Source: Arenibacter antarcticus (GTDB lineage Bacteria > Bacteroidota > Bacteroidia > Flavobacteriales > Flavobacteriaceae). Taken from it: a DNA stretch of 64,000 nt. The stretch lies in assembly GCF_041320605.1 (NCBI RefSeq), contig NZ_CP166679.1, forward strand, positions 2,280,001 through 2,344,000. Reading direction: 5' to 3'. Under the pieces are notes generated by a model, which had not been told where the DNA came from, did not search any database, and saw only the letters and a program-made list of their open reading frames with translations. Within the stretch, counting starts at the first letter, position 1; every line of letters begins with the position of its first letter. Both the position numbers and the translations under genes were made by a program. This document shows positions 1-64,000 of this stretch, piece by piece.

Positions 1-412
1 GAAATCTATCGGTCACGATTTCTGTTTTAGGAAAACATTTTTTAGCGATCAAATTCATATTTCCGGCCATATCGACAGTAACTTCTTTGACCATATTTCG
101 TCTTTCCACAGGGATTTTATCAAGTACATTGATGACGTCATCCGCTTTAGTTCCCTTGATAATGGCCACTATACAACCTTTCTTTCCGTTAGCTCCTTTA
201 TTGGTTAAAATCGTATAGAGTTCACCGTTGGACAAAGAGGTTTCATCCAAACTTAAATAGTAGCTTAAATTTTTTCCAAAGAGCAACCAATCTTGTGAAT
301 GTTTCTTTTGTGGCCAATCCTTGAAGTCGCTAAGATGGTTTTTGTAGTGATACTGTAGGGTTTTGCCATTAATTTTATAATAGTCGCCAAACCGTTTAGC
401 GCTTACGGCATG
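1..412 (-). CDS. Transposase catalytic part (ORF2), cut by window edge
   Basis: Catalytic half of an insertion-sequence transposase, reading leftward and running off the window. The minus-strand frame is open from about base 412 to base 1. It contains two blocks that look like the first two acidic residues of a DDE transposase: YYLSLDETS and, further on, VTVDMAGN. It carries on from the small ORF at 417-758 in a different frame. Its own frame has a TAA just upstream and no nearby ATG, so it needs a frameshift or slippage to be made. The pairing of a short N-terminal ORF with a DDE ORF resembles the ISAon1/ISL3-like elements common in Bacteroidota. The family name is from recognition, not alignment. 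Confidence 0.7.
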
Positions 413-416
413 GGTG

Positions 417-758
417 TCAAACGATACCTTTTAAAAAAGAGGCAAACTCGCTGGTTATCCGAGTGCCTTTAGCTATTAAATTCCAATCTCTTTTTATGAT
501 CTTTCCCGTATCCATAAGAGTCCAGCGCCTACGCTTTATATGGAGCAGTACCGATTTACCTCTTAAGGGGAAGTCCTCAACTGTTACCTCTGGCAGGAAG
601 CCTTTGGACTGGGCTATTTCTGATTGGTGCTCTTTGGGGAGCACGTTCTTTTCTTCTAAGTAAAAATGAATCTTACCTTCTGATGATTTATGGCCTACAA
701 TTTCAAAGTAATCCAATACGCCTTCTGGCAACAAATACCGCACTAATTCTATATCCAA
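417..758 (-). CDS. Transposase N-terminal region (ORF1), ISAon1-like
   Basis: A 113-residue protein beginning at a TTG (no ATG fits; an in-frame TAA lies just upstream). It has the look of the ISAon1-type transposase N-terminal region: an LLPEGVLDYFEIVG start, then FYLEEKN, a VEDFPLRGKSV segment, and a basic RRRW stretch, consistent with DNA binding at the element ends. The reading frame stops at 417-419, directly after the run T6-A4. Removing one A from that run joins it in frame to the downstream catalytic ORF, so the element may use slippage, or it may be broken by an indel. The terminal inverted repeat could not be placed. Confidence 0.65.
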   Translation of the reverse strand: MDIELVRYLLPEGVLDYFEIVGHKSSEGKIHFYLEEKNVLPKEHQSEIAQSKGFLPEVTVEDFPLRGKSVLLHIKRRRWTLMDTGKIIKRDWNLIAKGTRITSEFASFLKGIV

Positions 759-818
759 GATTTAATCTCTTTGTTGTCAAAGATAAAGATTCTCCCCAAG
801 TTTTACACTTGACTCGTG

Positions 819-877
819 ATCAGTTCCCGTGGCCCTTTGTGCTTCGCTTCGCTTGCACTCCGGGACGGTCAGTGATA
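819..877. repeat. Imperfect GC-rich inverted repeat
   Basis: A local GC-rich stretch in AT-rich surroundings between the insertion sequence and the DUF1080 gene. TCCCG at 825-829 can pair with CGGGA at 861-865, and GTGC at 839-842 with GCAC at 855-858, giving a stem around the loop TTCGCTTCGCTT. The outer flanks GATCAG and GTCAGTGA are also roughly complementary. It could be an end of the insertion sequence or a dispersed palindromic element; no second copy was seen in the window. Confidence 0.4.
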
Positions 878-883
878 TTTATT

Positions 884-907
884 CTATCTATCTATCTATC
901 TATCTAT
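884..907. repeat. Tetranucleotide repeat (CTAT)6
   Basis: Six exact tandem copies of CTAT, about 110 bases upstream of the start codon at 1016. Perfect tetranucleotide arrays of this length are prone to slipped-strand changes in copy number. The position, in the presumed promoter or leader of the DUF1080-sulfatase pair, means copy number could alter promoter spacing. Whether it varies cannot be told from one sequence. Confidence 0.9.
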
Positions 908-1015
908 GATTGGAAGCCTGTGACTCCGATTAATGTTTATATTTTAGTTCGAAACTACTCGTGCTCCTAATTTTTTAATATCTTGTATGTTGAATTTTTA
1001 TAATATCAACGGACC

Positions 1016-1669
1016 ATGAAAAACAAAGTACAATTTTTAATCATTTTAATAGCTTCCCTTGCCTTTTTGAATACCAGTATTGGACAGGAAAATATAAATA
1101 AGGATGGCTGGGTCTCTTTGTTTAACGGGAAGAATCTGGATGGATGGAAAGTTGGAGAAAATGCTGATACTTTTAGCATAGCGGATGCCGCCATTAAGGT
1201 CGCCGGTCCAAAAGCACATTTATTCTATGTGGGAGAGGTAGAAGGTCACCATTTTGAAAATTTCGAATTTAAGGCTTCCGTTATGACCAAACCCAATTCC
1301 AATTCAGGAATTTATATCCATACCCGTTATCAGGAGGCTAGTTGGCCCATACACGGTTATGAGGTACAGGTGAACAACTCTCAAAGTGATTGGAAACGCA
1401 CCGGGAGCTTATATGATATTGTCAATGTAATGGAGACCTACGTGGGTGATAATGAATGGTATACGGAATATATAAAAGTAGAGGGCAAAAGGGTTATTAT
1501 AAAGATCAACGACATAGTAGTAGTTGATTACACCGAACCGGAAAATCCTAAACGCGATGCAGGGGATCGACAACATAGAGTTCTTAAAGGGGGAACCTTT
1601 GCATTACAGGGCCACGATGCAAATAGTATTATATATTTTAAGGATATCATGGTAAGGCCATTGCCTTAA
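1016..1669 (+). CDS. DUF1080 (3-keto-disaccharide hydrolase-like) secreted protein
   Basis: 217 residues. An N-terminal hydrophobic signal peptide (about residues 5-23, ending SIGQ) sends it to the periplasm or cell surface. The rest is one DUF1080/PF06439 beta-sandwich, recognised from WVSLFNGKNLDGWKV at the start, the NSGIYIHTRY block in the middle, YEVQVNN, and the C-terminal FALQGHDANSIIYFKDIMVRPL. Family members are glycan-active and several hydrolyse or eliminate 3-keto-glycosides. It sits 33 bases upstream of a sulfatase gene on the same strand, so the two are probably cotranscribed as part of sulfated-glycan locus 1. The exact substrate cannot be read from the sequence. Confidence 0.85.
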   Translation: MKNKVQFLIILIASLAFLNTSIGQENINKDGWVSLFNGKNLDGWKVGENADTFSIADAAIKVAGPKAHLFYVGEVEGHHFENFEFKASVMTKPNSNSGIYIHTRYQEASWPIHGYEVQVNNSQSDWKRTGSLYDIVNVMETYVGDNEWYTEYIKVEGKRVIIKINDIVVVDYTEPENPKRDAGDRQHRVLKGGTFALQGHDANSIIYFKDIMVRPLP

Positions 1670-1702
1670 TTTATACTATTTTTTTTCCCAATTTCTATAT
1701 TT

Positions 1703-3289
1703 ATGAAGATTATTAATGTTCTTACCAGTGTACTACTTGTTGGTGCAATATACAGTTGTGCCAAAAAATCTCAATTAGCCCCCAAAAGGCCTAATGTAGT
1801 TTTTATTTTGGTAGATGACTTGGGACTGATGGACTTGGGAATTACTGGGAGTGACTTTTATGAAACTCCTAATATTGATAAATTGGCTCGTGAAGGGATG
1901 ATTTTCACCCAAGGCTATGCCGCCAGTCGTGTATGTAGTCCATCTAGAGCCAGTATAATGACCGGTAAGTTTACCGCCAGACACGGAATTACGGATTGGA
2001 TAGGTGCACCATCAGGGGAAAATTGGCGAAAATTAAACAGGTTTGATAAAGTACTCCCGGCAGAATATGTTCATTCCCTTCCAAAGGAAGATCAAACTTT
2101 GGCGGAAGCTATGAAGGAAAATGGATACAAGACCTTCTTTGCCGGAAAATGGCATTTGGGAGATGAGGGGTCTTATCCAGAAGACCATGGTTTTGATAGC
2201 AATAAGGGAGGATGGGACAAAGGTAGCCCCATTGGCGGTTTTTATTCTCCATGGACTAACCCAAGCTTGCCCAATAAGGAAAAAGGAGAAAACCTCTCCA
2301 TGAGATTGGCTAAGGAGACATCTGAATTTATCGAGAAAAATAGGGATACTGCCTTTTTTGCTTTTCTTTCGTTTTATGCGGTACACGGTCCCATTCAAAC
2401 TACAAATGAAAAATGGAGAAAATATAGAAATAAAGCCCAATTACAAGGTGTCGATGCAAAAGGGTATCAAATGGAAGATGTTTTGCCAATCCGTATCGTA
2501 CAGGATAATCCAATTTATGCAGGTCTTGTAGAAAGTATGGACGATGCCGTAGGGGAAGTATTGGAAGCCTTGCGTATTTCTGGATTGGAGGATAATACTA
2601 TAGTTATTTTTACTTCTGATAATGGTGGGGTGGCCTCTGGGGACAATTTTTCAACTAGTAATCTGCCTTTGCGTGGCGGAAAGGGGTATCAATTTGAAGG
2701 GGGACTACGTGAACCTTATTTTATAAAAGTGCCCTGGTTAAAAAATGGAGGTTGGGAAAACGACTTTCCTGTTATTGGGACCGATTTTTATCCTACTATT
2801 TTAGACTTAGCCAATATCGATTTAAAACCCGGACAACATGTAGATGGAATAAGTCTTAAGCCCTTGTTGGAGGGAAAGGGGTTAACGATAGAAAGGCCTT
2901 TGTATTGGCACTATCCGCATTATGGAAATCAAGGTGGTCAACCCTCCTCCATAATTCGAAAAGGAGATTGGAAATTAATTCATTATTGGGAAGATGGCAG
3001 GGAGGAGCTTTACCATTTGCCTTCTGATAGTGCAGAACAGATCAATGTAGTTAAGAATAATGAGGAGCTTGCAACAGCTCTCAGCACCCAACTAACAGAA
3101 TGGCTTCAGGAGGTAGGGGCTAAGATTCCTGAATTGGATCCGGAATACGATTCAAATTTGGCTCAGAAAAGAAAAGAGCGTATAATTAACGAAATGTTAC
3201 CGCGATTAGAAAAAGAACGCCTACAGTATCTTTCCAATGATTTTCAGCCCAATCCCGACTGGTGGGGGAGTAAAGTGACGGCGGATTAG
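1703..3289 (+). CDS. Sulfatase lipoprotein (S1-type formylglycine sulfatase)
   Basis: 528 residues; hydrolyses sulfate esters, probably on a marine polysaccharide. A lipoprotein signal with Cys19 (AIYSC) suggests membrane anchoring. The sulfatase core shows the metal-binding pair D38-D39 in ILVDDLG and the signature VCSPSRASIMTG, in which C78 would be converted to formylglycine. GKWHLG (around residue 149) and the later TSDNGG metal-site block are also present. The C-terminal part contains WKLIHYWEDGREELYHL, the usual sulfatase subdomain. It follows the DUF1080 gene by 33 bases and converges with the sigma-factor gene at 3345. The S1 subfamily and the sulfated sugar are not assigned. Confidence 0.93.
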   Translation: MKIINVLTSVLLVGAIYSCAKKSQLAPKRPNVVFILVDDLGLMDLGITGSDFYETPNIDKLAREGMIFTQGYAASRVCSPSRASIMTGKFTARHGITDWIGAPSGENWRKLNRFDKVLPAEYVHSLPKEDQTLAEAMKENGYKTFFAGKWHLGDEGSYPEDHGFDSNKGGWDKGSPIGGFYSPWTNPSLPNKEKGENLSMRLAKETSEFIEKNRDTAFFAFLSFYAVHGPIQTTNEKWRKYRNKAQLQGVDAKGYQMEDVLPIRIVQDNPIYAGLVESMDDAVGEVLEALRISGLEDNTIVIFTSDNGGVASGDNFSTSNLPLRGGKGYQFEGGLREPYFIKVPWLKNGGWENDFPVIGTDFYPTILDLANIDLKPGQHVDGISLKPLLEGKGLTIERPLYWHYPHYGNQGGQPSSIIRKGDWKLIHYWEDGREELYHLPSDSAEQINVVKNNEELATALSTQLTEWLQEVGAKIPELDPEYDSNLAQKRKERIINEMLPRLEKERLQYLSNDFQPNPDWWGSKVTAD

Positions 3290-3344
3290 GAATTTAGACT
3301 AAAACGGTCTAGAATTACTGTGATAAAGGGGGGTGAAAATAACT

Positions 3345-3899
3345 CTAATGTCCTATGCTTAGTGAAATTAGTGTTACCCAAAAGATTATGCTTAATAAAT
3401 TATCTGTGGTCCCCGCTCTGAGAAAGGCATATGCTCTTTTCATTTGTGTTTTAACAGTATTGATCGAGATTCCATTCATTTCTGCTATTTCAGCATAACT
3501 TTGTCCATTAATGATGGCTGAAATGAAAATTTGTTTTCGACTTTCAGGAAGCTGATTGAGCAGTGCTTGAATTTTTCTACTTGCGTTGGAAGATTCCAAA
3601 ACATTGAGCTCCTCATATTCAGGTATCTGAAAATTTTCAAACAATGCTTTTTCTTTTTTTTCTTTTTCCAACCAAAGCAAACTCAAGTTTTTTACGGCCC
3701 TAATCGCATATGCTTTAAACGAAGTTGTTATTGAAATAGAGTCCTTCCGTTGCCAATATGAGATAAAAAAATCTTGGACATTATCTTTGGCGGCATCTTT
3801 ATCCTTAACTATGCCGAATGAAATAAGACACAGCATAGGATAGTACTCTTTAAAGAGTTCCTTCAATTCCCGTTGGTTTATTTTAGGTTGTAACGGCAT
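3345..3899 (-). CDS. ECF-type RNA polymerase sigma factor (locus 1)
   Basis: 184 residues with the two-domain ECF layout. Region 2 lies at about residues 12-80 (LKELFKEYYPMLCLISFGIVKDKDAAKDNVQDFFISYW). Region 4 with a helix-turn-helix lies at about 115-160 (QLPESRKQIFISAIINGQSYAEIAEMNGISINTVKTQMKRA). A hydrophobic C-terminal tail (LLSIIFWVTLISLSI) is seen in many Bacteroidota sigma factors of this kind. It starts at an ATG and is divergent from the FecR gene at 4078, with 178 bases between. The expected role is to transcribe the susCD operon when FecR releases it in response to SusC. Confidence 0.9.
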   Translation of the reverse strand: MPLQPKINQRELKELFKEYYPMLCLISFGIVKDKDAAKDNVQDFFISYWQRKDSISITTSFKAYAIRAVKNLSLLWLEKEKKEKALFENFQIPEYEELNVLESSNASRKIQALLNQLPESRKQIFISAIINGQSYAEIAEMNGISINTVKTQMKRAYAFLRAGTTDNLLSIIFWVTLISLSIGH

Positions 3900-4077
3900 T
3901 TATTTCCAATTTTCCACGCCCTTAATTAGGGTTGGTCAATTGTGCTATTGGTTGATTTGTAGCTTCAATTATAGTTATTTAATTTCAATTGACAATAAAA
4001 TTTATCAGATTCTTAAATAAAGTTAAATTTTGTCACCCTATTTTTATTTTTATTCAACTTATAATAAAGAGCCTCAA

Positions 4078-5217
4078 ATGTCAAGTATGGAAAATTTAAA
4101 ATTTGTCTTAAAAAACATCCTAGATTCTGGGACATTGGATAGTGATATACTTGAAGGTTTAACCGAAAGTGAAAGAGAAATTGTGGATACCATTTATCGC
4201 GAAAATTTGGTTTCAGAAGCTTTGGTGGTTTTGGAGGAATTAAATACAGATGAGGAATGGGATAAACTTATTAGAAAAATAACAGTTACTAAAAAGCTGA
4301 TAGTTCCCTTTTGGACAACAATTTTAAAGTATGCAGCAATTTTTGTTGGATTAATAGCATTTAGTTATACAGTCTATCAACTGAGAAATTCTGAAATAGG
4401 AGTTCCCATTTCAGAAACTGCTATTAAATTAAAAATGGATGGTGAAAAAGTTAAGGTAATCCAAGAGGGGGGAGGACAAGAAATTATTTCCATTGCAGGC
4501 AAAGTGTTGGGTGTGCAAAAGGGAAATAAAATAAGTTATAAGGGAGATTCTGATATTAGTGAGCTGGTATACAATGAGTTGGAAATCCCTTTTGGGAAAG
4601 TGTTTGATGTTGAATTGTCTGATGGCACTTTGGTTCATCTCAACTCAGGAACGAAGATGAGATACCCCGTCAAATTTTTGAATACTGGAAAAAGAGAAGT
4701 TTTTATTGAGGGAGAGGCGTATTTCATAGTAGCGAAGGATATGGATCGGCCTTTTATCGTACATGCAGAGCGTGTGGAGATCGAGGTGCTTGGAACCATA
4801 TTTAATATTTCTTCCTATAATGAAGATGAGGAAATTAATACGGTGCTGGTTGAAGGTTCCGTAAAAATGAGCAATACTTTCAATCCAAATGACAACGTAA
4901 TGTTGAAACCTGGTGCAAAAGGTTCTTGGAATAAAGCGGGTTATAGTATAGCTGTAGAGGAAGTAGATGTTGAGAACTACACTAGTTGGATTACCGGAGA
5001 ACTTATATTTCGTAATGCTTCATTTTCCGATATGACTAAAAAGTTAGAGCGAAAGTACAATGTGTCCATCCAAAATAACAACCTTCGACTAAGTGAAATT
5101 AAATTGAACGCCTGGTTTAGTACGGATATTGAGCGAATAGATGACGTATTGAAATCAATTAGTGAAATTTATCCTTTTAATTACAAAATAACCGACCGAA
5201 ATATAGTGATCGACTAA
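4078..5217 (+). CDS. FecR-family anti-sigma factor (locus 1)
   Basis: About 379 residues from the ATG at 4078. An in-frame TTG at 4030 would add 16 residues that look non-conserved, so the ATG is preferred. The cytoplasmic N-terminal part should bind the sigma factor. A single transmembrane helix follows at about residues 83-102 (KYAAIFVGLIAFSYTVY). The periplasmic FecR domain contains VPFGKVFDVELSDGTLVHLNSGTKMRYP and FIEGEAYFIVAKD, and a C-terminal STN-like segment (LIFRNASFSDMTKKLERKYNVSI) should meet the SusC signalling domain. It lies 148 bases upstream of susC on the same strand and is divergent from the sigma-factor gene. Confidence 0.92.
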   Translation: MSSMENLKFVLKNILDSGTLDSDILEGLTESEREIVDTIYRENLVSEALVVLEELNTDEEWDKLIRKITVTKKLIVPFWTTILKYAAIFVGLIAFSYTVYQLRNSEIGVPISETAIKLKMDGEKVKVIQEGGGQEIISIAGKVLGVQKGNKISYKGDSDISELVYNELEIPFGKVFDVELSDGTLVHLNSGTKMRYPVKFLNTGKREVFIEGEAYFIVAKDMDRPFIVHAERVEIEVLGTIFNISSYNEDEEINTVLVEGSVKMSNTFNPNDNVMLKPGAKGSWNKAGYSIAVEEVDVENYTSWITGELIFRNASFSDMTKKLERKYNVSIQNNNLRLSEIKLNAWFSTDIERIDDVLKSISEIYPFNYKITDRNIVID

Positions 5218-5280
5218 TATTAGCTTAATTAAAAAACCAACTGCCTATGTAATAAACCTGTTAATAATGGTGTATAAAAA

Positions 5281-5310
5281 ATCGGGAAATGCTTGAGACC
5301 ATTCCCCGAT
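5281..5310 (+). promoter_or_regulatory. Leader hairpin upstream of susC (copy 1)
   Basis: ATCGGGAAATG at 5281-5291 and CATTCCCCGAT at 5300-5310 form an 11-base stem with one A.C mismatch and an 8-base loop. It ends 55 bases before the susC start codon. Near-identical stems lie in the same place before the susC genes at 40893 and 56291. A run of A precedes it, so on the opposite strand the hairpin is followed by T6, as in a terminator for antisense transcription. The role is not known: RNA structure, operator or antisense terminator are all possible. Confidence 0.7.
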
Positions 5311-5365
5311 CTAAGAATTGTGAATTAAATAATGTTATCATTAATCATTTAATCATTACAAAATT

Positions 5366-8300
5366 ATGAAAAAATATTTCATTGTGTGTTTGCCATATTG
5401 GCAAATTCCTAAAATGGACTTGAAAATGAAATTAACAACACTTTTACTTATAGTTTCGTTGTTTAAAATCCAGGCAAATTCCTACTCTCAGACAACTAAA
5501 ATAAATTTAGATGCGGATAATCTTACTATCGCGCAGATCTTTGAGGAGATCGAAAATGTGTCTGAGTTTAGATTTTTATATGAGAGTAATCAAATTAATC
5601 TTAATAGAAAAGTAACCGTTCACCTTAAGAATAAAAAAATAACGGAAGTGCTTTATTTGCTTTTTTACGGCACGAATACGGACTATAAGGTTCTAAATAG
5701 ACAAGTAATCCTTACCCAAAATAAAATAGAAAAACCGAGGATGGGTCCGCTGAATAAAGTGAAAAATGAAGGAATGGGTGTTCTTCAAAGAGAAATTTCG
5801 GGTTTAGTAGTGGATAGAAATGGAGATCCTTTGCCTGGGGCTAACATCCTAGAAAAGGGAACCACTAATGGAACACAATCCGATTTTGATGGTAATTTTT
5901 CCTTAAGAATCAGTAATGAAAATGTCTCTTTAATTGTTTCTTATGTTGGTTTTGCCACCAAGGAAGTTGCAGTTGGCCAACAGAATAGTCTAATTATTTC
6001 GCTTGACGAAAGTACGGCAGGATTAGATGAAGTGGTTATAACAGCGCTTGGAATATCAAGAGAAAAAAAATCATTAGGATATTCCATTTCAGAGGTTGAT
6101 GGGGATGCTGTAAATTTAACACCCCAAGAGAATGTCCTTAATTCACTAGCGGGAAAAGTTACGGGAGTGAGTATATCTCAAATGGATGGTTTGGCCGGAT
6201 CGTCGGTAAATATGATCATTAGGGGGGCTACATCGCTTAGTAGTGATAATCAACCTCTATTTGTAGTTGACGGTGTTCCAATTGTAAATAGTCTTAATAA
6301 TTTTTATGAGGGAGCAGATATGGGAAATGCCATATCTGATTTGGATCCCAGTAATATTGCCAATGTTTCAGTTCTAAAAGGGCCAAGTGCTGCAGCTTTA
6401 TACGGTTCAAGAGCTGGAAACGGAGTTGTATTGATCACCACACGTACAGGAGGAGGTTCAAAAAAAGGTATTGGAGTTAATATAAGTTCTGCCATAACCT
6501 TTGATCATCCTTATAAATATATAAATTACCAAACAAAATTTGGTCCAGGAAAGGCTGGAGTTCACATGTTCGAAGAGGATGATAATGAAAGTTGGGGTCC
6601 TAGATTGGACGCTGGTGAAGAATGGGTGCAATGGAATACCAATGGACAAAAGGCTCCTTTAGTTTCGTATAACAATAGATTAACTGATTTCTTTCAAACA
6701 GGAATTACCTATACCAACAATGTGTCCGTGGGTGGGAATTATGATCTAGGCGATTTTAGAATTTCAGTAGGGGATATGAACAATACGGGCATTGTTCCCA
6801 ATACGGATTTACAGCGGCAATCCTTTAACCTAAATGGTACTTATAAAGTTTCTCCCAAATTCAGAGTCCAAGGGAATATTGGTGTGTCCGAATCAAGTTC
6901 AGATAATAGGCCAGTGGTAGATGGTGGCCGTAATACAGTGGTGAGAAGTGTTTATGAAATGTCTGCTCATGTCAATATCAATGATCTTAAAGATTATTGG
7001 GAACCTGGTTTAGAAGGAGTTTCACAGGTGAAATACAAAAACAAACAGAATAACCCTTGGTTTCTTGTGCATGAAAATACCATTTCATTTTTAAGGGATA
7101 GAACGGTGGCGAAGTTTCAATTTGATTGGGATATTATGGAAGATTTAACCCTAACAGGTAGGTATTCCAGAGATAGTTATACGGAAGGTAGGCAGTCTAA
7201 AAAAGGTTTTAGTACCTATGGGCAATTAGATGGCGGTTATAATGTGGAATCGTTGTACCGAAAGGAATCAAATTTTGATCTTATCCTGGCGTATAACAAA
7301 AAGATTAATAAGTCATGGGATATTAACTCCTTAATTGGTGTCAGTGATTTAAATATATATGGAAACTCATTAGGTACTTTGGCAGATGCCTTGGTAGTCC
7401 CAGATTTATTTACTATTTCCAATGCTGTACCAGGGACGGTTAGGTACAACAGTGAATACAATGAAAAGACAATTAAGGGAGTCTATGGTATGATTTCAGT
7501 GGGCTATGAGAATATGTTGTTTTTGGACGTTACCGGTAGAAATGATTGGTCCAGCACCTTGCCGGCAGAAAATAATTCCTATTTCTATCCGTCAGCTTCG
7601 CTAAGCCTCTTAATGTCCAATATATTCAACATGCCTTCCTGGATTCCTTATGCAAAGCTTAGAGCAGGATGGGCCAAGGTGGGAAACGATATAGCCCCTT
7701 ATCAATTGCAACAATATTTTTCTACTGCTGCAGATTGGGGAGATGCAAAACGGATGTATCAAGATGGTATACTTCGCAACAACCGTTTAAAACCTGAAAT
7801 TGCTACCTCCAAGGAAATAGGATTCGATATAAAGCTATTGGATTATAGATTGGGATTGGAAGCCACTTATTATGAGGTTGAGAATAAAAACCAAGTGCTT
7901 AATATCTCCGTACCTGTGGAATCTGGTGCAACCAATAAATTAATTAATGCTGGGCTAATTTCCAGTAGGGGTTGGGAGATTGGATTAAATTCAACTCCAA
8001 TTATTGCCGGAGATTTTAAAATGGATTTAGGTATAAATGTTTCCAGAAATAGGACCAAGATAGAAGAGCTTTCGGATGGAATGGAATTCTTCAATTTTGG
8101 GGAAGAGGGAGATGCTATTGTCAGAACTTATGTGGGGGAAACCATTGGAGATATCTATGCTAGACCAGTATTAACGGTAAAGGATGAAAATTCGCCGTAT
8201 TTTGGATATCCAATAATTTCCAATGGAGGTTTATTACAAAAGGACAATAACCCAGAGAACTTAAAGAAGATCGGTAATTTCAATAACGACTTTACTATGG

Positions 8301-8977
8301 GATTTCAGCCCAAATTCTCCTATAAATCACTTTCCTTATCGGCCAATATTGATTGGCGACAAGGGGGGGAATTCTTTTCAGGATCTATGCGGTTCTTTAG
8401 AAACAATGGACAACTGGAAAATACCCTTTCTGGTACACCCTATGACCCCAATAGTGATATTGTAGAACAGATTAAAGCTAACCCAGACGCCTATTTTGGG
8501 TATTGGGTAGGTGGCAGAACGGAAGAACTAGGAGGTTTTGATTGGGGCAACCCATCATTAGGTAGGGAAAATGATGCCAGTTTCCATCCTGGGGTTCGTG
8601 AGGTAGTGGTTGGCGGAAACAAGGAGTTTGTAGAAAATCTTGGAGGACCAGGGACGATTTGGAAAACTCCGTTTGACGCCAATAAAAATTCAGCAAGAGA
8701 ATTTGCGGAACATAATATATACAGTGCTACTTATGTGAAATTACGTGAATTGGCATTGACTTATGACATTCCAAAGACCTTGATCCAGAAAACGGGGCTT
8801 CAGAAAGTCTCAGTTTCCCTAGTTGCTAAAAATTTATTTGAATGGACTGAGGCAGGTATCAATTTTGACCCGGAAAGGGCCTTTAAGGGAGGTGACAATT
8901 GGGTGCAGGGAATTGAATATTATAATACCCTGCCATGGGTAGCCTCTTATGGTTTTAAATTAAATATTGATTTGTAA
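5366..8977 (+). CDS. SusC/RagA TonB-linked outer-membrane transporter (locus 1)
   Basis: 1203 residues; an outer-membrane porin-like transporter that imports oligosaccharides under a SusD lid. A long basic N-terminus (with KMDLKMK) precedes the signal helix, which ends near residue 41 (ANSYSQ). Next come an STN signalling domain (about 45-117), a carboxypeptidase-regulatory-like domain (about 143-215, REISGLVVDRNGDPLPGANILEKGTTNG), the DEVVITALG linker, a plug domain (about 235-365, with VLKGPSAAALYGSRAGNGVVLITT) and a 22-strand-type barrel to the C-terminus. The STN domain implies signalling to the FecR protein upstream. The susD gene starts 11 bases downstream. Confidence 0.95.
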   Translation: MKKYFIVCLPYWQIPKMDLKMKLTTLLLIVSLFKIQANSYSQTTKINLDADNLTIAQIFEEIENVSEFRFLYESNQINLNRKVTVHLKNKKITEVLYLLFYGTNTDYKVLNRQVILTQNKIEKPRMGPLNKVKNEGMGVLQREISGLVVDRNGDPLPGANILEKGTTNGTQSDFDGNFSLRISNENVSLIVSYVGFATKEVAVGQQNSLIISLDESTAGLDEVVITALGISREKKSLGYSISEVDGDAVNLTPQENVLNSLAGKVTGVSISQMDGLAGSSVNMIIRGATSLSSDNQPLFVVDGVPIVNSLNNFYEGADMGNAISDLDPSNIANVSVLKGPSAAALYGSRAGNGVVLITTRTGGGSKKGIGVNISSAITFDHPYKYINYQTKFGPGKAGVHMFEEDDNESWGPRLDAGEEWVQWNTNGQKAPLVSYNNRLTDFFQTGITYTNNVSVGGNYDLGDFRISVGDMNNTGIVPNTDLQRQSFNLNGTYKVSPKFRVQGNIGVSESSSDNRPVVDGGRNTVVRSVYEMSAHVNINDLKDYWEPGLEGVSQVKYKNKQNNPWFLVHENTISFLRDRTVAKFQFDWDIMEDLTLTGRYSRDSYTEGRQSKKGFSTYGQLDGGYNVESLYRKESNFDLILAYNKKINKSWDINSLIGVSDLNIYGNSLGTLADALVVPDLFTISNAVPGTVRYNSEYNEKTIKGVYGMISVGYENMLFLDVTGRNDWSSTLPAENNSYFYPSASLSLLMSNIFNMPSWIPYAKLRAGWAKVGNDIAPYQLQQYFSTAADWGDAKRMYQDGILRNNRLKPEIATSKEIGFDIKLLDYRLGLEATYYEVENKNQVLNISVPVESGATNKLINAGLISSRGWEIGLNSTPIIAGDFKMDLGINVSRNRTKIEELSDGMEFFNFGEEGDAIVRTYVGETIGDIYARPVLTVKDENSPYFGYPIISNGGLLQKDNNPENLKKIGNFNNDFTMGFQPKFSYKSLSLSANIDWRQGGEFFSGSMRFFRNNGQLENTLSGTPYDPNSDIVEQIKANPDAYFGYWVGGRTEELGGFDWGNPSLGRENDASFHPGVREVVVGGNKEFVENLGGPGTIWKTPFDANKNSAREFAEHNIYSATYVKLRELALTYDIPKTLIQKTGLQKVSVSLVAKNLFEWTEAGINFDPERAFKGGDNWVQGIEYYNTLPWVASYGFKLNIDL

Positions 8978-8988
8978 ATATAAAACAG

Positions 8989-10680
8989 ATGAAGAAATTA
9001 TATAAAAATATACTGGTATTGGTGCCGTGTTTCTTAATTATGTCATCATGTGATCATATTGAGGATATCAACGTAAGTCCAAACAATGCGGAGGACGTAT
9101 CTTCTAATTATGTGTTGACCTATGTGCTTACCGAAACGGCCAAAGCCTACAATAACCTCGGTAGGGACGGGAACAATATCTCTGGTGCGATGCAATATAC
9201 CCAGAGGGGTACTGATTTTCAAGCATTGAGGGTAAATAGCTATGATTGGGCCCCAGAAGGTTGGGGGAATTATTATGAAATACTCCGAAACAATGAAATT
9301 ATTTATAAAAAGGCTGTAGAAGAGGATCATAAGTTTTTTCAAGGGATTTCCTTGGTGATGAGATCCTTTATTTTTGGTCTGGTTACCGATTTGTACGGAG
9401 ATTGCCCTTATTCTGAGAGTCTGTCTGCCAATGAGGAAATATTTTTTCCAAAGTATGACGAACAAAAATTTATCTATAAAGGAATTCTTGAAGATTTGAG
9501 GACAGCCAATGAACTTTTGACCAATGTAGATTTAAGTACTAATTTAGTTGCCTCCTCAGCAGATGTTATCTATGGTGGTAATCCTGAGAAATGGCGCATG
9601 TTTGCTAATTCTCTACGGCTTAGATATGCTATGCGATTAGATAACAAACGTTCTGAGATGAATGCTTTGGGAATTAACACCGTTACGGAGTTTAAAGCGG
9701 CTAGTGATTTTGTTTTTCAGAGCGGATCCGATTCCGCCACTATGGAATTTTTAGGAGTATCCGATTATAATGCTGCTCCTGGAGGGTCTTTGAATTCCTC
9801 AAATCCTGGATTTGCATTTAAACCTTGCTCAACTATCGTAGATGAATTGGTGGGCCTTCAGGACCCGAGATTGGATCGTTGGGTGTTGCCCGTACTAAGA
9901 AAATGGGATACTTCTGTTACGGAGCCAACCCCTTTAGATTACGTCAATATTTATGGCGAACCACAGGATGTACTATTGGTGCCCCCTATTGCAGGGAATA
10001 CGTCGCCTATTAATTATTCACTTTATGTTGGTTTGCCTCCCGGTTTAGCAGGTAGTAATGCGCTTGTATACAATAGAGGAGGTGATACTAGTCAATATCC
10101 TACGGAAGGGATGCCCTATGTTTCCTTTTTGCACGGAAGGTATCGCGAGAATGTGGAAGATTACATAAAGGTGCGATTAATAACCTTTAGTGAAGTTGAA
10201 TTTTTGTTGGCTGAAGCGGCATTAAAAGGTGATTACGGTATTTCGGGTAGTGCAGAGGTACATTACCAAAATGCAATTAAGGCATCTTGGGAAGATTATG
10301 GGGTGGAATTGGCAAATTCAGGTAATGATTTTACCAGCTACTATAGCAATTTGGATGTGAACCTAAATGGAGCCACTAATAAATTGGAGCGTATTATTTC
10401 TCAAAAATGGATTTCTAGTTGGATGGGTATCGAGTCCTGGTTTGATTGGAGGAGAACAGGTTATCCAGATTTACAAACTGGGCCTGTTGCCTTATTTGGA
10501 GACAAGCTTCCTCTTAGGTTTATGTACCCGTCTCCCAATTTGGATCCTAAATATATTGCCAATTATAACGAAGCTGTAGATAGGTTGGAAAAAACACCTA
10601 ACGTGCCATCGGGGCAGAATGGAGATCATTCATATTCAAAAATGTGGTTGCTTCAAGGCACTAGTAAACCGTGGAATTAA
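8989..10680 (+). CDS. SusD-like surface glycan-binding lipoprotein (locus 1)
   Basis: 563 residues; the substrate-binding lid of the SusC transporter. A lipoprotein signal ends in LIMSSCDHIEDINVSPN, and the NVSPN start and overall pattern resemble the SusD-like_2 (PF12771) branch rather than the classical SusD/RagB form. Other recognisable parts are GDCPYSESL (about residue 137), NPEKWRMFANSLRLRYAMRL (TPR-like helix region) and FSEVEFLLAEAALKG near residue 405, a hallmark helix of the family. It lies 11 bases after susC and is followed by a strong bidirectional terminator, so it ends the operon. Confidence 0.93.
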   Translation: MKKLYKNILVLVPCFLIMSSCDHIEDINVSPNNAEDVSSNYVLTYVLTETAKAYNNLGRDGNNISGAMQYTQRGTDFQALRVNSYDWAPEGWGNYYEILRNNEIIYKKAVEEDHKFFQGISLVMRSFIFGLVTDLYGDCPYSESLSANEEIFFPKYDEQKFIYKGILEDLRTANELLTNVDLSTNLVASSADVIYGGNPEKWRMFANSLRLRYAMRLDNKRSEMNALGINTVTEFKAASDFVFQSGSDSATMEFLGVSDYNAAPGGSLNSSNPGFAFKPCSTIVDELVGLQDPRLDRWVLPVLRKWDTSVTEPTPLDYVNIYGEPQDVLLVPPIAGNTSPINYSLYVGLPPGLAGSNALVYNRGGDTSQYPTEGMPYVSFLHGRYRENVEDYIKVRLITFSEVEFLLAEAALKGDYGISGSAEVHYQNAIKASWEDYGVELANSGNDFTSYYSNLDVNLNGATNKLERIISQKWISSWMGIESWFDWRRTGYPDLQTGPVALFGDKLPLRFMYPSPNLDPKYIANYNEAVDRLEKTPNVPSGQNGDHSYSKMWLLQGTSKPWN

Positions 10681-10775
10681 AAATGGCCTAGAAAGACTTC
10701 CCCTTAATTGGTTGAAAGCTGATGTTAATTTATTACGGATGTCCTAATGGAGCTGGTTAAATTAATGTAGTAAAT

Positions 10776-10807
10776 AAAAACCTGTGAAGATATCTTCACA
10801 GGTTTTT
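10776..10807. terminator. Bidirectional intrinsic terminator
   Basis: AACCTGTGAAGAT and ATCTTCACAGGTT form a perfect inverted repeat centred at about 10791, flanked by A5 on the left and T5 on the right. It therefore has a T-tract on both strands. It sits between the converging susD (ending 10680) and gltD (ending 10846) and should terminate both. Confidence 0.9.
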
Positions 10808-10845
10808 ATATTTCTTTTAATGAATAAGAGTAATTTTTAGTGGGA

Positions 10846-12312
10846 TTAAACCCTTGGCAAATCGCCCTCTCCTTTTAACGGTAAATTAGAACTCCCCATT
10901 AGGAAAGCGTCTATATGGTGTGCGGCCTGTCTGCCTTCGGAGATAGCCCACACGATTAACGACTGTCCTCTTCTTTGATCACCGGCTACAAATACTCCCG
11001 GTACATTGGTCATATAATCGGCCTCACTTGCCCTTATATTGGTACGCATATCTGCTTTTAGGCCCAGCTGTTCCGCAATGGTCATTTCGGACCCTGTAAA
11101 CCCTAAGGCCAATAATGCCAATTCACATTTCCAATTCTTTTCGGTTCCAGGAATTTCCCTAAGTTGGGGTCGCTTTCCGGGTTCCGTAATCCATTCTACT
11201 TCCGACGTAATAAGTCCCATAAGATTCCCATTGGTGTCGCCTATAAATTTCTTTGTGGTAATACTAAAAAATCGTTCCACCCCTTCTTTATGGGAAGAAC
11301 TGGTGCGTAAACGCATCGGCCAAAAAGGCCATGGTTGATCTGTAGGTCGCTCCAAAGTTGGTTTCCCCAATATTTCAAAATTGGAAACAGAGGTAGCCCC
11401 ATGTCTGAAAGATGTTCCAATACAATCAGAACCTGTGTCCCCACCGCCAATTACGACCACATCTTTTCCGGTCGCTTTTATTTCTTCCCCAAGCTCCAAG
11501 ACTCCATCAACCCGTTTGTTATTTTGTTTTAAGAAGTCCATCGCTTGTACCACTCCTTTTAGATCTGCACCTTCTATGGGTAGGCCGCGGCGAACAGTAG
11601 CTCCACCAGTAAGGACAACGGCATCAAATTGGTCCTTGATTTCCGATGCCTGAAGATCTACACCAACATTGATCCCAGTTTTAAACTGTATGCCTTCTTC
11701 ATATAAAATGGTAACCCTTCGATCTATAATCTGCTTTTCCAATTTAAAGTCAGGAATGCCATATCGTAGAAGGCCACCTACTTTTTCGTCCCGCTCAAAT
11801 ACGGTCACCAAATGTCCGGCCCTGTTCAATTGTTGTGCAGCAGCTAAGCCGGCTGGTCCAGAACCAATAACCGCAACTGTTTTTCCTGTTCGTTTGCTAG
11901 GTGGTTTGGCAACTACCCATCCTTTTGAGAAAGCAGTTTCTACAATATTCTTTTCAATATTCTCTATAGAAACCGGATTTTCATTGATGCCTAAAACGCA
12001 AGCTTCCTCACATGGTGCTGGACACAACCTCCCCGTAAATTCCGGGAAATTGTTGGTTGAGTGCAATATTTCTGCCGCTTTCTCCCATTTTCCACGGTAC
12101 ACCGCATCATTAAAATCTGGGATAAGGTTGCCCAAAGGACAGCCGCTATGACAAAAAGGGATACCACAATCCATACACCTTGCGCCCTGATCTTTTAATT
12201 CTTTTTCTTTTAAGGGAAGGGTAAATTCCCTGTAATGAGTTATTCTTTCTGCTACTGGAGCGTAATCCTCTACTTTTCTATCGAATTCCAAAAATCCTGT
12301 TATCTTTCCCAT
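10846..12312 (-). CDS. gltD: Glutamate synthase, small (beta) subunit
   Basis: 488 residues; passes electrons from NADPH to the large subunit for glutamine-dependent glutamate synthesis. The N-terminal iron-sulfur region has C46, C49, C54 and C58 (CMDCGIPFCHSGC) and C97, C101 and C105. An FAD-binding GSGPAG motif starts at residue 150 and a second nucleotide-binding motif VVIGGGDTGSDC lies near residue 285. The GDQRRGQSLIVWAISEGRQAA block near the C-terminus is typical. It starts 7 bases after the gltB stop codon, so gltB and gltD form one leftward operon. Length and motifs are complete. Confidence 0.97.
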   Translation of the reverse strand: MGKITGFLEFDRKVEDYAPVAERITHYREFTLPLKEKELKDQGARCMDCGIPFCHSGCPLGNLIPDFNDAVYRGKWEKAAEILHSTNNFPEFTGRLCPAPCEEACVLGINENPVSIENIEKNIVETAFSKGWVVAKPPSKRTGKTVAVIGSGPAGLAAAQQLNRAGHLVTVFERDEKVGGLLRYGIPDFKLEKQIIDRRVTILYEEGIQFKTGINVGVDLQASEIKDQFDAVVLTGGATVRRGLPIEGADLKGVVQAMDFLKQNNKRVDGVLELGEEIKATGKDVVVIGGGDTGSDCIGTSFRHGATSVSNFEILGKPTLERPTDQPWPFWPMRLRTSSSHKEGVERFFSITTKKFIGDTNGNLMGLITSEVEWITEPGKRPQLREIPGTEKNWKCELALLALGFTGSEMTIAEQLGLKADMRTNIRASEADYMTNVPGVFVAGDQRRGQSLIVWAISEGRQAAHHIDAFLMGSSNLPLKGEGDLPRV

Positions 12313-12319
12313 GTTTCGA

Positions 12320-15300
12320 TTATATAGTTTCTAGTTTTTCTTTTTCCATCCTAAGCAATGCCTGTTTGTATTCTTCCGGGAATATTCGAATAAATTTCGT
12401 TAGACATTCTTCCCAATTTTCCAATATCCGTTGGGCAATTGGGCTAAGTGTGGCATTGTAATGATTTTCTATCAACTCCTTTAGTTCTGCAATATCCGTG
12501 TCATCTTCTACCGTTAACAGGTTAAGTGACTCTGTATTGCAATTCTTTTTAAAAGTGTTTTTTTCATCAAAAACATAGGCAATTCCACCGCTCATTCCAG
12601 CCCCGAAATTTCTTCCCACTTCTCCTAGGATTACGGTAATTCCACCGGTCATATACTCACAGCCGTGATCCCCAATTCCCTCTACTACGGCTTTGGCGCC
12701 AGAGTTTCGTACACAAAACCGTTCCCCGGCCTTACCGTTTATATACGCTTCTCCAGAAGTGGCACCGTAAAGGGAAACGTTACCTGTAATAACATTTTCC
12801 TCCGGTTTTAAGGTGGACTTATAAGGGACTTTAATGACTAATTTTGCTCCGGAAAGGCCTTTTCCAAGGTAATCATTAGTATTGCCGTTTACGATCATGG
12901 TAAGTCCTTTGGTGGCAAAGGCCCCAAAACTTTGTCCTGCCGAACCAGTAAAATTTAATTTCAATGTATTTGTTGGAAGTCCTTCCGCACCATATATCTT
13001 GGAGATTTCGTTACTTATAATAGCTCCTACGGCCCTGTCTGTGTTATGAATAGGGAAATCCAAGGAAATTTTTTCCTTTCTGAACAAAGCCGGATGTGCT
13101 TTTTCCAAAATTTCAAACTCAATGGACTTCTCAATATCGTGCTGTTGCTTCTGGGTATTGTGAAATTTTGTGCCAATGGGAACATCTACCTTATGTAAAA
13201 TTGGAGTTAGGTCTATACCAGCTGCCTTGTAATGGGCAAGGACTTTTTTGCGATCTAATTTCTGTACCTGTCCCACCATTTCATTGATGGTCCTAAAACC
13301 TAATTGAGCCATTATTTCACGTAGCTCCTGGGCTACAAAATACATATAGTTGACTACGTGTTCTGGTTTTCCTTCAAATTTCTTACGCAATTCTGGGTTT
13401 TGCGTGGCGATGCCTACAGGGCAGGTATTTAGATGACAAACCCGCATCATTATACATCCTGAGGCGACCAATGGTGCGGTTGCAAATCCAAATTCCTCTG
13501 CTCCCAATAAACAGGCAATAGCGACATCCCTACCTGTTTTTAACTGACCGTCGCATTCCAAGACTACTCTATTTCTTAGGTCGTTCATGACCAAGGTTTG
13601 TTGTGCTTCTGCAATTCCCAATTCCCAGGGTAATCCTGCATGTTTTAAAGAGGTGAGTGGTGATGCTCCGGTACCACCATCATGGCCCGAAATCAGAATA
13701 ACATCCGCCCTTGCTTTGGAAACTCCTGCCGCCACGGTACCAACACCTATTTCAGAAACTAGTTTTACGTTGATCCTTGCTTTTCGGTTAGCCGATTTTA
13801 AATCGAAAATTAACTGCGACAGATCTTCAATGGAATAGATGTCATGATGTGGAGGGGGTGAAATTAATCCCACATATGGAGTGGAATTCCTAGTCTTGGC
13901 AATAGATGGATTCACCTTTGCTCCCGGTAATTGTCCGCCTTCCCCAGGCTTTGCACCCTGTGCCATTTTAATCTGGATTTCCTTGGCACTGGTCAAATAA
14001 TTGGAGGTTACTCCAAATCTTCCCGATGCTACCTGCTTGATGGCGCTATTGCTCCAATCCCCTGATTGGTTCTTGTAAAAACGCTCAGCATCTTCCCCGC
14101 CTTCCCCAGAATTACTTTTTCCGCCTATCCTGTTCATGGCTATTGCCAGATTCTCGTGAGCTTCCATACTGATGGAACCATAAGACATTGCTCCTGTTTT
14201 AAATCGCTTGACAATTTCGGTCCACGGTTCAACCTCGTCCAAAGGTATAGGGTCGTAGTTAGAAAACTCGAACAGACCGCGAATAGTCATTAGGTGTTTC
14301 GATTGTTCGTTAATCAATTCCGAAAACTCCTTAAAGGATTTGGGTTCATTATTTCTTACGGCTTGTTGAAGTTTGGCAATGGTCATTGGATTAAACATGT
14401 GTTTTTCTCCGTCCCTTCGCCAGCGATATTGTCCGCCAATTTCCAAATCCAAATCCGCAGGGATTTTTTGGTCATTATAGGCTTTCCTATGACGTATGGA
14501 AATTTCCTTTTCAATTTCATACAAACCGATACCTTGGATCCGTGTTGGCGTATTGGGGAAGTATTTGTCTACTGCCTTGGTGTTAATTCCAATACATTCA
14601 AACAGTTGAGAGCCACGGTAAGAGTTTAAGGTGGAGATCCCTATTTTATTCATCACTTTAAGAACCCCTTTGCCCACTGCCTTATTGTAATTTTTAATGG
14701 CCTCTTCTATGGAGTATTCAGTGATATCTTGTTCTTCAATTTGTTCGGCAATAATTTCATTTACCATATAGGGATTGATCGCGCTTGCGCCAAATCCGAA
14801 TAATAATGCAAAATGATGTATCTCCCGTGGTTCCGCCGATTCTATGATGATACTCAATTTTGAGCGTTTCCCAATCCGTTGTAGGCTGCTGTTTAAAAAG
14901 GAACAGGCCAGTAAAGCTGGGATTGGGGCTTTTTCACTACTTACATTTCTATCCGATAGGATGATGATATTGGTGCCTTCGTCTATCGCTGTTTCCGCCT
15001 GATCCAAAATAGATTGTAGTGCATCTTCTAAGCCGTTATGACCTTTGTCGATGTCATAGAGCATGGGGATGGAAACTATCTTAAAATGGGGGCTAACATC
15101 GTAATTTTTTATTTTATCCAGATCTTCTTTGGAAATTACCGGATTTTGGATTTTCAACTTTCTACAATGCAGCTCGGAAAATTCAAAAATATTCTGGTCG
15201 CCGCCTAAAGTAAGACTAATGTCTGTAATAAGTTCTTCCCGGATACCATCTAAAGGAGGGTTGGTGACCTGTGCGAACAATTGTTTAAAATAGTTGTAGA

Positions 15301-16828
15301 TCAATTGAGGACGCTCAGAAAGAACTGCAATAGGGGTATCGGATCCCATAGATCCCAAAGGTTCCTTTGCACTTTTGCCCATAGGAAGAATAATGGTATC
15401 TAGGTCTTCCAAAGTATAGCCAAAAATGGATTTTCTTTTTTGTACTGAAGCTTCGTTCAAGAACAGTGGACAGTCGTTGTATGGAATATCCTTAAGATGC
15501 ACTAAATTGTTCGCCAACCATTCCTTATAAGGATGCCTTACTGCAATTTCTTCCTTAATTTCCTCGTCATTAATAATGCGGCCTTCTTCCATGTTTACCA
15601 AGAACATTTTTCCTGGCTCTAATCTACCGTGAAGGGCAATATTCTCTGGAGCAATATCCATTACCCCAACTTCGGACGACATAATAACAAAACCATCTTT
15701 GGTGACGGAATATCTAGAGGGGCGTAATCCGTTCCTATCCAGCACGGCCCCTATGTAGTTTCCATCGGTAAACGGAATGGAGGCAGGTCCGTCCCAAGGT
15801 TCCATTAAACAAGAGTGATATTCGTAGAAGGCTTTTTTTGCCTCCGACATTTCAGCATTTTTTTCCCAAGCCTCGGGTACCAATATCATCATTACTTCTG
15901 GGAGCGACCTCCCGGTCATCAATAATAACTCTACCACCATGTCCATAGTGGCTGAATCGGATTTTCCCGGTAATATAATAGGAATGATATTTTTTATTTC
16001 ATCCCCAAACCAATCGCTTTTCATGAGTTCTTCTCTAGAACGCATTCTGGACACGTTGCCTCTTAGAGTGTTTATTTCCCCGTTATGGCACATATATCTG
16101 AAGGGTTGTGCTAGGTCCCACGTGGGAAATGTGTTGGTTGAAAATCGTTGGTGTACCAAGGCCAATCTGGTCACTACCCTTGGATCCATTAGGTCTCTGT
16201 AATAAAGACTGATGTCCTCTGGCATTAGTAGCCCCTTAAAGATGATTATTTTGGTTGAAAGACTAGGGACATAGAAAAAATTGCTTTCAGAAAGTTTGGA
16301 ATTGTTAATGGTGTGCTCCGTTACTTTCCTAGCTATAAATAATTTTAAATTAAAATTAAAGTAGTCTTGATCCTCGTCTTGTTTGGCAATAAACAACTGT
16401 TTTAGAAAAGGTTCTGTTTCGGCCGCTATTCTACCGGGAATGGATCTGTTTACGGGTACATCCCTCCATCCCAGAAATTGTAAACCTTGTTTTTTTATAT
16501 TTTCTTCGAAAGTCTGGATGCAGAAATTTCTCTGATTTTCTTTCTGTGGCAAGAAGATGTTGCCCACAGCGTAATTTCCTGGGGCTGGTAATTCAAAATC
16601 GCATACTTCTTGAAAGAAATTATGGGGAATATCTACAAGGATTCCAGCGCCATCACCTGTTTTTCCATCAGAACTGACCGCGCCACGGTGCTCTAATTTT
16701 TCCAATATTTCTAAAGCCTTATGGATAATATCGTTCGATTTTTCTCCTTTTAGGCTACAGATAAAGCCAGCTCCACAGTTATCATGTTCAAACTCCGGAA
16801 GGTATAAACCTTGTTTTTTCAACTTCAT
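12320..16828 (-). CDS. gltB: Glutamate synthase, large (alpha) subunit
   Basis: 1502 residues; converts glutamine plus 2-oxoglutarate to two glutamates in nitrogen assimilation. Cys18 in DNCGAGF is the expected N-terminal nucleophile after removal of a 17-residue leader, heading the class II glutaminase domain (to about residue 430). The central and FMN-binding synthase domains follow, with KPGEGGQLPGAKV and SGHDGGTGASPL. The 3Fe-4S ligands are C1125, C1131 and C1136 (CIMMRVCHLNTC). A C-terminal GXGXG beta-helix (AGQSFGAFATKG to GAGMSGG) ends the protein. It is the first gene of the gltBD operon. Confidence 0.98.
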   Translation of the reverse strand: MKLKKQGLYLPEFEHDNCGAGFICSLKGEKSNDIIHKALEILEKLEHRGAVSSDGKTGDGAGILVDIPHNFFQEVCDFELPAPGNYAVGNIFLPQKENQRNFCIQTFEENIKKQGLQFLGWRDVPVNRSIPGRIAAETEPFLKQLFIAKQDEDQDYFNFNLKLFIARKVTEHTINNSKLSESNFFYVPSLSTKIIIFKGLLMPEDISLYYRDLMDPRVVTRLALVHQRFSTNTFPTWDLAQPFRYMCHNGEINTLRGNVSRMRSREELMKSDWFGDEIKNIIPIILPGKSDSATMDMVVELLLMTGRSLPEVMMILVPEAWEKNAEMSEAKKAFYEYHSCLMEPWDGPASIPFTDGNYIGAVLDRNGLRPSRYSVTKDGFVIMSSEVGVMDIAPENIALHGRLEPGKMFLVNMEEGRIINDEEIKEEIAVRHPYKEWLANNLVHLKDIPYNDCPLFLNEASVQKRKSIFGYTLEDLDTIILPMGKSAKEPLGSMGSDTPIAVLSERPQLIYNYFKQLFAQVTNPPLDGIREELITDISLTLGGDQNIFEFSELHCRKLKIQNPVISKEDLDKIKNYDVSPHFKIVSIPMLYDIDKGHNGLEDALQSILDQAETAIDEGTNIIILSDRNVSSEKAPIPALLACSFLNSSLQRIGKRSKLSIIIESAEPREIHHFALLFGFGASAINPYMVNEIIAEQIEEQDITEYSIEEAIKNYNKAVGKGVLKVMNKIGISTLNSYRGSQLFECIGINTKAVDKYFPNTPTRIQGIGLYEIEKEISIRHRKAYNDQKIPADLDLEIGGQYRWRRDGEKHMFNPMTIAKLQQAVRNNEPKSFKEFSELINEQSKHLMTIRGLFEFSNYDPIPLDEVEPWTEIVKRFKTGAMSYGSISMEAHENLAIAMNRIGGKSNSGEGGEDAERFYKNQSGDWSNSAIKQVASGRFGVTSNYLTSAKEIQIKMAQGAKPGEGGQLPGAKVNPSIAKTRNSTPYVGLISPPPHHDIYSIEDLSQLIFDLKSANRKARINVKLVSEIGVGTVAAGVSKARADVILISGHDGGTGASPLTSLKHAGLPWELGIAEAQQTLVMNDLRNRVVLECDGQLKTGRDVAIACLLGAEEFGFATAPLVASGCIMMRVCHLNTCPVGIATQNPELRKKFEGKPEHVVNYMYFVAQELREIMAQLGFRTINEMVGQVQKLDRKKVLAHYKAAGIDLTPILHKVDVPIGTKFHNTQKQQHDIEKSIEFEILEKAHPALFRKEKISLDFPIHNTDRAVGAIISNEISKIYGAEGLPTNTLKLNFTGSAGQSFGAFATKGLTMIVNGNTNDYLGKGLSGAKLVIKVPYKSTLKPEENVITGNVSLYGATSGEAYINGKAGERFCVRNSGAKAVVEGIGDHGCEYMTGGITVILGEVGRNFGAGMSGGIAYVFDEKNTFKKNCNTESLNLLTVEDDTDIAELKELIENHYNATLSPIAQRILENWEECLTKFIRIFPEEYKQALLRMEKEKLETI

Positions 16829-16845
16829 ATATTATGATATTTATT

Positions 16846-16853
16846 CAAAAATA
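16846..16853 (-). promoter_or_regulatory. Likely gltB promoter -7 element
   Basis: On the minus strand this reads TATTTTTG, matching the Bacteroidota -7 consensus TAnnTTTG. It lies about 18 bases before the gltB start codon, giving a very short leader. A TTG about 21 bases further upstream could be the -33 element. The remainder of 16854-17140 is AT-rich and shows no gene. Confidence 0.4.
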
Positions 16854-17140
16854 CCGAAATATATGCATTTAATGCAATGTTGTATCAATTAATTAGCAAT
16901 AAATTCATCGTTTGCAATAAAACGTTAAAAAAAATGTAAATTAATGTATTTGCGTATTTAAAATTAAGATTATGATAAATGTGACGGTATTAAAGGGAGG
17001 TAGTTCCGTTTTTTCGTGCTTGTCCTATATTTTTCAGGTAAAAATATCGCTATTAATAAATAGGGGGGTGCTGAAAAGAAGAAGTAGTACTTGATCTTGG
17101 TTTAGGATTTGTTACTTACTATAAGTCCATATCAATTGAT

Positions 17141-18283
17141 TTAATCCCTCAAAATACTTCTTGAAATAATAATTTTTTGGATTTCCGAGGTGCCTTCATA
17201 GATTTGGGTAATCTTGGCATCGCGCATCATGCGTTCCACATGGTAATCCTTTACAAAACCGTTGCCACCATGGATCTGAACCGCTTCAATGCTAGTTGCC
17301 ATGGCAACTTCTGACGCATAAAGTTTGGCCATTGCGCCCGAAATATCATAATTGTTCCCTTGATCCTTATCCCATGCCGCCTTGTATACCATGTGTCTTG
17401 CAGCCTCAATTTGCGTATGCATATCTGCTAATTTGAACGCAATGGCCTGGTGATTACCTATTGCAGTGCCAAATGTCTTCCTTTCCTTTGCGTATTTCAA
17501 GGAAAGTTCATAAGCGCCGGCTGCAATTCCTAGGGCCTGTGCTGCAATTCCAATTCTTCCTCCAGCCAAAGTCTTCATGGCGAACTTAAAGCCAAATCCA
17601 TCTTCGCCGATTCTATTTTCCTTGGGAACCTTAACATCGTTGAAGACTAGGGAATGAGTATCGCTACCGCGAATACCAAGTTTGTTTTCTTTTGGGCCAA
17701 TTTCAAATCCCGCCATTCCCTTTTCCACAATAAGTGCGTTAATGCCCTTGTGTCCTTTTTCTATATCGGTTTGTGCTATTACTAAATAAATTTCGGCTGA
17801 GTTACCATTGGTTATCCAGTTTTTGGTGCCGTTTAGTAAATAGTGATCTCCTTTATCCAGTGCTGTTGTTTTTTGGGAAGTAGCATCGCTACCTGCTTCA
17901 GGTTCCGAAAGGCAAAAGGCGCCAATGCATTTTCCGCTCGCCAATTTTGTGAGATATTTTTCTTTTTGTGCTTCACTACCAAAGATTTCCAGGCCCCAGC
18001 ACACCAATGAATTATTGACCGATACAACAACGGAGGAAGATGCGTCTACCTTGGAAAGTTCTTCCATTACCAATGCATAGGAGATGGTGTCCAATCCGCT
18101 TCCACCGTATTTTGGATCTACCATCATGCCAAGAAATCCAAGTTCCCCCATTTTTTTTACCTGTTCGGCAGGAAATCTCTGTGCATCGTCCCTCTCAACA
18201 ACTCCAGGGAGAAGTTCGGATTGTGCAAAATCCCGTGCTGCTTGCTGTATCATTAATTGTTCTTCCGATAGTGTAAAATCCAT
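17141..18283 (-). CDS. Acyl-CoA dehydrogenase (short-chain/butyryl type)
   Basis: 380 residues, the usual length for the family. Oxidises acyl-CoA to enoyl-CoA with FAD. The N-terminal helical domain starts MDFTLSEEQLMIQQAARDFA. The middle beta domain has CIGAFCLSEPEAGSDATS and WITNG, which contact FAD and substrate. The C-terminal helical domain ends YEGTSEIQKIIISRSILRD, where E363 is the likely catalytic base as in short-chain and butyryl-CoA dehydrogenases. It stands alone, divergent from the dehydrogenase gene at 18512. A TATATTTG element on the minus strand at 18309-18316 is a possible promoter. Chain-length preference is inferred from similarity only. Confidence 0.95.
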   Translation of the reverse strand: MDFTLSEEQLMIQQAARDFAQSELLPGVVERDDAQRFPAEQVKKMGELGFLGMMVDPKYGGSGLDTISYALVMEELSKVDASSSVVVSVNNSLVCWGLEIFGSEAQKEKYLTKLASGKCIGAFCLSEPEAGSDATSQKTTALDKGDHYLLNGTKNWITNGNSAEIYLVIAQTDIEKGHKGINALIVEKGMAGFEIGPKENKLGIRGSDTHSLVFNDVKVPKENRIGEDGFGFKFAMKTLAGGRIGIAAQALGIAAGAYELSLKYAKERKTFGTAIGNHQAIAFKLADMHTQIEAARHMVYKAAWDKDQGNNYDISGAMAKLYASEVAMATSIEAVQIHGGNGFVKDYHVERMMRDAKITQIYEGTSEIQKIIISRSILRD

Positions 18284-18374
18284 TATAAAATAAATTATGA
18301 GATTGTACCAAATATACGAGTATACAATGAAATAATTATGGTGAATAAAAAGATTAAAACCTGATCTATATTTT

Positions 18375-18382
18375 TATATTTG
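18375..18382 (+). promoter_or_regulatory. Possible -7 element for the dehydrogenase gene at 18512
   Basis: TATATTTG matches TAnnTTTG exactly, on the strand of the downstream dehydrogenase gene. No good -33 TTTG is seen at the expected distance, and the implied leader is about 125 bases, so this is tentative. Confidence 0.3.
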
Positions 18383-18511
18383 TTGGTTAGGAGGATTAAG
18401 GATTGTACAACCATTTATTTGTTATGAAACAACACTAGCTATAAGTTCAGGAAAATTGGAATTAGGAGTTTAGAGTGTTGGAATTATAAAAAACAAAATC
18501 ACATCAACAAA

Positions 18512-19750
18512 ATGGCGGGCACAATTAGAGAGTTACTTAAGAAATTTGAAGACAAGTCCCCTGAGATTGTTTTTAATTGGAAAGACCCAGAGACCGATGC
18601 TGAAGGCTGGGCGGTAATTAACTCCCTGCGTGGTGGAGCAGCTGGTGGAGGTACCAGAATGCGTGAAGGATTAGATATGAACGAGGTGCTTTCCCTTGCG
18701 AAAACAATGGAAATAAAATTTACGGTTTCGGGTCCGCCGATTGGGGGAGCTAAATCTGGCATTAATTTTGATCCAAACGATCCTAGAAAAAATGGCGTAC
18801 TAAAACGGTGGTATAATGCCGTTGCCCCACTGTTGAAAAGTTATTACGGAACAGGAGGCGATTTAAATGTTGATGAGATAAATGAGGTAATCCCTATTAC
18901 AGAAGACGTAGGTGTTTGGCACCCTCAGGAGGGTGTTTTTAATGGACATTTTAAACCTACGGAGGCCGATAAAATTAATAGGATTGGGCAATTGAGGTTG
19001 GGAGTAGTGAAGGTCTTGGAGAGCCGTAAGTATTCTCCCGATCCCTCTAGGAAATATACAGTGGCAGATTTAATTACTGGATTTGGGGTCGCTGAGGCAG
19101 TAAAGCATTACTATGATATTCATGGTGAATCGGTACTTGGAAAGAGGGCCATTGTCCAAGGTTTTGGCAATGTTGGTTCTGCAGCAGCCTTTTATTTGTC
19201 CCAAATGGGTGTTAAGCTTGTGGGTATTTTGGATAGGGCAGGTGGAGTGATCAAGGAGGAGGGGTTTTCTTTGGAAGAGGTTACCAATATGTATTTGAAC
19301 AAAAAAGGGAATACCCTTCATGTTGAGAATATGATTCCCTTTGAGGAGATGAACGAACGGATATGGAATTTGCCGGCAGAGATTTTTGCGCCTTGTGCGG
19401 CATCTAGATTGGTGACAAAAGACCAGATCTCCAAAATGATCGATACCGGATTGGAGGTGATTAGTTGTGGGGCAAATGTACCTTTTGCTGACAAAGAGAT
19501 TTTCTTTGGTCAGATTATGGAGTATGCGGACGAGCGAATAAGTTTGATTCCCGATTTTATTTCAAATTGTGGAATGGCTCGCGTCTTTGCTTATTTTATG
19601 GAAGGAAGAGTACCTTTGGATGATGAATTAATTTTTAACGATACTTCTAATACCATTGGAAATGCAATTTTAAACATCTATAAAGAAAACAAAACAAAAA
19701 CAAATCTTAGTAAGACTGGATTTGAAATTGCATTGAAGCAATTGATTTAA
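18512..19750 (+). CDS. Glu/Leu/Phe/Val dehydrogenase family protein
   Basis: 412 residues; oxidative deamination of an amino acid, or the reverse amination, with NAD(P). The catalytic lysine is K81 in SGPPIGGAKSGINFDP. The C-terminal Rossmann domain carries GFGNVG at 217-222 (AIVQGFGNVGSAAAF). EIFAPCAA, VISCGANVPF and the C-terminal GMARVFAYF block are family features. The wording of the motifs does not separate glutamate from leucine or valine dehydrogenase. It is monocistronic, and no gene follows for 355 bases. Confidence 0.9.
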   Translation: MAGTIRELLKKFEDKSPEIVFNWKDPETDAEGWAVINSLRGGAAGGGTRMREGLDMNEVLSLAKTMEIKFTVSGPPIGGAKSGINFDPNDPRKNGVLKRWYNAVAPLLKSYYGTGGDLNVDEINEVIPITEDVGVWHPQEGVFNGHFKPTEADKINRIGQLRLGVVKVLESRKYSPDPSRKYTVADLITGFGVAEAVKHYYDIHGESVLGKRAIVQGFGNVGSAAAFYLSQMGVKLVGILDRAGGVIKEEGFSLEEVTNMYLNKKGNTLHVENMIPFEEMNERIWNLPAEIFAPCAASRLVTKDQISKMIDTGLEVISCGANVPFADKEIFFGQIMEYADERISLIPDFISNCGMARVFAYFMEGRVPLDDELIFNDTSNTIGNAILNIYKENKTKTNLSKTGFEIALKQLI

Positions 19751-20105
19751 TTAAGCCAATTGAACCATGGAATCTAGCCTTGTAATTTTATTCTTTTGGG
19801 GGTATATGGCAAGAACTCTGGAGCTTAAACTTAAATTGGAGAAATTATCTAGTTGAGTTAATTTAATGCTAATATACGCAAGTAGGAGGGGATACTTGGT
19901 TAGTATTAGCTCCGAATTCGGGGTAGTGGAAGGGAGTATGGATAAGATTGATTTTCTTTGGTAGTTAAGGAAAATAGCGTTGTTGGCCTTAAATGATATT
20001 GCAGCTGGCAGCATTGGAATTATTTTAATTGGAAATTTTGTATTGAAAGGATAATTTATAACCCGAAAGGGCGTTATTAAGGCAACACTTATAAAATAGA
20101 AATTT
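19751..20105. other. Intergenic region without a recognised gene
   Basis: 355 bases between the amino-acid dehydrogenase and exbB. It is AT-rich, with no conserved protein, clear terminator or exact TAnnTTTG element recognised. An 87-codon open frame on the minus strand (19751-20014) has no recognisable features. Confidence 0.6.
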
Positions 20106-20798
20106 ATGTTATTGTTACAAAATCTGGCCCAAGAGGCAGGAGTAGAGGAATTGGTGTCCGAAGAAAAGACACTTTCTGTGATTGATTTGATAGTTAGTGG
20201 GGGTACGGGAAGTATTTTAATTATTTCAGTGCTGTTCGTAATGCTATTTGTGGCGCTTTATATTTATTTTGAACGGATTTTTGCAATAAAGGCAGCATCG
20301 AAGATCGATAGTAATTTTATGAACCAGATTCGGGATCATGTGACCAATGGTAAATTGGAGGCTGCAAAATTATTGTGCGCCCAGACCGATTCTCCCGTTG
20401 CGAGGTTAACGGAAAAAGGAATTTCAAGGATTGGAAAGCCCTTGGATGATATTAATACCGCAATAGAAAATGCCGGTACTTTGGAGGTTTATAAGCTGGA
20501 AAAGAACGTAAGCGTATTAGCAACTGTTGCTGGCGCCGCACCAATGATCGGATTTTTGGGAACCGTAATAGGAATGATCTTGGCCTTTCATCAAATGGCT
20601 TCTAGCGGAGGGCAGGCAGAAATGGGATCCCTTGCCGCCGGTATCTATACGGCTATGACTACTACTGTAGCAGGACTCATTGTGGGAATTATTGCGTATA
20701 TTGGTTATAACCATTTGGTGAACAGAACAGATAAGGTGGTCCATAAAATGGAAGCCAATGCTGTAGAATTCTTGGATTTATTGAACGAACCCCTGTAG
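20106..20798 (+). CDS. exbB: MotA/TolQ/ExbB proton-channel protein
   Basis: 230 residues; the inner-membrane stator of the TonB energy-transduction complex. The first transmembrane helix lies at about residues 35-57 (SILIISVLFVMLFVALYIYFERIF). The two C-terminal helices are VLATVAGAAPMIGFLGTVIGMILAF (about 138-162) and AIYTAMTTTVAGLIVGIIAYIGYNHL (about 178-203), which line the proton path in this family. exbD starts 9 bases after its stop codon and tonB overlaps exbD, so the three form one operon. The complex would power SusC-type transporters such as those in this window. Confidence 0.94.
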   Translation: MLLLQNLAQEAGVEELVSEEKTLSVIDLIVSGGTGSILIISVLFVMLFVALYIYFERIFAIKAASKIDSNFMNQIRDHVTNGKLEAAKLLCAQTDSPVARLTEKGISRIGKPLDDINTAIENAGTLEVYKLEKNVSVLATVAGAAPMIGFLGTVIGMILAFHQMASSGGQAEMGSLAAGIYTAMTTTVAGLIVGIIAYIGYNHLVNRTDKVVHKMEANAVEFLDLLNEPL

Positions 20799-20807
20799 GC
20801 TAAACAC

Positions 20808-21194
20808 ATGAAACTAAAAGGTAGAAATAAGGTTAGTCCAGATTTTAGTATGTCCTCTATGACGGACATTGTATTCTTATTGCTTATTTTCTTTATGTTG
20901 ACGGCAAATTCACCGAATGCTTTAGATTTGTTGTTGCCAAAAGCAAAAGGAAAGTCTACCAATACTCAAAATGTATCGGTAAGTATCAATAAGAATTTGG
21001 AATACTTCGTGGACAACGAAAAGATTAACGGGAAATATATAGAAATTGAACTAAAAAAAGCACTGGAAGGAAAAGAGAAACCGACAATTATTCTGAGGGC
21101 GGAAGAGAGCGTGGCCATTAAAGAGGCTGTAAACGTTATGGATATTGCCAATAGAAATAATTATAAGGTTATTTTGGCAGTGCGACCAAATTAA
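20808..21194 (+). CDS. exbD: Biopolymer transport protein ExbD/TolR
   Basis: 128 residues with a single N-terminal transmembrane helix (about 20-36, DIVFLLLIFFMLTAN). D20 is at the position of the proton-carrying aspartate of ExbD. The periplasmic domain ends ANRNNYKVILAVRPN, typical of the family. It lies 9 bases after exbB, and its stop codon overlaps the ATG of the next gene (TAATG). Confidence 0.93.
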   Translation: MKLKGRNKVSPDFSMSSMTDIVFLLLIFFMLTANSPNALDLLLPKAKGKSTNTQNVSVSINKNLEYFVDNEKINGKYIEIELKKALEGKEKPTIILRAEESVAIKEAVNVMDIANRNNYKVILAVRPN

Positions 21195-22084
21195 TGTCAC
21201 TATTAAATACAAAACACGAGAAGAAATCCTTTACACTTACCACCTTGTTGCTAAGTGTGCTACTGCTTTTGCTTTTTTATATTGGACTTACCTATTTAGA
21301 TCCACCAATAGAGAATGGTATATCCGTTAATTTTGGTACTACCGAATTTGGAAGTGGTAGGGTGCAGCCCAAGGAAAAAGTAAGGTCTGAACCCGTAAAC
21401 AAACCTATTGCTGAACCTAAAGTACAGGAAGAGAAAGTGGAAGCACAGATTCCAAAGGAAGAAGTGGCGAAGGAGAAACCCGCAGAGAAAGTCCTTACTC
21501 AGGATAATGAGGAGTCGGTTTTAATGAAGCAGCAACAAGTAGCTAAGCGTAAGGCAAACGAGGCCGCAAAGAAAGCACAGGCAGAGACCGATAGAGTTGC
21601 ACGGGAGAAGAAAGAAGCGGAAGAAAGGTTGCAGCAGGAGCAACAAGCTAAAAAGAACAAACTAGACCAACTGATAGGGGGAATCAATAAATCGGAGGGT
21701 ACTGCATCAGGAAGTGAAGGAAATGACAATAAGGCTGGCGATAAAGGTAGGCCGGAAGGTGACCCTTATGCCACAAGTTATTACGGCAGCCCTGGTTCCG
21801 GTAGTGGAACCGGTGGTTATGGACTAAATGGAAGGTCTCTAGTGAGGCAAGGTAAAGTTCCGCAAGAATGTAATCAAGAAGGTAGAGTAGTGGTTAAAAT
21901 AGTCGTAAATCGAGACGGAGAGGTTATAAATGCTACTCCGGGAGTTAAGGGCACTACCAATAGTCATCCGTGTTTGCTAGAGCCCGCTAAAGCGACTGCA
22001 TTAAAACATAAATGGAACCTAGATTCCAATGCCCCAACCCAACAGACCGGTTTTGTTGTGGTTAATTTTAAATTAGGGGAATAA
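21194..22084 (+). CDS. TonB-like energy transducer
   Basis: 296 residues. A membrane anchor lies at about 15-34 (TLLLSVLLLLLFYIGLTYL). A long Glu/Lys/Pro-rich spacer follows (about 58-110), then an Ala/Lys/Glu/Gln-rich predicted coiled coil (about 105-155), a Gly/Ser-rich linker and a C-terminal TonB-like domain (about 210-296: GRSLVRQGKVPQECNQEGRVVVKIVVNRDGEVINATPG and GFVVVNFKL). In context with exbB and exbD it should span the periplasm and touch outer-membrane transporters. TolA-like use is an alternative, but TonB fits the C-terminus better. Confidence 0.85.
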   Translation: MSLLNTKHEKKSFTLTTLLLSVLLLLLFYIGLTYLDPPIENGISVNFGTTEFGSGRVQPKEKVRSEPVNKPIAEPKVQEEKVEAQIPKEEVAKEKPAEKVLTQDNEESVLMKQQQVAKRKANEAAKKAQAETDRVAREKKEAEERLQQEQQAKKNKLDQLIGGINKSEGTASGSEGNDNKAGDKGRPEGDPYATSYYGSPGSGSGTGGYGLNGRSLVRQGKVPQECNQEGRVVVKIVVNRDGEVINATPGVKGTTNSHPCLLEPAKATALKHKWNLDSNAPTQQTGFVVVNFKLGE

Positions 22085-22204
22085 GCTTTTTTAAGGGTTT
22101 ATAATTAATTTTATGCAACCTTATGTGGGTCTTGGATCTTCGATTCTACCAAATTTTTCAGTGCAGTTTAAATTTCTTTTTTATAATTCAACAGGCTATA
22201 ACTA

Positions 22205-23416
22205 ATGACCTATCAGGAGACTTTGGCGTGGATGTTTGTGCAACTACCCATGTACCAACAAAAAGGGGCGTCTGCCTTTAATGCTAAACTAGATAACATT
22301 CATAGTCTCGCGAATTACTTGGGTCATCCTGAAAGGAAATTCAAGAGCATCCATGTAGCGGGTACCAATGGCAAAGGATCAAGTAGTCATATGTTGGCCT
22401 CTATTTTACAGGAGGCTGGCTATAAAACAGGTCTGTATACTTCCCCTCATTTAAAGGATTTTAGGGAACGAATAAGGGTAAATGGTAAGCTGGTTCCTAA
22501 GAGTTTTGTAACTGATTTTGTTAAGGACAATAAAGTTTATTTAGATGCCCATAAGTTGTCTTTTTTTGAAATGACTGTGGGTATGGCATTTAAATACTTT
22601 GAATTGGAAAAGGTAGATATCGCCATTGTTGAAGTTGGCCTAGGTGGCCGATTGGACTCTACTAATATTATAACCCCCGAAGTGTCTTTGATCACCAACA
22701 TAGGATATGACCATGTAGAGATGCTGGGAGATACCATAGCCAAAATAGCGTATGAAAAGGCAGGTATTATTAAACCGGGTGTGCCAGTAGTTGTCAGTGA
22801 GCTTCAAGAAGAGACTGCGGTGGTTTTTAGTGAGGTGGCCATAGAACGGGGTTCAAAGATAGTTTTTGCCAGTGAGGTGGTTCCAGGAAAGTATAAAACT
22901 TCCCTTTTGGGCGGATATCAGGCAAGGAACGTTAAGGGGGTGGTTGCTGTCATAAATGAATTAAAGGGATTTCAGGTCCACGAATCCCATATAATACAAG
23001 GCTTGGAAAATGTGTCGATCAATACAGGTTTATTAGGTAGGTGGCAGATTTTGGAAGCGCAGCCCCTAATAGTTTGTGATACCGCTCATAATACAGAGGG
23101 GCTGACCATAGTATTGGATCAGATAAAAAAGCAAGAAGTTACGGACTTGCATTTGGTAATCGGCTTTGTAAAAGAGAAGAATTTGGAGCAGATATTTCCT
23201 CTTTTTCCAAAAAATGCCCATTATTATTTCTGTAGACCCAATATTCCAAGAGGGTTAGATGAAATTTCCTTACAAGAAAGAGCCGAGGCTTACGGCTTAA
23301 TGGGTGATGCGTATGGGTCTGTTCTTGAGGCGTTTAATGCGGCTAAATCTGCAGCGAATAAGTCGGATTTTATCTTTGTGGGAGGAAGTACTTTTGTAGT
23401 GGCAGAAATAGTTTAA
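22205..23416 (+). CDS. folC: Folylpolyglutamate synthase / dihydrofolate synthase
   Basis: 403 residues; adds glutamate to folates (and usually to dihydropteroate) using ATP. The P-loop is at residues 53-58 (HVAGTNGKGSSSHML). YTSPHLKDFRERIRVNG, the VEVGLGGRLDSTN block and the NIGYDHVEMLGDT metal-binding block are characteristic. The C-terminal domain has CDTAHNTEG. It lies 120 bases after the tonB operon and is followed by the tRNA-Val promoter. Length is slightly short for the family but complete. Confidence 0.95.
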   Translation: MTYQETLAWMFVQLPMYQQKGASAFNAKLDNIHSLANYLGHPERKFKSIHVAGTNGKGSSSHMLASILQEAGYKTGLYTSPHLKDFRERIRVNGKLVPKSFVTDFVKDNKVYLDAHKLSFFEMTVGMAFKYFELEKVDIAIVEVGLGGRLDSTNIITPEVSLITNIGYDHVEMLGDTIAKIAYEKAGIIKPGVPVVVSELQEETAVVFSEVAIERGSKIVFASEVVPGKYKTSLLGGYQARNVKGVVAVINELKGFQVHESHIIQGLENVSINTGLLGRWQILEAQPLIVCDTAHNTEGLTIVLDQIKKQEVTDLHLVIGFVKEKNLEQIFPLFPKNAHYYFCRPNIPRGLDEISLQERAEAYGLMGDAYGSVLEAFNAAKSAANKSDFIFVGGSTFVVAEIV

Positions 23417-23433
23417 TTTTTTTTGTTTTTTGT

Positions 23434-23464
23434 TTTGGAGATATTAAAAACTGTTATATATTTG
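23434..23464 (+). promoter_or_regulatory. Promoter of tRNA-Val
   Basis: TTTG at 23434-23437, 19 bases of spacer, then TATATTTG at 23457-23464: an exact match to the Bacteroidota housekeeping promoter layout TTTG-N19-TAnnTTTG. The predicted start is near 23470, about 60 bases before the tRNA. The leader contains a possible hairpin with arms CGCTTCT and AGAAGCG. Confidence 0.75.
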
Positions 23465-23532
23465 CACCTGCTTTCCAATAGGAGAGCGCGCTTCTAGAGA
23501 AATGAGAAGCGAATTGAAAAATTGTTAATTTA

Positions 23533-23607
23533 GGGCTCTTAGCTCAGTTGGTTCAGAGCACCTGCCTTACAAGCAGGGGGTCACTGGTTCGAATCCAGTA
23601 GGGCCCA
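23533..23607 (+). tRNA. tRNA-Val (anticodon TAC)
   Basis: A 75-base cloverleaf. The acceptor stem pairs GGGCTCT with AGGGCCC (one G-T pair) plus discriminator A at 23607; no CCA is encoded. The D arm is CTCAGTTGGTTCAGAG. The anticodon arm is CCTGC-CTTACAA-GCAGG with anticodon TAC. The T arm is CTGGTTCGAATCCAG. The anticodon reads valine GUA codons. Bacterial islands often insert at tRNA 3' ends, and the non-core block 23608-34260 starts directly after this one. Confidence 0.97.
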
Positions 23608-23620
23608 CAGTAACAAAGAC

Positions 23621-23651
23621 AAGGCTTCCAAGAAATTGGGAGCCTTTTTTA
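23621..23651 (+). terminator. Intrinsic terminator after tRNA-Val
   Basis: AGGCTTCC (23622-23629) and GGGAGCCT (23638-23645) form a stem around an 8-base loop, with one mismatched position, followed by T6. It lies 14 bases after the tRNA and should end its transcript. Confidence 0.85.
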
Positions 23652-23941
23652 TTTGGCCAAAAAAGGCAATAAGGCTCACTTTAGGCTCACTTCCCATATT
23701 TAACACAACTTTAACGCTGCAGATGTGTATTTGATGGTGTTTGATATTATTTAATACTAAGGAGGGGTACAATCCAGAAGTTCAGAAGGAAAGTTTCAAG
23801 CGAGAAGCCATTTATTCAGTATTTCGTTGTTGGGAGAAACCGACCTTTTGGAAGAGATTTTGAAGCAGCTTTTCAATCAGCAACTTATTAAGAATAGGAA
23901 GAGATGAGGTGGTAGTTTATTTCATCTTATAATACTGTTTA

Positions 23942-24094
23942 AATTTAGAATTACCATTCTACTTTTTAAAAGTTCGGTTTTGGGGGAAGCTTACAGAAGG
24001 ACAGGTAAACAAGCTGAAAAACATCAAAAGAATGATGTACGGAAGTGCTGATTTTCAGCTTTTAAGAAGAATGGTGCTGGCAAGTTCAAATTAA
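23942..24094 (+). pseudogene. C-terminal remnant of an ISL3-like transposase
   Basis: A plus-strand frame ending at TAA 24092-24094 reads KLTEGQVNKLKNIKRMMYG, then SADFQLLRRMVL. This matches my recollection of the conserved C-terminus of ISL3-family transposases (E-G-Q-V-N-x-L-K-x-I-K-R-x-M-Y-G). The N-terminal catalytic part is absent, so this is a decayed fragment. It sits just downstream of tRNA-Val at the edge of the restriction-system block and marks past insertion activity. The rest of 23654-24210 shows no other gene. Confidence 0.65.
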
Positions 24095-24122
24095 TTTGTT
24101 TCACCAAAAGTGGCGAAGAACC

Positions 24123-24189
24123 CAGCATGCTCCAGAATAATTTAAAAACTTGGCTATCTTCTTTTTTCAGGGGGGTCAGCATGCTCCAG
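24123..24189 (+). repeat. Direct repeat CAGCATGCTCCAG, two copies
   Basis: The 13-base sequence CAGCATGCTCCAG occurs at 24123-24135 and 24177-24189, starts 54 bases apart. Each copy contains the palindrome GCATGC. They lie between the transposase remnant and the end of the HNH gene. They may be leftover ends of the dead insertion sequence or a deletion scar. Confidence 0.6.
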
Positions 24190-24210
24190 TATATCCAATG
24201 TGTATGGCTG

Positions 24211-25320
24211 TTAGGTGCTAGCATTGAGTATTCTTTTGTCTCTGCATTCAGTTAAAAATTGTTCTTTTAAAAAACCATAATTTGATAGTTTATTTCTTCC
24301 AGCTTCTCGTAATTTCAGATCTACCCACTTTGCAAAATCTGTTATTCCCATTTCCTTTGCATTTTCAAATCCATCTACTACGGCACTAAACCATTCGAGT
24401 CCTTCATTTTTGTTGCAGCATAATGCCTTGTATCTTTCTTCAATTCCAAATACACGTTTCCAAGATTCAATCTGTTCTTCATTACCTGCTGACTTAATTT
24501 CGAGGATAATATCCGTAGGTTTTAGATTTTTAATGTCCTTTGAATTTAGTTCAACTTTAATTTCTAATTCTGGATGATTTTCAGAATAAGGATAGAAAGC
24601 CAATTGTCTATTGTCTTCTTTTTTTAGAGGGTCAATTTTTTTATAATCCTCATAAATGGGGTCGTCAGTTAATTTGTATGTTGAGTTGCATTCATGACAC
24701 ATTGGAGCAAGATTTTTGAAATTCAATGCGTTGAATGGGTACAAACCCTTTGGTAAATAATGATCATAAGCCTCACGATAGGAATGATTGTTTCCCTTAA
24801 TGGGAAGAATGCCACAAAATGGACAGACCTCTTCATTATTATCTGTCATAAAAGCTTCATAATGGCTTGGTATAAGTTTTTTGTTGAGTTGTCCAAAGAC
24901 CTCAAGATTAAATGGACTCTCCGCGCCATATAACTTTGAGTAAAAATCGTTAAAGGCTTTTTCAAGGTCAGAATACCTTGACTTTATTTCAGCATAACTA
25001 ATAGGTAACTTGGATTTATCATTACATAACATCTCAATATTGTTATTTGAATCATAAAGATTAATCAAATCAAGCTTGAAATCATCGTCAATCTTTGTGA
25101 ACTCTTCATAGATCTTTTCAATAGAACTATTAAAAAAGTTACCCCATTTTAAATCCGCATTACCAAAATCAATATAAATCTGTTTTAAAGCAGAGTTGCC
25201 ATTTAATTTTTCAGCATCAAAATCTCCTTCAGCTACTAACCAAACATCATAGAACAAAAAGTCCAATAAATCTTGAATTTTCTCAATATCATGCTTAATA
25301 TATTTATAGGTGAACAGCAT
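24211..25320 (-). CDS. HNH nuclease-domain protein of the restriction operon (PtuB-like)
   Basis: 369 residues; last gene of the leftward restriction operon. The C-terminal half holds a zinc-stabilised HNH fold: C166-x2-C169 (VCPFCG), D186-H187 (YDHYLPKGLYPFNALNF) and C208-x2-C211 (MCHECN). The N-terminal 150 residues are mostly helical and not recognised. Its start codon overlaps the stop codon of the ATPase gene (TAATG), indicating translational coupling. ATPase plus HNH is the arrangement of Septu defence (PtuA plus PtuB), so a nuclease effector role is inferred. Similarity to known PtuB beyond the HNH core was not tested. Confidence 0.8.
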   Translation of the reverse strand: MLFTYKYIKHDIEKIQDLLDFLFYDVWLVAEGDFDAEKLNGNSALKQIYIDFGNADLKWGNFFNSSIEKIYEEFTKIDDDFKLDLINLYDSNNNIEMLCNDKSKLPISYAEIKSRYSDLEKAFNDFYSKLYGAESPFNLEVFGQLNKKLIPSHYEAFMTDNNEEVCPFCGILPIKGNNHSYREAYDHYLPKGLYPFNALNFKNLAPMCHECNSTYKLTDDPIYEDYKKIDPLKKEDNRQLAFYPYSENHPELEIKVELNSKDIKNLKPTDIILEIKSAGNEEQIESWKRVFGIEERYKALCCNKNEGLEWFSAVVDGFENAKEMGITDFAKWVDLKLREAGRNKLSNYGFLKEQFLTECRDKRILNAST

Positions 25321-27092
25321 TACTCTTTATCTATTTGGTCAAGAATTTCATTAATGAAAAGTACACGTTCAACTGAATCCCCAATTTCTTCTTTCACTCT
25401 TTTTAACAATGCTTCTTTATCATCAGCGGTTTCAAGTTCCTTTCTTAACGCATCAATTCTACTATTGGCATAAGCTCCTATCGTATCTGGCTTGTCATAT
25501 ACTTTTATAGTGATTTTATTGACAGATGAACCAAAGGTCTGAAAATCAGGGAAACGATTTGATACTTTTTTAGTGTCTTTATCTTTTTCAAAAATGTGAA
25601 CATATTTGGACTCACTGTCTGACACTAAGTATGGAGAGTGTGTGGTAATCAACATGTCACGCATTACTTCTTTTGAATTTGAAAAGCAATGTCTAAGATT
25701 GGTAATAAATTTAGCTTTCCAATCAGGATTGAAGTGTGTTTCTGGTTCATCCAAAAGAAATAAAGCATTTTCATTTTTAAAAAGTAAGCACAAACCTAAG
25801 CTATGAAGAAATTGATGTTCTCCATCAGACAACTCTTTTGTGAAAAGTGACTTTTCTATGCCTTTCTTCTTTATCCAAAGATTTTTGAAACGCAACACTC
25901 TGTTTTCTTCTAAGGGATTTGGATAAATATCATGATTAATGAAAATGTTTTTCGACTCATACACACGTTTTTTATCTGTTCCTGAAACTACATATGCATT
26001 CAACTCCAACATCAATTGGAAAAGCTGAAACAATTGGAGTGGCTTCTCTGAAAAATGGAATCTAAATGCCTCTTTCGTGGCAGAATTTACTTTGTAATCA
26101 AGAATTAAATATTCACGACCATCTTCTTCATTTTCTTGTTCAATGTATCGGTGTTCAAAGCAGGTAGCACATTTTTTAAGAATATCAATACTTCTCTTGA
26201 GGTTCGAAGTGAGTTCTGTTAAATGACGTTTTCCTTCATGGAGTTCTTCAATTGTAATTACTTTGTCTCGCAATATGTCTTCATGCAATTCTAAATACTG
26301 ATCCTGACAAATAATCAAACGAAACTCATCAATATCCTCTATTTCAACGTTTTCTAGTAATGGGGATAAATCATCTTCCTCAGAATCTGGGTTATGTAAT
26401 AGTAGATTGGCCAATAATATGGCTTGACTTAATTCCTTATCCAAATAAACTAACCTTCCCTCTGGCTTTGGTGGATAGCCATATGGTTCTTCAAATCTTA
26501 AACTGTCTGCGTATTCATCGAAATGAAGAAATCTTGTTTTAAAAAAGGGTAGGCTTAGTAATTCATTTTCGCCTGATGAATAACCCAAAACATATTTTGG
26601 AAGTAGAAGCTGAATTGCTTTTTTGCTTAGCCCATCAGATTTATTTGAGTAGTCAGACTTATTCAGCCATTCTATAGTGGGTTTTGCTCCAACTTCTTTA
26701 GTAATAAATATGTGGGCCTTAATTTGATTTATAGCGATTTGAGGTAACTCAATAATAGGCTTATCCATCAATGAAATTGGAATTTCAGTAAAATATTCCA
26801 ATTCATAAGCATCAACTAAACCAATAGTATTGTCAAACCCATTTTCGTTTCCTTCGTCTTTTAAAAAACCATCTGGTAGATTGTCAGCATACATACAATC
26901 TAAATGATAGAAGATATTGGCTAAGGCTTCAAGAATATTTGATTTACCACTACCATTCCGTCCAGCAAGAATATTGGGATTAAATTCATGAGCATGTTTG
27001 TAATCAAAATCTCTTAGAAAGTAAATTTCAAAGTCCTTTTGCAAGGATCTGAATCCATCTTCATCAGTTATTTTTAGGCGAATGAGTTTCAT
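25320..27092 (-). CDS. Restriction-system-associated AAA/SMC-type ATPase (PtuA-like)
   Basis: 590 residues. Walker A at 44-51 (GRNGSGKS). An ABC-type signature follows at about residue 415 (ELSDGEHQFLHSLGLCLLF). Walker B is D448-E449 (FLLDEPETHFNPDW), with the switch histidine H485 (ITTHSPYLVS). The layout is that of OLD/RecF-like ATPases with an inserted middle region, and the C-terminal 60 residues are charged and helical. The start overlaps the hsdS stop by 4 bases and the stop overlaps the HNH gene start, so it is cotranslated with both. By analogy to PtuA it would sense infection and control the HNH partner; that is inference. Confidence 0.85.
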   Translation of the reverse strand: MKLIRLKITDEDGFRSLQKDFEIYFLRDFDYKHAHEFNPNILAGRNGSGKSNILEALANIFYHLDCMYADNLPDGFLKDEGNENGFDNTIGLVDAYELEYFTEIPISLMDKPIIELPQIAINQIKAHIFITKEVGAKPTIEWLNKSDYSNKSDGLSKKAIQLLLPKYVLGYSSGENELLSLPFFKTRFLHFDEYADSLRFEEPYGYPPKPEGRLVYLDKELSQAILLANLLLHNPDSEEDDLSPLLENVEIEDIDEFRLIICQDQYLELHEDILRDKVITIEELHEGKRHLTELTSNLKRSIDILKKCATCFEHRYIEQENEEDGREYLILDYKVNSATKEAFRFHFSEKPLQLFQLFQLMLELNAYVVSGTDKKRVYESKNIFINHDIYPNPLEENRVLRFKNLWIKKKGIEKSLFTKELSDGEHQFLHSLGLCLLFKNENALFLLDEPETHFNPDWKAKFITNLRHCFSNSKEVMRDMLITTHSPYLVSDSESKYVHIFEKDKDTKKVSNRFPDFQTFGSSVNKITIKVYDKPDTIGAYANSRIDALRKELETADDKEALLKRVKEEIGDSVERVLFINEILDQIDKE

Positions 27093-28987
27093 GGCAGAAC
27101 TTTTAGCATTACCTCTTTTGATACTTCTTTTTTTCCTAAAGCAGGGTTTGTTTTTTCGATTTCAACAAACTCTTGTGTCAACAAGGCATCCTCACCTTCC
27201 AAGGATTTAAAAATGTATTCCTTCATATCTTCATATTTAAACCAACCACCTTTGTCATATACTACCTTATCATATATGTCCTGTACATCTTTCATTGTGA
27301 AAAATTTATTTGAAAAATACTTCCTAAAGAAGAAGTCTAAATCCATTGTATGACTTTCGATACTACCGTATTGAGCTATTACTTCATGTGGAATGCCATA
27401 GTAGTCATCTAAGGACATAGAACCATAGTCAAAGTTATTTCTGGAAAACTGATTTATATTCGGGAACTCATCTAAAATATTTTCAGGCAATAAAGAAATA
27501 TATCGTTCAATTGATCTATGCTGTTCAATCTGCCAAGGAGTAAACTCTATTACTTCGACTGCTATTTTTTCTCCTAAATTATTGACCTTTGATAATGACT
27601 TTTTTAAGCTTTCTAAATCTAGATTTTTATTGTTTACTTTTTCGTAAATGACATCTCTTAGCTCTTTTGAGTCATTGATATATGAAATTACATTCTCAGT
27701 CAAATACGATTCATTTTCAATTTCTGAAGATATTATTTTATTAATTTGTGCATGTTGTGCTGTATGTTCTTCTTCACTCATAATCCTTCCATCTTCAATT
27801 TCTGGATCAACTTTTTTTTTTGAATCTTCCATATCTGAAATATCTACTTTACTCAAATTCAATTCTCCCTTAAATGCACGCTGGCTTAGACTGCAATAAA
27901 GATTTTTGAGTTCATGAAGGCTTGAAATGAATTGAGTTTTTATTGAATTCACTTTTTCATAAATTGTTACAAAATCCTCTTGAAGATCCTTTGAAGGTTT
28001 GATGATTGGTATACCATTGCAGGTGGTTTTATTCATGTAAGGCACAGTAGTTTTTGATGCCATTTTATACATGTATTGTTTTTGAAAAGACAATGTGAAC
28101 ATTAGGAAAGTAGGAATCATGTCCTCCTTACATTGAAATGTATGTAATTGTTGATTTACGACCATGTTACCACCTGCTAATGAAACTACACCAAGATCAC
28201 CAACACACGTTATCAATACGCTATTATTGGGTATAACTCTAGCCCGTACATTTTTTATTTCACTTGGTGATAAGCCTATATTTTGCCTAGAACTAGTTGT
28301 CGTTCCTAAATGGTTTAAGTCATTAGTGGTTATCCATGGTGTATCACCAGTGAAACTCTTAGGTTTGTCTCTCCCAGGAACAATGCAATCTGCAAAAGCT
28401 ATCACTGGGCCACTTTCCCAATTTTTTGAATTTGATCTTGGATCTCCAAACATTTCTAAAAAAGTAGATTTCAAAAGTTCATCCAATAAGTCAATACTTT
28501 CTGTTCGTTTTTGGATTAAAGCTTCACAATTAGAGAGTATTTTAGCAATTCGTTTTTGGTCATTTAATGACTCAGGGATATTTATTGGAATCCGTTTAAT
28601 TTCCTTTTGAGTAATTGCTTTAAAAGTAGAGCCTGTTGAATATTTCCTTATCAGGTTCTGATTAGTTTTTAGGTAGTAGTAAAGATAAAGACTATAATAA
28701 CCAGATTTAGCACTGATAGCACTAATCCCCCTGCCAATAACACATTTTTCAGTTGCAATATTTACTGGTCCAACTGGAGCTCTTACACTCATTAATATGT
28801 CGTTTGCAGATGCCACTTTTGAAGGCTCGGTGCACCACGCTCTTACCATTGGATATTTATCCCCAAAATCTGTTTTACCTTGAAAGAATGGTAGTCCATT
28901 TCCATTTTTGTTGTAAAATTTTGAAGGTGGAGATTGACCAGCGACTATATCAGCTACTTCTTCTAAGCTTTTTAATAGCATCTTCAT
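27089..28987 (-). CDS. hsdS: Type I restriction specificity subunit HsdS with long C-terminal extension
   Basis: 632 residues, against roughly 400 for a usual HsdS. Residues 1-140 form one target-recognition domain, 140-180 a conserved helical spacer (DQKRIAKILSNCEALIQKR), 185-330 a second target-recognition domain, and 335-378 the second helical repeat ending SLSQRAFKGELNL. That completes a normal HsdS. A further 250 residues (about 385-632) follow, acidic at first and then mixed helical (TPWQIEQHRSIERYISLLP, YDKGGWFKYEDMKEYIF), which I do not recognise. The start overlaps hsdM by 4 bases and the stop overlaps the ATPase by 4 bases. ATG 28979-28981 is an alternative start two codons in. Confidence 0.88.
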   Translation of the reverse strand: MKMLLKSLEEVADIVAGQSPPSKFYNKNGNGLPFFQGKTDFGDKYPMVRAWCTEPSKVASANDILMSVRAPVGPVNIATEKCVIGRGISAISAKSGYYSLYLYYYLKTNQNLIRKYSTGSTFKAITQKEIKRIPINIPESLNDQKRIAKILSNCEALIQKRTESIDLLDELLKSTFLEMFGDPRSNSKNWESGPVIAFADCIVPGRDKPKSFTGDTPWITTNDLNHLGTTTSSRQNIGLSPSEIKNVRARVIPNNSVLITCVGDLGVVSLAGGNMVVNQQLHTFQCKEDMIPTFLMFTLSFQKQYMYKMASKTTVPYMNKTTCNGIPIIKPSKDLQEDFVTIYEKVNSIKTQFISSLHELKNLYCSLSQRAFKGELNLSKVDISDMEDSKKKVDPEIEDGRIMSEEEHTAQHAQINKIISSEIENESYLTENVISYINDSKELRDVIYEKVNNKNLDLESLKKSLSKVNNLGEKIAVEVIEFTPWQIEQHRSIERYISLLPENILDEFPNINQFSRNNFDYGSMSLDDYYGIPHEVIAQYGSIESHTMDLDFFFRKYFSNKFFTMKDVQDIYDKVVYDKGGWFKYEDMKEYIFKSLEGEDALLTQEFVEIEKTNPALGKKEVSKEVMLKVLP

Positions 28988-30621
28988 CTAAATAGCTCTT
29001 TTAGTTGGTTTAGGTTAGTAACTATCTCATTTTCCAAACCACCATTTCCGTCATTGCCAACAAGCTTGTCTATAATTACGTCAGGCTTTTCATATACTAT
29101 TTCTTCGAAAACTTCATTTCGATATTTTGAGTAGCTTAAATCATAATCAGCATCTATTATTTCCTTCTTAGGCACAAAGAAATGTTTACCTTCTCGTTCA
29201 TCTTCCTTTTGGGCATCTCTATTTTTGAATTGGGTGATGATATCCTGCAAGTCTCCATAACCTTCTTGTTTAGTGCGTTTATCGTCCAATGTGTAACCGT
29301 CCGACTCCATGTCGTAAAACCAAACATTTTCAGTTTCACCTCCTTTGGTAAATATTAGTAGAGCAGTACTTACGCCTGCATAAGGTTTGAAAACACCACT
29401 TGGGGCGGTAACTACTGCTTTCAATTCAGATTGCTCAATCATGAATTTTCTTGCATCTTTGAAAGCATTACTGGTCCCAAATAACACTCCTTGGGGAACT
29501 ACTATTCCAGCTGATCCTCCCATTTTAAGCATATTAAAAATACGCTCTATGAAAAGGAGTTCTGTTTTGGTAGTCTTTAGTTGTAGCTCTTCATGAATAT
29601 CTCCTTTGTCAATGTTTCCTGTAAATGGGGGGTTGGCTAAAACCACATCATATTCAGAAGTTTCGTTATAGCTTTTGCTTAGGGTGTCTTTGTAGTCAAT
29701 TTGAGGATTGTCAATACCGTGCATCATAAGGTTCATTAAACCCAAGCGAACCATTGTAGAGTCTATATCGTAACCATATAAACTTTTATCCAAAATCTCT
29801 TTTACTTCCTCAGTTAGCAGGGCACTTTTGCTGTTACGAATAAAACCGTCTTCATCTGGTTCTTTTTGACCTTTCCCTTTGTCGAGTTGGGTTACCATAT
29901 ATTGATAAGCACCCAACAAAAAACCACCTGTTCCACAAGCAGGGTCGGCTACTTTTTGTCCTAGCTTTGGATCAACTAAATCCACTAACAATTTAATGAT
30001 ATGTCGTGGTGTTCTAAACTGTCCGTTTTTACCCGCAGAGGCAATTTCGCTTAGTAAGTATTCATATACATCTCCTTGAATGTCCTGAAAATCCTGTCCT
30101 TTTTCATTGGAGTCTTTTTCCATCTCTTCAAAAATTTCATCAATTGATGAAATGGCTTCTTTTAAAAGTGATGGTTTCGGAATGATAAACACAGCATTTA
30201 CCATATGCTTTGCGAAAAGAGAATCATCTTCTTCCAAATCCTTTAGGAATGGGAATACATAACGTTGAATGTATGCAAGCATTACATCAGAAGGCTTTCT
30301 TTTGAATTGACTCCACCTCAAAGTGTGTTTATCAATTCCCTTTGTTCTTTCAATTTCTTCTATCTCTTCTATTGTTGCATCAGCTTTTGGACGATCTTCA
30401 GGAAGCAGATATATCCCTTCAAACTTTGAAGTATAAGGGTCTCCTGAAAATTCGCTTCTTGACAATTCTTCCAAATCGTTTTCATCCAGCTTTTTCATGA
30501 AAAGCAGGTATGTGATTTGTTCGATTGCCGTTAAAGGATTTGAAATACCTCCACTCCAGAATTTTTGCCAGAGATCATCAATCTTGTTTTTGATGGTACT
30601 GTTATTACTAAGTAAACTCAT
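28984..30621 (-). CDS. hsdM: Type I DNA methyltransferase HsdM (N6-adenine)
   Basis: 545 residues; methylates adenine in the target sequence read by HsdS. An N-terminal helical HsdM domain (about 10-165) precedes the methyltransferase core. The S-adenosylmethionine motif is D226-PACGTGG-233 and the catalytic motif is N330-PPF-333 (VVLANPPFTGN). QFRTPRHIIKLLVDLV at about 201-216 is typical of the family. It starts directly after the hsdR stop and overlaps hsdS, so M and S are coupled. All motifs are intact, so modification should be active. Confidence 0.95.
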   Translation of the reverse strand: MSLLSNNSTIKNKIDDLWQKFWSGGISNPLTAIEQITYLLFMKKLDENDLEELSRSEFSGDPYTSKFEGIYLLPEDRPKADATIEEIEEIERTKGIDKHTLRWSQFKRKPSDVMLAYIQRYVFPFLKDLEEDDSLFAKHMVNAVFIIPKPSLLKEAISSIDEIFEEMEKDSNEKGQDFQDIQGDVYEYLLSEIASAGKNGQFRTPRHIIKLLVDLVDPKLGQKVADPACGTGGFLLGAYQYMVTQLDKGKGQKEPDEDGFIRNSKSALLTEEVKEILDKSLYGYDIDSTMVRLGLMNLMMHGIDNPQIDYKDTLSKSYNETSEYDVVLANPPFTGNIDKGDIHEELQLKTTKTELLFIERIFNMLKMGGSAGIVVPQGVLFGTSNAFKDARKFMIEQSELKAVVTAPSGVFKPYAGVSTALLIFTKGGETENVWFYDMESDGYTLDDKRTKQEGYGDLQDIITQFKNRDAQKEDEREGKHFFVPKKEIIDADYDLSYSKYRNEVFEEIVYEKPDVIIDKLVGNDGNGGLENEIVTNLNQLKELFR

Positions 30622-33417
30622 TTATGCTGCGAATTTTTCTGTTAATGTTAATAGCTCTTTGATTTCCATAGGTGAGAATATTCCTCTCACGCCTTTTGGA
30701 TGTATAATGGTGAAAGGAGCTTGTATCAAGTCTCTCTTCTCAATATTCCCTCTTTCGATTATATAGTCACGCATCAAGTTTAAAAACTCGATTTGGCGAG
30801 TAGTTAATTGCGTATGTTCCTGAATAAATTGTTGTACAGCCTTACTTACTTGGTCATCAAAACTTTCAAGTATTTCTATGCCCAAAATGTGTTTAATGAA
30901 CTGAATGAATTTCGCTTTCTGATGCTTATAGACTTTGCGCAGCAATGATTCAGTAATGTGAGGGTCTTCATTATGAAGCTCCTCCACCAATAGATTTGTT
31001 TCCTCTTCTGTTATTGCTTCACCAGCCTGAATTTTTTGAAGAATTGGGTTTCGTTGAGTCAATTCTGCAACTTTAGCTTCCACCATTTCACGATATTTTG
31101 AAATGCTGACGGCTTCATTTTGAGGACCAAATTCCACCATTTCTTTTGTTTTAATCACATCAGAAAGGTTCAATTTGGCTGGGCCATCAGTAGTAATCTG
31201 TTGCTCTCTGAATTTTATCAATGGTGAAATGGTCTCTGACAATTCATCAAAACCAGAATCTTCAATAACAGACCAATAATGGTTCGATAAAACTTGTTTG
31301 ATGAAGGAAGTATGTCTTGCCACAATATTGACTGATAAAGGAAGTTCGCTCACCTGATTAATTATGTTCTCTTTCAGGGTATCAAATTTCTCAGTTTCGT
31401 CAGACAAATGAGCAAGCGAAGTTTCTAGAACATCTTTCTTGAATCTCATCGCTTTAAAATCAGATTGAGAAATAGTCCTAAACAATGGCTTAATCGTATG
31501 TCTTAGAAATTCAATTTTTTCATGTGTCAAATGATTCCAAAAAGTATCATCTTCTACTTTGGCTAAATCAGGTTTAGCATCTTGAATAACTACAGATTTT
31601 TTAGGTAACTCATTAATTTGTGTTCTAAGTAGTTCGGTCTCTTTGTTCGCGATTTCTTCTCGGCTTTTATCCAAAGCCTTTTCGATTTTATCAATTCTAA
31701 AACCTACAAACCTGACTGGTAAAGGAATTTGAGCTTTTAGTTCTTTGCCTTTTGGGTTCAGTTTGAAATATTCAAAGTTGTCCCAACAGTCCATGATGAG
31801 AAATACATCTTTTTCGGGACACCAAGGTTTTATCTTGGTTGGTTCTAATAGTCGTGTTCCACGACCAATCATTTGCCAAAACTTAGTGTATGAATATACG
31901 GGTTTAGCAAAAACTAGGTTCACTAATTCTCTTACGTCAATTCCGGTATCAAGCATATCTACACTAACAGCAACACGTGGCATATCATTATGTGTGAATT
32001 GATGTAAAAGGCCACCTTTTCCATAAACTCTAGGATCATCAGAAACCATCACTTTGGCTAGTTCCCCATGATATTCAGGATATAGAGAGTTGAAAATTTG
32101 TTCAATCCTTCTTGCGTGTGCTTTTGTAGAACAGAAGAAAATTGTTTTGCCAGGAAGTACACCATTTGGGTCTTTGATACATTCCTCCATAAACTCCTTT
32201 ACAATAGTGACATTAGTTCCCTTATTAGTTACAGACTTCTCCAAGTCAGTTCCTTCAAAATTAATTTCAGCAACTTCTTTACCCTCAAGGATCAATTGCT
32301 TTTGATCTTCTAAACTGATTGTGCGTTTGCTTATGCCTTCTTCTTGAAATTTGGTTTGAATCTTCATTACTTGAAAACTATTCAGATAAGGAGGGATGTT
32401 GTTTACTGCCTCTTCATAGGAATAAGCAAAGGTTGGAAGTCCGTCTTCGCACTCAAATAGTTTGAAGGTATTATGATCAATTACGTCAGTTGGTGTTGCA
32501 GTTAAGCCGAGAGTAAGAGTATTGAAGTAATCTAAGACCTCTTGGTAGGTATTATAGATTGATCGATGACTTTCGTCTACAACAATTAAATCAAAAAAGT
32601 GAGGAGACAAACTGTATTCTTCATCCCTTATGATATTGAGCATTGTAGGATAAGTAGTGACATAAATTCGTCTATCCTTAGCAATGGATTTTTCACCAAC
32701 TTTTGGCCATCTTGGTTCATTTGGTAAATGTTCTTTGAATGCGTCTAATGCTTGGTTTCTAAGAGCAATCCTATCAACAAGAAACAAAACTCTTTCAGCC
32801 CATCCAGCTCTCATTAAACTATCTAAAAGTGCTATACATGTTCGAGTTTTTCCAGTACCTGTAGCCATTACCAAAAGAAATTTACTTTTTTTCTTTTCGA
32901 TAGACTCCATTACGGAACGGATTGCCTGAATTTGATAATCTCTTCCTGCTATATCAATATTTATTAATTCTGAGGCAAGTGGTTTTCTATTTCTACGGAT
33001 ATATTCATAGCGTTCAAGATCATCTCTTGTCGGGAAACCAATTACTTTTTTAGGTGGATAATTACCAAGATCCCAATAGAAAATCTCATGTCCATTTGTA
33101 TAAAAACAAAACGGAAGTTCACCGCCATGTTCCTTTTGGATGTAGTGACAATATTGTTTAGCCTGTTCCTTTCCAATGTTTGCGTCAACACTGGCTTTTT
33201 TAGCTTCAACTACGGCAAGTGGTTTCCCATTTTTTCCGAGTAAAACGTAATCGGAGAATTGACGTCCTTGATATTGTGTAAGAGGCTCACTAACTCCATC
33301 AGGCAGATCTACTTTTATATCAAATTCTGAAATGACCTGAGTTTGGTCGTTTATATTCCATCCAGCTTCTTGAAGCTGTTTATCAATTAATTCTTTTCTA
33401 GTTTGAGCCTCATTCAT
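30622..33417 (-). CDS. hsdR: Type I restriction enzyme, motor/nuclease subunit HsdR
   Basis: 931 residues; ATP-driven DNA translocase and endonuclease. The N-terminal PD-(D/E)xK nuclease shows D56 and E71-A-K73 (FSDYVLL, LAVVEAKK). Helicase motif I is at about 185-191 (ATGTGKT), motif II is DESH at 281-284, and motif III is LTATP. The motif VI region MIGRGTRLLEP is near residue 525. The C-terminal third resembles the EcoEI-type R subunit C-terminal domain. It lies one base after the XRE regulator gene and directly before hsdM. No frameshift is seen, so restriction should be functional. Confidence 0.95.
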   Translation of the reverse strand: MNEAQTRKELIDKQLQEAGWNINDQTQVISEFDIKVDLPDGVSEPLTQYQGRQFSDYVLLGKNGKPLAVVEAKKASVDANIGKEQAKQYCHYIQKEHGGELPFCFYTNGHEIFYWDLGNYPPKKVIGFPTRDDLERYEYIRRNRKPLASELINIDIAGRDYQIQAIRSVMESIEKKKSKFLLVMATGTGKTRTCIALLDSLMRAGWAERVLFLVDRIALRNQALDAFKEHLPNEPRWPKVGEKSIAKDRRIYVTTYPTMLNIIRDEEYSLSPHFFDLIVVDESHRSIYNTYQEVLDYFNTLTLGLTATPTDVIDHNTFKLFECEDGLPTFAYSYEEAVNNIPPYLNSFQVMKIQTKFQEEGISKRTISLEDQKQLILEGKEVAEINFEGTDLEKSVTNKGTNVTIVKEFMEECIKDPNGVLPGKTIFFCSTKAHARRIEQIFNSLYPEYHGELAKVMVSDDPRVYGKGGLLHQFTHNDMPRVAVSVDMLDTGIDVRELVNLVFAKPVYSYTKFWQMIGRGTRLLEPTKIKPWCPEKDVFLIMDCWDNFEYFKLNPKGKELKAQIPLPVRFVGFRIDKIEKALDKSREEIANKETELLRTQINELPKKSVVIQDAKPDLAKVEDDTFWNHLTHEKIEFLRHTIKPLFRTISQSDFKAMRFKKDVLETSLAHLSDETEKFDTLKENIINQVSELPLSVNIVARHTSFIKQVLSNHYWSVIEDSGFDELSETISPLIKFREQQITTDGPAKLNLSDVIKTKEMVEFGPQNEAVSISKYREMVEAKVAELTQRNPILQKIQAGEAITEEETNLLVEELHNEDPHITESLLRKVYKHQKAKFIQFIKHILGIEILESFDDQVSKAVQQFIQEHTQLTTRQIEFLNLMRDYIIERGNIEKRDLIQAPFTIIHPKGVRGIFSPMEIKELLTLTEKFAA

Positions 33418-33418
33418 A

Positions 33419-33613
33419 TTAACTCTTATTTGAGACTATCAAGTCCTTTATATCGACATCTAAGATCTTTGCAATCTCATTCAGTATTTCCAAGCGAGGT
33501 TGTTGTCTGTTTTGAACATAGCCGTTTACCATGTTATAACTCTTTCCTAGTTTTTCTGACAACCAAGTCTGCTTAATCCCTTTCTCTTCGAGTACTTCCT
33601 TTATTCGGTTCAT
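33419..33613 (-). CDS. XRE-family regulator (controller-like) of the restriction operon
   Basis: 64 residues, almost all helix-turn-helix: residues 5-60 match the Cro/C1 fold (VLEEKGIKQTWLSEKLGKSYNMVNGYVQNRQQPRLEILNEIAKILDVDIKDLI). It is the first gene of the leftward operon and ends one base before hsdR. Small XRE proteins in this place act as C-proteins, which delay restriction until methylation is established. A 17-base palindrome about 26 bases upstream of its start is the likely operator. Confidence 0.9.
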   Translation of the reverse strand: MNRIKEVLEEKGIKQTWLSEKLGKSYNMVNGYVQNRQQPRLEILNEIAKILDVDIKDLIVSNKS

Positions 33614-33638
33614 TTCCGTCTAAATTTATCCAACCAAG

Positions 33639-33655
33639 ATAAGATTATATCTTAT
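33639..33655. promoter_or_regulatory. Palindromic operator upstream of the restriction-operon regulator
   Basis: ATAAGAT-TAT-ATCTTAT: perfect 7-base arms around a 3-base centre, 26-42 bases upstream of the regulator start codon. The size and symmetry fit a site for a dimer of the 64-residue XRE protein. No exact TAnnTTTG is seen next to it; the nearest weak match on the minus strand is TATCTTGG. Confidence 0.6.
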
Positions 33656-33880
33656 AACTATCTCATTTTCCGATATAAAAACCGTTCGAATTACTGTCGC
33701 CCTCCGTGCGTGGGGAGATTTTAGCTCTTTTGGTTTTTCAGAGTTGACTAAGAGCGTTGGCAAAACCAAATGTGCTAAAATGTGCGGCTGGCTTTTTTTT
33801 GCATGAAACACAACGATGGCTATATGATCAGTGGCCCTTTTCAGGCTAATTTGTTTTGGGCCATTAATTATATAGCGTGT

Positions 33881-34260
33881 GTGTGCCCAGCATGGGCATC
33901 TTTTTATTTACCGAAAGGTAAATAATTAATCTAGAGGATGCAAGTCCCTGATGTGCAGGGATAACCCTTCGTCTTCGCTCAGGACAGGCTAAACAGGAAT
34001 GGCATAAGAGGCCGATATACGAGGATAAGCAAGCACATCATTGTAACGCCCAAAAGAATACTAAAAGTGCATTTATGTAGATACGGCAGGAATCGAGGGA
34101 AACCTGCCCGCGCCTTTCAGGCGGGCCTGCCCGTCCGGTACAGGCGGGGAAGATGTCATTACCTGGGGAAGTCTCCAAAATTACGTGTAACTATATGGAG
34201 AATAAGGGATCAAACTTTGAAAAGTCCAACCTTGTTTTTTAAACTTTCACAGTTTACCGG
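33881..34260 (+). ncRNA. Group II intron relic (no reverse transcriptase)
   Basis: GTGTGCCCAGCATGGGC at 33881-33897 resembles the conserved 5' end of bacterial group II introns. It is followed by GAGGATGCAAGTCCCTG (33933-33949), which resembles the domain I block usually written GGGTGaaAGTCCC. Downstream text (34083-34175) also looks like intron domain I to IV sequence. No reverse-transcriptase reading frame and no domain V/VI motif were found, so this appears to be a truncated, immobile copy. It lies at the right edge of the restriction-system block. Identification is by pattern recognition only. The rest of 33656-34386 holds no gene I can support. Confidence 0.55.
34103..34148. repeat. Pair of GC-rich hairpins inside the intron relic
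   Basis: GCCCGC (34106-34111) pairs with GCGGGC (34121-34126), and GCCTG (about 34125-34129) pairs with CAGGC (34141-34145). The segment is far more GC-rich than its surroundings. It resembles the REP-like palindromes common in flavobacterial genomes and seems to interrupt the intron sequence. No other copy was noticed in the window. Confidence 0.5.
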
Positions 34261-34272
34261 ATAGCGTCTAAA

Positions 34273-34306
34273 AAAAAGGAACAATAGTTTCCCATTGTTC
34301 CTTTTT
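34273..34306. terminator. Bidirectional terminator downstream of the locus 2 sulfatase
   Basis: AAAAAGGAACAAT (34273-34285) and ATTGTTCCTTTTT (34294-34306) form a 13-base perfect stem with an 8-base loop. Poly-A on the left gives a T-run for leftward transcripts, so it should end the locus 2 operon, and it also works rightward. Confidence 0.88.
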
Positions 34307-34386
34307 CAACTAAACTAAATAACTCAACCGTATTAAATTTCGCTAATGATCGTAACCATTTTATAAATTTTCAATCAAATAATTGG

Positions 34387-35784
34387 TTATTGATTCATCT
34401 CTAATCGAACCGATTTTAACCAAGATTTATGTAATTGTAATAGTTCGTTTAATTTCTTTGGATTGGATTTTGCTAGATTATTTTTTTCTGTGATGTCCTC
34501 ATCCAAATTGACCAGGAATAACTTATCTAATTCGATTTTTTTTCCTTTTCCTGAGGGTTCATTAACGTTTCCAATAAGTTTCCAAGGCCCCTTTCGAACT
34601 GCCCATTGAGCTGTGTTATCATCGTAACTCCCAAATTGCCAGTGTACTTCGTCATGCAAAGATTCTTTATTATCATCCAAAATAATAGGCATTAGACTTT
34701 TTCCATCGACTTTTTCGGTTACTTTGGAATTGGTGAGTTCTGCAATAGTGCTAAACCAATCCATCTGCATTACAAGTTGGTCACGCTTCTGATCGGAAGG
34801 AACTACCCCAGGATATCGAATAATAGCTGGAACACGGATTCCTCCTTCAAACAAACTGAATTTGCTGCCGCGATAGGGACCTGCATTTCCTCCTCCCCAA
34901 AATGCACGCTCCTCTAACGAATGTCCATGATCTGATTGAAAGATTACTATAGTGTTTTCCGCCATCCCTTGTTGTTCCAGATAATCCAATACAACTCCTA
35001 TTGACTCGTCAGTCTTGGAAACAAATGCTGCATACTCCTTTCTTGGGGTAGGAAAGTCTTTGTAATAGTCGAGCCATTTTGTGGTTCCTTGATAAGGATA
35101 ATGTGGGGCATTAAATGCCCAGTAAATGAAGAATGGCTCATTTTTCTTGTGATTGATTACTTGCTTTACTTCTTCGGTCATTAAATCGGTAAAATGAGAA
35201 CCATCATAAAAAACTTCCTTGGAATTTCTAAAAAGATCATGTTTATTGGGTCCATCCCAATAAAAAGTATGTGAATAGTTATCAATACAACCACGTTGAT
35301 GCCCGAAGAAATAATCAAATCCTTGGCCGTTGGGTAAATTCTCTTCGCGATGACCTAAATGCCATTTTCCGATTAAAGCTGTGTAATACCCATTATCCTT
35401 TAGCATTTCGGCCATAGTGATCTGGTTCGTTGGCAATCCATAACTACCAGTCCTTTCTGCACTCTCAGGTATAGGTACATTGTTTGGAAGACCGGCACGT
35501 AAATTGGTCTTACCCGTTAAAAGGGCAGCACGTGAAGGTGAACAAACTGGTGCTCCAGCATAGAACTGGGTAAATCTGACTCCTTCTTTTGCGAGTCTAT
35601 CCATATTTGGAGTATACAAATCCGTAGCACCATAACTGTTAAGATCTATGGAGCCTTGGTCATCTGTCATAATAACTATGACATTAGGTTTACTTAAATT
35701 CGAAGACTGTGAATACCCAAACGTACTTAGGGAATAAAATATAATTCCCATACCAATATGAAATAATTTGGTGAATATTTTCAT
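34387..35784 (-). CDS. Sulfatase, exported (locus 2)
   Basis: 465 residues. An N-terminal signal peptide (about 1-25, cleaved near FGYSQ) indicates a periplasmic enzyme. Metal ligands D41-D42 are in VIMTDDQGSID. The formylglycine site is C81 in VCSPSRAALLTGK. GKWHLGHREENLPNGQGFDYFFG and QSDHGHS are the other active-site blocks. It is the last gene of locus 2, 138 bases after susD with an inverted repeat between, so its expression may be partly uncoupled from susCD. The sulfated substrate is unknown. Confidence 0.94.
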   Translation of the reverse strand: MKIFTKLFHIGMGIIFYSLSTFGYSQSSNLSKPNVIVIMTDDQGSIDLNSYGATDLYTPNMDRLAKEGVRFTQFYAGAPVCSPSRAALLTGKTNLRAGLPNNVPIPESAERTGSYGLPTNQITMAEMLKDNGYYTALIGKWHLGHREENLPNGQGFDYFFGHQRGCIDNYSHTFYWDGPNKHDLFRNSKEVFYDGSHFTDLMTEEVKQVINHKKNEPFFIYWAFNAPHYPYQGTTKWLDYYKDFPTPRKEYAAFVSKTDESIGVVLDYLEQQGMAENTIVIFQSDHGHSLEERAFWGGGNAGPYRGSKFSLFEGGIRVPAIIRYPGVVPSDQKRDQLVMQMDWFSTIAELTNSKVTEKVDGKSLMPIILDDNKESLHDEVHWQFGSYDDNTAQWAVRKGPWKLIGNVNEPSGKGKKIELDKLFLVNLDEDITEKNNLAKSNPKKLNELLQLHKSWLKSVRLEMNQ

Positions 35785-35842
35785 TGTATTTGTTTTAAAT
35801 AATTCAATTTTTACTTTTTAAAGGTGTTTTTTATGTATGCTA

Positions 35843-35889
35843 AATCTCTAACAGAAAAGCCCGTTGAATAAAGCTTTGGTTTAGAGATT
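35843..35889 (-). repeat. Inverted repeat between susD and sulfatase, locus 2
   Basis: AATCTCTAA (35843-35851) and TTAGAGATT (35881-35889) are exact 9-base inverted repeats separated by 29 bases. They could fold into an intercistronic hairpin in the leftward mRNA. No T-run follows, so mRNA stabilisation or processing is more likely than termination. Confidence 0.4.
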
Positions 35890-35922
35890 GTTATTTCTGC
35901 TTAGCCTAACAGCTCCATTATA

Positions 35923-37437
35923 TTAATAGCCTGGATTTTGTTCCAAGTTTGTATTTAACAAAATATCCCGATCTGGTAAAGGCCACAAGTAATCCCTTGT
36001 GGCATTAAAACTTCGTTTTTCAATTACATTTCCATCTTTATCCAAACCATCTGCATTCAAAACGGTTTCTGCTGTTTTCCATCTGATAATGTCTTTGTAA
36101 TATAGACCTTCACCTGCAAATTCAATTCTTCTTTCTAAACGGAGAATATTGCGAAACTCTTCCTTGCTTAGCCCTGGTATAACATTTGGCATAGCTACAG
36201 ATATTCGATTCCTAACATTGTTAATGGCTTCATAAGCTCGATCGGTTGGTCCATTTAATTCGTTTTCCGCTTCGGCAATAGTTAGTAATACTTCAGCATA
36301 TCGAATAAGGATAGGATTTATTTCAGACTGATTAGGCTGAGGTGCTGTCCTTTTAACATCATCAACATAATAAGTATACTTTTTAAAAGCATATCCCGTC
36401 AAATCAGCAAATAATTCATCTCCAGTCACTAATTCTCCATTGAACATTGATCCTATTGTAATTAATGTCTGGGATAGTCGTGGGTCTCTATTTGCATTTG
36501 GACTCGCTTGGTCAAATAAAGGTGAAGTGGTAATCGGTTCTCCATCGGTCATCAAATACGCGTCGTATAAATCCTTCAACACATTTCCTTGTTGGAACAA
36601 TTCATGGTAGTTATTTGTTACTTCAGGAAATTGGAACTGTACATCGAAAATCACTTCATTATTACCTTCATTTTCTAGAAGAAATAAGCCGCGATAATCC
36701 GGGAAAAGGTCGTATATGTTTAAATCTATAACAGCTTGTGCAGCGGAGAGTGCTTTATCCCAGTCCTCATTATATAGTGCAGTCCTAGCTTTCAAGGCTA
36801 AAGCTGCGCCCTTTGTAATACGTCCTTTATCGGTACTAGGATATGAAATAGGTAAATCCGCAGCGGCAACATCAAGATCATTATAAATTACCTCTAAGAC
36901 TTCTGCCTTGGTATTACGGGGTAATTGACCCTGGGTATTATTATTAGGAGTTTCTAATATTAAAGGTACCCCACCATAATACTCTATTAAATTAAGATAA
37001 TAAAAAGCCCTCAAAAATCGCGCTTCAGCTTTAAAACGCTTCTTCAGTTCCTCGTTCATTGGAACCAAATCTATATTATCCAGTAACGTATTAGTTCTTC
37101 CGATACCTTCATATGAAATTCTGTAACGAGAATTTACAAGTGGTAGCGTAGGATTATTGTTGCCTTTTGCGATTGAAGAGGCTCCGCTTCCGTCATCGAT
37201 CTCAAATGCATTTGGTGTTAGGTCCTCAAGCTTTAGTAACCATGACCCTTCTCCTCTATAAGGGCCTAACAATGTTTCGTAGCAACCGGTAAGGGCAGAT
37301 TCCGCATTGACTTCTGAAGTCCAAAAAGTTTCTACACTACTTTGGTCCGCTGGTTCTAAGTTCAGTAGATCTTCAGAACAACTATAAGATACCATATTCA
37401 GACTGAGAATAATGATTATATATATGTTTTTTTTCAT
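35923..37437 (-). CDS. RagB/SusD-family surface glycan-binding lipoprotein (locus 2)
   Basis: 504 residues. A lipoprotein signal ends MVSYSC. SusD features in order: LEPADQSSVETFWTSEVNAESALTGCYETL at the N-terminus, EARFLRAFYYLNLIEYYGGVPLI (about residue 140, the classic TPR helix block), KGAALALKARTALY, ILIRYAEVLLTIAEAENELNG (about 385) and the C-terminal RRIEFAGEGLYYKDIIRWK and DYLWPLPDRDILLN. This is the classical SusD form, unlike the SusD-like_2 type of locus 1. It starts 12 bases after susC. Confidence 0.96.
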   Translation of the reverse strand: MKKNIYIIIILSLNMVSYSCSEDLLNLEPADQSSVETFWTSEVNAESALTGCYETLLGPYRGEGSWLLKLEDLTPNAFEIDDGSGASSIAKGNNNPTLPLVNSRYRISYEGIGRTNTLLDNIDLVPMNEELKKRFKAEARFLRAFYYLNLIEYYGGVPLILETPNNNTQGQLPRNTKAEVLEVIYNDLDVAAADLPISYPSTDKGRITKGAALALKARTALYNEDWDKALSAAQAVIDLNIYDLFPDYRGLFLLENEGNNEVIFDVQFQFPEVTNNYHELFQQGNVLKDLYDAYLMTDGEPITTSPLFDQASPNANRDPRLSQTLITIGSMFNGELVTGDELFADLTGYAFKKYTYYVDDVKRTAPQPNQSEINPILIRYAEVLLTIAEAENELNGPTDRAYEAINNVRNRISVAMPNVIPGLSKEEFRNILRLERRIEFAGEGLYYKDIIRWKTAETVLNADGLDKDGNVIEKRSFNATRDYLWPLPDRDILLNTNLEQNPGY

Positions 37438-37449
37438 GATATTTTTATT

Positions 37450-40400
37450 TTAGAAAGATAAATTGAATCCAAGGGTGTATATCTTCGTAGATGGATAATT
37501 GTAGAAATTATTACCTAGCAATTCTGTTTCAGGATCAAAATCCTTTAATGATGTAAACGTAAGAAGGTTCTGTGCATTACAGAAGATTGATAACTTGTTA
37601 AGTCCAATCTTAGTTAACAATTCTTGCTTAAAATCATAGGTAAGTTGTATGTTTTTCAACCTTAGGTAAGAAGCATCAAGAAGCCAATAATTACTATCTC
37701 TAAAAAGCGTGTTTTGCGTATCTTGATATCTTGTGATAATTGGAAAACCTGCATCTCGATTGTCCGGGGTCCAAGAATCATTCGCCCAACCCACTGGCAA
37801 GGCGGTTCCAAACCAAAAAGGTACTCCCGTTACATGTTTATTATATGTTTGCACATCTCCAACCCCCTGCCAAAATGTATTTAGAGAAAGATTTTTATAA
37901 GCTAATTTGATGTTAAATGAATAGGTGTATTTTGGTATGGTATTACCATCCGCTACTCTGTCATTTTGATCAATAACACCATTATTATCCAAATCTTTAA
38001 ATTTAATATAACCTGGTTGAGTATCCGCACCTTGAAAGGCATGGGAGTCAATTTCCTCTTGAGATTGAAACAAACCATCGGCCTGATAAAGATAAAACTG
38101 ATTAATCGGTTTCCCTTCTTCTGTGATATTAAAAGGCCCCCTACCATCCGACGATAAATCTTCGAGTATTATCTCACCATTTAAATCCACAACCTTGTTG
38201 GTAATATAGGTAAAATTACCAGAAACATCATATCTGAAATCACCAAGAATATTTCGATGTCCCAATGCTATTTCCACACCTTTATTTTCAATTGAACCTA
38301 TATTTCTAATTGGACCACCTAGAGAACCTACCTGAGAAGGAATCCCAACGGGTCGTAAGACGTCCTTAGTGGTTTTATTGAAGTACTCAATACTGGTAGA
38401 GAATTTCCCACCTAAAAAAGTGGCATCTATCCCGAAATTGGAGATTGTAGTAGTTTCCCAAGAAATCTCGTCATCATTATCTACAAGAACTGCTGTACCA
38501 GGGTTAATATTACCTCCGAAGATATAATCCTGGCCGGGCGCTATTAAATCCAAATAACGAAATAAGCCTATTCGTTCATTCCCTAATTGCCCCCAAGAAG
38601 TCCTAACCTTTAGTTGGCCCAACCAATCAACATCTTTAAGGAATTGTTCTTCGTTTAATCTCCATCCTGCTGAAACTGATGGGAAAAAGCCCCATTTGTT
38701 GCCTTTGGCGAACTTAGAGGATCCATCGTAGCGAAAATTCGCCTCAAATAGATATTTACTATCCAATACGTAATTGGCACGTCCAAAGTAAGATATTAGG
38801 GTAGATTCGGTTGAAGTCCCGGATACAACAGGATTGGTGCTACCCGCATTCAGCTCATATAAATTATTGCTAAGGTACCCTTCATTACTTGCGGTAAAAA
38901 AACTCCGATCGAATTTCTCATAGCTATTTCCTAGTAAGATGGATAAATCCGTATCATCGCTGAATGCTTTGTTCCAATTTAAAGTGTTAACCACAGTCAA
39001 ATTTTGAGATTCATCATCTCTTTGGTCAACTCCTCTTTCTTGTCCTTGAAAGGTTACGAAAGGATTTCCTCCAGCCTGAATTTGCGTAGGCTCTTTTGTT
39101 TTAGCGTCGTACAATACAATACGGGGAGTGAAAATTTTTCTTCGTTGAGCATCATTTGTGTAACCTAGATTAAGTTTATAATCTATATTAAACGGAAGCT
39201 TAATTTCAGCATAGGTATTTAAAAACAATTTAAGGCCCCTTATATTACTATCACCTTCATCTGCAAGTGCCAGAGGATTTCGAAATCTTCGATGTCCAGG
39301 GATATCAAAAAAATTCATTCCGTAATTTCCATCTTCTAATTTTGCTGGGTGATAAGATTGAGCTTTAAAAATCATTTCCATGATTTCCGTTATTCCCACA
39401 ACAGGCTCGTTTCTAGTTTTATGTGAAACATTAAAAGTCCCTCCAATTGTTATGCTTTTGTTCATAACCGAACTAACATTAAGGTTTGCTGTATACCTTT
39501 CCGAATCGGTGCTCCTCAAAACCCCATTTTGATCAAGGAGGCCCAAGGACAGGGAAAAGGAAGTTTTGTCACTCCCACCGGTGAATCTTAAATTATGCTC
39601 ATGCATCAATGCTGGATCGAACATTATATCATGCCAATCATTACTCGGATAGGTATAGGGATCAGTTTGCATGCCGGTACTATATTCGTCAATTAAACTT
39701 TGCGGAAAAACCAGTGCGTTCTCGCTGGTACCAAAGTTTAATTGTGCTTGGGAATATAATTCCATCCACCTAATAGGATCTTTTATGACCCTTGGTAAAG
39801 AGATTACCTCTTGGATACCGACCGATGAGCTATAGGTTATTTCAGATTTTTGGGATCCCTTCTTAGTTGTTACCAATACCACTCCGTTAGCCGCACGTGA
39901 GCCATAAATTGCAGCAGAAGCAGCATCTTTTAAAACAGTAATACTTTCAATGTCATTAGGATTTAAATCGTTCATAGAGAATTCAATTCCATTCACCAAA
40001 ATTAGAGGATTATTATCGTTCAATGTGCCAACTCCTCTTACCCTAATAGTTGCAGCATCGTTTCCTGGTTGACCTCCGACTTGATTTATATATACACCTT
40101 GCATTCCCTGAAGTGCCTGACTAGCACTGGTAATTGGCCTATTCTCTAAATCTTCACTTCCAATACTGGAAACAGCACCGGTTAGGTTCAATTTCTTTTG
40201 AGTTCCAAAACCTACCACCACCACCTCGTCAAGCCCTGCGGAACTTTCCTCTAGAATTATATTAAGATTGGTCTGTTGCATTACATCAATCTCTTTGGTA
40301 GCAAAACCGACATACGAAACTACTAAAATCGCATTGTTGTCTTTTAAATCTATAGAAAAATTGCCATCAAAATCTGCTTGTGTACCATTGGTAGTCCCTT

Positions 40401-40893
40401 TTTCTAAAATGTTAGCACCTGACAATGGTATTCCTTCATTATCCATTACTGTTCCCATTACATTCTGTTGCAATTCTTGAATTTGAATATAACTTTGATC
40501 GTAATTGGTAGTTTTTAATTTAGTGGGAACAACATCTGGTTTTTTTAATAAAATTTGCTTTTTACGAACCTCATAGGTAATATTTGTTCCAGTAAAAAGT
40601 TTATCGAGAATATCAGAAATTCTTTCTCTATCCGCTTTTATATCTACTGTTATTTTCACATCTATTTTCTGTGTGTCAACAAAAAATTTAAATTCTGAAA
40701 TGGTTTCAATTCGGCTAAGGACTTCACTTAGCTTTACATCGTTCATTTCAAGAGATATCCTAGTATTTTGTGAATAGGTGGTGGCATTGATCTGCAACAT
40801 AAAAACGAAAAGGAAAAATGCAGTCAGCTTCATTTTAAGATCAAATTTTGGAGTGAGCATAAAGGAACACCCGAATATAATCAGTTTTTTCAT
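37450..40893 (-). CDS. SusC/RagA TonB-linked outer-membrane transporter (locus 2)
   Basis: 1147 residues from the ATG at 40893; an upstream in-frame start would add 24 residues over the conserved hairpin region, so the MKKLIIFG start is chosen. The extended N-terminus contains FDLKMKLT, also seen in the other two SusC proteins here. Order: signal peptide, STN domain (about residues 42-118), carboxypeptidase-regulatory-like domain with GTVMDNEGIPLSGANILEKGTTNGTQADFDG, DEVVVVGFGTQKK, a plug domain with VLKDAASAAIYGSRAANGVVLVTT, and a barrel ending LGFNLSF. The STN domain implies control through the FecR protein at 41049-42215. Confidence 0.95.
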   Translation of the reverse strand: MKKLIIFGCSFMLTPKFDLKMKLTAFFLFVFMLQINATTYSQNTRISLEMNDVKLSEVLSRIETISEFKFFVDTQKIDVKITVDIKADRERISDILDKLFTGTNITYEVRKKQILLKKPDVVPTKLKTTNYDQSYIQIQELQQNVMGTVMDNEGIPLSGANILEKGTTNGTQADFDGNFSIDLKDNNAILVVSYVGFATKEIDVMQQTNLNIILEESSAGLDEVVVVGFGTQKKLNLTGAVSSIGSEDLENRPITSASQALQGMQGVYINQVGGQPGNDAATIRVRGVGTLNDNNPLILVNGIEFSMNDLNPNDIESITVLKDAASAAIYGSRAANGVVLVTTKKGSQKSEITYSSSVGIQEVISLPRVIKDPIRWMELYSQAQLNFGTSENALVFPQSLIDEYSTGMQTDPYTYPSNDWHDIMFDPALMHEHNLRFTGGSDKTSFSLSLGLLDQNGVLRSTDSERYTANLNVSSVMNKSITIGGTFNVSHKTRNEPVVGITEIMEMIFKAQSYHPAKLEDGNYGMNFFDIPGHRRFRNPLALADEGDSNIRGLKLFLNTYAEIKLPFNIDYKLNLGYTNDAQRRKIFTPRIVLYDAKTKEPTQIQAGGNPFVTFQGQERGVDQRDDESQNLTVVNTLNWNKAFSDDTDLSILLGNSYEKFDRSFFTASNEGYLSNNLYELNAGSTNPVVSGTSTESTLISYFGRANYVLDSKYLFEANFRYDGSSKFAKGNKWGFFPSVSAGWRLNEEQFLKDVDWLGQLKVRTSWGQLGNERIGLFRYLDLIAPGQDYIFGGNINPGTAVLVDNDDEISWETTTISNFGIDATFLGGKFSTSIEYFNKTTKDVLRPVGIPSQVGSLGGPIRNIGSIENKGVEIALGHRNILGDFRYDVSGNFTYITNKVVDLNGEIILEDLSSDGRGPFNITEEGKPINQFYLYQADGLFQSQEEIDSHAFQGADTQPGYIKFKDLDNNGVIDQNDRVADGNTIPKYTYSFNIKLAYKNLSLNTFWQGVGDVQTYNKHVTGVPFWFGTALPVGWANDSWTPDNRDAGFPIITRYQDTQNTLFRDSNYWLLDASYLRLKNIQLTYDFKQELLTKIGLNKLSIFCNAQNLLTFTSLKDFDPETELLGNNFYNYPSTKIYTLGFNLSF

Positions 40894-40945
40894 AGCTTTG
40901 ATATGGTTATTAATTGGTAACTCTGTTTTTGACCGCACCTTTAGG

Positions 40946-40972
40946 TCGGGAAATGTTACGAGCATTTTCCGA
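40946..40972 (-). promoter_or_regulatory. Leader hairpin upstream of susC (copy 2)
   Basis: In the sense (minus) direction: TCGGAAAATG, a 7-base loop, CATTTCCCGA, about 53 bases before the susC start. Stem, loop size and position match the hairpins before the other two susC genes. On the plus strand the stem is followed by T6, as in a terminator for antisense transcription. Confidence 0.7.
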
Positions 40973-41048
40973 TTTTTTATTAGGGGTTGGTCCTATATTT
41001 ACTTTTATTAAATGTTATATTTCATTGGCAATTTTTGGTTATAGTTAG

Positions 41049-42215
41049 TTATTTTATAATTATTTGATTTTCTTCCATTGAATAATCTATTCCGTAAGTC
41101 CTATCTAGAATTTCCAGAATCTCTTCTATACTTTCTTCCTCAAAATTTGCACTGAAAGTATTATTGTCTAAATCTTCATTTGTGTTAATAATGGTTACAT
41201 TGTAACGTCGCTCCAATTGCTTACGGATTTGTTTAAAGGGTACGTCCCTAAAAATGAGCTTGCCTTGCAACCAAGAAATATAAAGGGAAGTGTCCACCTT
41301 ATCTATATTGAAATCCAGTCTTTCCTTGCTCCACGTGCCTCTTTGTCCGGGAACAAGATGTAAGTTTATCCGGTTCTTTTCTGTGGATATGGAATCATAC
41401 AACTGTACACTTCCGGAAACTAAGACCGTACTAGTTTGTCTATCTTCGCTGTATGCAGAAACATTAAATTCTGTGCCTAGCACCCTTACGTTAACAGCTC
41501 CTGTTTTAACTATAAATGGAAGCTCCTTATTCTCGGTTACGTTAAAAAAGGCTTCTCCTTTTAGAGATACCTCTCTAAAATTCTCGGCTGCAAAACTTAT
41601 AGGGTATCTTAAAACAGATCCAGAATTAACGTATACTATAGTGCCATCCGACAGTTCTACTTCGAACTTTTTTCCATAAGGGACACTTAGTTCATTATAT
41701 TTTATTTCTTCAGAATGGTATACTGGATTATATTTAATTTTATCCCCTGTCTGCACAGCGATAATATTCCCTTCAGAATCCATAATATTATTACTACCTG
41801 TCCCTTTAATTATCTCTAGCTTACCATTACCTAATTGTAGATTTACTTCTTTATTAGCGATAATTAGGGTTTCTTGCCCATTGTTGGATCTTGATAAGAA
41901 TGTCAACCCTATCCCTAATCCAACTAAACCTAAAAAAATGGCGGCATATTTCCAATATGTTGGAATCGCTCGCCTTTTTGGTTTTTTCACAGGGATAGAC
42001 GGTTTTCTAATTTGATTCAGAAAATCTTCGAAGGCACTTTCTGGATCTGTTTTTAAATATTTCTTGGATAAAAGATAATCCATTTCCATGAAATCCGTAA
42101 AATTCTTTTTCACTTCTTCCGAGGAATATTCCTTTAGATAGTCATACATCTTTGCCTCCGTCACTTTTCCATCCAAGTAATCTTGAATAAGATGCTCTAA
42201 GTTACTATTCTTCAT
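41049..42215 (-). CDS. FecR-family anti-sigma factor (locus 2)
   Basis: 388 residues. A cytoplasmic N-terminal domain (about 1-80) precedes one transmembrane helix (about 88-108, WKYAAIFLGLVGLGIGLTFL). The periplasmic FecR domain shows LSVPYGKKFEVELSDGTIVYVNSGSVLRYP and VSLKGEAFFNVTENKELPFIV, and a C-terminal STN-like domain (LIFRDVPFKQIRKQLERRYNVTI) completes it. It lies between susC (same strand) and the divergent sigma-factor gene at 42350, and should hold that sigma factor until SusC binds substrate. Confidence 0.93.
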   Translation of the reverse strand: MKNSNLEHLIQDYLDGKVTEAKMYDYLKEYSSEEVKKNFTDFMEMDYLLSKKYLKTDPESAFEDFLNQIRKPSIPVKKPKRRAIPTYWKYAAIFLGLVGLGIGLTFLSRSNNGQETLIIANKEVNLQLGNGKLEIIKGTGSNNIMDSEGNIIAVQTGDKIKYNPVYHSEEIKYNELSVPYGKKFEVELSDGTIVYVNSGSVLRYPISFAAENFREVSLKGEAFFNVTENKELPFIVKTGAVNVRVLGTEFNVSAYSEDRQTSTVLVSGSVQLYDSISTEKNRINLHLVPGQRGTWSKERLDFNIDKVDTSLYISWLQGKLIFRDVPFKQIRKQLERRYNVTIINTNEDLDNNTFSANFEEESIEEILEILDRTYGIDYSMEENQIIIK

Positions 42216-42349
42216 AGTTAAATTATCATTTACATTAGTATGACCCCAATTTTATTCTAATCCCTACATTATTTTTGACTTTTATTTTTATTTCCGTAGA
42301 TTTTAAAGAATTTTATATAGATTAACATCTTATCAACCATATAAACATT

Positions 42350-42937
42350 TTGTACAAGAAAGATACTTTATTTCTAGACGGCCTTAAAAATGGAGAAGAA
42401 AGGGCTTATGAAAACCTATACCATAAATACTATACAAGTCTAGTAATGTATTGCTATAACTTAACCAAGGACCAAGACCGAGCAGAGGATATTGTACAAC
42501 AAACCTTTGTGAAAATTTGGATTAAAAGGGAAACCCTAGATATCCATTCTTCTTTTAAGAATTATCTTTATCGGTCTGTTTATAATACCTTTCTTAAAGA
42601 ATACCGAAAGCTTAAAAAAGAAGAGCTTGCACTTTTAGAGCTCAAAAATGATATCCTAGTAGATTTTGAGGAAAGAGATGAAGCAGTTTTAGAAGAAAGA
42701 ATGAAACTGTTAGAAAAGGCCATAGATCAACTCCCGAAAAAAAACAAGGTGGTTTTTTTGCTCAGCAAGAAATCTGGGTACAAGCACAAGGAAATCGCGG
42801 CCCAATTGGATATTTCAGAAAAGGCGGTGGAAAAACATATTAGTCGTGCAACACAGTCCATAAAGACATGGCTCAAGGAGAAAAAAACAAGTTTACTGAT
42901 AGTATTCTTGAGTTGTAATAAGAGTTGTAATAATTAA
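42350..42937 (+). CDS. ECF-type RNA polymerase sigma factor (locus 2)
   Basis: 195 residues from a TTG. The first in-frame ATG lies inside region 2 (about codon 33), so it cannot be the start. Region 2: ERAYENLYHKYYTSLVMYCYNLTKDQDRAEDIVQQTFVKIW (about 17-60). Region 4: QLPKKNKVVFLLSKKSGYKHKEIAAQLDISEKAVEKHISRA (about 125-168). The basic and hydrophobic tail is unremarkable. It is divergent from the FecR gene of locus 2 (134 bases apart). Expected to drive the locus 2 susC promoter. Confidence 0.9.
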   Translation: MYKKDTLFLDGLKNGEERAYENLYHKYYTSLVMYCYNLTKDQDRAEDIVQQTFVKIWIKRETLDIHSSFKNYLYRSVYNTFLKEYRKLKKEELALLELKNDILVDFEERDEAVLEERMKLLEKAIDQLPKKNKVVFLLSKKSGYKHKEIAAQLDISEKAVEKHISRATQSIKTWLKEKKTSLLIVFLSCNKSCNN

Positions 42938-43261
42938 TGTCTCCTGTTCAAGAAAATAATAGTGGTTATATTAAAAATCTAAAGTAAATGCTATGGAAGT
43001 CTAACCCCTTGTTTTTGAGCTTCAAGAGGTTAAGGGAAATTATTTGTTCACTAAGATTTATCTTTAGCATTGTGAAATTAATTTTTATAGATAGGTTTAA
43101 GCTAGATTACAAATAAACTTTTATACCTCTTCATCTCATTGTTAGTTTATTACTGGATTAAAATAATTATATAGAGATAGAAGGATTAGAATATTTCAGA
43201 TGTCACATAGTATGGTTAAGTAGCGAAATGAAAACTGTTGATACCATTAAAACATAATCTA
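42938..43261. other. Intergenic region without a recognised gene
   Basis: About 320 bases between the locus 2 sigma factor and the alpha-CTD-like gene. AT-rich, with no conserved coding sequence, clear terminator or RNA gene seen. Confidence 0.6.
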
Positions 43262-43624
43262 ATGAAAAAAGCCATAACAAAAGATAGGGTCACTTACGAT
43301 GAATTTTTAGAAGCTTTGGCAATTGTAAAGCAATTCAGGAAGCAAGTATCTACACTTTATAAGGAAACGGAAGGAGAGGTGGGATCATTATCCAAATTTA
43401 TCGGTGTGGACAAGAATACCAAAATTTATAGATTACCCTTATCTACAAGAGCAATGAACGTACTGAAAGCAATGGACAATATTGATATCTTGGAAGATAC
43501 GACCGAGGATTTGGCCAAAATCACCTTGACCGAACTTTTACACACTCCGAATGCCGGCCACAAAACCATTGATGAATTTCAAGAGCTTTGTATGTTCGTC
43601 AATTTAAAAATGAAGCGACAATAG
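43262..43624 (+). CDS. Stand-alone RNA polymerase alpha C-terminal-domain-like protein
   Basis: 120 residues from ATG 43262; a TTG at 43238 would add 8 residues. The second half (about residues 58-115: LPLSTRAMNVLKAMDNIDILEDTTEDLAKITLTELLHTPNAGHKTIDEFQELC) has the pattern of the RNA polymerase alpha C-terminal domain, including its helix-hairpin-helix turn (TPNAGHKTIDE resembles the RNFGRKSLDE type). The N-terminal half is helical and unrecognised. No RpoA core is present. It may bind DNA or a transcription factor, or be a domesticated fragment. It lies between glycan loci 2 and 3, next to a broken SRAP gene. Confidence 0.65.
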   Translation: MKKAITKDRVTYDEFLEALAIVKQFRKQVSTLYKETEGEVGSLSKFIGVDKNTKIYRLPLSTRAMNVLKAMDNIDILEDTTEDLAKITLTELLHTPNAGHKTIDEFQELCMFVNLKMKRQ

Positions 43625-43678
43625 AATAGAGACACTCTCCCATACCTCCTTTCCTTGTGCATCACTTGTTGAATTTAT

Positions 43679-43813
43679 TTTTTCAGAAAGGCCATTATCC
43701 AACCAATTTTCTATATCCTCATTCTTTAAGATTACCTGTTTTCTTTTTTTGTTGCGTGTTTTTTCAAAGTGGGGAGTGGCCCCTTTGGAAAGTACCGTAA
43801 TTCCAGAATATTT
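43679..43813 (-). pseudogene. Decayed SRAP (YedK/HMCES-like) peptidase fragment
   Basis: The frame reads KYSGITVLSKGATPHFEKTRNKKRKQVILKNEDIENWLDNGLSEKI. It aligns with the C-terminal part of the intact SRAP protein at 58440-59183 (FTILTKEATPLFEKIHNTKKRRPVILKDEDVETWLNSDLSEKE). In the fragment the active-site histidine is replaced by arginine, the RRPVIL proline is lost, and the N-terminal catalytic cysteine is missing. About 45 residues remain, so it is a relic of a second copy. Confidence 0.75.
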
Positions 43814-43879
43814 CATCCCCCTTTCCTTGAGGGATTTTATTGTAATATATGATCCCAATTTTTATCTATAAGGATTAAT

Positions 43880-45433
43880 TTAATTTACAGGCTCAAACTG
43901 GGCTTTTAAATAATCTCTCCAATATTCTAAATATAGTTCGTCTGAAATATTGGGGTTTAAACCTCTGGATTCCATTTGATTTTTAAATAGTTCGGTCATC
44001 ATATTTTTTGCATACTCAATTTCGTTCGAATCTTCGGGGTATTGCCCTTTATCTGTTTTCCCTATCCATTTTTCTAATTCATTGCTCAATAGCTTTTTTT
44101 CTTTTTCATAACGTTTGTCGTTGATTATGTTAAATAATTCATTGGGGTCATTCTTCAAATCGTAAAGCTCTTCGCTAGCTCTTTTATTCTTCATAAATCT
44201 AGCTTGCTCTTTTGTAAGCAAGCTATCTTTGTACATAATCTGCATGAGCGTCAGTATTGGATATTCATACTTCTTATAAGCATTAAATTGAGTGTATGGG
44301 AGTTCCGGATAGTAATTTCTTATATATTTAAAATCATTGCTACGCACCATTCTTATTCGATCGACCGTCTCATCCCTTCTGTCCCTCATCCCAAAAATAT
44401 ATTTTCTGGGCAGGGCGTTTTGGGCTAGAAAATCACGGCCTTGAATGTTATTTTTGAATTCTATATTGGCGATATTTAAAGTCGTTGGAGCAATATCTAC
44501 ATTGCTAACAAGATTACTGTTACTTGTACCTGGTTCAATTTTTCCTGGCCATTTAACAATTAAGGGCGTATGAAGACCACCATCGTATAAAAACTGTTTC
44601 TCCCTTACATGAGGCCTGCCTTGGTCCCCGAAAAAGAATACCACTGTGTTATCTGAAAGTCCCTCAGCTTCCAATCGATTGAGGATTTCACCTACTTTTT
44701 GATCCATTAGTTGCACTGTCTCTAGATACATTGCCCAATCCTGTCTTACCATTAGCTTATTTGGATAATAAAGTGGCAATTTTATAGTATTAGGGTCAAT
44801 GGGATGGGAAGTGTCTTTTTTAAATGGGCGATGTGGTATGGGAATTTGAATTTGGGAGAAAAATGGCTGCCCTTTTTTTCTTTCCTTCCAATCGGTTCCA
44901 TGATATAAGTCTTTTTTATCATGGATAAAATTGTAATCTGTTTTACCCTTGTTGGTAACGAAATAGCCAGCATCCTTAAAATATTCTGTGATAGGTTTGA
45001 CCCCATTTGGCAAGGAGGCTTTGTATCTGGTCCTGTGTTGCTGAGAACCAATACTTCCGGGGTACATGCCCGTAATTAAGGTTGATCTACTTACCGAGCA
45101 CACGGCTGCCACAGTATACGTATTCAAATATTTTACGCCTTCAGAAGCGAGCTTATCCAGATTGGGAGTGTAAACCAGGGATTCTCCAAAACAATTTAGA
45201 TCGGGGCCTAGATCATCTGCGATGATCCAAAGGATATTTGGCCTATCATCCATTGCGTTGAGTTCTTTTTTTCTGGTATTAAAATCAGGATTATTTTTAT
45301 CTATTTTACTTCCACAACTGATTATCGTTAAGAGTGAGAATATTAAAAAGTAAATTGTCTTATATGGTTTCAAATCCGTTTTGATAACATGGATTTTGAT
45401 AGGATTTTTGTTTGTCAAATAATTTAAACTCAT
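43880..45433 (-). CDS. Sulfatase lipoprotein with atypical CSVSR active site (locus 3)
   Basis: 517 residues. A long N-terminus leads into a lipoprotein signal with C40 (LLTIISCGS). Metal ligands D73-D74 are in IADDLGPD. The formylglycine motif is VCSVSRSTLITGMYPGSIG with C112, but residue 114 is Val where the motif C-x-P/A-x-R has Pro or Ala. Other sulfatase blocks (GKTDYNF, FFFGDQGRPHVREKQFLYDGG) are present. The overall pattern suggests heparan-N-sulfatase-like (S1_8-type) enzymes. The start overlaps the stop of the upstream sulfatase-GDPD gene by 4 bases, so the two are coupled. Confidence 0.88.
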   Translation of the reverse strand: MSLNYLTNKNPIKIHVIKTDLKPYKTIYFLIFSLLTIISCGSKIDKNNPDFNTRKKELNAMDDRPNILWIIADDLGPDLNCFGESLVYTPNLDKLASEGVKYLNTYTVAAVCSVSRSTLITGMYPGSIGSQQHRTRYKASLPNGVKPITEYFKDAGYFVTNKGKTDYNFIHDKKDLYHGTDWKERKKGQPFFSQIQIPIPHRPFKKDTSHPIDPNTIKLPLYYPNKLMVRQDWAMYLETVQLMDQKVGEILNRLEAEGLSDNTVVFFFGDQGRPHVREKQFLYDGGLHTPLIVKWPGKIEPGTSNSNLVSNVDIAPTTLNIANIEFKNNIQGRDFLAQNALPRKYIFGMRDRRDETVDRIRMVRSNDFKYIRNYYPELPYTQFNAYKKYEYPILTLMQIMYKDSLLTKEQARFMKNKRASEELYDLKNDPNELFNIINDKRYEKEKKLLSNELEKWIGKTDKGQYPEDSNEIEYAKNMMTELFKNQMESRGLNPNISDELYLEYWRDYLKAQFEPVN

Positions 45434-47646
45434 GGCTTATTTATATTTTTCAAGGCTTCTCCCGCCTCTATTCCTAAATCGACCTCAATAATATCTATCC
45501 CGCTTCCAAGAATATTCAAATACCCATTAATCAACTGGACTTTATCTATTTTTCCTGTAGCGAATTGTTTATCGATGTTCCTGGAACTACCTTGGATGGA
45601 CATGGTTCCCCGTTCATGAAGTAATTCTATAATTTCTTTATTGGGAGGTAGATCATGGCTAATGAAACCAATAACGTTCTGCCACGGAACCCCACTTTCA
45701 TCTAAGTCCTTAATATTACTTTTTTTCCCCATCATAACTTCCATTACAATATTATTGTTTAGCTGGTAAGCTTTTTTAATATCTTCTAAGGAATATGCTA
45801 TAACAATGGCATTGGCTTCGGCATTGTTTTCCACTATTTTCTGAATTCGCATTTCAATTGGAACATCTTTTTGATCTAATACAAGGATCGTCTTGCCTTT
45901 GGCCCATATAAGTGCTTCATCCAAGGTAGGGATCTGATAGTTGGTCAATTCCCCTTCTGTATCCTTCAATCTCAGTTTTTTCAACTCCGACAAGGTATAA
46001 TCAGAAACTTTTCCCGACCCATTGGTTGTCCTATCCAGAGTTGGATCGTGCATTAGTATGATTTCTCCATCCTTGGTGTAATGGGGGTCGATTTCCAAAA
46101 TTGCGGGGGTGTGCAACAGCGTATTATTAAAGGTGGCGATGCAATTTTCCGGGAAACCTTGTCGAGGTCCGCCCCTATGTGCACTCACGATTGGTTTCTT
46201 TACTGGAGAATATCTAAAAAAATCCTTAAGCTGCTTTGAAGATTTTATATCATAAGTATGCAATTGATATGGGAAATAGGGAGCATTCTTTGTAGAAGCA
46301 GTCTCGAATATATTTTTTATGTCCAAAAGTATATCGGGGTGCTGTTCTGCCACATTATGTTTTTCTTGGCGGTCCAGCAGTAAGTTGTAGAGCTCTATAG
46401 TTTCATTTTTGCTATCTGGGGTGTGAGTAGATACTGCCTTCCATTTTCCCATTCTTATTGCCCTACTGCTTAGCCAATTCCTTGGTAAAGCGTTGTTGGG
46501 TTTGTCCCAACTATAATTATAAGTGTAATTTTCCCAATATAGATAAGGATGTGGAAATTGTACTCCTGTACCGAATAGGGTATTGTAAAACGAAATTCCA
46601 TCAATAGGTTCTTTAATTGAAACCGACGAAATTTCAGCAATCGTAGGCATAAAGTCCCATGCGGCAAGAATTTCATCAGATACTTGGCCGCCTTTAATTT
46701 TTTGTGGCCAATAGGCTATCAATGGAACGCGGATGCCTCCTTCGTACATATCACGTTTTGCACCTCTGAAACCTCCATTACTATTGAAGAATTTACCAAA
46801 TTCTGGATTGGCCCCATTGTCGCTTGTAAAGAATATTATGGTGTTTTCATCTAAATTCTTTTCTTTTAAATGATCGATTATGCCCTTCACGTCTTTATCT
46901 AAACGAGATATCATTGCGGCATAATTCTTAAATTTTTCTGGCCAATCTTGATTTGCGTAAAGTGAATTATCAGGTATTACATGCTTTCCATGTGGCATGG
47001 TATAGGGCAAATAGAGAAAGAATGGTCGCTCAGCCTGTTGTCCATCAATAAAATCCTTTGTTTTATCAATAAAAAGATCATGGCTGTAAGTTCCTTGTCT
47101 TCCATCTTCGTTCTCATCTAGTAAAATCTTTTTTTCATTTTCGAAAAGGAAGGGAGGATAGTAGTTGTGTGCGTTAATTTGATCAAGATAACCATAAGAA
47201 TAATCAAATCCCTGAGATTTTGGTCCCTTTCCTGGTTCCCCTAACCCCCATTTTCCGATGAGTCCGGTCTTATATCCATTGTTCTTGAGGATTTCTGCGA
47301 TGGTCTTCTTTTCAGTCGGTAAGGCGGGGTCCGCCATTTCATCTGTTAAAAAATTACCTCTTATAAAAGTATGCCCGGTATGCATGCCTGTTAAAAGTGC
47401 TTCTCTTGATGGAGCACAAACAGTAGAGCCGGAATAGTAATTGGTGAATTTCATCCCGCGCTCCGCCATCTTATCAAGATTTGGAGTGTGGATCATTTTT
47501 TGTCCGTAACTCCCAAGATCGCCATAGCCAAGATCGTCAACCATAATTAGAATGATATTAGGTCTTTGGTTATCGATTTGGGCATATAGTGTGATTAAAC
47601 TAGGTTGAACCATTAACATAATGGCCATAATGATTGATCGGTTCAT
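45430..47646 (-). CDS. Sulfatase-glycerophosphodiester phosphodiesterase fusion (locus 3)
   Basis: 738 residues with two catalytic modules behind one signal peptide (about 1-22). Residues 25-470 form a sulfatase: D37-D38 in MVDDLGYGDLGSYG, C77 in VCAPSREALLTG, GKWGLG and TSDNGANPEFGKF. Residues 484-738 form a GDPD domain: H490-R491 (SAHRGG), E518 and D520 (LEIDPHYTKDG), H533-D534 (LMHDPTLDRTTNGSGKVSDYTLSELKKLRL). Both active sites look intact. The product could remove sulfate and cleave a phosphodiester on one substrate. No stop or frameshift separates the modules. Confidence 0.9.
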   Translation of the reverse strand: MNRSIIMAIMLMVQPSLITLYAQIDNQRPNIILIMVDDLGYGDLGSYGQKMIHTPNLDKMAERGMKFTNYYSGSTVCAPSREALLTGMHTGHTFIRGNFLTDEMADPALPTEKKTIAEILKNNGYKTGLIGKWGLGEPGKGPKSQGFDYSYGYLDQINAHNYYPPFLFENEKKILLDENEDGRQGTYSHDLFIDKTKDFIDGQQAERPFFLYLPYTMPHGKHVIPDNSLYANQDWPEKFKNYAAMISRLDKDVKGIIDHLKEKNLDENTIIFFTSDNGANPEFGKFFNSNGGFRGAKRDMYEGGIRVPLIAYWPQKIKGGQVSDEILAAWDFMPTIAEISSVSIKEPIDGISFYNTLFGTGVQFPHPYLYWENYTYNYSWDKPNNALPRNWLSSRAIRMGKWKAVSTHTPDSKNETIELYNLLLDRQEKHNVAEQHPDILLDIKNIFETASTKNAPYFPYQLHTYDIKSSKQLKDFFRYSPVKKPIVSAHRGGPRQGFPENCIATFNNTLLHTPAILEIDPHYTKDGEIILMHDPTLDRTTNGSGKVSDYTLSELKKLRLKDTEGELTNYQIPTLDEALIWAKGKTILVLDQKDVPIEMRIQKIVENNAEANAIVIAYSLEDIKKAYQLNNNIVMEVMMGKKSNIKDLDESGVPWQNVIGFISHDLPPNKEIIELLHERGTMSIQGSSRNIDKQFATGKIDKVQLINGYLNILGSGIDIIEVDLGIEAGEALKNINKP

Positions 47647-47834
47647 ATTTGTGAGGATTTAGTTCAATTAATGTTTAAGAAATATGGTCACTAAATATCA
47701 TTGTTGGGATTAGATTTTTAATAATTGATATTCTATTCCAGATAATTATGTTGGCCCCGATGGAAAGAGCAATTATCTCATTGAGACAATAGGATTGATC
47801 GGACTTGATAAATTTCACGATGGACAATGAAAGT

Positions 47835-48965
47835 TTAATCAAGCTCAAAACTAAACTCATCATAGGATTCCGAGCGCCATGCATATTTTTGGGTGGTTGG
47901 AGATATTCCAAATAGAGGCGAGAATGTTTTGACCTTTACGGTCTTATTATCTGGCAAAAATTCTAGGATTCTAAGCCATCCGTCGCCACCATTTCCCATC
48001 CATCCCCCTCCCAAAGCCTGGGCGTTGAAAACCAACTGCTGTACTTTTTTATTTCCTGCATTCCTGTCCGTACGGAATGCTACGTGAGATTTGGGGTCAT
48101 TGGGTCGACCTATATGACCAGCAAATACCATTTGGATATTTTTAGAAGGCTTTACTAATTTATCGAACAAAGCTGCACCATAGTTACAATCTTCAATTTT
48201 ATAGTGTTCTTTGACGATGTGTTCGTTTTTGGGGTTCAGATATGAATGGGTGAGAAGCGCAACGGTATGGTCTTTGTATTTCTCCATACTGGTTACCTCT
48301 TTTGCCCATTCCACTATGGTGTCTCTGGGAGCAAATTCTAGGGAAACGAATAAAAATTTCCTTCCCTGTGGTGATTCGAATTCGAATACTGCATTTTCTA
48401 GAGTAGGGACATTCTCGGCATTTAATCCTACTTCGCGTAATATCTCTTGATTCTTAAAATTTTTATCTACTGGAAAATAATTCATGAAGTTAGATTTCCG
48501 ATTTTCAATATTTACATATCCGTAATCATGGTTGCCACAGGCAGTAATGTAGGGCACCAATCCATCTAAGCGTCCAAAAGCATGTGAGACGGACTCCCAT
48601 TGCGCTTTGCTAGATTGATTAGAAGAAATGCCGTTGGGATTTATTTTTTCGTTCTGCTCTACTAAATCTCCTGTACAGAGTACCATTTTAATGTTTAATG
48701 TATTTATATTCTCCCTGATCCAAGTGGTCATTAATTCTAACAAAGGTTGATTCCTTCCAAATTTCACATACGTTTGCGGATCAGGAAGTAAAATAATCGA
48801 CCAAGAATCCGGGGAGCTCAAGTGCGGTGGCTCATAGTTGTCTTGTGCAGAAACGGATAATCCAGAAAGACAACAAATAAGAGCTAATGTAGGGAAATTC
48901 CAGTTTTGGAAATTTCTCTTAAACAGCACTATTGCTTTTTTGAAATCAATACAAAGTATTCTCAT
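47835..48965 (-). CDS. Calcineurin-like metallophosphoesterase, exported (locus 3)
   Basis: About 376 residues from ATG 48965; an ATG at 48989 would add 8 residues and overlap the preceding gene's end. A signal peptide ends at LSVSAQD. Metallophosphoesterase motifs: LLPDPQTY (D-x-H position carrying Gln), VLCTGDLVEQ, ACGNHDYG, ALLTHSYL and VFAGHIGRPND. Two-metal phosphoesterases of this type hydrolyse phosphomono- or diesters. It lies between the oxidoreductase gene and the sulfatase-GDPD gene in one leftward operon, which strengthens the idea that the locus 3 substrate carries phosphate. The substrate is not known. Confidence 0.88.
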   Translation of the reverse strand: MRILCIDFKKAIVLFKRNFQNWNFPTLALICCLSGLSVSAQDNYEPPHLSSPDSWSIILLPDPQTYVKFGRNQPLLELMTTWIRENINTLNIKMVLCTGDLVEQNEKINPNGISSNQSSKAQWESVSHAFGRLDGLVPYITACGNHDYGYVNIENRKSNFMNYFPVDKNFKNQEILREVGLNAENVPTLENAVFEFESPQGRKFLFVSLEFAPRDTIVEWAKEVTSMEKYKDHTVALLTHSYLNPKNEHIVKEHYKIEDCNYGAALFDKLVKPSKNIQMVFAGHIGRPNDPKSHVAFRTDRNAGNKKVQQLVFNAQALGGGWMGNGGDGWLRILEFLPDNKTVKVKTFSPLFGISPTTQKYAWRSESYDEFSFELD

Positions 48966-48981
48966 TTTGAATCTGTTTATT

Positions 48982-50277
48982 TTATACACTCCACTCGGGT
49001 TTCATTTTGCGGGAACGCAATTTATTTGCTTCTGAATCCCGTTTGAATTTTTCCTTTTTGGGATTCCAATATAATGGTCTCCTAAGTTCACAAGCTATAT
49101 TGCCGAGATTACATATTGTGGCACTGCGATGCCCTGTTTCAACATCGGCGATTGGTTTTTTACGTGATCTCATTGCATCTAGAAAATCCTTATAATGGTT
49201 ATCGCTATAATAGACCTTGTTTTCATTTTCTTTTATAGATTCGGTTGATAGCGATTCGGGAAAGGTCACCAACTTGTGTCGTTGTACTTCTATGGAGCCT
49301 TCGGTTCCTTTGAACTGTATAGCGTGATTTTTACCAAAATCCTCACGGGTCACTACGATTCCGTCGCCATAATTAAAAGTCAAATGGGGGTAGTTGCTCC
49401 CATCAGGCGGTATTATTTCAATAGGGCCACTATCATCTTTATCCAGTGCCCATTGGACGATATCGAACATATGCGTCCCCCAATCCGTCATGTCGCCTCC
49501 TCCAAGTCCTTTATAATAACGCCATTGTGCCCATAAATCATCCCCGATAGCAGGATTAAGTTGATGGTTATAATGAACGAATTCATTGGGTCCTAACCAT
49601 AAGTCCCAATTAAGATCATAGGGAATTGTTTCTTGGGGCAGATCATAAGGTTTTGGTGAACCGCCAACGTTCACTTTTATTGACTGAATGTCACCAATAT
49701 AACCATTCTTGATCAACTCTACTGTCTGCCTAAATTCGGGCCATGATCGTTGCATACTCCCGGTTTGAAATATTCTTTTATTCTTACGAGTTGCATTTAC
49801 CATGGCACAACCTTCGGAAATGGTAAGGGACAGCGGCTTTTCACAATAAATATCTTTACCGGCTTCAGCCGCTCTTACAGCCATTGACGCATGCCAATGA
49901 TCCGGACTGGCAATTACAACCCCATCAATGTCCTTACGATCTAATAGCTCCATAAAGTCTTCATGGGCGACACAATCTTGTTTAAAATTACTTTGATTTG
50001 TTGTATGCCATGCGTCCAGTTCGAATATAAAGTGTTGCATTTTGGAACGATATACGTCACTTACTGCTACAATTTGAATTTCTTGGGTTTGTAAAAAGGA
50101 TTTTTGCAAATTCAATGCCTGTCTGCCAGCCCCAATAAAACCTAAGTTAATCCTATTATTTGGAGCCTTTTCATTGAGTGCCAATACATAGCTCGGAACT
50201 ATGGTAAAAGAAGCCAAGGCAGCGGTCTGATAAATAAATTTTCTTCTGCCTTCAGTGGTGTTTTTTTTATTTTGCAT
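48982..50277 (-). CDS. Gfo/Idh/MocA-family oxidoreductase with Tat signal (locus 3)
   Basis: 431 residues. A twin-arginine signal (GRRKFIYQTAALASFTIVPSYVLA) suggests export folded with its NAD(P) cofactor. The Rossmann domain starts RINLGFIGAGRQALNL, with DGVVIASPDHWHASMAVRAAEAGKDIYCEKPLSLTI, the classical EKP catalytic lysine block. The C-terminal half is the substrate-binding domain (WRYYKGLGGGDMTDWGTHMFDIVQWAL). Exported members of this family act on the sugar C3 position in 3-keto-glycoside pathways. The TIM-barrel gene ends 7 bases upstream of its start, so the two are cotranscribed. Confidence 0.9.
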   Translation of the reverse strand: MQNKKNTTEGRRKFIYQTAALASFTIVPSYVLALNEKAPNNRINLGFIGAGRQALNLQKSFLQTQEIQIVAVSDVYRSKMQHFIFELDAWHTTNQSNFKQDCVAHEDFMELLDRKDIDGVVIASPDHWHASMAVRAAEAGKDIYCEKPLSLTISEGCAMVNATRKNKRIFQTGSMQRSWPEFRQTVELIKNGYIGDIQSIKVNVGGSPKPYDLPQETIPYDLNWDLWLGPNEFVHYNHQLNPAIGDDLWAQWRYYKGLGGGDMTDWGTHMFDIVQWALDKDDSGPIEIIPPDGSNYPHLTFNYGDGIVVTREDFGKNHAIQFKGTEGSIEVQRHKLVTFPESLSTESIKENENKVYYSDNHYKDFLDAMRSRKKPIADVETGHRSATICNLGNIACELRRPLYWNPKKEKFKRDSEANKLRSRKMKPEWSV

Positions 50278-50284
50278 AGATGGT

Positions 50285-51208
50285 TTATCTGTTCGTTTTA
50301 CAGTAGCTTACACTATGTTTCATCTCGATCATTGTGTCATTTCCATCATAGCCATATTCAATATTGGCAGGAATGGACCATTGATTGTCTCGTATCAATT
50401 TCAATACTTCTTTGATAGGGGTGTCCCCTTCTCCAAATGGAACAGAAGGGCCTTGATTTTTTTTTCGATCTCTAATATGGATACATACTATCTTCTTATG
50501 ATTTTGGCGTATAAATTCAACTGGATCGTAATTGGAAGCAGTAAAATGTCCGATATCGAGGTTTATCCGGATATATTCTGAATTGCCTTTCATTCCTTCC
50601 GTAAAGCTTTTAGGCGTCGCAAATTCATTGGGATTTTCAACGTGCGAATGGTTGTGCATACCTACCTTTATTCTATACTTTTGGGCAAATTTATCTACAC
50701 GTTTCATCACAGCTACCGTGGCCGATGTAGTCAGGGTATCAGTTCCCAGATTCTTAGCTATTCTAAAAATCAAATCTAAATCGTTATCTGTGACATTGTC
50801 TTTAAAGGATCCGTTGTAGGCCTGGATATTTATTCCTGCATTATTAATTTTATCTCGTATAGATTTGATTTCATCCATAGTAACAGTGGAACGCCATTTT
50901 GCCAATCCATCTTTTTTAAATTTGGTTTCTTCTGGTGTTGAATTACGTTTCCACATAAATTCTAGAGGCTCTACATGGCCTTCCCATAACTCACAGCTTT
51001 TAATCCCTAATTCCTTCATTCCCTGAATGGCTTTATCTAAGGATCGGTCACGGAAGCTATAGGTTTGAACCCCAAGAACGATGTCCTTTTCATCTTTGGA
51101 AAGTAAATAGGGACTACTCATTGCTAAACAGTCTAATGGCACAAAAAGTAATGCTAAACCACTTAGAGTTAGATGTCCCCATTCCTTTCTTGTTATTTTT
51201 TTTCGCAT
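50285..51208 (-). CDS. TIM-barrel sugar isomerase/epimerase-like protein, exported (locus 3)
   Basis: 307 residues. A signal peptide (about 10-31, LTLSGLALLFVPLDCLA) places it in the periplasm. The AP-endonuclease-2/xylose-isomerase-like TIM barrel (PF01261 type) is recognised from VLGVQTYSFRDRSLDKAIQGMKELGIKSCELWEGHVEP, the metal-site blocks GMHNHSH, RINLDIGHFTASNYDP and VCIHIRDRK, and the C-terminal NIEYGYDG. Periplasmic members paired with Gfo/Idh/MocA oxidoreductases can act as 3-keto-glycoside eliminases, isomerases or hydratases. It is placed between susD and the oxidoreductase gene. Confidence 0.85.
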   Translation of the reverse strand: MRKKITRKEWGHLTLSGLALLFVPLDCLAMSSPYLLSKDEKDIVLGVQTYSFRDRSLDKAIQGMKELGIKSCELWEGHVEPLEFMWKRNSTPEETKFKKDGLAKWRSTVTMDEIKSIRDKINNAGINIQAYNGSFKDNVTDNDLDLIFRIAKNLGTDTLTTSATVAVMKRVDKFAQKYRIKVGMHNHSHVENPNEFATPKSFTEGMKGNSEYIRINLDIGHFTASNYDPVEFIRQNHKKIVCIHIRDRKKNQGPSVPFGEGDTPIKEVLKLIRDNQWSIPANIEYGYDGNDTMIEMKHSVSYCKTNR

Positions 51209-51239
51209 CTAGGCGTCGTTTTTATCTATGACAATAGTT

Positions 51240-52883
51240 TTAATAGCCTGAATTTTGCGAGATTTTTGAATTTGATGATATCACATTTTCAGGAATAGGC
51301 ATTAGATAATTTTTTGTGGCATCAAAAAGGATATCTCCGCCACCTATATTTATTTTTTCATAGACCAAGTTCCCTCCGTCTTCTGAAATCTTCATCCCTT
51401 GAAGTGGTTTGTTAAACACATCATCTGCGATTTTCCATCTCCATAAATCGAACAATCGTTTCCCCTCAAATGCAAGTTCTACTCTTCTTTCTCTCCGGAT
51501 TCGCTCTCTAAGCTCGGATTGGGAAAGACCAACGGGAAGGTTGGGCAACCCTGCTCTTTGTCTTACTTTATTTACTACATCATAGATGCTTGGATCCGGA
51601 CCGGAGACTTCATTTTTTGCTTCGGCATAATTGAGCAGCACTTCTGCATATCGCCAAATTATTGCATTTGATCCACTGCTATTTCCTGGAACAATTGAGG
51701 GGTCTATTAGTTTTCGAAGGAAGTATCCAGAGCGAGTTTTGCCGCCCTTACCTGGAACATCTATCTCATTCCTATTATTTGGAATGCCTAACCTCGTATA
51801 AATAATGTCATCTTTCCAAGTTGAGCCATCATAAATTATAGATCCATAGAATCTTTGGCTACGGTTTTTATATGGGTTGGAGGGATCGAATAATGCAGAA
51901 CCTTCTGCTTCCGTTTTGCCATCAAGAAACTCATAGCTATCTATAAGATCCTGCGTAGGATTAACGGCTCCCCATCCATTACCATCTGCCACGTGGATCG
52001 GATTCCAATACTTTTCTTTTATTGTTCCCTTTATTTCTGCCTCATACTGCACATCAAATATTATTTCTTCATTGTTCTCATTGGCTATATGAAACAGTTT
52101 TTCGTAATCAGGATAAAGGTCGTAACCTGCACTGGACTCCATTATTTTTAAGTTGGTGGAAGCAGCATCCTGCCATTTTCCAGCATAAAGTTCCAACTCT
52201 CCCTTTAAGGCCCAGGCAGCACCTTTTGTAGCGCGTCCAATATTTTCGGATGAAACGGTCAAGGGCAGGTTTATTGATGCTTCTTCGCATTCAGTCTGTA
52301 TAAAAGAAACACATTCTTCATAAGTATTTCTGGCCGTAAATATTTCATCGCCATCGGTATTACGATTTAATGGCTTTAGAATCAGTGGAACACCGCCGTA
52401 TAGATCCACAAGGGATTTATAATAGTACGCACGTAAAAACCTTGCTTGAGCAATCAGGGAGTTCTTTGAATCTTCCTTAAAGTCCGCCTTTTGCACATTG
52501 ACAATTAATAAATTGCATTTACGGATATTTTCATACATATTTCTCCAATGCCTATTGAATATTGGCGTTGATGGTCCATAAGTACCCAATGCGAAATTTT
52601 CGTAGGAAGGAATACCTGCTATATTCCCGCTTACGCTATTATCTGAGAAATTATCAAGGGGATCATTGCTGATTTCTGATGGTACATTTGTCCAAATTGA
52701 AGACTCTGGTCCTGGATTCAAACTATTGTAAATATCGTTCAAGAAAAGTCCTGCATTATCTGCACTGCTCCACAATGTACCATCGCTTAATTGATCGGTG
52801 GGCTGTACGTCTATCATTTCGTCGCTACATGAAAGTATTGTTAAGGATATAGCAATCAAAAACGGAGTATATAATGGTTTCAT
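51240..52883 (-). CDS. RagB/SusD-family surface glycan-binding lipoprotein (locus 3)
   Basis: 547 residues. Lipoprotein signal ISLTILSCSDE. SusD blocks: VQPTDQLSDGTLWSSADNAGLFLNDIYNSL, AQARFLRAYYYKSLVDLYGGVPLILKPL, TKGAAWALKGELELYAGKWQDA, IIWRYAEVLLNYAEAKNEVSG and the C-terminal RRERRVELAFEGKRLFDLWRWK and NYLMPIPENVI. Classical RagB/SusD form and full length. It starts 30 bases after susC and is followed by the TIM-barrel gene. Confidence 0.96.
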   Translation of the reverse strand: MKPLYTPFLIAISLTILSCSDEMIDVQPTDQLSDGTLWSSADNAGLFLNDIYNSLNPGPESSIWTNVPSEISNDPLDNFSDNSVSGNIAGIPSYENFALGTYGPSTPIFNRHWRNMYENIRKCNLLIVNVQKADFKEDSKNSLIAQARFLRAYYYKSLVDLYGGVPLILKPLNRNTDGDEIFTARNTYEECVSFIQTECEEASINLPLTVSSENIGRATKGAAWALKGELELYAGKWQDAASTNLKIMESSAGYDLYPDYEKLFHIANENNEEIIFDVQYEAEIKGTIKEKYWNPIHVADGNGWGAVNPTQDLIDSYEFLDGKTEAEGSALFDPSNPYKNRSQRFYGSIIYDGSTWKDDIIYTRLGIPNNRNEIDVPGKGGKTRSGYFLRKLIDPSIVPGNSSGSNAIIWRYAEVLLNYAEAKNEVSGPDPSIYDVVNKVRQRAGLPNLPVGLSQSELRERIRRERRVELAFEGKRLFDLWRWKIADDVFNKPLQGMKISEDGGNLVYEKINIGGGDILFDATKNYLMPIPENVISSNSKISQNSGY

Positions 52884-52913
52884 AATTGTATGTTTTTATG
52901 TTTATTAAATGAA

Positions 52914-55900
52914 TTAAAAGCCAATATTAAGACCTAAAGAAAAAACCTTTTGCTGGAAATAATACCTCGCCCTTTTACTGCCGCCACTGACTCCTATCTC
53001 TGGGTCAAGATAATCTTCCGATGAAAATGTTAAGAGATTTTGTCCCGAAAGGAAAATTCTTAATGATTGCATTTTCATCTTTTCCAATACGTCTATTGGA
53101 AGATTAAACCCTAATTCTAAATTCTTCAGTCGAAGGTAACTTCCATCCCGTATCCACCAAGAGGAAGCTTTAGTGCTATTAGCGCTGGGCGATGGTAAAA
53201 TGATGGGGTATTTGGCGTCCCTATTCTCTGGGGTCCAATAATCCAACTGATCCTCGAAAATTTTTGCACCATTAAAAAATGGGTTTGCGGCTTCGTTGGT
53301 TAGAAGGAAATTATTCTTTGCAGCACCTTGCCATAGCATGCCTAGGTCAAAGTTCTTCCATTTTAAATTGCCTGTAATACCATAAATGATTTGGGGGAAA
53401 GCAGAGTCTCCAATAACAACTTCGTCGTCGTTGTTGATTTTTCCATCATTATTAATGTCTTCGTATTTTATATCTCCTGGCTGTAACTGACCAAATTGGG
53501 TAGCAGAGGCATCAATTTCTTCCTGAGACTGGAAAAGGCCTATTGCCCTAAGTCCAAATTGTGTGTCAAGTGGTCTTCCAGTTCTACTTCTATTTGGATT
53601 GTTCAGGGTGGATTCATTCTCAAATGTCTGTATCAATTTATTCTTAGCGTAAGAAAGATTCAGACCAAAATCGACTCTAAGGTCATTTGAAAAGCTATTT
53701 TGTGAGGTTAAGGAAAAATCAAATCCTTTATTTTCCATAACTCCTGCATTAATTTGAGAAATCCCTATTCCATATTCCAAAGGGACTACTGAATTTGGGG
53801 AAACCAACATATTTGATCGTTTTTCCTTGAAAAAATCAAGTTCAAAACCTAATCGACCCGCTAGAAATGTTCCTTCCAGCCCCACATTGATCTTGTTGGC
53901 TACTTCCCAAGTAATATTTACGTTCGGTTCCTTGCGCTCCACCGCACCCTGTACTTGAGAACCACCAAATACATAGCTGTTAACAAGATCAAATGAACTT
54001 AAATATTGAAAGGGCCCTCCTGCTAGGTTGCCCGATTTCCCATAGGAACCACGTAGTTTAAGACTATTGATCCAGGAAACGTTGTCCTTAATAAAAGACT
54101 CTTCGGACAACCTCCAACCTAGAGATACCGCGGGGAAAAAGGCATATCGGTTGTTTGGAGCGAAATAATAATGACCATCATATCGTCCGGAGAATTCAGC
54201 AAGATATTTTTGGGAATAATCATAGGCAAGCCGATATACCAAGCCCAATTGCTTGTTGCTTTTTGAAGACCCATTATTATCAAAATCATTCTTAGAAGAA
54301 CTTCCCATCGAGAGCTCATCAAGGTCGACCTGATAATTGATTCGAGAGGCAGAAAAATCTATTCCATCCCCATTTCTTTGCTCAGCAACAAATAGAGCAT
54401 CAATACCATGCTTTCCAAATCTGTTGTTATAGGTAATATAGCCTTGAATGGTTGTGTTTATCCTCTCGCGAAAAGACTGACTTAGTCTTGGTGATGTAAC
54501 ACCTCCATTTCTTTCAATAAACTCGTCATTACTATCTAAGGCATAAAAAACATATGGTGTTTCCCACTGTTTGTTTAAGGTATATCCTTTGTCATATGAT
54601 ATTACTCCTTTTAAACTTAATCCAGGAACTGCTGGAATCTGTTGCTCTATGGATAACTGTGTGTATAGGGTATTTTTTTTGTCGTTGTTGTAGCCACTAT
54701 CGTAAATGGAAGGTAATAGTTTATTTCCCGGTAAACCATTGCTAAAGGATAATTGATCTAGGAACAATGGAGGTTGCTTGGTTGCTTGTGTATATATGCC
54801 TGCTCCGTTTACAGATCCGGGATTTTCAGTCACTTCTAAACTACCTTTGATATTGAATGAGATTAATGTTGAGTTAGTTGCGTCAAAATCAATGTTGGAC
54901 GCTAGATTATATCTTGAGAAATTAATTGTTTTTACGGAACCTTGTTGATACAGATAACCCAGTGAGCTAAAAAACCGAATTTTGTCAGAACCACCTGAAA
55001 AAGTTAGATTGTGGTTTAACATCGGTGCATTAAAATCAATTACTTCTTTGACCCAGTCGTGATTCGGATAATGATCAGGATCACTACCATTTTTATACTT
55101 TTGAAGTTCTTCCTCGCTATAAGCTGGATCTAATCCAGCGTTTTTACTGGCCACATTCAGTGCAGTGGCAAAGTCATAAGAATCCAAGTATTTTGGATAC
55201 CGAGTGGGTCGCTGGATACCGAACCATGTATTGTAATTGAAATTGATTTTTCCCTCTTTACCTCTTTTAGTGGTTATAACAACCACACCATTAGCACCGG
55301 CCAAGCCATAAGGGGCAACCGCAGCCGCATCCTTTAAGACTGTAATACTTTCTATTTCATTGGGGTCAATTTGGGAATAGCTCCGTGGAACTCCGTCAAC
55401 AATAGTTAATGCTCCAGAATTAGAACCAATTGTTCCAAGACCTCTTACCCTAATTTCTGCAGCATCTGCTCCTGGTTCTCCACTAGGCTGAAACGCAAGT
55501 ACTCCCGAAACTCTTCCAGCAATACTGTTATTTATATTCGCTACAGGATTGTCGGATACCATATCGCCTTTTAAAGTTGATATAGAAGCTGTTACGGAAC
55601 TTTTTTTCTGAGTTCCATACCCTACTACTACAATCTCATCCAAGGTTGCTGCACTCTCTTCCAATGTAATAGTAAGATTACTCTGCCCGTTTAGTACAAC
55701 TTCTTTTGTCGCGAATCCGATATAAGAAACTGTTAGTGATGCTTTTTCGCTTTTAACCATTAAAGTAAAATTCCCATCAAAATCAGTCGTAACTCCGTTT
55801 GTTGTGCCTTTTTCAATCACATTCGCACCTGGTAGTGGAGTGCCATCGTAATCTATCACCATCCCACTTATTTCAAATTGTGCTTTGTCTAGTATAATAG

Positions 55901-56291
55901 ATTTTTCATTTGGCTTTGGTTGAGGCTCTATTTGCGCTCGTAGAATAATCTGCTTTTCATACATTTTATATTCGATATTTGATTCTGAAAAAAGATCATC
56001 CAATACTTCCGATAACCATTTATCTGATACATTAACGGATACGGATTTTCTATAATCAACCTCTTTGTCTTTATATACAAACTTATAATCGGTTATCACC
56101 TCAATCCTATTTAAGACTTTCTCTAAACTAACATTGTTAAAGTTTAAGGTGACTTTTGCATTTTGGCCATAGGAAGAATTGGCATTCATTTGAAACACTG
56201 AAATGATCAAAATGAGAGCGGTAATTTTCATCTTTAAATCTAAGCACATCTGAAAAGGAATATGCTGTCTTTTAATAATTGGTTTTTTCAT
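52914..56291 (-). CDS. SusC/RagA TonB-linked outer-membrane transporter (locus 3)
   Basis: 1125 residues from ATG 56291; an upstream frame would add 22 residues through the conserved leader hairpin, so MKKPIIKRQ is preferred. The long N-terminus has LDLKMKIT as in the other two. Order: signal peptide ending SSYGQ, STN domain (about 43-117), carboxypeptidase-regulatory-like domain (GMVIDYDGTPLPGANVIEKGTTNGVTTDFDG), DEIVVVGYGTQKK, a plug with VLKDAAAVAPYGLAGANGVVVITT (APYGLAGANG instead of the usual AIYGSRAANG), and a barrel ending LGLNIGF. Signals to the FecR protein at 56441-57586. Confidence 0.95.
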   Translation of the reverse strand: MKKPIIKRQHIPFQMCLDLKMKITALILIISVFQMNANSSYGQNAKVTLNFNNVSLEKVLNRIEVITDYKFVYKDKEVDYRKSVSVNVSDKWLSEVLDDLFSESNIEYKMYEKQIILRAQIEPQPKPNEKSIILDKAQFEISGMVIDYDGTPLPGANVIEKGTTNGVTTDFDGNFTLMVKSEKASLTVSYIGFATKEVVLNGQSNLTITLEESAATLDEIVVVGYGTQKKSSVTASISTLKGDMVSDNPVANINNSIAGRVSGVLAFQPSGEPGADAAEIRVRGLGTIGSNSGALTIVDGVPRSYSQIDPNEIESITVLKDAAAVAPYGLAGANGVVVITTKRGKEGKINFNYNTWFGIQRPTRYPKYLDSYDFATALNVASKNAGLDPAYSEEELQKYKNGSDPDHYPNHDWVKEVIDFNAPMLNHNLTFSGGSDKIRFFSSLGYLYQQGSVKTINFSRYNLASNIDFDATNSTLISFNIKGSLEVTENPGSVNGAGIYTQATKQPPLFLDQLSFSNGLPGNKLLPSIYDSGYNNDKKNTLYTQLSIEQQIPAVPGLSLKGVISYDKGYTLNKQWETPYVFYALDSNDEFIERNGGVTSPRLSQSFRERINTTIQGYITYNNRFGKHGIDALFVAEQRNGDGIDFSASRINYQVDLDELSMGSSSKNDFDNNGSSKSNKQLGLVYRLAYDYSQKYLAEFSGRYDGHYYFAPNNRYAFFPAVSLGWRLSEESFIKDNVSWINSLKLRGSYGKSGNLAGGPFQYLSSFDLVNSYVFGGSQVQGAVERKEPNVNITWEVANKINVGLEGTFLAGRLGFELDFFKEKRSNMLVSPNSVVPLEYGIGISQINAGVMENKGFDFSLTSQNSFSNDLRVDFGLNLSYAKNKLIQTFENESTLNNPNRSRTGRPLDTQFGLRAIGLFQSQEEIDASATQFGQLQPGDIKYEDINNDGKINNDDEVVIGDSAFPQIIYGITGNLKWKNFDLGMLWQGAAKNNFLLTNEAANPFFNGAKIFEDQLDYWTPENRDAKYPIILPSPSANSTKASSWWIRDGSYLRLKNLELGFNLPIDVLEKMKMQSLRIFLSGQNLLTFSSEDYLDPEIGVSGGSKRARYYFQQKVFSLGLNIGF

Positions 56292-56338
56292 TATTTTTGT
56301 GGTTTTTAGGTGGTTAAATAATTTAGTCAAATCGTAAA

Positions 56339-56364
56339 TCGGGAAATGCTGACACATTTCCCAA
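56339..56364 (-). promoter_or_regulatory. Leader hairpin upstream of susC (copy 3)
   Basis: In the sense (minus) direction: TTGGGAAATG, a 6-base loop, CATTTCCCGA, about 48 bases before the susC start. This matches the hairpins at 5281-5310 and 40946-40972 in arm sequence, loop size and distance. On the plus strand it is followed by a weak TTTT. Confidence 0.7.
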
Positions 56365-56440
56365 TTTTAATAGGATTTGTAAAAAAAGATATGCTCTGTG
56401 AAATTTTCATATTTAAGTTTAAATCATATTAAATCTAACT

Positions 56441-57586
56441 TTAAGGATTAATTGTAATTTTTTTATTGTCAATAATATATTCTATCCCGTAATTATCCTC
56501 GAAAGTATTAAGTACATGTTCCAGTGATGGATTTTCGAAGCTGGCCGTAAATAATTCCTGGCCTAAGACCTTGTTGTTGTTTATTATAGTGATATCATAA
56601 TGTCTTTCTAGTTTTTTAATAATTTCATTAAAAGTGGTATGCCTGAATACAATGTTGCCATTTTTCCATGCGGTGAATAAGAAGGTCTCGCTCTTCTCTA
56701 TAGTGATTTCCATATTTGTCTTGTTCAACGAAGCTAAATGTCCCGGAGTTAGGAGTGTCTTCCTATTAGAGTCCTGATCTTCATCTTGGTATAGGGCAAC
56801 AGACCCCTCAACCAGTACTGTATTTGTAGTGTTGTCCTCTGGATAGGAGGTAACATTGAATGATGTGCCCAAAACCATTATATCCAATTCATTAGTATTA
56901 ACAATGAAAGGGTTTTCATTTTTGGCTACCTCGAAAAAAGCTTCTCCGGAGAGATATACTTCTCTATTTTGACCCTTGATAAATTTTATGGGATATTTAA
57001 GAGAACTGCCTGCATTTAAAAATATACGGGTACTATCTGAAAGTATGATATCGAATCGTTTTCCATAAGGAACTGTTAATATGTTATAGATCAACTTTTC
57101 GACACGCGATTCATTATTATATATTATTCGATTCCCATGCTGGGTCCCTACAATATTACCATGGGAGTCTACAACCCGTGTAGTACCATCGTCATCTATT
57201 GTCTTTATATCGCCATTTTCTAGCTTAAGTGTAATGGTATTTTCTGGAATGGAAACGATAGGACTGGTGTCCGAAGTATTTACTTGATATATGGTTGCCA
57301 AACCAAAAACCACCACTATCATTGCAGCGTACTTAAGAGTTTCGACCCAGATTCTCTTACGTTTGGCTATGGTGTCCTGATCTAATACCCTTTTATATTC
57401 CTCTAAACTTTTTCCAATATTTATGATTTTGGAAGTTTCTTCAAATGTAGTAGCTAAATATCTAGCTTTTAGGATATTGAACTTTTGGGTATTCTCTTTT
57501 GATGACCGGATCCACTTTTCTATCTCACGAGTTTCTTGAGGAGAAGTATTTTCCTGTATATATTTCAATATTTGATCACGTTCCAT
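56441..57586 (-). CDS. FecR-family anti-sigma factor (locus 3)
   Basis: 381 residues from ATG 57586 (MERDQILKYI); a start 10 codons upstream is possible but looks non-conserved. Cytoplasmic domain with helix RDQILKYIQENTSPQETREIEKWI, a transmembrane helix at about 82-100 (LKYAAMIVVVFGLATIYQV), a FecR domain (LTVPYGKRFDIILSDSTRIFLNAGSSLKYP, EVYLSGEAFFEVAKNENPFIV) and a C-terminal STN-like part (IVFRHTTFNEIIKKLERHYDITI). It lies 52 bases downstream of its sigma-factor gene on the same strand, unlike loci 1 and 2 where the pair is divergent. Confidence 0.93.
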   Translation of the reverse strand: MERDQILKYIQENTSPQETREIEKWIRSSKENTQKFNILKARYLATTFEETSKIINIGKSLEEYKRVLDQDTIAKRKRIWVETLKYAAMIVVVFGLATIYQVNTSDTSPIVSIPENTITLKLENGDIKTIDDDGTTRVVDSHGNIVGTQHGNRIIYNNESRVEKLIYNILTVPYGKRFDIILSDSTRIFLNAGSSLKYPIKFIKGQNREVYLSGEAFFEVAKNENPFIVNTNELDIMVLGTSFNVTSYPEDNTTNTVLVEGSVALYQDEDQDSNRKTLLTPGHLASLNKTNMEITIEKSETFLFTAWKNGNIVFRHTTFNEIIKKLERHYDITIINNNKVLGQELFTASFENPSLEHVLNTFEDNYGIEYIIDNKKITINP

Positions 57587-57638
57587 AGTATGTCTTATAC
57601 TATATAGACGATTCAAATAGAAGGTGTACCTAAAACAA

Positions 57639-58187
57639 TTATAAAAAAGTTATAAAAAATAGTGTTAGAAACTCTTTTAAATGGAACTTCATATGCTTAA
57701 GAGCATTGGAAATATGGTTATCCACGGTTCGTTTAGATATGTTCAGGGTTTTAGCAATATCAGCATGTTTCATCCCCTCTATCCTACTTTTTATAAAGAC
57801 TTTTTTACATTTTTCAGGAAGTAATTCAATTGCAAGGTTAATCCTCAACTCCAGTTCTTCCTCCAGAATTGTGGCGGCTGCTTCATCTTTAATGAACTGA
57901 TAATTTATTGCAGTCTTTTCATTATAAAAAGTTTTTGAAAAAGATTCTTTGACTTTTAGATGCTTTATGTGATCCAAGCAGGAGTTCTTGGTCATGGTAT
58001 AAAGGTAGTTATTGATACTTTTGATTTTACCGAATTCACTCTTCCGTTCCCATACCTTTATAAAGACATTTTGTACGATTCCCTCAGCATCTTCCAGGTT
58101 TCCGAGATAACCTTTTGCGATATGTAGAAGTTTGTCATAGTAAAGGCGAAACAAGGTTTCATAGGCCTTAATATCTCCCTTTCGCAA
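57639..58187 (-). CDS. ECF-type RNA polymerase sigma factor (locus 3)
   Basis: 182 residues from a TTG. The frame continues upstream (SNELRKGDIKAYETLF) to a stop near 58257 without any ATG, so the true start is a non-ATG codon at or just before 58187. Region 2: KAYETLFRLYYDKLLHIAKGYLGNLEDAEGIVQNVFIKVW. Region 4: LLPEKCKKVFIKSRIEGMKHADIAKTLNISKRTVDNHISNALKHMK. The short hydrophobic tail (LTLFFITFL) is common in this group. It heads the leftward FecR-susC-susD-catabolic operon. 58188-58439 shows no gene. Confidence 0.9.
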   Translation of the reverse strand: MRKGDIKAYETLFRLYYDKLLHIAKGYLGNLEDAEGIVQNVFIKVWERKSEFGKIKSINNYLYTMTKNSCLDHIKHLKVKESFSKTFYNEKTAINYQFIKDEAAATILEEELELRINLAIELLPEKCKKVFIKSRIEGMKHADIAKTLNISKRTVDNHISNALKHMKFHLKEFLTLFFITFL

Positions 58188-58439
58188 TTCATTGCTAAAG
58201 ATGGATGAGTCGATATTAGGGCTTTGTGATTTCAGGATTTTGAAATATTTGAACCTCTAAAGTACAAATAAATACATATTGTAAACAATTCTAAGAAAAT
58301 AGACTTTGCTAACTGGTTGCACATGTACAAATTCATTGAAATTCTAAATATGTAAAAGCATAAGGGAATTTAGCGGTGTATTAGTGTAGAAACATTTTTC
58401 TTAAATCGTTCCCAGATAGAAGCAGGATTTCCAATCAGA

Positions 58440-59183
58440 TCAATACTCAATCTCTAATTCCTTGTACTTTACTTCTTTAATTATATCCGGTCTGTTAGAG
58501 TCTATCTGTGGACTGTATAAATCTTTGCTGATGGGGTAGGCGTGGAGGTCGGTATCACCCATATCATGCTTTATCACTTCTTGAATTTCTTTTTCAGAAA
58601 GGTCAGAATTCAACCAAGTTTCTACATCCTCATCCTTTAATATTACGGGACGTCTTTTTTTGGTGTTGTGTATTTTTTCAAAGAGGGGAGTGGCCTCCTT
58701 GGTTAGGATGGTAAAGGTGTTATATCCATCCTTTGTTGTAGTGTAGATTCCAGCGAGACTGATCAATTCTTTATTCCTTCGCTCGAAATAAAAAGGGACC
58801 TTAAATTTTTTTGGTGCGGTATGGGGCTCAAAAAAACCATCTACGGGAATGATACAGCGTTTGGTAAAGGCACTGTGCTTATAAATAAAATGATCAAAGA
58901 GCTTTTCGGAGCGCGCATTTAATCCTGCCCCAAATCGTGCGGCATCCTTATAATACTTCTGGTAGTCGGCCCCCATTTCGCTTACAGGCATTACGCCCCA
59001 CATGGAAGGAGTAATGTGATCATTTCTTTCTTGGGGAACAATCCATAGTAGCGGATGGGCCCACCCATTGGCATGGTAATATACCAACTCATCCTCAACG
59101 GGGGTTTTACCGACCAGCTTGGATACATTATAGAATTTTTGCAAGTCTTTTATGGAAGTCGTTACCCTGGTACCGAAACACAT
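58440..59183 (-). CDS. SRAP-domain protein (YedK/HMCES-like, SOS-associated peptidase)
   Basis: 247 residues; binds abasic sites in single-stranded DNA through Cys2. Start MCFG places C2 at the N-terminus after Met removal. N90 (GLNARSEKL), E119 (IIPVDGFFEP) and H172 (FEKIHNTKKRRPVIL) match the catalytic and binding residues of the family. Length is complete. It is divergent from dinB and dnaE2; the three suit a DNA-damage cassette. A truncated second copy lies at 43679-43813. Confidence 0.93.
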   Translation of the reverse strand: MCFGTRVTTSIKDLQKFYNVSKLVGKTPVEDELVYYHANGWAHPLLWIVPQERNDHITPSMWGVMPVSEMGADYQKYYKDAARFGAGLNARSEKLFDHFIYKHSAFTKRCIIPVDGFFEPHTAPKKFKVPFYFERRNKELISLAGIYTTTKDGYNTFTILTKEATPLFEKIHNTKKRRPVILKDEDVETWLNSDLSEKEIQEVIKHDMGDTDLHAYPISKDLYSPQIDSNRPDIIKEVKYKELEIEY

Positions 59184-59470
59184 AATTCTAGTTTTCCTCT
59201 AATTTAAGAATTTAACTTTTATGGTGGGGATTCAGTGAACTAAATTAGTGTTTTTAAAAAATATCCGTAGATCAGGATTTTGTGCCTAGAAAAAATTAGC
59301 CACTGAATCCAAATTTTATACAAGATGGATAGTTATGGATTCTTAAAGTGGTTGTCTGAAGTGGTGCCATAGCCTTGAAGTACAACGCGATATATCTTAA
59401 GGAGTACTTACTTCCTAATTATGTCCTTATTTATTTCACCCCTGAAATTGATTGTTGATATCTTTAACTA

Positions 59471-59502
59471 TGGATATTTTCCAATAAAATGGAAATATTC
59501 CA
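59471..59502 (+). promoter_or_regulatory. Tandem operator-like dyads upstream of dinB
   Basis: Two 13-base dyads of form TGGA-N5-TCCA: TGGATATTTTCCA at 59471-59483 and TGGAAATATTCCA at 59490-59502. Their starts are 19 bases apart. Together they also make a longer imperfect inverted repeat (ACTATGGA to TCCATAGT). They directly precede the -7 element and the dinB start, as expected for a repressor site controlling damage-inducible genes. The regulator is not in the window. The rest of 59184-59514 shows no gene. Confidence 0.6.
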
Positions 59503-59510
59503 TAGTTTTG
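59503..59510 (+). promoter_or_regulatory. -7 promoter element of the dinB-dnaE2 operon
   Basis: TAGTTTTG matches TAnnTTTG exactly and ends 5 bases before the dinB ATG. The expected transcription start is at or next to the start codon, so the mRNA may be leaderless. No good -33 TTTG is seen, fitting a regulated promoter. Confidence 0.5.
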
Positions 59511-59514
59511 TACA

Positions 59515-60729
59515 ATGAACAAGTCAATTTTGCATCTGGATCTCGATACCTTTTTTGTTTCCGTAGAACGGTTGCTCCATAGCGAACTGCTTAAAAAGCC
59601 TGTAATGGTAGGCGGTACGGGACAGCGGGGAGTGGTGGCTGCCTGTAGTTATGAGACTCGACGTTTTGGCGTGCGTTCGGGTATGTCCATGCAGATGGCA
59701 AAACAACTGTGTCCGGAAGCAATTGTAATCAGGGGCAATGCCGGTACCTATATGAAACATTCGAACCTTATTACCGATATCATACGAGATACGGTTCCTT
59801 TGTTCGAAAAAACAAGTGTAGATGAGTTTTATGTAGATCTAACGGGGATGGACCGATTTTTTGGCAATTATAAGTTTGCTATAGAGCTGCGCAAACGTAT
59901 CATTAAAGAGTCAGGACTGCCTATTTCATTTGGCCTGTCACAGAACAAAATTGTAAGTAAAGTGGCTACCGGTGAAGCGAAGCCCAATAATCAGTTGAAA
60001 ATCGACTATGGCTATGAAAAGCAATTTTTAGCGCCTTTGGCAATTAGAAAGATTCCTATGATAGGGAAAGCCTCCGCCCAAACTTTGATTCATATGGGTA
60101 TAGACCGGGTAAAATTAATTCAAGATATGCCAGTAGAAATGCTGATGACAGTATTGGGAAAAAATGGGCGTACTATTTGGAACCGTGCCAATGGAATAGA
60201 TAATTGTCCAGTAATCCCTTATTGCGAGCGAAAATCCATAAGCAATGAGCGAACTTTTAACCTGGACACTATAGATGTGCAGAAACTTCGTGACACCCTT
60301 ACCGCCATGGTAGACACTCTAGCCTATCAATTGCGGTTGGGAGATAAAATGACAGGATGTGTCTCGATAAAAATCAGGTATTCTGATTTTCAGACCTATA
60401 ATAAGCAAATACGGATTCCTTATACAAGTGCCGATCATATATTGCTGCCCACCGTGATGGAACTATTTAATAAATTGTATGGGCGAAGAATTTTAGTCCG
60501 GTTGATCGGGGTAAAATTTTCCCATCTTGTTGGAGGGCATTACCAGATCGACCTTTTTGATGACAATGAGAAGATTCTAGAATTGTATAGATCCTTAGAT
60601 AAAATACGTAATCGTTTTGGGGCAGGAAGTATTATGAAAGCTTCGACCTTGGATGTGAAATCCGTAATATCGGGTAGGAACCCCTTTGATGGGGAGCCTC
60701 CCGTTCTCTTGGCCCATAGAAATCAGTAA
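59515..60729 (+). CDS. dinB: DNA polymerase IV (Y-family translesion polymerase)
   Basis: 404 residues; error-prone bypass polymerase. Catalytic residues D9 (HLDLDTFFVSVERL), D103 and E104 (SVDEFYVDLTG) are present, with a steric-gate F at about 13-14. The helix-hairpin-helix region is KIPMIGKASAQTLIHMGI and the little-finger domain follows. A beta-clamp-binding motif QIDLF is at 344-348. Its stop codon overlaps the ATG of the dnaE2-like gene (TAATG), so the two are cotranslated. In this setting it may take the place of ImuB in a mutagenesis cassette; ImuA was not found. Confidence 0.94.
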   Translation: MNKSILHLDLDTFFVSVERLLHSELLKKPVMVGGTGQRGVVAACSYETRRFGVRSGMSMQMAKQLCPEAIVIRGNAGTYMKHSNLITDIIRDTVPLFEKTSVDEFYVDLTGMDRFFGNYKFAIELRKRIIKESGLPISFGLSQNKIVSKVATGEAKPNNQLKIDYGYEKQFLAPLAIRKIPMIGKASAQTLIHMGIDRVKLIQDMPVEMLMTVLGKNGRTIWNRANGIDNCPVIPYCERKSISNERTFNLDTIDVQKLRDTLTAMVDTLAYQLRLGDKMTGCVSIKIRYSDFQTYNKQIRIPYTSADHILLPTVMELFNKLYGRRILVRLIGVKFSHLVGGHYQIDLFDDNEKILELYRSLDKIRNRFGAGSIMKASTLDVKSVISGRNPFDGEPPVLLAHRNQ

Positions 60730-63713
60730 TGTACATCAATTGCCACTCCTATTATTCCCTACGCTATGGGGTGCTCTCTGTTTCACAATTATTGGAACTT
60801 GCGAAGCTGAATGGCGTCAATGAAATGGCATTGACCGATATCAACAGTACTTCTGCCTGTTTGGAATTTATAAAAGAAGCGCCTATGTATGGAATAAGAC
60901 CTATAGTGGGTGCCGATGTCCGCAATGTTAATGACCGCTGTTATGTAAGTTTGGCAAAGAACAATGGAGGCTTTTTGGAACTGAACCAGTTTCTGACAAA
61001 ACACCTTCATACGGGCACCAAATTCCCAGAGGTGCCGCCCTCATTTCAGAATGTGATCAGTATAATTCCATTTGAAAAAGTGTTGGAATATGAAATGGAG
61101 AGTTTCGCCCCGGATTGGTATATAGGTATTTCTGTAGCGGAGCTGAACAAACTGAAGTTTTCGCGTTTGAAAGAATTTAGAAATAAATTGGTTTTGTTAC
61201 AGCCTGTAACGTTTTGTAAACAAACCCATATGAACATTCATAGGCTTTTAAGATGTGTAGATCATAACATCGTCTTGAGCAAGCTACCGGAATCGGAGCA
61301 GGGAAGTAAAAAGGATAGGATGTACCCCATTTCTGAGCTTTATGAATTATTTGAAGGTTTTGAGGGTATTTTGGATAATACCAAACGAGTGATGGGACAA
61401 TGTTCCGTTAGGTTCAATTTTGATGAAGAGCGGGAAAATCAAAACCAAACCACCTATTTAGATTCCAGCGGGGAAGATTTCGACTTATTGCTTGCCTTGG
61501 TAAACGAGCGAAAGCATACAAGGTATAAAGTTTTGACCAAACAAATAACCGATCGAATAAAACGAGAGTTGGACGCCATTCAACAAATGGATTTTGTATC
61601 CTATTTCCTTATTAATTATGATATTCTACAATACGCTATTAAAAATGATTACCCCTATATAGGTAGGGGAAGCGGTGCCAATAGCGTAGTGGCCTATATA
61701 CTTGGTATCACCAATGTTGATCCGATAGAACTGGATCTTTATTTCGAACGCTTTATCAATTCGTATCGTTCTTCCCCGCCAGACTTTGACATTGATTTTT
61801 CTTGGAAGGACAGGGACGACGTTACCCGCTATATTTTTGAACGTTTTCCCTATACCGCCCTAATGGGAACGTATGTTACTTTTCAGTATCGAGCGGTGGT
61901 ACGGGAATTGGGGAAAGTATTTGGGTTGCCGAAAGCGGAGATAGATGATTTTCTAAAAGGAAATAATCTGCATAGTAAGAACGACCATTATTTTAAGTTG
62001 GTCGCGAAATATGGACAGCTGATCCATGGTTTTCCAAATTACCTGAGTGTGCATTCAGGGGGGATAGTCATCACCAAACAGCCCGTACAGGCCTATTGTG
62101 CGACTTTTATGCCCCCAAAAGGATTTCAGACCTTACAGATAGATATGCATATTGCGGAGAAGGTAGGAATATTCAAATTTGATATCTTGGCCCAACGTGG
62201 ACTTTCTAAAATTAAGGATGCAATAGAACTGGTAAGGACGAACCAGCCAAATGCCAAATTAAAGGATCTAAATGATACGGATTTTTTTAAAAACGATCCT
62301 GCCATAAATAATTTATTAAAAACGGGGGATTGCATGGGTGTTTTTTATGTAGAATCCCCAGCTATGCGCACTTTGATGACGCGCTTACAAACACAGGGTT
62401 ATCTAGGGCTGGTAGCAGCGAGCTCTATTATTAGACCAGGGGTGACCAATGGTGGGATGAAGAATGCCTATATAGAAAGACATCGTTTTCCGGAGAAAAG
62501 GACAGAGGCCCATCCCGTGCTTTTAGCGATTATGGCAGATACCTATGGAGTAATGGTCTATCAAGAGGATGTGCTTAAGGTAGCGCATTATTTTGCTGGC
62601 CTTAGCCTTGCGGAAGCGGATGTATTGCGAAGAGGGATGAGTGGAAAAGGTAGGAGCAAGGAGCAGTTTGATGCCTTGGAAAAAAAATTCTATGAGAACT
62701 GTAAGGATAAGGGATATGAACCTAAGGTGATAGTAGAGGTCTGGGACCAGATAAAAGCGTTTGCAGGATATGCTTTTGCCAAAGGCCATTCTGCTTCTTA
62801 TGCGGTAGAAAGTTATCAAAGCTTATATTTAAAAAAATATTTCCCGTTGGAATTTATGACCTCCGTTCTCAATAACGGCGGCGGTTTTTATAACTACGAT
62901 ACTTATATCAATGAAATATTACGCTGTGGAGGAATGGTCGAAAACCCATGCATCAACCATAGTGATCATGGCAATACCATAAAAGGTAAAACTGTTTATC
63001 TGGGATTTGGCATTGTGAAGAATCTTGAGCACAGATGTATCCAACGGATCTTAAATGAACGACAATTGTACGGGGATTTTAAAGATTTCAATGATTTTTT
63101 AGAGCGTTGTAGAATAGGTCTGGAGCAACTTATGTTATTGATACGCATCAACGCATTTAGACTCTTTGAACCGAACAAACAAAGATTGATGTGGAACGCC
63201 CATATGGATGAAAATTCTATCAGAAGCAAGAGCCCACAACCACAGTTGTTTAAACCTAAAAGAATAAATTACAATTTACCCGTGTTAAAGGGCGATTCAA
63301 TTATAGATGCCTATGACAATCTGGAATTAATGGGATTTACACTGCAAAATAATTTTTCATTGATCCGCCCTGGCAAATATCCCATAACCTTGGAAAAGGA
63401 TTTTAAGCACAATGTGGGCAAAAGGATTACTATTGTGGGAAAACTTGTTACCTCTAAAACCACGAAGACGTCCAAGGGAGACCATATGGCATTTTCCACA
63501 TTTTTGGATCTAGAAGGAATATGTTTTGACAGCGTACAATTTCCTAAAATTAGGGCCAAATACGCTCTGAAAGGAATTGGGATATATTGGATCAAAGGTA
63601 TGGTCACAGAAGATTTAGGGTATTATGCAATTACCACGGAAGAGCTTTATAGGGTACCTGTAATTCCAGACCCTCGATATTCTGAAGAACAAAAAACCCA
63701 AAAGAATATTTAG
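60729..63713 (+). CDS. dnaE2: Second DNA polymerase III alpha subunit (DnaE2-like, error-prone)
   Basis: 994 residues. The N-terminal PHP domain is present but lacks usual metal ligands: INCHSYYSLRYG replaces H-x-H, and LTDINS replaces LTDHN. Catalytic aspartates lie in PDFDIDF (352-357) and KFDILAQRGLSKI. GRGSGANSVVAYILGIT and the GYAFAKGHSASYAVESYQSLYLKKYFP block are typical DnaE features. A C-terminal OB-type region follows (KRITIVGKLVTSKTTKTSKGDHMAFSTFLDLEG). The shorter length compared with replicative DnaE, and overlap with dinB, point to a translesion role rather than replication. Confidence 0.9.
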   Translation: MYINCHSYYSLRYGVLSVSQLLELAKLNGVNEMALTDINSTSACLEFIKEAPMYGIRPIVGADVRNVNDRCYVSLAKNNGGFLELNQFLTKHLHTGTKFPEVPPSFQNVISIIPFEKVLEYEMESFAPDWYIGISVAELNKLKFSRLKEFRNKLVLLQPVTFCKQTHMNIHRLLRCVDHNIVLSKLPESEQGSKKDRMYPISELYELFEGFEGILDNTKRVMGQCSVRFNFDEERENQNQTTYLDSSGEDFDLLLALVNERKHTRYKVLTKQITDRIKRELDAIQQMDFVSYFLINYDILQYAIKNDYPYIGRGSGANSVVAYILGITNVDPIELDLYFERFINSYRSSPPDFDIDFSWKDRDDVTRYIFERFPYTALMGTYVTFQYRAVVRELGKVFGLPKAEIDDFLKGNNLHSKNDHYFKLVAKYGQLIHGFPNYLSVHSGGIVITKQPVQAYCATFMPPKGFQTLQIDMHIAEKVGIFKFDILAQRGLSKIKDAIELVRTNQPNAKLKDLNDTDFFKNDPAINNLLKTGDCMGVFYVESPAMRTLMTRLQTQGYLGLVAASSIIRPGVTNGGMKNAYIERHRFPEKRTEAHPVLLAIMADTYGVMVYQEDVLKVAHYFAGLSLAEADVLRRGMSGKGRSKEQFDALEKKFYENCKDKGYEPKVIVEVWDQIKAFAGYAFAKGHSASYAVESYQSLYLKKYFPLEFMTSVLNNGGGFYNYDTYINEILRCGGMVENPCINHSDHGNTIKGKTVYLGFGIVKNLEHRCIQRILNERQLYGDFKDFNDFLERCRIGLEQLMLLIRINAFRLFEPNKQRLMWNAHMDENSIRSKSPQPQLFKPKRINYNLPVLKGDSIIDAYDNLELMGFTLQNNFSLIRPGKYPITLEKDFKHNVGKRITIVGKLVTSKTTKTSKGDHMAFSTFLDLEGICFDSVQFPKIRAKYALKGIGIYWIKGMVTEDLGYYAITTEELYRVPVIPDPRYSEEQKTQKNI

Positions 63714-63807
63714 TTTAGTATCGAGATACCTAGGAACTTTGTGTTTTTCTGAAAGTGGCCGTATTAGTTCACTCGGTATTTCATATTTTTCTTATTTAAA
63801 AACAAAG

Positions 63808-63832
63808 AAAAACCTCCGATGGAGAGGTTTTT
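63808..63832. terminator. Bidirectional terminator after dnaE2
   Basis: AAAAACCTC (63808-63816) and GAGGTTTTT (63824-63832) form a perfect 9-base stem with a 7-base loop and T-runs on both strands. It lies between the converging dnaE2 and hydrolase genes. Confidence 0.88.
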
Positions 63833-63853
63833 CATATTACAAAAGACCTATCA

Positions 63854-64000
63854 TTATTCCTTTAAGAACGAAATCAAAATCTCGTTCAGTTCATCGGCAT
63901 GGGTAACGTTCAGTCCGTGCGGGGCACCTTCGATAACCTCATAACGATTGTCTGTAATACCCTCCGCTGCCTGCTTGCCAGAAGTTTTTATCGGTACGGT
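63854..64000 (-). CDS. Alpha/beta hydrolase, C-terminal part, cut by window edge
   Basis: The last 48 residues of a leftward gene, entering from the right edge and stopping at TAA (63854-63856). The text EVIEGAPHGLNVTHADELNEILISFLKE is the usual C-terminus of an alpha/beta-fold hydrolase or haloperoxidase-like esterase, with the histidine of GAPHG as the likely catalytic base. Nothing can be said of its substrate. Confidence 0.8.
   Translation of the reverse strand, partial: TVPIKTSGKQAAEGITDNRYEVIEGAPHGLNVTHADELNEILISFLKE

Follow-up and report, generated by a model that had tools for sequence, protein, structure and literature searches.

The window, a 64,000-nucleotide stretch of the Arenibacter antarcticus contig NZ_CP166679.1, contains three fecR-susC junctions, and each carries an inverted repeat. 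The window fecR products contain FecR and FecR_C domains, the susC products contain plug, CarbopepD_reg_2 and STN domains, and an ECF sigma gene is situated beside fecR and susC at all three copies. This domain annotation of the neighbours confirms the original prediction that all three hairpins lie between fecR and susC. In copies 2 and 3, the longest open reading frame already opens within the hairpin (at 40965 and 56357); the susC starts were set at 40893 and 56291 on the basis of comparison with other susC starts. The genes and hairpins are arranged as follows.

Copy 1, 4030..5217, plus strand: fecR, encoding the anti-sigma factor; the ECF sigma gene lies at 3345-3899 on the minus strand
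Copy 1, 5281..5310, minus strand: hairpin terminating the predicted antisense RNA; minus-strand T-run at 5281-5276
Copy 1, 5366..8977, plus strand: susC with STN domain (ATG at 5366)
Copy 2, 37450..40893, minus strand: susC with STN domain (start 40893, not 40965)
Copy 2, 40946..40972, plus strand: hairpin terminating the predicted antisense RNA; plus-strand T-run at 40973-40978
Copy 2, 41049..42215, minus strand: fecR, encoding the anti-sigma factor; the ECF sigma gene lies at 42350-42937 on the plus strand
Copy 3, 52914..56291, minus strand: susC with STN domain (start 56291, not 56357)
Copy 3, 56339..56364, plus strand: hairpin terminating the predicted antisense RNA; short plus-strand T-run at 56365-56368
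Copy 3, 56441..57616, minus strand: fecR, encoding the anti-sigma factor; the ECF sigma gene lies at 57639-58187 on the minus strand

The coordinates, arms and loops of the three inverted repeats are as originally described, as is the antisense T-run, which is strong in the first two copies and has just four T in copy 3. The stem-to-ATG gap of 55 bases holds for copy 1, whereas a recount gives 52 and 47 for copies 2 and 3, not 53 and 48. Copies 1 and 2 fold better as antisense RNA (-18.0 and -15.6 kcal/mol) than as sense RNA (-10.8 and -7.7 kcal/mol), whereas copy 3 folds better as sense RNA (-17.9 versus -11.4 kcal/mol); a single antisense C.A mismatch is located close to its stem base. Across the whole 4.69-Mb genome, the pattern YGGRAAATGN{4,10}CATTYCCCR occurs at exactly three places, the window hairpins, and at none when read backwards; it misses variant copies ahead of other susC genes in the same genome. 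No Rfam 15 family matches the window hairpins at gathering score, and a strict consensus terminator scan found none at copy 1. The Rfam matches in the window are one tRNA and part of a group II intron, both away from the hairpins.

A set of 118 non-redundant STN-susC junctions was collected by protein domain, not by hairpin; fecR and the ECF sigma gene were checked at the three window copies, and the other junctions were chosen by the STN domain of susC alone. With a strand-neutral score of at least 18 within -130..-15 of the ATG, a strong hairpin exists at 102/118 junctions, compared with 35/153 other own-genome genes and 14/118 base-shuffled junctions, the shuffles preserving base composition only and not dinucleotides. 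The enrichment over control regions that the original prediction had asked for is thus present. The stems comprise 9-11 pairs, contain GC and close a short loop, and the 3' end of the hairpin falls within -65..-45 at 96 of the 102 junctions versus 7 of the 35 control hairpins. In a model search of 18 genomes, 88 of the best 96 places precede susC, R1 scores being used for ranking hairpins only. The three window hairpins are real members of a large conserved set. By the criterion of the coupling test described below, 17 of the 118 junctions have no hairpin; they include three of the nine STN-susC genes in the window's own genome, of which two (L008 and L010) seem degenerate and L012 shows none.

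The strand was tested on these domain-selected junctions with strand-neutral scoring. Among the 102 hairpins, 129 wobbles pair only as antisense RNA and 6 only as sense RNA (p=3.6e-31), with ratios of 79:3 within the genus and 50:3 in the rest of the family. When one hairpin is taken per named genus or MAG, 20 favour antisense, 0 favour sense and 5 favour neither. An A-run ahead of the stem, which is a T-run on the antisense strand, is found in 88/102 hairpins, versus a sense T-run (TTTT) after the stem in 3/102. The mean folding energy is -16.0 kcal/mol as antisense and -11.4 kcal/mol as sense RNA, the antisense form being more stable by more than 1 kcal/mol in 90/100 hairpins and the opposite holding in 5/100. 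An internal G.U pair occupies stem pair 6 in 50/100 hairpins.

The six seed hairpins contain zero double changes and no excess over shuffles, so pairs were counted on 100 hairpins (in Python), leaving out alignment A4, which mixes both strands of many hairpins. Across 10 stem pairs, 157 cells carry double changes versus 29 in shuffles, and 0/500 shuffles match this value, so the compensatory changes proposed as a check by the original prediction do occur. The arms covary and vary in sequence, with quite different arms at, for example, L055, L056 and L085. Stem cells are paired in 98.6% of cases as antisense versus 88.6% as sense RNA, percentages that are high by construction since the hairpins were picked by pairing score; such selection does not force double changes or wobble asymmetry. 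A stem conserved by compensatory change with a T-run after it, the mark of an intrinsic terminator, is therefore found on the antisense strand.

A candidate promoter for such an antisense RNA overlaps or adjoins the susC start codon, and together with the T-run it sets the predicted ends of the RNA.

Copy 1, 5359..5366, minus strand: -7 box of the antisense strand, TAATTTTG (CAAAATTA in sense), which overlaps the start codon of susC
Copy 1, 5275..5354, minus strand: predicted antisense RNA of roughly 80 nt, both ends deduced from the -7 box and the T-run
Copy 2, 40893..40900, plus strand: -7 box of the antisense strand, TAGCTTTG (CAAAGCTA in sense), located on the start codon of susC
Copy 2, 40905..40979, plus strand: predicted antisense RNA of roughly 75 nt
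Copy 3, 56292..56299, plus strand: -7 box of the antisense strand, TATTTTTG (CAAAAATA in sense), ending one base before the susC ATG
Copy 3, 56304..56370, plus strand: predicted antisense RNA of roughly 67 nt

The sigma-A -7 box TAnnTTTG (sense CAAAnnTA) is placed over the susC ATG at 71/118 junctions versus 2/153 control genes. In a relaxed form, the box accompanies 90/101 junctions with a hairpin versus 4/17 without one under the criterion of this coupling test (p=5.6e-8). In the start context, C at -7 reaches a frequency of 0.70 (control 0.10) and T at -1 reaches 0.92 (control 0.40). Bacteroidetes sigma-A promoters also possess a -33 TTG box; an antisense TTG at the right spacing is not enriched (19/118 junctions versus 23/153 controls). 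The predicted RNA has a median length of 77 nt, with quartiles of 74-79 nt and a 5-95% range of 70-83 nt.

Both parts are specific to susC genes with an STN domain: the hairpin is in place at 31/41 STN-susC versus 1/35 non-STN susC genes, and the relaxed box at 29/41 versus 0/35. Junctions with a hairpin amount to 63/74 in the genus and 39/44 in other Flavobacteriaceae genera. In three other Bacteroidia genomes, the signal is weaker than in Flavobacteriaceae (hairpin 17/26, wobbles 17:6), and in a class sample 11/30 junctions score (wobbles 11:4), some of the scorers being unlike terminators. In Phocaeicola massiliensis (Bacteroidaceae), 3/9 STN-susC genes carry a terminator hairpin and box, with predicted lengths of 97, 105 and 133 nt, and of 141 nt for a locus without the box. 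On sequence comparison, similar elements accompany most STN-susC genes in the Flavobacteriaceae genomes analysed and occur in other Bacteroidia families.

The wobble bias, the A-run, the -7 box and the STN specificity together argue that the hairpin is very probably the intrinsic terminator of a dedicated short cis-antisense RNA over the susC leader. The terminator idea in the original prediction thereby gains strong support. The terminator structure and its strand are established by comparative sequence, and the antisense promoter and RNA are predicted from it. RNA polymerase carrying the housekeeping sigma factor would bind the TAnnTTTG box on the start codon, and antisense transcription would begin about 12 nt before the ATG, head away from susC and yield a transcript of about 75-80 nt ending at the stem and T-run, at least 45 nt before the ATG. 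This RNA would match the susC leader with perfect complementarity, stopping about 12 nt short of the start codon. By analogy with the DonS family, it is somewhat probable that the antisense RNA represses susC. Most likely, pairing with the leader would repress susC-susD, via blocked ribosome entry or decay, and collision of two polymerases could add to this effect; leaky transcripts would stay silent until FecR frees the ECF sigma factor and the sense mRNA comes to be in excess. Repression may not be general, because in B. thetaiotaomicron, for which 32 PUL antisense RNAs are reported, some of these RNAs show a positive correlation with the PUL they belong to.

The hairpin could instead stop any antisense transcription entering from susC and shield fecR and the sigma gene, with no dedicated small RNA. 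Such a terminator would need no promoter of its own, and the lack of -33 enrichment agrees with it; however, the -7 box on the ATG, its coupling to the hairpin and the near-constant box-hairpin distance are left unaccounted for, and Bacteroides antisense RNAs of this kind are reported to be visible on Northern blots, all of which renders this reading improbable. Only slightly less doubtful is that the CAAAAnTATGAAAAAA context serves these susC genes as a translation signal and that the antisense RNA begins elsewhere, inside susC. A-rich start contexts are usual (A is 0.61 at -11 in controls), and the missing -33 enrichment suits this explanation too, but the C at -7 and the T at -1 fit the promoter box and not the control context, and none of the 35 non-STN susC genes has it.

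The other two suggestions of the original prediction were not borne out: an RNA attenuator, here taken as a sense-strand attenuator or riboswitch formed by the susC leader, and a dyad at the ECF-sigma promoter, here taken as a DNA dyad recognised by the ECF sigma factor or some other regulator. Both were rejected on wobble asymmetry and arm variability, and each is now highly implausible. The sense RNA does fold, and copy 3 does so better than its antisense, but an attenuator fares poorly because the sense pairing it needs is broken at one pair or more in most copies, with 6 sense-only against 129 antisense-only wobbles and TTTT rarely following the sense stem. Similar arm sequences (GGGAAATG/CATTTCCC) recur, as a bound dyad might require; yet the arms covary and some differ widely, and a dyad would have no reason to favour A.C over G.T mismatches, which here are not strand-symmetric. 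Furthermore, a sense 5' end attributed to the PUL sigma factor lies 291 nt upstream of a B. thetaiotaomicron susC, within the anti-sigma gene.

Upstream of the predicted antisense RNA, the sense leader carries a putative micro-ORF.

Copy 1, 5247..5252, plus strand: micro-ORF ATG TAA, after GCCT
Copy 2, 41008..41025, minus strand: micro-ORF ATGAAATATAACATTTAA, after GCCA
Copy 3, 56419..56427, minus strand: micro-ORF ATG ATT TAA, no GCC context

GCC[TA]ATG may be an ECF -10 box rather than a micro-ORF start, but the in-frame stops speak for translation. Tentatively, the fecR-susC junction in the class Bacteroidia might be a two-part RNA switch, combining a constitutive antisense RNA with a translated micro-ORF upstream. 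The constitutive antisense promoter would be written into the susC start codon, and G.U pairs would tune the terminator stem to fold mainly as antisense RNA. Meanwhile, a ribosome would begin and halt at once on the micro-ORF (ATG-x-stop), tuning antisense-leader pairing or the entry of the next ribosome.

If the antisense RNA interpretation is true, RNA-seq observations in a few species become a rule with a fixed anatomy, of which the micro-ORF is an extra, testable part. The RNA ends of STN-susC antisense RNAs would be predictable, changing wobbles to Watson-Crick pairs should unmask the sense hairpin, and changes of C-7 should abolish the antisense promoter.

The hairpins resemble intrinsic terminators in their GC-containing stem of 9-11 pairs, short loop and T-run on one strand, but differ in their fixed place before one gene family and in the internal G.U at pair 6. 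In plasmid copy control and in type I toxin-antitoxin systems, the cis-antisense RNAs are likewise short, perfectly complementary to a leader and driven by constitutive-type promoters, whereas here a nutrient importer controlled by an inducible sigma factor is the target. The closest relatives are the DonS family, reportedly encoded in PULs with an ECF sigma/anti-sigma pair. The original prediction knew of no named element; antisense RNAs placed in this way within PULs make up the DonS family, whose members are 78-128 nt long cis-antisense RNAs from Bacteroides fragilis and B. thetaiotaomicron (Cao et al. 2016, as summarised in PMC7366714 and PMC10994844); earlier descriptions of PUL antisense RNAs come from gut Bacteroides. 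Host-glycan PULs are linked to ECF sigma/anti-sigma pairs (PMC11697453), such as are seen at the three window copies. As with DonS, the predicted RNA is antisense to and divergent from the start of a susC homologue, short and equipped with its own terminator; position and operon type fit, and the size may do so too, the predicted median and the lengths of the window copies lying at or below the lower edge of the DonS range. The elements described here differ in occurring in Flavobacteriaceae, in being shorter and in being known from sequence, and are likened to DonS by description. The recurring arm sequence, the wobble bias and the micro-ORF are features here that the available portions of the DonS accounts do not mention. 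The kind of element is known, and what looks new is its spread, the promoter on the start codon, the antisense-favouring stem and the upstream micro-ORF.

The described hairpins are present, as the original prediction had it, at the three fecR–susC junctions of the window (copies 1, 2, and 3, at 5281–5310, 40946–40972, and 56339–56364) in a genome of 4.69 Mb on one contig. Each of the three loci is of the polysaccharide-utilisation (PUL) type, with an ECF sigma gene, fecR, susC, susD, and nearby sulfatase genes. Sulfatase genes adjoin all three (1703–3289, 34387–35784, and 43880–47646), which suggests sulfated-glycan utilisation by these loci. On the antisense strand, a T-run behind the stem and a −7 box, TAnnTTTG, on or adjoining the susC start codon occur in all three copies; copy 3 is the exception in having a more stable fold as sense RNA. 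In susC copies 2 and 3, the longest ORFs open at an ATG within the hairpin arm (40965 and 56357), and annotation from longest ORFs would overextend these genes by 72 and 66 bases. Between the type I restriction-modification cluster (27089–33417) and a sulfatase gene sits one Rfam match:

33977–34102, forward strand, group II intron domain, RF02001 (38.5 bits, gathering 32)

To avoid the bias of choosing by hairpin, junctions (the stretches before susC) were picked by an STN domain (PF07660) search in the A. antarcticus genome, 31 family genomes (15 positive), and 18 genus genomes (all positive). Of 184 entered junctions, 182 were read, and 118 were left once near copies were removed (74 from the host genus and 44 from other genera). 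The hairpin search was strand-neutral, scoring Watson–Crick pairs and treating G.T and A.C equally, with a threshold score of at least 18; the controls were 153 other genes of the same genome (a 400-kb sample) and 118 base-shuffled sequences. Such hairpins were found at 102/118 junctions of STN-susC, the susC genes with an STN domain (63/74 in the host genus and 39/44 in other genera), compared with 35/153 control genes and 14/118 shuffled sequences. The hairpin 3′ end lies 45–65 nt before the ATG in 96 of the 102, against 7 of the 35 control hairpins, and 13 of 14 genomes of other genera carry one or more hairpins in place.

G.U pairs form in an RNA stem whereas A.C does not, and the opposite strand swaps one for the other. 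Among the 102 hairpins, antisense-only wobbles (G.T or A.C stem mismatches) number 129 and sense-only wobbles 6 (p = 3.6e-31), the ratio being 79:3 in the host genus and 50:3 in other genera; 86 hairpins are purely antisense and 3 purely sense. Relatedness makes these sequences non-independent, so a second count used a single hairpin for each genus or MAG, the first listed of each among 33 loci with the hairpin in place from a named 80-locus set, giving 20 antisense, 0 sense, and 5 neither. AAAA, the antisense T-run, stands immediately ahead of the stem in 88/102, and TTTT immediately behind it in 3/102. Stem sequences vary (double-change cells 157/1000 versus 29 in shuffles), G.U occupies stem pair 6 in 50/100 hairpins, and the predicted stem fold is −16.0 kcal/mol for antisense versus −11.4 kcal/mol for sense. 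At the level of sequence comparison, the hairpin is shown to be a terminator acting on the antisense strand. We infer that the G.U pairs and the weaker sense fold keep the sense leader open.

At the susC ATG, CAAAnnTA occurs on the sense strand in 71/118 STN-susC junctions versus 2/153 control genes, and the relaxed box YAAAnnTA in 94/118 versus 4/153. It is strongly suggested that CAAAnnTA reads as the sigma-A −7 box of a putative antisense promoter. The F. psychrophilum sigma-A starts described in PMC9723704 have TAnnTTTG at −12 to −5; with this spacing, the box at the ATG puts the predicted start of the antisense RNA near −12, a position with C on the sense strand in 57%. The predicted antisense RNA, opposite the susC leader, has a median length of 77 nt (quartiles 74–79). 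The relaxed box is present in 90/101 junctions with the hairpin versus 4/17 without it (p = 5.6e-8). A −33 TTG was also sought and showed no enrichment, which counts against the promoter. The upstream part of this promoter falls within the coding stretch for MKK-x(~15)-LKMKLT, the N-terminus of many STN-susC products ahead of the hydrophobic signal core, for example:

5366–5440, susC copy 1
40893–40820, susC copy 2
56291–56215, susC copy 3

In the named set, 76 of the 80 loci were placed, comprising 41 STN-susC and 35 non-STN susC, the latter having an upstream frame too short for STN (at most 243 nt). The hairpin is in place at 31/41 STN-susC versus 1/35 non-STN susC, the relaxed box at 29/41 versus 0/35, and a hairpin scoring at least 18 lies anywhere in 35/41 versus 7/35. 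The best 96 places among the hairpin-model matches listed derive from 18 genomes and reach down to E 9e-6; 71 are upstream of an STN match, 70 in the correct orientation. For the remaining 25, susC follows in 15 of 20 fetched and at both A. antarcticus places, bringing those upstream of susC to 88 of the best 96 (93 of 96 read). Of the five fetched places without susC, two resemble ordinary terminators and one may be a broken susC. In the A. antarcticus genome, 8/8 model places at E ≤ 0.001 are upstream of susC, six of which built the model. Its STN-susC locus L006 (G000:C1:4306860-4307009) has an in-frame TAA and a hairpin departing from the usual form, and is perhaps a decayed copy.

A model match at E ≤ 0.001 occurs in 17/148 sampled phylum genomes (A. 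antarcticus included). Outside the family, three genomes (Phocaeicola massiliensis, a Bacteroidales isolate, and a Dysgonomonadaceae MAG) together supplied 26 STN-susC junctions, of which 17 have the hairpin and 15 the hairpin with the relaxed box. A stricter terminator test leaves a terminator with the box at 3/9 loci of P. massiliensis and a terminator without the box at one further locus. Among 30 STN places of a class sample, 11 score, part of these not being terminator-like, and 5 have both. The wobble bias is weaker outside the family (17:6 in the three-genome set and 11:4 in the class sample).

At many junctions, a micro-ORF lies between fecR and the hairpin:

5247–5252, forward strand, micro-ORF of copy 1
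41008–41025, reverse strand, micro-ORF of copy 2
56419–56427, reverse strand, micro-ORF of copy 3, without the GCC context

ATG, one codon, and a stop occur within −200 to −85 of susC in 76/118 junctions versus 13 in shuffled junction sequences and 13/153 control leaders. The usual form is GCC[TA]ATG-x-TAA after an A-run at −14 to −11, where control genes also have A. The motif could instead be an ECF promoter element. The context GC[CT][TA]ATG, found in 47/118 junctions, is followed by a stop within 6 codons in frame in 46/47, versus 9 and 24 when read in the two other frames. Two other-family sets show the context in 6/26 and 7/30 junctions or places, with an in-frame stop in 6/6 and 7/7. 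When the forms that are not ATG-x-stop are pooled, 25/26 are in frame (p = 6e-7 against 0.51). The named loci form a weaker replicate (context in 17/41 STN-susC; in-frame stop 15/17 versus 10 and 8), and the motif is found in 0/35 non-STN susC. When all ATGs were counted in three other Bacteroidia genomes, quick stops showed no frame excess (7 versus 8 and 6). The in-frame stop is conserved in Flavobacteriaceae, with fewer examples in other Bacteroidia, and GCC[TA]ATG-x-stop is a candidate translated micro-ORF. Among the papers listed by searches on upstream ORFs, none dealt with such a micro-ORF.

In an anti-sigma mutant of B. thetaiotaomicron, a sense 5′ end of PUL24 lies 291 nt upstream of susC, within the anti-sigma gene; the authors of that study attribute it to the sigma factor of the PUL (PMC11501099). 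If such a start is valid here, the whole antisense target would lie inside the sense leader. For five A. antarcticus copies, predicted duplexes with the own leader reach −113 to −138 kcal/mol, versus −31 to −59 kcal/mol with other leaders; hence, the predicted RNAs should each affect chiefly the susC of their own locus. In the best-supported mechanism, a constitutive antisense RNA would set a threshold that the ECF-driven sense mRNA must exceed; the antisense RNA, the repression, and the threshold are all inferred.

The antisense RNA probably works like DonS of Bacteroides, one of a family of cis-antisense RNAs that are divergent from susC homologues and affect them negatively, with ten further members in B. 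thetaiotaomicron, five of them visible on Northern blots (PMC7366714). PMC10994844 raises the B. thetaiotaomicron count to 32, describes RNAs anticorrelated as well as RNAs positively correlated with their PUL, and urges functional work; the DonS mechanism is stated as unknown in PMC11697453. For flavobacteria, PMC9723704 goes no further than proposing its own antisense RNA list as a basis from which work of this kind could begin, and searches of open-licence papers turned up nothing closer on flavobacterial PUL antisense RNAs. The predicted RNA, a candidate DonS member, matches DonS in its position opposite susC and in operon type, and its median of 77 nt compares with 78–128 nt in the DonS family.
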